Shown in pieces: positions 1-23,547 of a stretch of DNA of 23,547 bases. Source of the DNA: a virus; IMG/VR virus record IMGVR_UViG_3300027736_000256, positions 1 through 23,547 of that record. The stretch is one strand, 5' to 3'. Below the pieces are notes generated by a model. The model was not told the origin of the DNA. It worked only from the letters and a program-made list of their open reading frames with translations, and made no database searches. The position numbers and the translations under genes were made by a program. Numbering within the stretch: position 1 is the stretch's first letter; the number at the start of each line of letters is the position of its first letter.

Positions 1-2164
1 TTTGCACAACAAATGGTGTTCCTGTATAAAAATGTTCTACAATATATTCTTGTGAGCCTTTAAGTCCATTATAAAAATAAATATGAGGTAATACTCTTGC
101 AGGTTCGTAGGTCACGCTACTAATAAATGTTGGAATATAAATACGATTTATAGTTTCTAACGAGCTCGTTGTTCCACATAAACCTATTATAGTTGCAGTT
201 AAATCAGCATCAGCTGTGTATACTAATGTATCTCTTTGAGCACAAAATGACGCAGTAAAAATACTACCACCAAACCATTCAAAGTCAACTACTCCATTAC
301 AATCATTCCAAATAGCTACTGACGAGCTCGCTGACCCCGTACCAGTATATTCTAAGAAAAACTCTGTGCATGTTCTATCTAATGTATCTCCTGTTCCTGG
401 TATTTGTATTAAAGGTGAGGATGCCATACCAGTTTTAACATCAAAAGTTCCTTGTGAAAAATAGTTTTCAGTATCTACATAATATTGTTTACCATATTCT
501 CTACCTGCTGCTTTACTAAATTGTTGTGAAATATAATCACTATCTAATGTATCTTGAAAGTTTAATCTTTGTGGTGCAAGGTTATTAGCAGGTGTTGCAT
601 CTATATTTTCATTTAGATTTATGTATCTATTGAAATCTTTGATTTGTCCTGTTTTATACCAATTACTAAATGGTTCAATTATAAACTCATTTAGTTTAGT
701 TTTATTTGGATAAATTACTAAATTAAACTTTTTCTGTATTGAGGTGATAAAGTCAATTAAAAGTATTCCACTTTCTCCATATGGCATATTTTGTGCAATA
801 TCAATTACTAAACCATCTCCACCTTGATTTACTTTTGTGACTGAAAGATATGATTTAGTTGTTCCATCAGGGTCTAAGGTGACTGTATAATTATTTGCAT
901 GTGTTGGTATTTGGATTATTGAAAATCTTACAGGTATATCTTTTGGTATGCATGTAAAAACTCCATAATCAATTACATTCCATTGTTGTAATAACTCAAA
1001 CTTTTCTATTTTAGTTTGTGTTCCATTATATGCTTGCACCTCAAGCATACGATTATTTATATTTGTCAATGGGACATATATAGCTGGTGTCCATATACCA
1101 GGGTGTATAAACATTTCTAATACTAATTCAAATTGTGGCATACTACCACTTGCACCCGCAGATGCACTTACTTCAAAAGATAAATTGATTTCACCTCTAA
1201 GTCTTGTATCAAAAGAGGAGGTCCAGATTAAATTATTTGATAATGCTTCACTTGGGTTATATTGTATATTTCTCCATGGTAATTGCGTGACATCTGTGCT
1301 AGGTAAAACAATATCTGTTGTTCCACTACCTGATATAGGACTTATTTTGAATAATCCGTATGTCTCTAAATCTAATTCAACATATGAGCCACTCGTAGAC
1401 CCGGTCACTTCATAATAAGGATATTTTAATCCCTCATTACAAACCATATACATATCATCCCACCATGCTTCATTTAGAAAAGACGAGCTGTATGTATATC
1501 CAAATAAGTCAAATGTTGCATCCCAAACATCTTTAACTCTAATTGCAGGTTTGAAATCTTGCACACATATTGCACCATATTGGTCATCTATACCAGCTTG
1601 CCCTGCTTGTAAATTATATTGCAATCTTTGTCCGTATTCTGCTAATGGATATACAATTGACCCACTAAATAAATCACCATTCCAACTAGACGATATATTT
1701 GTCCATGAGGAGGTATGATTAAATTGTGTTAAATTGGGTAAATCTGTTAAAGTATAAGTTTTTAATTCTCTACCAAAAGATGCAAGACCACCATAAATTG
1801 TGACCTCATAACTATCTATAAACTTATTTTGATAAACATTTACTTTGTTTAATTGCAAGTATCCATTTGATAAATAAATACCATCAAAGTCTAACCAACA
1901 TTGCACTTTATTATTTGTAGAAAAAGTATAAGGGTCTTCAACTGAAATGTCATACACAAACTCAAAAAACTTATTATTCTTTTTGGAGCCTGGTAGATTT
2001 ATTTGTCTTGTAAAGTCAGCTGGTAATACACCTAAATCAAATAAACCGGTGACATTATCAGACAACTTTATCTCCTCATCTTGGAATAAATCAAGTTGTT
2101 CAGTTCCATAACTGCCACTTGCCATTAACTTAAACTTAAAACCTTGCGTGCTAGTTATACCCAT
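1..2164 (-). CDS. Large tail/baseplate-type virion protein, 3' end outside window
   Basis: I translated this frame directly: it opens with ATG at 2164 (MGITSTQGFK) and stays open for 721 codons to the left edge, so the C-terminus is missing. The ATG is one base after the TAA of the upstream gene, so the two are co-transcribed. Early residues read LSDNVTGLFDLGVLPADF and then TRQINLPGSKKNNKFFEF, a pattern I associate with structural proteins of environmental Bacteroidetes phages. The remainder is rich in Ser, Gly, Thr, Asn and aromatic residues, as in beta-rich tail or baseplate proteins. No enzymatic motif was seen. Position after neck and tail-completion genes supports a tail-tip or baseplate role, but I cannot name a fold. 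The coding call is secure; the function is inference. Confidence 0.85.
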   Translation of the reverse strand, partial: MGITSTQGFKFKLMASGSYGTEQLDLFQDEEIKLSDNVTGLFDLGVLPADFTRQINLPGSKKNNKFFEFVYDISVEDPYTFSTNNKVQCWLDFDGIYLSNGYLQLNKVNVYQNKFIDSYEVTIYGGLASFGRELKTYTLTDLPNLTQFNHTSSWTNISSSWNGDLFSGSIVYPLAEYGQRLQYNLQAGQAGIDDQYGAICVQDFKPAIRVKDVWDATFDLFGYTYSSSFLNEAWWDDMYMVCNEGLKYPYYEVTGSTSGSYVELDLETYGLFKISPISGSGTTDIVLPSTDVTQLPWRNIQYNPSEALSNNLIWTSSFDTRLRGEINLSFEVSASAGASGSMPQFELVLEMFIHPGIWTPAIYVPLTNINNRMLEVQAYNGTQTKIEKFELLQQWNVIDYGVFTCIPKDIPVRFSIIQIPTHANNYTVTLDPDGTTKSYLSVTKVNQGGDGLVIDIAQNMPYGESGILLIDFITSIQKKFNLVIYPNKTKLNEFIIEPFSNWYKTGQIKDFNRYINLNENIDATPANNLAPQRLNFQDTLDSDYISQQFSKAAGREYGKQYYVDTENYFSQGTFDVKTGMASSPLIQIPGTGDTLDRTCTEFFLEYTGTGSASSSVAIWNDCNGVVDFEWFGGSIFTASFCAQRDTLVYTADADLTATIIGLCGTTSSLETINRIYIPTFISSVTYEPARVLPHIYFYNGLKGSQEYIVEHFYTGTPFVVQ

Positions 2165-2165
2165 C

Positions 2166-3329
2166 TTAGATAATCAATTTATAGTTTTGTCCAAATTGGA
2201 AATCAAATTGATATTGAATTAAATGGTCGTTTACTCCAGTCTTAAAGTTTATGTTTTGTGTAATAATTGTTAATGGTTTTACATTAGTTGTATTTTCTTG
2301 CATCCAATAAATCTCATTACTTACCAATAATTGCTTAAAGATATCGTTATAACTTTCAGGAATCCAGAATGAATTGACTGACATATTTTGGTTGCTATCT
2401 ACAATATAATTTAGAGTTTGACTATCATATTCATTATATGCTAGTGTTCTTTGTTGCCAACTACCAATTTGCGGTTGATAAGTTCTTTTTGTAGAGGTGA
2501 ATGATTTTCTATTAACCATGTAAAAATTAAAGTAATCAAACTCACTATATCTGTTTTTCCACTTTATTCTTATGTTTGGATACTTTTGTATACAATCAAC
2601 ATTAAAGGTGATTTTTGACCCTAATGGTGTGCTTCCAGAGTATGCCTGTAAAGTATATGTAGATAGACCTAATAGTGTTAAAGGAAATCCTGTTTCTGCA
2701 GGTGCTTGTGGGTAAGTTCTTACTTCGTTATTTGAATTACCATCTGCAGCAGTTAGTGCGTATTCACCATTGCCTGTGCTACCTGAATAAACTATTTTTG
2801 TAGGTATTGTAGTTCCAATATTTCCAACATAAACTGCACCTTGTCCAATATTATCTATAAATACAGATTGAGTTGCGGGCCCGTCAGTCATTAAAGGCCA
2901 GTGCGGTGTCATGTCATATACATTTTCACCTATTGTTTCTGGGAATATTTGGTATCCGTCTACTGCTTTATAAACATTTGACAAGATAGGTGACCCAGTA
3001 ATATAACTACTACCTGATTGATAACGAGAATAACTGATAAACTTTAAGTAGCTTACAGCAGATACATTCGTTTGTGTTAATGTAGTTTGAGTTGAGTTTA
3101 CAATTCTACTTACATCAAAAATACCTGTAAAACCTTGTGCAGAGGGATATTTTGCTAATGTCCAACTGTCTCCACTACCACTAGCTGATACACTACCTGT
3201 CCATATGGTTAATTCACCTATGTATTGAAAATTATTTGCACCTACTAAGGCAGAGGACGATACGGAAAATATGACTGGCGATTGTGCCAATGACATTGTT
3301 GCCGGTGTTTGTATAAATGAATACGACAT
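2166..3329 (-). CDS. Tail/baseplate-type structural protein, 387 aa
   Basis: Complete ORF starting MSYSFIQTPATMSLAQSP. The N-terminal half is rich in Ser, Thr and Gly, like beta-sandwich tail proteins (IGELTIWTGSV, then YPSAQGFTGIFDVSRI). The C-terminal half has a charged aromatic segment, IRIKWKNRYSEFDYFNFYMV followed by NRKSFTSTKRTYQPQIGSW, and ends in FDFQFGQNYKLII. I recognise this combination from tail-region proteins of uncultured Bacteroidetes phages but cannot assign a named family. The gene follows promoter element P6, whose GTTAGATA box ends 15 nt before the ATG, so it starts its own transcription unit. The next gene begins 1 nt after its stop. A distal-tail or baseplate component is the likeliest role. 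Confidence 0.8.
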   Translation of the reverse strand: MSYSFIQTPATMSLAQSPVIFSVSSSALVGANNFQYIGELTIWTGSVSASGSGDSWTLAKYPSAQGFTGIFDVSRIVNSTQTTLTQTNVSAVSYLKFISYSRYQSGSSYITGSPILSNVYKAVDGYQIFPETIGENVYDMTPHWPLMTDGPATQSVFIDNIGQGAVYVGNIGTTIPTKIVYSGSTGNGEYALTAADGNSNNEVRTYPQAPAETGFPLTLLGLSTYTLQAYSGSTPLGSKITFNVDCIQKYPNIRIKWKNRYSEFDYFNFYMVNRKSFTSTKRTYQPQIGSWQQRTLAYNEYDSQTLNYIVDSNQNMSVNSFWIPESYNDIFKQLLVSNEIYWMQENTTNVKPLTIITQNINFKTGVNDHLIQYQFDFQFGQNYKLII

Positions 3330-3344
3330 TTAATAAATCTTTAT

Positions 3345-3371
3345 TATCTAACCATACAAAAACGAAAAGTT
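3345..3371 (-). promoter_or_regulatory. Phage late promoter element P6
   Basis: On the minus strand AACTTTT lies at the upstream end and GTTAGATA at 3352-3345, with 16 nt between AAC and GTTAGATA. Spacing and sequence match the copies upstream of terS, the scaffold gene and the Cys-rich gene. The box ends 15 nt before the ATG at 3329. The promoter role is inferred from recurrence and position. Confidence 0.75.
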
Positions 3372-3381
3372 ATTGACGGTA

Positions 3382-3783
3382 TTAGTTTTTTCTTAGTTCT
3401 GCAACCACCTCTACAACTACATCTTTTACTAATGCTTTTGTGTAATTTGCAATCAATCTATCTATGCTTACATCTTGTAAAGCTTTAATTGCATAGTTAA
3501 ACTTATTGGGATATCTTTTTTTAATCGTTGCAGTTGTTCCACTACCTTCTCCATATGGGTTATTCCAATATCTACCATAGTTTGCACCTGGTGGTGCGTA
3601 ATCAACCTTTACTCTTGCTCGTTTAGATACGGCATCAAAAGTAATCATTCTATTAGTTGTATTAAAACTTTTAATAGTATCTCTTAGATTGCCTGTTTTA
3701 ACAGGAGCACCTGCAGCAGTTAAAGTTTTAAGTTGTTCTGCAATTGCAACTAATTCAGGAGTAGATTTTGATATTCTTGCCAT
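3382..3783 (-). CDS. Neck / head-tail joining protein candidate (HK97 gp10-like), 133 aa
   Basis: The N-terminus is a helix (MARISKSTPELVAIAEQLKT), followed by APVKTGNLRDTI. A xPVxTGxLRxSI-type motif is typical of HK97 gp10-like neck and tail-completion proteins. A beta segment follows (RARVKVDYAPPGANYGRYWN), and the protein ends in a charged helix. Size is usual for this class. It lies 11 nt after the tail-terminator candidate and is followed by promoter P6, so it is probably the last gene of the P5 transcript. The motif and context make a head-tail joining role likely, but the assignment is by eye. Confidence 0.65.
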   Translation of the reverse strand: MARISKSTPELVAIAEQLKTLTAAGAPVKTGNLRDTIKSFNTTNRMITFDAVSKRARVKVDYAPPGANYGRYWNNPYGEGSGTTATIKKRYPNKFNYAIKALQDVSIDRLIANYTKALVKDVVVEVVAELRKN

Positions 3784-3794
3784 GGTATCCTAAT

Positions 3795-4325
3795 TTAATA
3801 AGACCCACTAGGATATAAGTTATATAAACATCTAGGTCTATCGTTATGTGTTGTAAGTGTAAATGTAGAAACCCAACCTGCTAATCCATTATTAAATCTA
3901 TCCATAAATGGTTCGTTTGTAATTTCTGAATTGATTGCAAAACTTTCTAAACTATATTGTGTATATGAAACTAAATCATTTACAATACCTAATGTATTTG
4001 CATGAATGTCAACTACATCATTTACACCTTGAAATGGCACATCTTGTGCATTTGTTCTAGGTTCACTTTCGTTATTCTTATTCTTTATTTTATCTGCAAT
4101 TATTAACTGAATTATATACTCAGTCGTAGTTGGTGTAAAGTTTGCAGCTAAAATACTTACATTACCCAAAGTATAAAATGGATATTCAATTGTATCAATT
4201 TCATAAATATCACCCTGTTGCACTTGTGTGATTGAGGGGTGATTTTGCATTATAGTCTTAAAATAATCTAATACATTATAATACAGAGTATAATTGACAC
4301 CAGCATTGTTTTGTAAATATGACAT
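3795..4325 (-). CDS. Tail terminator / tail completion protein candidate, 176 aa
   Basis: The N-terminus contains NYTLYYNVLDYFKTIMQNHP and then GDIYEIDTIEYPFYTLGN, a helix followed by beta strands as in small tail-terminator proteins. It continues with EYIIQLIIADKIKNKNNESE, and the C-terminus has FNNGLAGWVSTFTLTTHNDR. I associate this arrangement with neck or terminator proteins of Bacteroidetes phages. It sits between the head-tail adaptor and the gp10-like gene, the usual location for a tail terminator. The start is 6 nt after the preceding stop. Function rests mainly on context; a neck protein of another type is possible. Confidence 0.6.
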   Translation of the reverse strand: MSYLQNNAGVNYTLYYNVLDYFKTIMQNHPSITQVQQGDIYEIDTIEYPFYTLGNVSILAANFTPTTTEYIIQLIIADKIKNKNNESEPRTNAQDVPFQGVNDVVDIHANTLGIVNDLVSYTQYSLESFAINSEITNEPFMDRFNNGLAGWVSTFTLTTHNDRPRCLYNLYPSGSY

Positions 4326-4331
4326 AGTTTA

Positions 4332-4850
4332 TTATAATTGAATACCACCAAAATATTGGTTTGTTTGGTCAGGATAGATTTGTGTTTGGTTTCCAACAGA
4401 TGCTAAGTATTGTGGCATAAATTGTGAATAAGATATACAATAATTTTGTAATCTTAAAGCATAATAGTCACCATTCTCTTGTGCTTTCTGTAATAGATAA
4501 TCAATCTCAGCTTTAGTAGGAGCAACACCTTGTTCAGATTGTTGTTTTACTGCACCATTTGATTTGAATTGAATATTACTAAAAGGGATATACTCAACAC
4601 ATGCATACCAAATTAAAGTATTTTTAATATGGTCGTCTAACAAATCTCTATAATAAATGCTTAGGTTTATTACATTATCGTTTTCAATTTGCACTTGTAA
4701 AAAAAAGAATAATACACTACCTAAAAGGTTTTTTAAGTATTTGTCTTGAGCTGTTCTTACAAATGGCAATAAAGCATCTGCGTCAATTGCACCTTGTAAT
4801 GGTGAGTTTTTAATAATATCGTTTCTTGATATGAATAATGGATATGCCAT
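4332..4850 (-). CDS. Head-tail adaptor/connector candidate, 172 aa
   Basis: A mostly helical protein beginning MAYPLFISRNDIIKNSPLQG, with DHIKNTLIWYACVEYIPFSN in the middle, then IQFKSNGAVKQQSEQGV and a long C-terminal helix (KAEIDYLLQKAQENGDYYAL). Helical proteins of this size directly downstream of the portal usually form the connector ring below it, and the sequence resembles the DUF6712-type connector proteins I know from Bacteroidetes phages. It starts 2 nt after the portal stop, so translational coupling is likely. The gene also contains a T8 run (4699-4706), discussed among rejected items. Confidence 0.65.
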   Translation of the reverse strand: MAYPLFISRNDIIKNSPLQGAIDADALLPFVRTAQDKYLKNLLGSVLFFFLQVQIENDNVINLSIYYRDLLDDHIKNTLIWYACVEYIPFSNIQFKSNGAVKQQSEQGVAPTKAEIDYLLQKAQENGDYYALRLQNYCISYSQFMPQYLASVGNQTQIYPDQTNQYFGGIQL

Positions 4851-4852
4851 AG

Positions 4853-6190
4853 TTATTTTTTATATATTTCGTAATCTTGTTTGAAAAATGCTGACGATAC
4901 ACCTAATGTTCCAAATGTTTCCTCACCAGGACCATTCGGGCCTCTTAAACCTCTATCACCTGGACTTGGTCTATTTTCATCTATTGTTGTTTGGTCACCA
5001 CTATCATCTGTTGTTGCAGGATTTTCTAATTCTTTATTAGTAGTATCAGCAGTTTCGTCAATAGTTTTACCTGTATCCTCTGCTTGTTGAGAAAGAATAG
5101 CTAATGGTGTCAATTGGTCAAAGTATAATTGAGTATTATTAAATCCACTAATTCTAAATGCATAATCTAATGTATTTAAGATAATGTTTTGGAATGGAGA
5201 AATAGTCATTGTTTGTAATATACTAAATGCTGTCATCATTTCCTCTGATTGTGAGGAGAAACCATTACCTTCTGTTCTAATACCAAATAGTAATGGACTT
5301 GTCACTCTATGTGCTACAAGTATTCTATCTTGTGCGTATTTTGCAACATAGTCATATTTCTCATGTAGGTTTTCAATATTGATTATATCAATTGTAGGTT
5401 TAGTAGCAGGGTCATCGTTAAATGATAACATAAATCTACCTGCGTTTCTAGTACCTGTAAACTTATGTTGGACTAAATCCTCAATAGTCTGTCTTTCCTC
5501 TGGTGCTGGAATACCTGTATTAAAGTTAATCATAGCAGAGGGTAAGAAACCATTTTCAATATTACTTAAATGTAAATTGGATAATTCAGCCTCAACATAT
5601 GAGTATTGTAATGACGATACCCAATCAGGTAAAGAATAATAATATAAGTTAGGAGTATAGTTTTTAATATAAAGTATCTCCATATTTTCTTTACTAGTTC
5701 CAAATGCAGGCACTTTCTTTTTATTTTTCATTGCTCTTTGGTCTAACCAATCTGTGCAATAATAATAGTTCTCTATTTTTGGGTTTTGATATATCTTTTC
5801 TGCTCTTAAATACTGCACCGGTATATGATACATTTTTATAATCTGTGTATGTGCATCATTCCAATAAACTTGATATGCTGCATTACCAAATAATTTTAAG
5901 TCAAATGCAACTCGTTTAGTTTCCTCTTGTGGAATTAACTTTTGTAGAGTTTCATTAAATGCTTCGTCTTTTGAGTATAAACCTTTACCAAATATTAAAT
6001 CTGCTAAACCTTCTATACATGCCGCTGTGGTTGTTGAGGTATTATTAGCAGTTGATATTGCAATAAAAAAGTCGTCATGTCCAAATACGCCAAACGGCAC
6101 ATAAGGTAAACGAGTTTTTGTATCCTCCGTTATAATAGGGAGTTGATTTGGGTTTGATGCTACGATTGAAAAGTTTTGTAATTTGTCCAT
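4853..6190 (-). CDS. Portal protein, 445 aa
   Basis: The dodecameric portal forms the DNA channel at the capsid vertex and docks the terminase. Size is right for a short portal. Recognisable parts are ACIEGLADLIFGKGL (about residues 57-71), FDLKLFGNAAYQVYW (about 96-110), LYYYSLPDWVSSLQYSYVEA and then HLSNIENGFLPSAMINFNTG in the clip/stem region, and HKFTGTRNAGRFMLSF. The helical section is followed by a low-complexity acidic tail with a few Gly-X-Y-like triplets (GDRGLRGPNGPG). It follows the 120-residue structural gene by 2 nt and precedes the adaptor. Unusually, it lies downstream of the capsid and tail-tube genes rather than next to terL. Confidence 0.85.
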   Translation of the reverse strand: MDKLQNFSIVASNPNQLPIITEDTKTRLPYVPFGVFGHDDFFIAISTANNTSTTTAACIEGLADLIFGKGLYSKDEAFNETLQKLIPQEETKRVAFDLKLFGNAAYQVYWNDAHTQIIKMYHIPVQYLRAEKIYQNPKIENYYYCTDWLDQRAMKNKKKVPAFGTSKENMEILYIKNYTPNLYYYSLPDWVSSLQYSYVEAELSNLHLSNIENGFLPSAMINFNTGIPAPEERQTIEDLVQHKFTGTRNAGRFMLSFNDDPATKPTIDIINIENLHEKYDYVAKYAQDRILVAHRVTSPLLFGIRTEGNGFSSQSEEMMTAFSILQTMTISPFQNIILNTLDYAFRISGFNNTQLYFDQLTPLAILSQQAEDTGKTIDETADTTNKELENPATTDDSGDQTTIDENRPSPGDRGLRGPNGPGEETFGTLGVSSAFFKQDYEIYKK

Positions 6191-6192
6191 GT

Positions 6193-6555
6193 TTAATCCA
6201 TTATAATATACTCATTTGTAGATACATTTGAAATATATTGGTCATTTTGTTGTTGATATATTGATTTATGTTGAGGAGCATTACTTTGAGACATATAAAC
6301 TTGCACGCTACCATGCCATATTTCAGTTGTCCCATTTAATAAAGTTGCTCTAAACTCTTGTGCAATATTTGTATTATTTATACTTGCAGTAAAAGATAAA
6401 AGACTTTCATACCCATTATAAGTTATTCCTGAAAGGGATGCAGTTGAGTTCATTTGTGTTGTCATATCTTGCAATGCCAATGTGAAATCATTTGAAGCAG
6501 TAGGTGAGGTTCTTATTGTATATCCGTTATTTGCAGATTGTATGTATGTAAGCAT
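6193..6555 (-). CDS. Small virion structural protein, 120 aa, unknown role
   Basis: A Ser/Thr/Asn-rich beta-type protein with no Cys and no enzymatic motif. Readable parts are MLTYIQSANNGYTIRTSPTA, LLSFTASINNTNIAQEFRAT, TEIWHGSVQVYMSQ and the C-terminal STNEYIIMD. It is the first gene after promoter P5 and terminator T2 and leads the portal-adaptor-neck operon, so a virion or portal-associated role is likely. I do not recognise a named family. Coding is supported by tight spacing to the portal gene and absence of a competing frame. Confidence 0.65.
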   Translation of the reverse strand: MLTYIQSANNGYTIRTSPTASNDFTLALQDMTTQMNSTASLSGITYNGYESLLSFTASINNTNIAQEFRATLLNGTTEIWHGSVQVYMSQSNAPQHKSIYQQQNDQYISNVSTNEYIIMD

Positions 6556-6584
6556 TATCTAGTGTTTATCTTGTATTACCTGTA

Positions 6585-6611
6585 TATCTAACAACATATT
6601 TTACAAAAATG
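6585..6611 (-). promoter_or_regulatory. Phage late promoter element P5 (weaker upstream box)
   Basis: TTGTTAGATA is identical to the P2 and P4 copies (GTTAGATA at 6592-6585). The upstream element is the weakest of the six: CATTTTT stands where AAC is expected. The ATG at 6555 is 29 nt downstream, the longest leader of the set. It lies directly after terminator T2. Confidence 0.6.
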
Positions 6612-6627
6612 GTAGATTATAGGCAAA

Positions 6628-6664
6628 ATAAAAGCATACCCTTATAAAAAGAGTATGCTTTTAT
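6628..6664 (-). terminator. Hairpin terminator T2 after the tail-tube gene
   Basis: ATAAAAGCATAC (6628-6639) pairs perfectly over 12 bp with GTATGCTTTTAT (6653-6664), with a short loop. On the minus strand the T-rich descending arm runs into TTTTATTTTG. It starts about 20 nt after the stop at 6686 and lies just upstream of promoter P5, so it insulates two transcription units. The T-rich flanks on both sides could make it bidirectional. Confidence 0.8.
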
Positions 6665-6685
6665 ATATTTTTTAGTGCTTATTGA

Positions 6686-7252
6686 TTAGCTATTCGCTGA
6701 CCCACTAACTACTGTTGGTGCATTTCCCATTCCTGCGAAAGGATTGGTTGCAGTGCTACCTGATAAGAATTGTGCTGGTAATGGTTCTAAACCGGTCATA
6801 GTGACAGAATAACCATAAAGGTCTCCTAATCCTGCTCCTGTTTGAATTGTTCCTGCTGTTAAATCCATACCTTTAGTTAAACCTGCTACTAATGCATCAC
6901 CATTAGTTGTCCACACAATTGCAACTGGACGGCCGTAAGCCAAAGTCTTTAATTGTGTAGTCATTTCTGCTGTTAATTTCTTTAAGTTAAGGGTTAATTC
7001 TTGTGAAAAGAATGTAGTTCCATTTTCTCTAGAGGAATTGACAGTTTCCTGATAAGCACTTGTTCCTTTAAGTTGATAATAATACACCACACTTCCACTT
7101 GGGAAAGCAGTGATATATCCAGTAGATGCGTTGTCTGTAAAAGCTGGGTCGTAAGAGCTAGACGGATAGTTCATAAAATAAACTCCCTGAATACCACCTA
7201 CGCTTTCTTTACAAACTTCCTGTCTACCTAATGTTAGTGAGCAAGTTGCCAT
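6686..7252 (-). CDS. Major tail (tube) protein candidate, 188 aa
   Basis: Starts MATCSLTLGRQEVCKESVGG and contains GVYFMNYPSSSYDPAF, YYYQLKGTSAYQETVNSSRE, NGTTFFSQELTLNLKKLTAE, TLAYGRPVAIVWTTNGDALV and DLYGYSVTMTGLEPLPAQFL. This order, with alternating strands and a terminal TMTGLEP strand, matches the abundant tail-tube-like structural protein I know from uncultured Bacteroidetes phages. Length fits a siphovirus tube protein. It lies directly after the major capsid gene, bracketed by two hairpins, which suggests tuned high-level expression. A contractile-tail tube or another repeated structural protein cannot be excluded. Confidence 0.7.
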   Translation of the reverse strand: MATCSLTLGRQEVCKESVGGIQGVYFMNYPSSSYDPAFTDNASTGYITAFPSGSVVYYYQLKGTSAYQETVNSSRENGTTFFSQELTLNLKKLTAEMTTQLKTLAYGRPVAIVWTTNGDALVAGLTKGMDLTAGTIQTGAGLGDLYGYSVTMTGLEPLPAQFLSGSTATNPFAGMGNAPTVVSGSANS

Positions 7253-7283
7253 AATATTTTGATTTAATTTTGTTTTTTATTAA

Positions 7284-7311
7284 AAAGGGTGAGTGTTTCT
7301 ACCCACCCTTT
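7284..7311 (-). terminator. Hairpin T1 after the capsid gene (terminator or attenuator)
   Basis: On the minus strand AAAGGGTGGGT pairs with ACTCACCCTTT (11 bp, one G-T wobble) around an AGAAAC loop, followed by TTAATAAAAA. It starts 14 nt after the major capsid stop and is followed by the tail-tube gene with no promoter element that I can see. It may terminate partially or protect the capsid mRNA 3' end while allowing some read-through. Confidence 0.7.
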
Positions 7312-7324
7312 AATTATTTTTTGT

Positions 7325-8296
7325 TTAGTATGCTCCGTAGTATACAATGTCCTGGCCGATGCCAAAGATAACCCCGGACGTGAAACGCATTATTGTGCGA
7401 TAATTTTGCGAGCCGTCAATGTTTGCCATATCCAATACTCTTACTTCATTGTAATCTGATAATAAACCAGTTCCAAAGTGTAGATTTGAGCGTTGCGCGA
7501 TTGCAATTTTATTTGCCGACATCCCGGGACATAATACGATTTCAACACCATTAAAGTTAAATGGTTTTTCACCCACGTTCATTTGGTTGTTCCATCCGTT
7601 TGCACCGATAGCACCACCTGCTAATGCTTGTTGGTATGCTTTTGCTACATTCGTAGAAACATACATCAACACATCCTCTTTACCATAAACTGTATCAGGT
7701 ACTGTATTCAATACAGAGTTCATTTTATCTAATACATTTGCTGAGGTCACACTACCAGAGATAACAATACTACCAGATTTTGCTGCTAATACTGCTGTTG
7801 CTCCACCTGCTGCAATAGATGCAGAGAATTGAGCTTCAAAACCAAGGAATGACCCGTTAGTTGCTGTTCCTTGCCAAATGTTTTGTTCAGTTGCCTGAGC
7901 TACGATACCACCTACATAAGAGATTAAGTAATCGTTAAAAGATTTAGGGATAGTATCAAATGCACTATATCCTAATTGTAAAGCCTCCCAAGATGCTACA
8001 AAGTTTTGCTTACATAATTCTAAGTTAACTTGTAATTCTTTAGGGACTAATACTGCTTCAGATAATGCGACACTACCTGAGGTCACAAAATCACAAGATG
8101 CATCTTGTACGATGCCGTCAACAGCAATCCTTTGGATTACCTCTTTATATTTGACATTTGGGTGTATAGTCACGTATTTGTTATCCAAAGTTTTTGCGGA
8201 TAACAAAGCTGCTGCGATATACTGGCCTGCAAACTCACCTGCGTAGGTATTCTGAGTAAATGTAGGTTGTGCTGCTAAGTTCAATGTTTTGTTCAT
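7325..8296 (-). CDS. Major capsid protein, 323 aa
   Basis: The shell subunit, expected to have an HK97-like fold. It starts MNKTLNLAAQPTFTQNTYAG and contains QYIAAALLSAKTLDNKYVTI, a basic strand with KYKEVIQRI, YLISYVGGIVAQATEQNIWQ, VLMYVSTNVAKAYQQAL, then FNFNGVEIVLCPGMSANKIA, SNLHFGTGLLSDYNEVRVLD and RFTSGVIFGIGQDIVYYGAY. The late region with NGVEIVLCPGM followed by a fluorescence of aromatic strands is typical of Bacteroidetes phage capsid proteins. Length and position after a scaffold-like gene agree. No separate protease gene is visible. The leader (AACAAACAAAAATATTTACA before ATG) is A-rich, as in Bacteroidetes translation starts. Confidence 0.85.
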   Translation of the reverse strand: MNKTLNLAAQPTFTQNTYAGEFAGQYIAAALLSAKTLDNKYVTIHPNVKYKEVIQRIAVDGIVQDASCDFVTSGSVALSEAVLVPKELQVNLELCKQNFVASWEALQLGYSAFDTIPKSFNDYLISYVGGIVAQATEQNIWQGTATNGSFLGFEAQFSASIAAGGATAVLAAKSGSIVISGSVTSANVLDKMNSVLNTVPDTVYGKEDVLMYVSTNVAKAYQQALAGGAIGANGWNNQMNVGEKPFNFNGVEIVLCPGMSANKIAIAQRSNLHFGTGLLSDYNEVRVLDMANIDGSQNYRTIMRFTSGVIFGIGQDIVYYGAY

Positions 8297-8323
8297 TGTA
8301 AATATTTTTGTTTGTTAATAATT

Positions 8324-9004
8324 TTATCTATACATCTTTGATAATACTGAGCCTTGTGGGTTATCAGTTTTCTTACCAAAGTTGTTAAAGTTTTCTTGTG
8401 AAAATCTGTTAATTTGTTCAACTGGTGCACCATCTAATTTAGGTAATTCCATTTCAACATCTTTTTCAGTTGCAATCTCTGCTGCTTTCTTATCAACTAC
8501 TTCCTCTTTAGGTTTCATTTCTGCAAACATAGACTTCATTTCAGTCATTGCTTTTTCTAATTCGTCAATTCTATAACCTAAAGTTATGATTGGGTCTTTA
8601 GTTTCATCTGTGTCCTCACCTAAAGAGTTTCTAGGGTCTTCGTCAGTTGTGTTTGGTAATGCATGTGCAATATCTGTTGTTGCATCTGCCATATCTACTG
8701 CAGTATCAGCAACTTCTGGGTTAGCTTCCTCTACATTTTCTCTTGAATTGATTTTACCATCTTTTACTTCAACTCTAATGATTACATCTTTACCTTCACT
8801 ATCTTTTAATCCGATTTCATATTCGCCGTCTGGAGCTGGAGTTTTCTTACCATCAGCATCAACAACATCTATCGTTTCGTTTAAGTCAAATGTAGGAGAT
8901 TGTAAAATTGTGCCATCTTTTGTTGTGGCGTCTGTAAAATTAACTGCTTTCTCATCTAATGATAACAAAGTAGCTATTCTATTTAATACATTTTTCGCAT
9001 TCAT
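8324..9004 (-). CDS. Capsid scaffold-like protein, 226 aa
   Basis: A very acidic, low-complexity protein. The N-terminal 90 residues include TTKDGTILQSPTFDLNETID and KTPAPDGEYEIGLKDSEGKD, a small beta domain that I associate with proteins preceding the capsid gene in Bacteroidetes phages. An acidic linker follows, then a helix (YRIDELEKAMTEMKSMFAEM, about residues 143-162) likely to form a coiled coil. The C-terminus is basic (NNFGKKTDNPQGSVLSKMYR), as expected for a capsid-binding tail of a scaffold. It is the first gene after promoter P4 and lies 27 nt before the capsid gene. Scaffold is inferred; a minor capsid or decoration role is possible. Confidence 0.65.
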   Translation of the reverse strand: MNAKNVLNRIATLLSLDEKAVNFTDATTKDGTILQSPTFDLNETIDVVDADGKKTPAPDGEYEIGLKDSEGKDVIIRVEVKDGKINSRENVEEANPEVADTAVDMADATTDIAHALPNTTDEDPRNSLGEDTDETKDPIITLGYRIDELEKAMTEMKSMFAEMKPKEEVVDKKAAEIATEKDVEMELPKLDGAPVEQINRFSQENFNNFGKKTDNPQGSVLSKMYR

Positions 9005-9019
9005 ATTGTAATGTTTAAT

Positions 9020-9046
9020 TATCTAACAATAGTAAAATTAAATGTT
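9020..9046 (-). promoter_or_regulatory. Phage late promoter element P4
   Basis: On the minus strand AACATTT sits at the upstream end and TTGTTAGATA at the downstream end, with 16 nt between AAC and GTTAGATA. The GTTAGATA box ends exactly 15 nt before the scaffold ATG, the same spacing as P2 and P6. P4 and P2 share AACATTT, the TTGTTAGATA block and a following TTAAAC. Confidence 0.8.
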
Positions 9047-9054
9047 GTTAAAAA

Positions 9055-10278
9055 TTATTGTTTTATTATATAATTTTCAGCGTTTTGTAGGTCGGTAATA
9101 GATTTCATACCATTTAATCTGTTCATATCAACCAATTCGGGATGCACCCACCAATCCTCAAAGGGTGAATTATCGTCAACTGATACATTACCTACTATCA
9201 ATTCATATCCCATTGCTTTTAGATATCGTCTACTTCTATCTCTATATAATTTACTTTCGTCACAATAATAATCATGCTCATAAGTTATTACAGCAAATCT
9301 ATATTTTTCAAAAGGTATTTCTAATAATGCCTTAAATGTATTTTCTGGTGGTTCGCAATCTAATTGTAGATAATCAAAGTCATATCCCCAACCTAATCTG
9401 CTTAGTATTAAATCATAATTGCATTTAGTTGCATCTTGCAAATAACATTTATTCTCTCTTAGTCCGTTAAACTTTTGCCACATATTGTAATCTATTTCAA
9501 AACTAATTCCTTTCCAGTCAAAATATTTCTCTAAAATGTAAGTATTTGAGTGTATTTGTGGGTCGTGACTACCTATCTCTACATATTTACCTTGCATTTT
9601 ACCATTATTTGCAAGTAAAACGAATATGTCCTGAAATGCCTGCGATTGGTTTTTAGGTATTATTTCCCAATTATCAAAAGTATATTTTAATTCTTTAGCT
9701 TTATTATAGTATGTTGGTTCTGTCCATTTGTCAGTTCCCCATATGTAAGTAATGAAATCTTTAATAATCTTTTTCCAATCACTACTAATTTCTTTTCGTT
9801 TATATAATTCCAATAGATTTTCAATACATTCCTCATGTCTGCTCATATTCCACAATGCAATTCCTGCAATGATTTCCAGACCCCAAACACCAGGGTATCC
9901 AATATTACTCCTAAGTCTAAATAAGTCCTTACATGCAATCCCTATTTGCGTATGGGTATAACATTCCTGCCATTCCTTATTGTCTTTATATATTTCAGCA
10001 AGTAAGAAATGTCCTTCTGCTTTTTCAGGGTATAAACTAACTGCATGTAGATAAAAAGATTTAGTTGAATATAACCTATTACCTTGTTGTTTAAGACATA
10101 GACCAGCTTTTAATAAACTTTCGTATGTCAATTCTTTATTATCCTCTATCTCACTTACTCTTAAATAAAAGTTTAGTGCAGCTGCTGTTTGTCCTTCTCT
10201 ATAATACCATTCTGCAAGATTGAATGCAGTATCTGAATTAAATGGGTCGTTAATGTAGCTTAGTAATTGCTTATTCAT
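9055..10278 (-). CDS. TPR-FkbM-type methyltransferase fusion, 407 aa
   Basis: The N-terminal part (about residues 15-160) is built of helical repeats with TPR-like patterning: AFNLAEWYYREGQTAAALNF, then AGLCLKQQGNRLYSTKSFYL, then AEGHFLLAEIYKDNKEWQEC. The C-terminal part (about 212-375) is an FkbM-like S-adenosylmethionine methyltransferase: SQAFQDIFVLL, the motif-I-like GKYVEIGSHDP (230-240), HSNTYILEKYFDWKGISFEI, then FDYLQLDCEPPENTFKALLE. FkbM enzymes typically O-methylate sugars. It overlaps the GH130-like gene by 8 bp and ends just before P4, so it belongs to the modification operon. The acceptor is unknown; phage glycans, collagen-linked sugars or host glycans are possible. Confidence 0.8.
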   Translation of the reverse strand: MNKQLLSYINDPFNSDTAFNLAEWYYREGQTAAALNFYLRVSEIEDNKELTYESLLKAGLCLKQQGNRLYSTKSFYLHAVSLYPEKAEGHFLLAEIYKDNKEWQECYTHTQIGIACKDLFRLRSNIGYPGVWGLEIIAGIALWNMSRHEECIENLLELYKRKEISSDWKKIIKDFITYIWGTDKWTEPTYYNKAKELKYTFDNWEIIPKNQSQAFQDIFVLLANNGKMQGKYVEIGSHDPQIHSNTYILEKYFDWKGISFEIDYNMWQKFNGLRENKCYLQDATKCNYDLILSRLGWGYDFDYLQLDCEPPENTFKALLEIPFEKYRFAVITYEHDYYCDESKLYRDRSRRYLKAMGYELIVGNVSVDDNSPFEDWWVHPELVDMNRLNGMKSITDLQNAENYIIKQ

Positions 10279-11245
10279 ATAATATCTTAAAAAATTGTTC
10301 TTTACTCATTCTTAAAAGGTATGCTGAATTATCTGCAACACCAAAAGTTATTATCATCTCATCTCCATATTCTGCAAGACCACAACAAAACTCAATTAGT
10401 GAGGTCATAAAGTCAAACTCGTCAGATGCTTTTACTAAATTAAAATCCAAATCAAATTGTAATATTCTATGACGATATACTCCGTCTTTCTGGCCTGTCT
10501 TATTAAACCATAAGTTAGTTTCATGCACTATACAATAATACATGTCACCCATACGAATTACTTGACTACCACCTCTAAAATCTTTTATTGCAGGTATAGT
10601 CCTGTCAGCTAGAAAGACTTGCTCTGTATCTCCACCTATATTTGCTTTAACTACTTCTACCGGATTACACCATTTCATAAAGTGATATGGTTTATCTAAT
10701 ATAGGCATCCAATTCTTTTCACAATAACTATCTTTGTTAAATGGAGTTGGTATTCTAAACCTGCTTATCTCTTTTATTGTATTGTCTATAACTTTAATCT
10801 CTGATAATTCCATTCTGCCTACTCCGCTAGTCGTTGTATCTCTCCTAACACCGCAAAGATATATTTTGTTATCCCACTCAACTAATCTTGCATCCTCTAA
10901 ACCTACAAACTCCCATAACGGGTCTACATCTAATTTGCTTGTATCTACCCAATTGCACCATCTTAGTTTATCACCTTCTATTTCAGCTAGATAATTCTTA
11001 GTTGTAAGTGTGCAATCATTATCAGGGTTAAAGTATGCCAAAGGGCCATACCTTGAATTATATTTTCCGTTAGTGTGATAAAGTGTGTATTGCACATGTC
11101 TAATATTCACTATAATTCTACCTTCACTTATTAAAACAGACGGATTTAATAACCCTGTTCCGTTAGTTAGTTCTGGATTTACAATTAAAGGAATTATTCT
11201 ACCACCATTTTCAATTGCTGATTTAACTACATTGTGTATTGCCAT
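10271..11245 (-). CDS. GH130/GH43-like five-bladed beta-propeller protein, 324 aa
   Basis: Blade-like motifs recur: LLNPSVLISEGRIIVNIR (32-49), FVGLEDARLVEWDNKIYLCG (113-132), EKNWMPI (176-182), RGGSQVIRMGDMYYCIVHET (224-243), EFCCGLAEYGDEMIITFGVA and ADNSAYLLRM. GLEDAR resembles the G-x-EDPR signature of GH130 mannoside phosphorylases, whose Asp (D118 here) is catalytic. Such proteins act on beta-mannosides or related glycans; virus-encoded versions often sit with sugar-modifying enzymes. The start follows the oxygenase stop by 5 nt. I am confident in the fold class, less so in activity: phosphorylase, hydrolase or a non-catalytic glycan binder are all possible. Confidence 0.7.
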   Translation of the reverse strand: MAIHNVVKSAIENGGRIIPLIVNPELTNGTGLLNPSVLISEGRIIVNIRHVQYTLYHTNGKYNSRYGPLAYFNPDNDCTLTTKNYLAEIEGDKLRWCNWVDTSKLDVDPLWEFVGLEDARLVEWDNKIYLCGVRRDTTTSGVGRMELSEIKVIDNTIKEISRFRIPTPFNKDSYCEKNWMPILDKPYHFMKWCNPVEVVKANIGGDTEQVFLADRTIPAIKDFRGGSQVIRMGDMYYCIVHETNLWFNKTGQKDGVYRHRILQFDLDFNLVKASDEFDFMTSLIEFCCGLAEYGDEMIITFGVADNSAYLLRMSKEQFFKILYE

Positions 11246-11250
11246 ACTTA

Positions 11251-11871
11251 TTATTTATAATGTTCTCCTCCTACCCATAATACAAAAGACTTTCTTGTTC
11301 CCTTTGTTATTGGGGTCACTCTATGCATCATATATGAGGGAAATATAACTACTGTTCCTTTTCCTCTTGGACATTTTATTATTGCATCTCCACCTTGCCA
11401 TATTTCCAAATCACCACCTTCGTAATCATTTGTATCTGATAATTGGACAGTAATACTAACTTTTCTTTGTGATAATATACCAGGTCCTATATCTTGGTGC
11501 CATGTATAATGTCCACCATCTGTTGCATAATATTCTGTGTATTGTATTCCTTCTGGTAAATGTTTCAAATCAAATTGCCACAAAGTATTATTTGCTTCAA
11601 TTGATAAGTCCATCATTTTTTTATATAGCCACTCAAACTCACTAGTTGTTGGTATCCACTTTACAGAGGAGGTGCGTGTCTTTTTATCTATTCCACCTAC
11701 GACTGTTCCGTCATTAAATGGTAATGGGTTTACTTGGTTAGATACTTTGTGTAATTCCTCAATAGAAAATCCGTTGTCAAAATAATAATAATTTTGAGCA
11801 TCGGTTAAGTTCACAGGGTATGTGAAAAAACTATGCATAACTGCTTGATTTGGTTGTAAGTAATGTGCCAT
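11251..11871 (-). CDS. 2OG-Fe(II) oxygenase, prolyl-4-hydroxylase type, 206 aa
   Basis: Uses 2-oxoglutarate, O2 and Fe(II) to hydroxylate a substrate, commonly proline. Motifs are complete: the iron triad is H125-x-D127 in HYTWHQDIGPG and H183 in SYMMHRVTPI; R193 in GTRKSFVLWVGG is placed to bind the 2-oxoglutarate carboxylate. YEGGDLEIWQ (150-159) is the usual strand of the P4H/PKHD jelly-roll. Length fits a minimal catalytic domain without accessory regions. It is the first gene after P3 and starts the modification operon, directly downstream of the fibre operon that contains a collagen-like protein. A substrate in phage collagen is a hypothesis; nucleotide, antibiotic-like or host protein substrates are alternatives. 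Confidence 0.85.
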   Translation of the reverse strand: MAHYLQPNQAVMHSFFTYPVNLTDAQNYYYFDNGFSIEELHKVSNQVNPLPFNDGTVVGGIDKKTRTSSVKWIPTTSEFEWLYKKMMDLSIEANNTLWQFDLKHLPEGIQYTEYYATDGGHYTWHQDIGPGILSQRKVSITVQLSDTNDYEGGDLEIWQGGDAIIKCPRGKGTVVIFPSYMMHRVTPITKGTRKSFVLWVGGEHYK

Positions 11872-11890
11872 TAAATATGCCTTTTATACA

Positions 11891-11917
11891 TATCTAACAC
11901 ACCGAAATCAAAAAGTA
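11891..11917 (-). promoter_or_regulatory. Phage late promoter element P3
   Basis: TACTTTT lies at the upstream end and GTTAGATA at 11898-11891 on the minus strand, with 16 nt between TAC and GTTAGATA. The upstream box differs from AAC at its first base. The box ends 19 nt before the oxygenase ATG and follows the stop of the 183-residue gene by only a few bases. Confidence 0.7.
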
Positions 11918-11922
11918 TTAAA

Positions 11923-12474
11923 CTAGCAAGTCACTAATGAGTTTCCACCACTTGTATTGACATTAAAGTAGTAAGTAGTGTTGCTTGTAGGTGCATCAGG
12001 ACCATATGGTGCAGTTGTAATACCACAATAACCACTATACACTCCACTATTTTGTCCCATACCAAATTGCACAGAGGTATTACTTGTGTTTGTCACACCT
12101 AAGTATAATAAAGCTCCTGACGGAATGCTTATTGTTCCTAAGTTAGAATATGTTGAGGTTCCTGATATTGTAGTTGTAGTTCTAATTGCTGCTGCATTAT
12201 CACCTACTTTATACCAAAATCTAGCCGGTGCATTTGGTGAGGTTCTACCTCTACCATAGAATTGAATTGTCACAGTTGATTTTGCTACTAAGTCTTGGTA
12301 TTTAACTAACTGATTACTACTATATCCGGTCAAATAAGATGCATCAACATAAAAATAAGACTCGGCTTCTGCTTTTGTAATACATTTATTATCTTGTCCA
12401 CTAGGGTATGCACCATTTGGATACAAATATGTAGTTGCTTCTGCAAACGTGACTGAGTAATTATTTATTAACAT
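11923..12474 (-). CDS. Fibre-operon accessory protein, 183 aa, likely virion-associated
   Basis: Begins MLINNYSVTFAEATTYLYPN. Residues about 27-65 read DNKCITKAEAESYFYVDASY then LTGYSSNQLVKYQDLV, a Cys-x-Thr-Lys pattern I have seen in Bacteroidetes surface or tail proteins. The rest is a Ser/Thr/Tyr-rich beta domain (VTIQFYGRGRTSPNAPARFW, then YLGVTNTSNTSVQFGMGQNS) that looks like a small beta-sandwich or carbohydrate-binding module. It starts 2 nt after the collagen-like gene and is the only gene here I noted ending in TAG. A receptor-binding or tip protein is plausible; no named family. Confidence 0.6.
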   Translation of the reverse strand: MLINNYSVTFAEATTYLYPNGAYPSGQDNKCITKAEAESYFYVDASYLTGYSSNQLVKYQDLVAKSTVTIQFYGRGRTSPNAPARFWYKVGDNAAAIRTTTTISGTSTYSNLGTISIPSGALLYLGVTNTSNTSVQFGMGQNSGVYSGYCGITTAPYGPDAPTSNTTYYFNVNTSGGNSLVTC

Positions 12475-12476
12475 TA

Positions 12477-14156
12477 TTAGTTAGATTTTAATATATCTAA
12501 TTCTGCTTTTAATTCTTGCACTGCTTTTAATAGAATACCAATTACTGACGGTATGTCCATTCTATTTTGACTTAGACCACTTAGTTCTATTGGTGTATCC
12601 TCAGCAATAAAACCAATGTGTGGAGTAAATGTATCACCATTATAATAAAACTCTACTACTGTAGTTTGACCAATTAAGTCCAAAGCATTCTTAGTAAATG
12701 TTGTAATGTTATTCTTAAAATCTCTACTACTATTTTGATAAAATGCATCTGCGTAAATAGTATTACCACTTACATAAACAGAAGCATTTGAGGTTGCAGA
12801 GTTAGAGGTTCCATTTGCTAATAAAATATATCCTGCTGTTGACGGAGATATTGACGAAAAACCTGGACCTGTTGGACCCGTTGGGCCTGTTGGGCCAGCA
12901 GGACCTGTATTACCAGTTGCTCCCGTAGGACCTGTTCCACCTGCAGGTCCAGTTGGGCCTAATGGACCCGTTGGGCCTGTTGGACCAGTTCCACCTGGTG
13001 TTCCTTGAGGACCAGTAGGGCCGGTTGGACCAGTAGGGCCGGTTGGGCCTGCACCTCCATTTGTTCCTGCATTACCTTGCAAACCTTGTAAACCAGGATT
13101 ACCTGGAAAACCTTGTGAGCCTTGGTCTCCTTTTTGTCCGTATCCACCTTGCAAACCTTGTATACCCGGTGTACCTGGACTTCCTGTTCCTAAATTACCT
13201 TGAATACCTTGAAATCCTTGTGTTCCTTGTGCCCCTTGAAAACCTTGTGTTCCACTACCTGTATCTCCCTTCTGTCCGCTAGGGCCTTGCAAACCTGGAC
13301 CACCTGGACCTCCTGGTCCACCTTGTAAACCCTGACTACCACTTGGGCCTTGTATACCTGGACTTCCTGCACCTATATTACCTTGCAAACCTTGCAAACC
13401 TTGAATACTTTGACCTGTAAAACCTTGGAAACCATAGAAACCCTGCAAACCTGGAGGGCCTGTTGGTCCAGGTCCTGCTTGTATTCCTTGCGAGCCTGAC
13501 GGGCCTTGTATTCCTTGAAAACCTAAATCTCCCTGAATACCCTGACTACCACTAACACCTTGTATTCCAGTATTACCTTGTTGTCCGCTAGGGCCTTGCA
13601 CACCTGGGTCTCCTTTAGTTCCAGGTCCTCCTTGCAATCCTTGACTACCACTAGGGCCTTGAATACCTTGAAAACCTAAATCACCTTGTATACCTTGACT
13701 GCCAGTAATACCTTGTAGTCCAGTATCACCTTTTTGACCACTTGGGCCTTGCACACCTGGTCCTCCCGGTGTTCCACCACTACCAGCTTGACCACTAAAT
13801 CCTTGCAATCCTTGTGTTCCATTACTACCACTTATACCTTGAATACCTTGTATGCTTAAACCTTGTGTTCCTTGCAGACCTTGTGCACCTTGTAAAGATA
13901 TTGACGAGGTTGATACTGCTTGATTATATCCATTACTATCACCTAACCAAATATAATTAGTAGGTAATTGTGCAGTCATAGTTCCACTAATGATTTGATT
14001 ACCTACAAATGTATTACTACCACTTAACAAAGCACTACTTGTAATCCAACTATCGTTTAAGTCTCTAACTGCTGATGCAGATATACCACCATAGACATTT
14101 GTAAAGTAAGTTGCGTTAGACGCAGATATAAGTTGTTGTTTTGTGTATTGAGCCAT
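12477..14156 (-). CDS. Collagen-like tail fibre with S74 intramolecular chaperone, 559 aa
   Basis: Three parts are visible. Residues 1-85 are an anchor resembling the N-terminus of the upstream fibre ([20 protein letters not shown], then [15 protein letters not shown]). About 88-432 are Gly-X-Y collagen-like triplets, Gln-rich first (GLQGIQG), then GPTGPTG repeats. About 476-559 are a peptidase S74 endosialidase-type chaperone domain: [10 protein letters not shown] has S476 and K481, five residues apart like the Ser-Lys dyad, followed by [10 protein letters not shown] and a C-terminal coiled coil ([13 protein letters not shown]). Such domains promote trimerisation and cleave themselves off. 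Coding frame is clear; the repeats also open spurious ORFs in other frames. It is probably a trimeric receptor-binding fibre. Confidence 0.9.
12861..13895 (-). repeat. Collagen-like Gly-X-Y repeat region
   Basis: This covers the triplet-repeat part of the 559-residue fibre. It includes a 51-residue (153 bp) tandem duplication: residues 134-184 and 185-235 both run GVQGPSGQ...[16 protein letters not shown], at about 13757-13605 and 13604-13452. The last third, residues 371-432, is dominated by GPT triplets. Such repeats are prone to length change by recombination. Confidence 0.85.
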
Positions 14157-14165
14157 ATTCTATTT

Positions 14166-17100
14166 TTATGAATTATTGATTATAAACCATCCTACTACAT
14201 CTGTATCTCCATTATGGTTAGAGGTAATTGTGAAACTACCTGCACTTTTAGCACTTACTGCTACATATCCATTAGGGTGAGCCAATGTTTGTTTAGTCAA
14301 CATAATGATTGAGTTTGCAGTCACCAATGAGTTAGATACTGTTACTGTACCTGGGTTTCCACCATCTAATGTTGCAGTTCCTGCTTGTGAATTACTACCA
14401 GTTGTAAAATTGACAGTATCTTTCATCAACCATGCACTTCCACTTGCACTATATTGTGCTTTTATATTACCATAACCATCTGAAAGAATAATATTATCAT
14501 TTAATATTTGTCCTCCACCACTATACCCACCTATGATTACTGTTGCACTTCCATAATGGTTATTACCTGCACCTGCACCTATATAAGTATTTCTACTACC
14601 AGATACATTTACAAATCCACTATCATTACCAATTGAAACATTCAACTGACCTGTTGTATTATTATTTAATGCACCTATTCCAATTGCCACATTTTGATTA
14701 CCCGTTGTATTATTTGCCATTGCTTCACTACCTAATGCAAAGTTATTACTACCACTCGTCACCGATAATGCATTCTTACCTATGGCAACATTTTGTTGCG
14801 TGACACTTGCATATCTCATTGCACCATCTCCTATTGCAATACTACTTCCAACACTACCGGTTATATTACTCATAGCATTAAGACCTAATATAACATTATC
14901 AGTTGCTCCGTTTTTATTTATAAATGTAATATCACCTTGTATACTTACTGCACCTGATTGAATAAGACTACCTGTTATTGTTGTATTACCATTTATGCTT
15001 ATACCTGGAAATTCCCAACCGCTGTTATATCTTGCTCTTAGATTACCATTACCATCTGCAAGTATGATATTATAATTTAATGGAGTTCCAGCAGTTCCTG
15101 TATATGCACCAATGATAGTATTTCCACTACCTGTGATATATTGACCAGACGAGCCCCCAATAAATACATTACCACTTCCACTTGCATATTGACCAGACGA
15201 GGGCCCAATAAATACATTACTATTTCCACTTGCAAATCGCCCAGCATCAGCACCGGCTACAAAGTTTGCATTACCATCAATATTACTAGCTAATGCATTT
15301 GTGCCGAATGCAAAGTTATTACTACCTATTGTATTACTACCCAATGCACTTTGACCAATTGCAGTATTACCTATACCAGTAGTATTATTATTTAATGCAC
15401 CACCTCCTAAGAAAACATTACTAGTTCCACCATTTTTAGATACAAATGTTGTGCTACCTGATATTGTTAAACTACCACTTAAAGTTAAATTACCTTTGAT
15501 AGATTGATTGCCAAAAAATGCATTACTACCTGTTGTTGCAAATATACCATAGTTTAGTATTTGTGCCGAGCTTGATACAGTACCTGCAGGTGTGCTTCCA
15601 CCACCAAATGAGCTAGTTGCTACTTGATAATTTTTACCACTACTATTACCTACCCATGCATATCCATTTTGTAAAGATGCAGTAAATAGATTAGTAGTAA
15701 GTTGATTACTTATGTTTATACTACCTGTCACTTGAATAGGTGCGTTAGGTGTTTTGAATTGTATTGGATGCCATACTTGTATAGACGAACTGTAAAATGT
15801 AAATGTTGTATCAGTTGACCCATAACCCAATCCTGCATCATAATAACCACCTGCGTAGAATGTTGGCACCGGTTCACCTGGATACATAGGGGTATAACTA
15901 CTTACTCCAAATTGTAATTGACCTTCAGGTGTGCCATTACCTACTGCCATTGTGCTAAATATATTTTGGGGGTCTGCACCATTATTATTGATTGCAATAC
16001 CTCCATATTGTAATCCAGTTCCGTCTAAGTTTTGGACAAAAAATCCTTGTGGTGAGTAAAAACTTTGATTACTAAATGCTGACCCACTTATAACTAAATA
16101 AGGATAATAAGGTCCTGTTCCTATATAAGAGCTACCTGAAACTACATTGCCTGAGGTTATATTAACTTCTACTCCGTCATTACCATATCCTGCACTTATT
16201 ACAGTTCCGTCAGTTATACCTGGTCCACTCATTACCCAACCTGTGCCAGCTGAGTTTGCTATGGTATCCATATTTGGATTTCCAGATGCATACTCTCCAT
16301 AAGGGAAAACTAAAAGTGTTCCCGTAGATGCGTTAGGGTCTGAGGGTGTTGTCCCTGCAGGGTCAAATGTTGTAATCGTTTTTACATTTAGACTACCAGT
16401 TATTGTTTGGTCACCATTAAATTGGTTAGACCCGGTTGTTGCAAAACTACCTGTTTCAATTGTGCTACCAGTTAAATTGGTTGCGTATATATTTCCACTT
16501 ACATAAAGACTACCTGTCACATCTAATCCTCTTGTAAATACAGGTGCAGGATTATCTCCTAAGTTTGGTGCAATGGATAAAAATGGTATATAATCAAATG
16601 CACTTACATTATCAAAATCATAAAATACAGTTCCATTTATATCTGTGTTTATATATAACTCAATATCAGTATCAAAAGTGTCAGGTGTATAAACACCCAT
16701 GTTTATAGATGCAGCTCCTGAAATAGGATTTGCATATGCTTGATATTGTGCACCTAACGATGCTGCCGACCCTGTCATTGCAGTCGAGTCAATAAGTTGG
16801 AATGTTCCTCCTAATATTTGAGTTCTACCATCAGTAGCTTCTAGGCGTAATCTAGGAGTAGGAGCATCTACACCATCACCACCTTGTATTGCAACTCTGT
16901 TTTTAATCAAAGTTCCTACATTTCCAAAAAGACCTGTAATTGAGTTAGACGACGATTGTATTAAACTACCTGATATTATTGTTCTTACAGAGCTAAAAAT
17001 TATATTTGACGACCCACTTATTCTCATAGTATCACCTGCAGCAAAAGTTGTATTTACTCCTGACGATATTTTTAATGACCTAGTTGGTGAATTGAGTTCT

Positions 17101-18716
17101 GTTTGTTGTCCTGCATTACCTTGTAAATAAGTTCCGTTTGGAAAGTTTATTGCTCCACTTATATTCTGGTTTCCGTTAAATGTATTACTTCCAGTTGTTG
17201 CAAAACTACCTGTTTCAAATACACTACCCGTTTGAATATAGGGTTGTAATTCAGTTGCTATATTTTGGTATGTATCATATGTTAATATTCCACCACTTGT
17301 AAATGTTGCTACATACGACCCAGTTGTTTGTTGAATACCACCTAATGATACATCTATTTGGTCTGCGTAAAATGTTCCACTTTGATATATACTACCACTT
17401 GCAGTTATTTTCTCATCTGCTCTTATACTTATTTGCTTTTGATTTGCGTATGTAGTCACTAAAACATAAGTCTCATCATTACCTAAGAATAAATTACCAC
17501 CACTTGCAGTAATATGTGTATCAGTTGCTGCAGTATTGTATATTCCTAAAGTTCTAGCATCATTCAAATCAGGTTGTAAAGTTATACTACCTGTTCCTTT
17601 CATTGCATCTGTCACTATTAAAGAAGCACTTATGATTTGCTCACCAACAAATGTATTACTACCAGTTGTTGCATAACTTCCAGTTGCGTCTATTAAACTA
17701 TTTACCTTAGCATCATTACTTTGTGTATATTCGTTAAATGATGCAGTTGTTGTATAGTCCGTGCTACCACTCACATCAGGAATATTTACACTAAATTGTG
17801 TTGTATTACCTTTTGTGAATGTTAAGTTTCTACTACCTGTGTCAAAAGATGCAGTGTATAAAGCTAAACTTGCACTTGTGTCTAAATCAGTAATTGTTGT
17901 TCCTACACTACTAGAATATGAATTAAAGTTAATATTGTTTAATGATATAACCGAAGCTGATAAGTAAATACCTTGTCCTGGGTTATGTGAGGTTATGTTA
18001 ATACTACCACTATTATTGTCAATTGATATTGCAGAGTTTGCAAATTGTTCTATGATAATATCGTTTGCAGTAAAGTTTCTTAGTTGGACACCTTGTTGTG
18101 AGTCTAATAAAGTAATGTCATTTCCTGCATCTACAATTCTAAAACTACCTTCACCTATGTCAATAAAGTTTGTTCCACTAATATATAAGTCACCATTTAT
18201 GTGTTGGTCTCCTATAAAATTATTGCTACCTGTTGTTGCATAACTTCCAGTTTTAGCTATTAAACTATTTACCTTAGCGTCATTTGATGCAGTATAAGCA
18301 TTAAAAGAAGCTGAGTCCAATGCATTTACACTAACGATTGCAACACCTGCTGCAATGTATGCAGAGATTGCACTACCAGAAAAGTTCATTGATACTGCGT
18401 TTCCAACAGGCACACCCTCATCTAAAATTGGTAATGCTATTGAGGAGGTCACATTTGTTAATCTACTACCATCACCTATAAAGATAGATGCTGATACAAA
18501 AGACGATGCAGATATTGCTGTAAAGTTATTTGTTTGAGTAAATGTATTTGTTAAATCAGTTCTTGCAAACGACCCCGTATCATTACTATCTACTAATGTA
18601 TCTATGACATCTGTATTGTAATTTCTAAGTATTTCCGGCGTAATATAATTTGAGTTATTATCTGGAAACGATGCTTGGTTTTCTGCTTCTAATTGTGCTT
18701 TTGTAAGTATTGGCAT
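14166..18716 (-). CDS. Giant tail fibre with YadA-like head repeats, 1516 aa
   Basis: The N-terminal anchor reads MPILTKAQLEAENQASFPDN. Five widely spaced copies of the module xATTGSNxFxGxQxIxG occur near residues 159, 348, 504, 757 and 1058. Two arrays of YadA-head-like repeats (about 1097-1216 and 1272-1400; units such as NNTTGNQNVAIGIGALNNN) each end with a similar cap, NIILADGNGNLRARY and NIILSDGYGNIKAQY, so the module has been duplicated. The C-terminal 75 residues (GNPGTVTVSNSLVTANSIIM to VVGWFIINNS) match a C-terminal domain I know from marine phage fibres. YadA-like head repeats form trimeric beta-prisms. It is the second gene of the fibre operon and probably contacts the host surface. 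Confidence 0.85.
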   Translation of the reverse strand: MPILTKAQLEAENQASFPDNNSNYITPEILRNYNTDVIDTLVDSNDTGSFARTDLTNTFTQTNNFTAISASSFVSASIFIGDGSRLTNVTSSIALPILDEGVPVGNAVSMNFSGSAISAYIAAGVAIVSVNALDSASFNAYTASNDAKVNSLIAKTGSYATTGSNNFIGDQHINGDLYISGTNFIDIGEGSFRIVDAGNDITLLDSQQGVQLRNFTANDIIIEQFANSAISIDNNSGSINITSHNPGQGIYLSASVISLNNINFNSYSSSVGTTITDLDTSASLALYTASFDTGSRNLTFTKGNTTQFSVNIPDVSGSTDYTTTASFNEYTQSNDAKVNSLIDATGSYATTGSNTFVGEQIISASLIVTDAMKGTGSITLQPDLNDARTLGIYNTAATDTHITASGGNLFLGNDETYVLVTTYANQKQISIRADEKITASGSIYQSGTFYADQIDVSLGGIQQTTGSYVATFTSGGILTYDTYQNIATELQPYIQTGSVFETGSFATTGSNTFNGNQNISGAINFPNGTYLQGNAGQQTELNSPTRSLKISSGVNTTFAAGDTMRISGSSNIIFSSVRTIISGSLIQSSSNSITGLFGNVGTLIKNRVAIQGGDGVDAPTPRLRLEATDGRTQILGGTFQLIDSTAMTGSAASLGAQYQAYANPISGAASINMGVYTPDTFDTDIELYINTDINGTVFYDFDNVSAFDYIPFLSIAPNLGDNPAPVFTRGLDVTGSLYVSGNIYATNLTGSTIETGSFATTGSNQFNGDQTITGSLNVKTITTFDPAGTTPSDPNASTGTLLVFPYGEYASGNPNMDTIANSAGTGWVMSGPGITDGTVISAGYGNDGVEVNITSGNVVSGSSYIGTGPYYPYLVISGSAFSNQSFYSPQGFFVQNLDGTGLQYGGIAINNNGADPQNIFSTMAVGNGTPEGQLQFGVSSYTPMYPGEPVPTFYAGGYYDAGLGYGSTDTTFTFYSSSIQVWHPIQFKTPNAPIQVTGSINISNQLTTNLFTASLQNGYAWVGNSSGKNYQVATSSFGGGSTPAGTVSSSAQILNYGIFATTGSNAFFGNQSIKGNLTLSGSLTISGSTTFVSKNGGTSNVFLGGGALNNNTTGIGNTAIGQSALGSNTIGSNNFAFGTNALASNIDGNANFVAGADAGRFASGNSNVFIGPSSGQYASGSGNVFIGGSSGQYITGSGNTIIGAYTGTAGTPLNYNIILADGNGNLRARYNSGWEFPGISINGNTTITGSLIQSGAVSIQGDITFINKNGATDNVILGLNAMSNITGSVGSSIAIGDGAMRYASVTQQNVAIGKNALSVTSGSNNFALGSEAMANNTTGNQNVAIGIGALNNNTTGQLNVSIGNDSGFVNVSGSRNTYIGAGAGNNHYGSATVIIGGYSGGGQILNDNIILSDGYGNIKAQYSASGSAWLMKDTVNFTTGSNSQAGTATLDGGNPGTVTVSNSLVTANSIIMLTKQTLAHPNGYVAVSAKSAGSFTITSNHNGDTDVVGWFIINNS
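14517..14903 (-). repeat. YadA-head-like repeat array 2 in the giant fibre
   Basis: Residues about 1272-1400. Repeated NxAIGxxAM/L-type units (SSIAIGDGAM, NVAIGKNAL, NNFALGSEAM, NVAIGIGAL, NVSIGNDSG, NTYIGAGAG) are followed by the cap DNIILSDGYGNIKAQY. It is homologous in layout to array 1 but diverged. Confidence 0.75.
15069..15428 (-). repeat. YadA-head-like repeat array 1 in the giant fibre
   Basis: Residues about 1097-1216. Units include NTAIGQSALG, NNFAFGTNAL and NFVAGADAGR. A 16-residue (48 bp) near-identical tandem stretch, ASGxGNVFIGxSSGQY, spans about 15129-15233. The array ends in the cap NIILADGNGNLRARY. Confidence 0.75.
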
Positions 18717-18722
18717 ATTTTA

Positions 18723-19004
18723 TTATTGATATTGTATTCTAAATCCTGGACTAAATCCAAAACTAAACCCACCTGTTAATATTTGGAATGGTATAACTCC
18801 GTTGATTAAACCTATACCTTGTGATATTAAAGCACCACCACAGCAATCTCTGCCGTATCTGTCCTCATGTATACACAGACAACCTCTACGATTATTCTTT
18901 GGACTTGATAAACCCTGAGTAGGGCCTATGTATATACCACTTGCATTCTGTCTATTGACTGAATATCTAAGGTTTCCGTTCCTGCTATTGCTCCAAATTG
19001 CCAT
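18723..19004 (-). CDS. Cys-rich small protein, 93 aa, head of the fibre operon
   Basis: Starts MAIWSNSRNGNLRYSVNRQN. The middle has GCLCIHEDRYGRDCCGGALI with Cys at 42, 44, 54 and 55, followed by SQGIGLINGV and a hydrophobic Phe/Gly-rich C-terminus (FQILTGGFSFGFSPGFRIQY). CxC plus CC, together with the following ISQGIG, recalls short conserved proteins I have seen in Bacteroidetes phages, though I cannot name a family. No transmembrane segment is convincing. It is preceded by P2 (GTTAGATA ending 15 nt before the ATG) and followed 6 nt later by the giant fibre gene. The four Cys may bind metal or form disulfides; a small virion or fibre-assembly protein is plausible. Confidence 0.6.
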   Translation of the reverse strand: MAIWSNSRNGNLRYSVNRQNASGIYIGPTQGLSSPKNNRRGCLCIHEDRYGRDCCGGALISQGIGLINGVIPFQILTGGFSFGFSPGFRIQYQ

Positions 19005-19019
19005 TAAAGGTAAGTTTAA

Positions 19020-19046
19020 TATCTAACAACGGAAAAACCAAATGTT
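19020..19046 (-). promoter_or_regulatory. Phage late promoter element P2
   Basis: ACAACATTT is upstream and TTGTTAGATA downstream on the minus strand, with AAC-N16-GTTAGATA spacing. It is the closest match to P4, and both have a 15-nt gap to the ATG. It would drive the fibre operon. It lies just past the stop of the frameshift product. Confidence 0.8.
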
Positions 19047-19051
19047 GTGGG

Positions 19052-19821
19052 TTATCTTATAGATTTCATTGCTTCCTTATGCATTAAGTCATTCATAAAA
19101 GCTTTATCCGATTTATATGCCAATAATAATAAGCATTTCTCTAATGGTTGATTAACTACTATATCTATTTTTTCAATATCTCCATTCGCGAGTTCAACAA
19201 TTGTTGCATAACTTTTCCACTTCTTGCCAAAATTGGCTTGAGTTTTACTGGAATATCCGCCATCGCTATCGTAGAGTTCAGGGTATAATTCAGTAAGTCC
19301 ATTAACAAATTGACAAAAAAAAAGAGACAACCGAAATGCACATCCATACTTACCTCTAACCACTTAGTATCATCTATTACTCCATCATAAGGTTTAATAG
19401 TATAGGTTTGATTTTTCTTTTTAGTTTCTATTGGCCTGTATAGTATAGACATTATCTTTGGCCAATTCTTATCTATTGTAAGTGTTTCGTATTTAGTTAT
19501 GTCAGCGTATGCACCATAAGTCATTTGAGATAAGTTAGGTTCAAATCCATATTCAATATCTCCAATCTTAATAAACCTTTGTAATGGTAAATCTACTTTA
19601 GACATAAACCCATGCAACTTATTTTTTATTTTATTGTATGTGTCAATTGGTAATGCTTGTATCTCCTCTGCCGTTAAATTACATAAGTGGTTTAATACAA
19701 AGGCATCTTGTGCATCTACATCATCTTTATAGTTTTCCATATCTAAATGTAATGCAAGATATTGTTTTAAGGTTATATCTTTCCAGCTATCTGGTGTTGT
19801 TATTGTTATTGTCTTTTTCAT
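19052..19821 (-). CDS. Long -1 frameshift product, 256 aa (tail assembly chaperone-like)
   Basis: If the ribosome slips back one base in the T run at 19315-19323, the first 169 residues of the upstream frame join 87 residues of the -1 frame. The -1 frame has coding character: NFGKKWKSYATIVELANGDI and EKCLLLLAYKSDKAFMNDL, a pattern I associate with phage proteins near the tail genes. A long and a short form sharing an N-terminus is the lambda gpG/gpGT arrangement, which chaperones tape-measure and tube assembly. The function is inferred; no tape measure gene is in the window. Sequencing error in the T run is the main alternative. Confidence 0.6.
19165..19821 (-). CDS. Short 0-frame product, 218 aa (tail assembly chaperone-like)
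   Basis: Starts MKKTITITTPDSWKDITLKQ, then YLALHLDMENYKDDVDAQDA. It contains NWPKIMSILYRPIETKKKNQ, then TYTIKPYDG, DVHFGCLFFFVNLL, and continues in frame for about 50 residues after the T run to SRMEILKK. That tail keeps coding-like composition, so it is probably a genuine product rather than read-through noise. It starts 1 nt after the small coiled-coil gene, in the P1 transcript. See the frameshift entry for the longer form sharing residues 1-169. I infer the chaperone role from the two-product layout, not from a direct family match. Confidence 0.65.
   Translation of the reverse strand: MKKTITITTPDSWKDITLKQYLALHLDMENYKDDVDAQDAFVLNHLCNLTAEEIQALPIDTYNKIKNKLHGFMSKVDLPLQRFIKIGDIEYGFEPNLSQMTYGAYADITKYETLTIDKNWPKIMSILYRPIETKKKNQTYTIKPYDGVIDDTKWLEVSMDVHFGCLFFFVNLLMDLLNYTLNSTIAMADIPVKLKPILARSGKVMQQLLNSRMEILKK
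19315..19323 (-). other. Probable programmed -1 frameshift site (T9 run)
   Basis: The coding strand reads CTC TTT TTT TTT GTC in frame 0. The last seven Ts are a T TTT TTT heptamer in the right register: both tRNAs can slip back onto identical TTT codons. After slipping, TGT CAA TTT opens an 87-codon frame. I found no convincing downstream pseudoknot. Confidence 0.65.
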
Positions 19822-19822
19822 A

Positions 19823-20032
19823 TTAGTTGTTGTGGTTATCGTTATTGTATGGTTTCATAAATATCATTATCTGTGCTCTCAATGCTTTAACCTTTGCTTC
19901 CTCATTTAATAGTTTAGCATTCATTGCAATTAAGTTAGCATTCTGTGTTTCGTTTATGTTTAGTAATTCTCTAATTAAACTTGCCATTTGTTCTATCTGT
20001 TCCTCTGTGTATTTAGTATTCATAATAGTCAT
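19823..20032 (-). CDS. Small coiled-coil protein, 69 aa
   Basis: Almost entirely helical with Ala, Leu, Asn and Glu: EEQIEQMASLIRELLNINET, then NANLIAMNAKLLNEEAKVKA, then a short hydrophobic/basic end. Heptad-like spacing of Leu and Ile suggests a coiled coil. It overlaps the zinc-ribbon gene by 20 bp if the first Met is used, or 11 bp if M4 is. It sits between the zinc-ribbon protein and the frameshift gene. Short coiled-coil proteins near terminase or tail genes are common, with unknown roles. Confidence 0.55.
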   Translation of the reverse strand: MTIMNTKYTEEQIEQMASLIRELLNINETQNANLIAMNAKLLNEEAKVKALRAQIMIFMKPYNNDNHNN

Positions 20033-20474
20033 GTGTATTTGGGTAATCCTTTGTAATTGTTTTTTTACTCTTTATCTTTTTAGCTTCTGCTGTTTCTTTA
20101 TCTCTCCTGTCATTTATCCATTTCATTAAAACTGCATCATTCATTATCTCATCTAACTTAGTCTTATAGTATTCTTGCCACTCCTGTCTTTCTTTCATCT
20201 TATGTAGTTTTGACCTTAGAGGATAAAATCTTGTATGGTAATCATGGTTAGGGCCTTGATATGGATATGATTGTTTCTTTTCATAGGTAGTTCTTTTCCT
20301 TTGTTCAATTACCTTTTGCTTTGTATTCAAACATGCATTACAACTATACCTTGGTTTCATTGTGTGAAATGATATACCACATTCTTTACATTCTCTTTGC
20401 TCACCATCTTTATGATTAAACTTTACATTCCATAATCCCATATAACTTATTATTTTATATAATACTGATAACAT
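20013..20474 (-). CDS. Zinc-ribbon protein downstream of terminase, 153 aa
   Basis: Cys at 29, 32, 45 and 48 form CxxC-x12-CxxC (CKECGISFHTMKPRYSCNAC), a zinc ribbon. The rest is highly charged and Lys/Glu-rich (VIEQRKRTTYEKKQ, then HKMKERQEWQEYYKTKLDEI), with KKIKSKKTITKDYPNTH near the end. The first Met overlaps terL by 20 bp; M12 (MGLWNVKFNH) would start 13 nt after the terL stop and is a credible alternative. A basic zinc-ribbon protein suggests nucleic-acid binding, perhaps packaging or regulation. No family name is justified. Confidence 0.6.
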   Translation of the reverse strand: MLSVLYKIISYMGLWNVKFNHKDGEQRECKECGISFHTMKPRYSCNACLNTKQKVIEQRKRTTYEKKQSYPYQGPNHDYHTRFYPLRSKLHKMKERQEWQEYYKTKLDEIMNDAVLMKWINDRRDKETAEAKKIKSKKTITKDYPNTHDYYEY

Positions 20475-21636
20475 ACTTACCTGCGTTTAGTTTCTTTGCA
20501 TTCAATCTTTCCATTACACCATATCTTAAAGCATCTAATAGGTGATTGTTTGCGTCAATAGGTATGTTTGTCACGCTACCATTGCCATCGTCTATCCATT
20601 CGTAGGAGTATAATTCCTCAATCAAGTTAGTATTATTTTTTGGAATTACCAAATTAAATTGCTTAACTAAATCTATGCCCCATTGTATGCTATCTTTACC
20701 TTTCTTTACACCTCTTGCTAATGGAAACCCTCCTCTCTTTATCTCGTCTATCAGTCTTGGTTCTGCACTATCTACTACTATGATATCTTTACTATCTACA
20801 TTACCTCTAAGCAATTCTAATATCTCAGCAGTAATTAAACCCTTTTGATATATGTGTTCATTTACTATTAAACTATTACCTGCTTTCCATATACTAACTA
20901 ATGCAGTCGGGTCACTTACATATCCTATATCCATACCGAAACAAATAAAATCAGCTGTGTCCATGTCAAAACTATCTACAATCTCAAACTCATATATTTG
21001 TTTCTCATTGACTGCAAACTGGCCTAAACCATATGTCATCCAAAATCTCGGGTTGGTTTCTCTATACTTTTCAATAAATCTAACCTGCTCTATTGGTAAG
21101 TAAGGGTTTGACTTGTAAGTTGTAATAAAGGTTGCACAATCGTCTCCTGTTTGCACCTGTGATATAATCCAATGCTTAGGACTAAAACTGGGATTGAAAC
21201 TAAGTATGATTGTCCCTGTTGTTCTAATTGCTAGTTGTAAGTATTGGTCATAACTAAGTTCATTTGCTTCATCTATCCATAATACATTTCTCCTTAAACC
21301 TTTTAGCTTCTCTGCATTATCTGTTGAGAAAAACTCTATCTGACTATCGTTCTCAAATGTAAAAACCTTTTCAGTTGCCATCCATCTTTCCTCATCCCAT
21401 AAACCCATTTCATTCATTATATCCTTAAAGTCTCTTAAAGCAGAGGTTCTAAGTGCAGGGAAAGTCTTTCTTACTACTGATATCAATAACTTTTCCGATA
21501 ATGCTTTAACGATAAGGTATTGTAGTAATGCAAATGACTTACCACTTCTTGCACTACCTTGGTGTAGTTGTATTTTCTTTTGACAATCCCAAGCATTCTG
21601 AAAGGTAATGGTTGTGTTAATTTTCAACTCGCTCAT
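20455..21636 (-). CDS. terL: Terminase large subunit, 393 aa
   Basis: The packaging motor ATPase and headful nuclease. Walker A is GSARSGKS (27-34). Walker B is VLWIDEAN (118-125), with D122 and E123. The coupling motif SFNPS follows at 146-150. The RNase H-like nuclease has GMDIGY (D236), IVVDSAEPRLIDE (D289) and IDANNHLLDALRYG (D368 likely). The order and length fit PBSX/Terminase_3-type TerL. It overlaps the terS gene by 20 bp and the zinc-ribbon gene by 20 bp, so it is in the P1 transcript. The portal lies about 14 kb away rather than adjacent. Confidence 0.95.
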   Translation of the reverse strand: MSELKINTTITFQNAWDCQKKIQLHQGSARSGKSFALLQYLIVKALSEKLLISVVRKTFPALRTSALRDFKDIMNEMGLWDEERWMATEKVFTFENDSQIEFFSTDNAEKLKGLRRNVLWIDEANELSYDQYLQLAIRTTGTIILSFNPSFSPKHWIISQVQTGDDCATFITTYKSNPYLPIEQVRFIEKYRETNPRFWMTYGLGQFAVNEKQIYEFEIVDSFDMDTADFICFGMDIGYVSDPTALVSIWKAGNSLIVNEHIYQKGLITAEILELLRGNVDSKDIIVVDSAEPRLIDEIKRGGFPLARGVKKGKDSIQWGIDLVKQFNLVIPKNNTNLIEELYSYEWIDDGNGSVTNIPIDANNHLLDALRYGVMERLNAKKLNAGKYVISII

Positions 21637-21931
21637 CTGTGCCTTTAATTATATTGACTGATATTGAATGTATCTTTGCATTTATATCCATTGTCCCACT
21701 TACATCTAAACTCCTTAGCTTCGGCATTGAGTATTCCATTAGTTTCATTGCAAGTTCCATTGCTTTAACGGGGTCAGTCTTTTTTATCTCAGCTAAGTCC
21801 GTTTGTATTGTGTCTAATGTATTATTTACTGCACGAGCAATATTCAACCTCATCATTTCAGTTGTGCGGTTTAGTGCTCCCTTTGGTCTCCCATTTGCAT
21901 TTATTCTTGTATCTCCTTTAACGAAAGGCAT
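21617..21931 (-). CDS. terS: Terminase small subunit candidate, 104 aa
   Basis: Starts MPFVKGDTRINANGRPKGAL, then NRTTEMMRLNIARAVNNTLD. A basic GRPKG segment followed by a helix with NRTT is common in small terminase proteins, which recognise packaging DNA and regulate TerL. The rest is helical (DPVKAMELAMKLMEYSMPKL). It immediately precedes terL with a 20-bp overlap, the usual position. It is the first gene after promoter element P1, 25 nt from the GTTAGATA box. Low sequence conservation in terS means this rests on context plus the N-terminal motif. Confidence 0.75.
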   Translation of the reverse strand: MPFVKGDTRINANGRPKGALNRTTEMMRLNIARAVNNTLDTIQTDLAEIKKTDPVKAMELAMKLMEYSMPKLRSLDVSGTMDINAKIHSISVNIIKGTDERVEN

Positions 21932-21956
21932 ATTGTATCTTATTATATTTTACTAT

Positions 21957-21983
21957 TATCTAACACCACTAATTTATTTTGTT
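21957..21983 (-). promoter_or_regulatory. Phage late promoter element P1
   Basis: On the minus strand AAC lies at 21983-21981 and GTTAGATA at 21964-21957, 16 nt apart. The AAC box overlaps the TAA stop of the 56-residue ORF. The GTTAGATA box ends 25 nt before the terS ATG. Confidence 0.75.
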
Positions 21984-22152
21984 ATAGTAGCCGTTCATAC
22001 CCATACATCTTTACCATATTACCTTCACTATCTGCTATTATCATTACTCCTCCCATCTTATTACCTTTTAGTATAATCTGTTTATCTTTTATCCATGTCC
22101 AATTAAAGTTGAAATATGCATAATTGTAATCTATGTGGTGGTAGTTAGTCAT
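21982..22152 (-). CDS. Small ORF, 56 aa, overlapping the sigma gene and P1
   Basis: I translated this by hand: MTNYHHIDYNYAYFNFNWTW, then IKDKQIILKGNKMGGVMIIA, then DSEGNMVKMYGYERLL. It starts 8 bp inside the end of the sigma gene and fills an otherwise unexplained gap. The N-terminus is aromatic; the C-terminal half alternates hydrophobic residues as in a small beta sheet (MGGVMIIADSEGNMVKMYGY). It has no motif I can name. The overlap and the absence of other genes support translation. Confidence 0.5.
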   Translation of the reverse strand: MTNYHHIDYNYAYFNFNWTWIKDKQIILKGNKMGGVMIIADSEGNMVKMYGYERLL

Positions 22153-22708
22153 GGAATGGATTGTCTAATATGTCCTTCATATGTGACCTCATTTTTCGGA
22201 TATGTATGAAAGTAGTGCTTTTAGAAATGCCGATACTATCTGCCACTTCATTAAGGGTTTTGTCCGAATACCAATAGTCCTCATATATCATTGCAGATGC
22301 AAATTGCTTAGTCTTTTTTAGATTTTGTAATTCATTTCTAACATCGTCATAAGCTTTCATTACATCTATGTCCTTCTGCGTATCATATTCTTGCAATGGT
22401 TCGTCGTTCTCTACAAACCCTATATACTTAGTCCTATTTAATTTGGTGGTCTTATTTAACCATCTATGCTTCAGGAATGACATAGCATACATTTTATTAT
22501 AACTGTCAGCAAAGAATATCTTAGGATTACACTTCTCGTGTAAGTAAATGTAAAGTTCTTGCACCAAGTCTTCACTCTCCTCTTTTGATTTACATATGTT
22601 ATAGGCAACTTGCAACAACCATGTATTGCAAGTCCTATAAAATTGGTCTAGTCTAATAGCACATTCTGTTTGCATGCTACTTGTGACTTCGTTATACATT
22701 AGTTTCAA
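22145..22708 (-). CDS. ECF-like sigma factor, 187 aa
   Basis: Two blocks fit a two-domain sigma-70 family protein. Residues 29-58 (WLLQVAYNICKSKEESEDLV then QELYIYLHE) match region 2, where the AEDLVQE signature contacts core RNA polymerase and the -10 element. Residues 65-90 (FADSYNKMYAMSFLKHRWLN) continue region 2. Residues 149-180 (DKTLNEVADSIGISKSTTFI then HIRKMRSHMKDIL) form the region 4 helix-turn-helix that reads the -35 element. There is no region 1.1 or 3, as in ECF sigmas. It sits just upstream of P1. M1 overlaps the previous gene by 17 bp; M4 (start at 22699) is possible. I infer that it drives P1-P6. Confidence 0.75.
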   Translation of the reverse strand: MKLMYNEVTSSMQTECAIRLDQFYRTCNTWLLQVAYNICKSKEESEDLVQELYIYLHEKCNPKIFFADSYNKMYAMSFLKHRWLNKTTKLNRTKYIGFVENDEPLQEYDTQKDIDVMKAYDDVRNELQNLKKTKQFASAMIYEDYWYSDKTLNEVADSIGISKSTTFIHIRKMRSHMKDILDNPFHD

Positions 22709-22928
22709 CTTTTTTAATAAAGTCTCTTATCGTATTCATTGCTAATCCCCAATACTTTGCTGCACTACCACACATGCAAGGTTGGTTTGATTTGTCACCT
22801 GATAACAACTTAAAGTTATTCCATACATAAGATGCTTTATCCTCTGGTATGTAATCTTTAATACCTTGTGCAAATACCTTTAGTTCATTATATCCTTCCT
22901 CTGTGTATGGGTGATATTTACTATCCAT
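22692..22928 (-). CDS. Small conserved-looking phage protein, 78 aa
   Basis: Starts MDSKYHPYTEEGYNELKVFA. Its core is PCMCGSAAKYWGLAMNTIRD, a CxCGSxxKYW motif I have seen in small phage proteins without a known function. The C-terminus is helical (MNTIRDFIKKVETNV). The start codon shares a base with the TAA of the upstream gene (TAATG, 1-bp overlap), so translation is coupled. It lies in the operon that leads to the sigma gene. Metal binding by CxC is possible but not demonstrated. Confidence 0.6.
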   Translation of the reverse strand: MDSKYHPYTEEGYNELKVFAQGIKDYIPEDKASYVWNNFKLLSGDKSNQPCMCGSAAKYWGLAMNTIRDFIKKVETNV

Positions 22929-23191
22929 TACTTTAAGGTTGTCAATTTTGGTAGTTTAAGTTCATGCTTTGCAGGTGCTTGGTTTGGAATGATTGGACTA
23001 TCTAAGTCTACAAATCTTTCTAACATATTCCAATAAGGATGCGTAGGACTAAAACTAAAGCCTATACAAGCTAAAATTGTAATTAAGTCCTCTACCTTTT
23101 CTAATTTAGACCAGTCAATGTAATACAATGCGTTTTGGTCAATGTCTTTCTTTTCTAATGAAAAATGATTTTCGTTTTTTGTTTGTTCCAT
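22928..23191 (-). CDS. Small hypothetical protein, 87 aa
   Basis: Starts MEQTKNENHFSLEKKDIDQN, with a hydrophilic N-terminus, then LYYIDWSKLEKVEDLITILA and CIGFSFSPTHPYWNMLERFV, an aromatic-rich helical core, and a basic C-terminus. The leader before the ATG (TTATAAAAACAAAACAAAC) is A-rich. I do not recognise it. It overlaps the next gene by 1 bp and is probably co-transcribed with the sigma factor. Confidence 0.55.
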   Translation of the reverse strand: MEQTKNENHFSLEKKDIDQNALYYIDWSKLEKVEDLITILACIGFSFSPTHPYWNMLERFVDLDSPIIPNQAPAKHELKLPKLTTLK

Positions 23192-23211
23192 GTTTGTTTT
23201 GTTTTTATAAT

Positions 23212-23538
23212 TTATCTACCTACTTCATTTAGATATTTTGATTTGCATTGTTCCCAAGTCATACCTATAACATCTATATAATAAAGTGTTTCGTTTTTTA
23301 ATCTACCTTCTGTGTGTAGTGTTGTATATCTTTTAATTGCTTTATCTTTCCACCACTTAATAGTATAATCATCACCTTGTTCAAAAATAGGATTTAACTT
23401 TAATTCGTCTGCGGTAATCTTATTTTGTAAATACTCTTTACCATTCTCGTGAAAGATTGAAAAGTATACACCTCTCTTAAATCCATGGTTATATGTGCCT
23501 GCTTTTATTCCAATCTCTTTTAAGATACGATTTAACAT
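23212..23538 (-). CDS. Small hypothetical protein, 108 aa, possibly 5'-incomplete
   Basis: Reads MLNRILKEIGIKAGTYNHGF, then KRGVYFSIFHENGKEYLQNK, and ends KSKYLNEVGR. It is basic and aromatic-rich with no recognised motif. The ATG at 23538 is 9 bases from the right edge, and the frame stays open upstream (AAA CAG GTA before ATG), so the true start could be outside. It is the first gene in the window of the operon leading to the sigma factor. Confidence 0.55.
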   Translation of the reverse strand: MLNRILKEIGIKAGTYNHGFKRGVYFSIFHENGKEYLQNKITADELKLNPIFEQGDDYTIKWWKDKAIKRYTTLHTEGRLKNETLYYIDVIGMTWEQCKSKYLNEVGR

Positions 23539-23547
23539 TACCTGTTT

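Follow-up and report, generated by a model that had tools for sequence, protein, structure and literature searches.

The comparative evidence makes it very probable that transcription in this phage family is divided between two sigma factors, i.e., that host sigma-A serves the early operon, followed by a phage-encoded ECF-like sigma factor that reads the late units via the bipartite promoter ACnA(C/T)(A/T)TTT-N11-TGTTA(A/G/T)A. We studied a stretch of 23,547 nt (the window) together with its relatives. An earlier note on the same DNA had proposed that an ECF-like sigma factor reads a late regulon of six boxes; comparative evidence supports this proposal, and we infer the direct link between sigma factor and boxes. 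According to our model, the sigma gene is located at the end of the early operon, which the host housekeeping holoenzyme would transcribe from TTTG-N20-TATnTT promoters outside the window. The phage sigma factor would then bind the host core RNA polymerase and direct it to the bipartite promoter, one copy of which stands ahead of each late unit: those for packaging, tail, scaffold-capsid, and portal as well as cassettes like that of the oxygenase. The expected start point there is a purine ~11 nt past the G of GTT, such that leaders would be short and at times absent.

Within the window, GTTAGATA occurs 8 times, compared to 1.49 copies expected by chance, and no shuffle reached 8. Six of these copies are on the strand that encodes all main window genes (minus) and start at the first coordinate given for P1 to P6 in Table 1; our recount reproduced all six positions of the earlier note exactly. 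The remaining two (plus strand, 11737 and 14331) are antisense within genes and come without the upstream half. Each of the six minus-strand copies falls between genes, as had been judged by eye before, an outcome with a chance probability of ~7e-6 given that non-coding DNA makes up ~14% of the window. The gaps from box end to ATG are 15, 15, 15, 19, 25, and 29 nt. With regard to the upstream half, AAC is found at exactly N16 in four boxes and TAC in one, the same count as reported earlier. Scanning the window for generic sigma70 promoters yielded nothing above chance.

Table 1. Predicted transcription features of the window (promoter and start site assignments are predictions).
Feature	Position	Strand	Predicted role	-35	-10	Predicted TSS	Remarks
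P1	21957..21985	-	late promoter of terS-terL	ATAACAAAA	TGTTAGAT	~21953	
P2	19020..19048	-	late promoter of Cys-rich gene and long tail gene	ACAACATTT	TGTTAGAT	~19016	
P3	11891..11919	-	late promoter of 2OG-Fe(II) oxygenase cassette	AATACTTTT	TGTTAGAT	~11887	
P4	9020..9048	-	late promoter of scaffold-like and major capsid genes	ACAACATTT	TGTTAGAT	~9016	
P5	6585..6613	-	late promoter of 120-aa leader gene and portal operon	ACCATTTTT	TGTTAGAT	~6581	
P6	3345..3373	-	late promoter of 387-aa tail gene	ATAACTTTT	GGTTAGAT	~3341	weakest of the six
Terminator-like hairpin	7291..7308	-	closes P4 unit				after major capsid gene
ECF-like sigma factor gene	22145..22699	-					184 aa from ATG 22699; 187 aa if TTG 22708 is used
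78-aa gene	22692..22928	-	candidate sigma partner				overlaps sigma gene start; SEC-C-like zinc motif

The terL gene behind P1 has a Pfam Terminase_3 match, and boxes orthologous to P1 are found in about 50 relatives. A hairpin like that after the major capsid gene also precedes the g188 orthologue in most relatives. The Cys-rich 93-aa protein (18723-19004, minus strand) is kept across the whole family with about 43-90% identity and has no Pfam or PHROG match. The 2OG-Fe(II) oxygenase gene (11251-11871, minus strand) follows closely after a gene for a GPTGPTGP-rich, collagen-like Gly-X-Y fibre (12477-14156, minus strand), for which the oxygenase could be a prolyl hydroxylase.

The putative sigma factor is composed of sigma2 helices (residues about 7-87) and sigma4 helices (about 107-173), with neither region 1.1 nor region 3. 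It matches the NCBIfam model sigma70-ECF (TIGR02937) with E=1.4e-10 and 41.1 bits (cut-off 42.9), is also just under the curated Pfam cut-off, and matches PHROG 1740 (RNA polymerase sigma factor) at 4e-7. TIGR02937 is matched at E<=0.001 by the sigma factors of 11/12 relatives as well. The AlphaFold model, computed with 12 homologues, shows two helical domains at a moderate mean pLDDT of 78 and a low-confidence linker (90-102). A sequence search for solved relatives found none; a fold search found some, its best PDB matches being the ECF sigma factors SigL, SigH, SigK, AlgU, SigW, and RpoE. Respective TM-scores are low, probably due to a differing orientation of the two domains, and the top hit has an E-value of only 5e-4. 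Profile match and predicted fold thus both back the earlier identification of an ECF-like sigma gene at 22145-22708. The protein would bind core RNA polymerase and initiate transcription at the boxes.

The 78-aa gene is located directly upstream of the sigma gene in relatives, too. Its product matches Pfam SEC-C below the cut-off (E=0.009), and P, C, C (as PCxC), and W are invariant in 58 sequences; the protein is a possible partner or regulator of the sigma factor. None of the small genes adjoining sigma has a profile match to a gp79-like inhibitor of the host holoenzyme.

When the sequences ahead of orthologous genes are aligned, a two-part element emerges, namely ACnA(C/T)(A/T)TTT at positions -21 to -13 relative to the G of GTT (-35) and TGTTA(A/G/T)A with the core TGTTA (-10). 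In total, 130 boxes from 57 phages show the same element before the terS, Cys-rich, scaffold, and g120 genes. The -35 part takes the forms ACAACATTT, ACTATTTTT, and ACCATTTTT in relatives, and the terS version of the element usually reads ACTACAAA or CTAACAAA. That is, a scan of the window and related phages, as had been suggested, finds the element to recur before orthologous genes. Of the AAC-N16-GTT layout described previously, the ECF-like bipartite spacing holds, while AAC turns out to be only one form of a longer -35.

For an independent assessment, both window strands were scanned with a matrix built on 90 unique sites, all from other phages, leaving out the window and its closest relative. 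The six window boxes rank 1, 2, 3, 5, 6, and 7, and hit no. 4 comes from P4 read on the opposite strand, as this box is nearly palindromic. The top-scoring site is P5, with ACCATTTTT in register with the family -35, such that the previous claim of a missing upstream half is wrong. P6 has the lowest score of the six (10.7), which is insufficient by itself since simulated sequence yields a few such hits.

We also scanned 15 genomes, including 14 relatives of 30-35 kb with nearly all genes on one strand, using a pooled matrix (threshold 12.5). Respective counts are partly circular because four gene positions of the same phages trained the matrix: 63 sense vs. 2 antisense sites are found in 34.8 kb of late intergenic DNA, compared to 5 sites in the ~420 kb that are coding; antisense sites total 11. 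Independent of the training are the window test and the untrained gene positions. Boxes at the latter are found for the XkdF-like capsid protease (Pfam Peptidase_S78_2), a 49-70-aa gene, g324, and g387. The oxygenase and g324 cassettes each have their own box, which suggests that inserted modules either arrive with a late promoter or gain one. The early zone holds 8 boxes in 18.9 kb (pooled matrix), which counts against our model.

The fixed orientation towards genes, expressed by the sense/antisense ratio above, also bears on the question whether the boxes might be operators of a dimeric activator or repressor instead of sigma contacts. Such a reading would fit the partly inverted repeat AAC...GTT as well as P4, which has nearly palindromic arms and scores on the opposite strand, too. 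Nevertheless, we consider it very unlikely, since the family consensus is asymmetric (ACnAYWTTT vs. TGTTA) and the late units contain scarcely any host-type promoter that could be activated (1 in 34.8 kb).

In the family as a whole, the ATG lies 11 to 51 nt from the G of GTT; the distance is exactly 11 in nine boxes and never shorter. The base at +11 is a purine in 90% of the late sites (A in 79%). This sharp lower limit argues for a start site near +11, i.e., late transcription is predicted to start 4 nt after GTTAGATA and not, as expected in the earlier note, 6-10 nt past it. Initiation at +11 would make leaders short and sometimes absent. The capsid protease gene, which was never used in training, has its box exactly 11 nt before the ATG in several phages; for these (G004:24158, G006:15615, G011:12188, and others) a leaderless message is predicted. 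In flavobacteria, only a minority of mRNAs is leaderless (5.5% in F. psychrophilum).

The closeness of the boxes to start codons, with a distance to ATG of exactly 15 nt in 3/6 window boxes, could alternatively hint at an element of translation or of the mRNA leader. We regard this as extremely improbable: the spread of 11 to 51 nt with its sharp floor reflects the limit of a start site rather than ribosome spacing, a second half of the box is found ~20 nt further upstream, and Bacteroidota do not rely on Shine-Dalgarno pairing (PMC6847099).

Relatives were collected in three ways. A TerL search provided 15 loci, a sigma-alignment search of IMG/VR provided 164 relatives (80 kept), and a wider TerL search revealed a second clade with about 45% TerL and about 40% sigma identity. 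Where loci have enough sequence, the gene order is 78-aa gene, sigma, and then terS-terL. Wherever the upstream sequence of a relative is long enough, sigma gene and boxes are both present, and the family loci without a sigma hit all start <1.7 kb before TerL. Boxes without sigma, which the earlier note had named as a check on co-occurrence, are therefore absent among family loci with enough upstream DNA. As sigma-less controls, we used two distant viral contigs and three cultured Bacteroidota phages; their 106 kb hold one sense site and three antisense sites, i.e., no enrichment. Comparing the sigma factor with named phage genomes gave no match. No member of its family was confirmed in 84,980 bacterial and archaeal genomes, such that this route provides neither a prophage form nor a host.

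Two relatives deserve separate mention. One IMG/VR contig of 62,622 bases (G014, with loci L036 and L054) contains the sigma locus twice, in differing versions ~32 kb apart, and probably represents two related phages joined in assembly. Locus L007 has a TerL 89% identical to that of the window (20455-21636) while its sigma factor is only 45% identical and its -10 type differs, which implies that TerL was exchanged independently of the sigma-promoter set.

The gaps ahead of the sigma gene in relatives contain TTTG-N20-TATnTT, often as TTTGGTA...CGTATATT(A/T) and in several cases with a full TAnnTTTG. This is close to what Bacteroidota housekeeping promoters have as their consensus, TTTG (-33) and TAnnTTTG (-7) (PMC6847099). 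Among the sense intergenic matches of TTTG-N20-TATnTT, 22/23 are within 6.5 kb upstream of sigma (P=1.6e-9, an optimistic value since the looser TATnTT pattern was chosen after reading the early gaps by eye), while antisense matches are evenly spread. A first, stricter search using TAnnTTTG gave no sense excess. In G007, a host-type promoter precedes the replication-initiation gene. This is in line with gene content, as the early genes include a replication-initiation protein and the late genes are structural. The window itself is without host-type early promoters because it starts too close to sigma. TerL is most similar to that of Bacteroides phages, which together with the Bacteroidota-type early promoters supports Bacteroidota as the probable host phylum.

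Finally, we compared the boxes within and between phages. Boxes of different genes within one phage have a common -10 extension, namely GTTAGA in the window, GTTAAA in most phages, GTTTTTA in L020 and L094, and GTTATTA in L007 and L086. Two such boxes from the same phage resemble each other more closely than shuffled pairs do, with P=0.0001 in 4/6 gene pairs and P about 0.02 in the other two. Since the co-varying boxes are different sites of the genome, shared ancestry per site is not sufficient as an explanation, while a common reader protein is.

Whether this reader might be an ECF sigma factor of the host, with the phage sigma factor doing something else, can be judged from the same data. 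Flavobacteria have multiple ECF sigma factors of their own (7 in F. psychrophilum; PMC9723704) and the AAC/GTT layout is generic among ECF promoters. On the other hand, the sole ECF-type motif mapped in F. psychrophilum has a CGT -10 core (PMC9723704), and the boxes track the phage sigma factor, are missing from related Bacteroidota phages without it, and change in concert within a phage. A host reader thus seems highly improbable to us, and we retain the phage sigma factor in this role.

Motif divergence correlates with the divergence of sigma (r=0.41), the 78-aa gene (r=0.58), and MCP (r=0.67) in a Mantel comparison, which does not single out sigma as the driver; as other genes correlate too, co-inheritance and co-evolution are inseparable on this measure. 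In the presumed -10 recognition helix of sigma, residues 73, 76, 80, and 81 differ between -10 types, as do many other positions. The extended -10 types correspond to two sigma clades plus one exception, such that the residue comparison is confounded by ancestry. The GTTATTA phage L038 keeps the usual recognition helix. It is thus suggestive that changes of the sigma helix accompany the -10 types. We tentatively propose, with somewhat more doubt than confidence, that sigma factors and promoters (GTTAAA/GTTAGA/GTTATTA/GTTTTTA) are co-diverging pairs, with sigma2 changes KH to HS/ES at 80-81 and M to F/Y at 73, and that the gene with the zinc motif encodes a dedicated sigma partner.

The best viral match, A0A6J5SM22 (Sigma70-ECF, uncultured Caudovirales phage), is 49% identical, known from automatic annotation only, and probably of the same family; our literature search found no promoter or regulon described for it. 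Likewise, literature searches found no description of a phage-encoded sigma regulon for phages of Bacteroidota. The family and its promoter, the combination with early promoters of Bacteroidota type, the differences between members, and the probable host phylum appear to be new. The family provides a predicted early-to-late switch with start sites at base level and offers a functional interpretation of a gene cluster that is widespread in viral metagenomes and unannotated. Related sigma factors with different -10 preferences lend themselves to studies of how specificity changes in ECF sigma factors, and boxes and sigma factors are candidate orthogonal promoters for Bacteroidota.

Among bacterial proteins, the ECF (group 4) sigma factors, e.g., TIGR02985 of Bacteroidetes, share the sigma2-sigma4 fold, an AAC -35, and a GTT-like -10, and give the best profile matches. 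In contrast, the sigma factor studied here is phage-borne, stays under curated cut-offs, has no adjacent gene for a membrane anti-sigma factor, and is paired with TGTTA instead of CGT. The sigma factor gp36 of E. coli phage phiEco32 similarly drives middle and late transcription from short conserved boxes. Its promoters, however, consist of a single element (tAATGTAtA), because gp36 has no clear region 4, while the family has two elements and a region 4. Salmonella phage 7-11 is alike in that its sigma factor SaPh711_gp47 uses the host core polymerase while host sigma70 reads the early genes (PMC8948821). Its late promoters are likewise bipartite with a 16-nt spacer (GTAAtg-16-aCTA) and start 6-9 nt from the box (PMC8948821), and 7-11 has no gp79-like inhibitor. 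Host phylum, promoter sequence, and gene order are different; unlike in 7-11, sigma adjoins terS and early promoters are of Bacteroidota type. The match to the ECF sigma factor of GAP52, which is related to 7-11, is a weak fold match (14% identity, E=0.036). The early/late layout thus suggests a system that follows the logic known from the late sigma systems of 7-11 and phiEco32.
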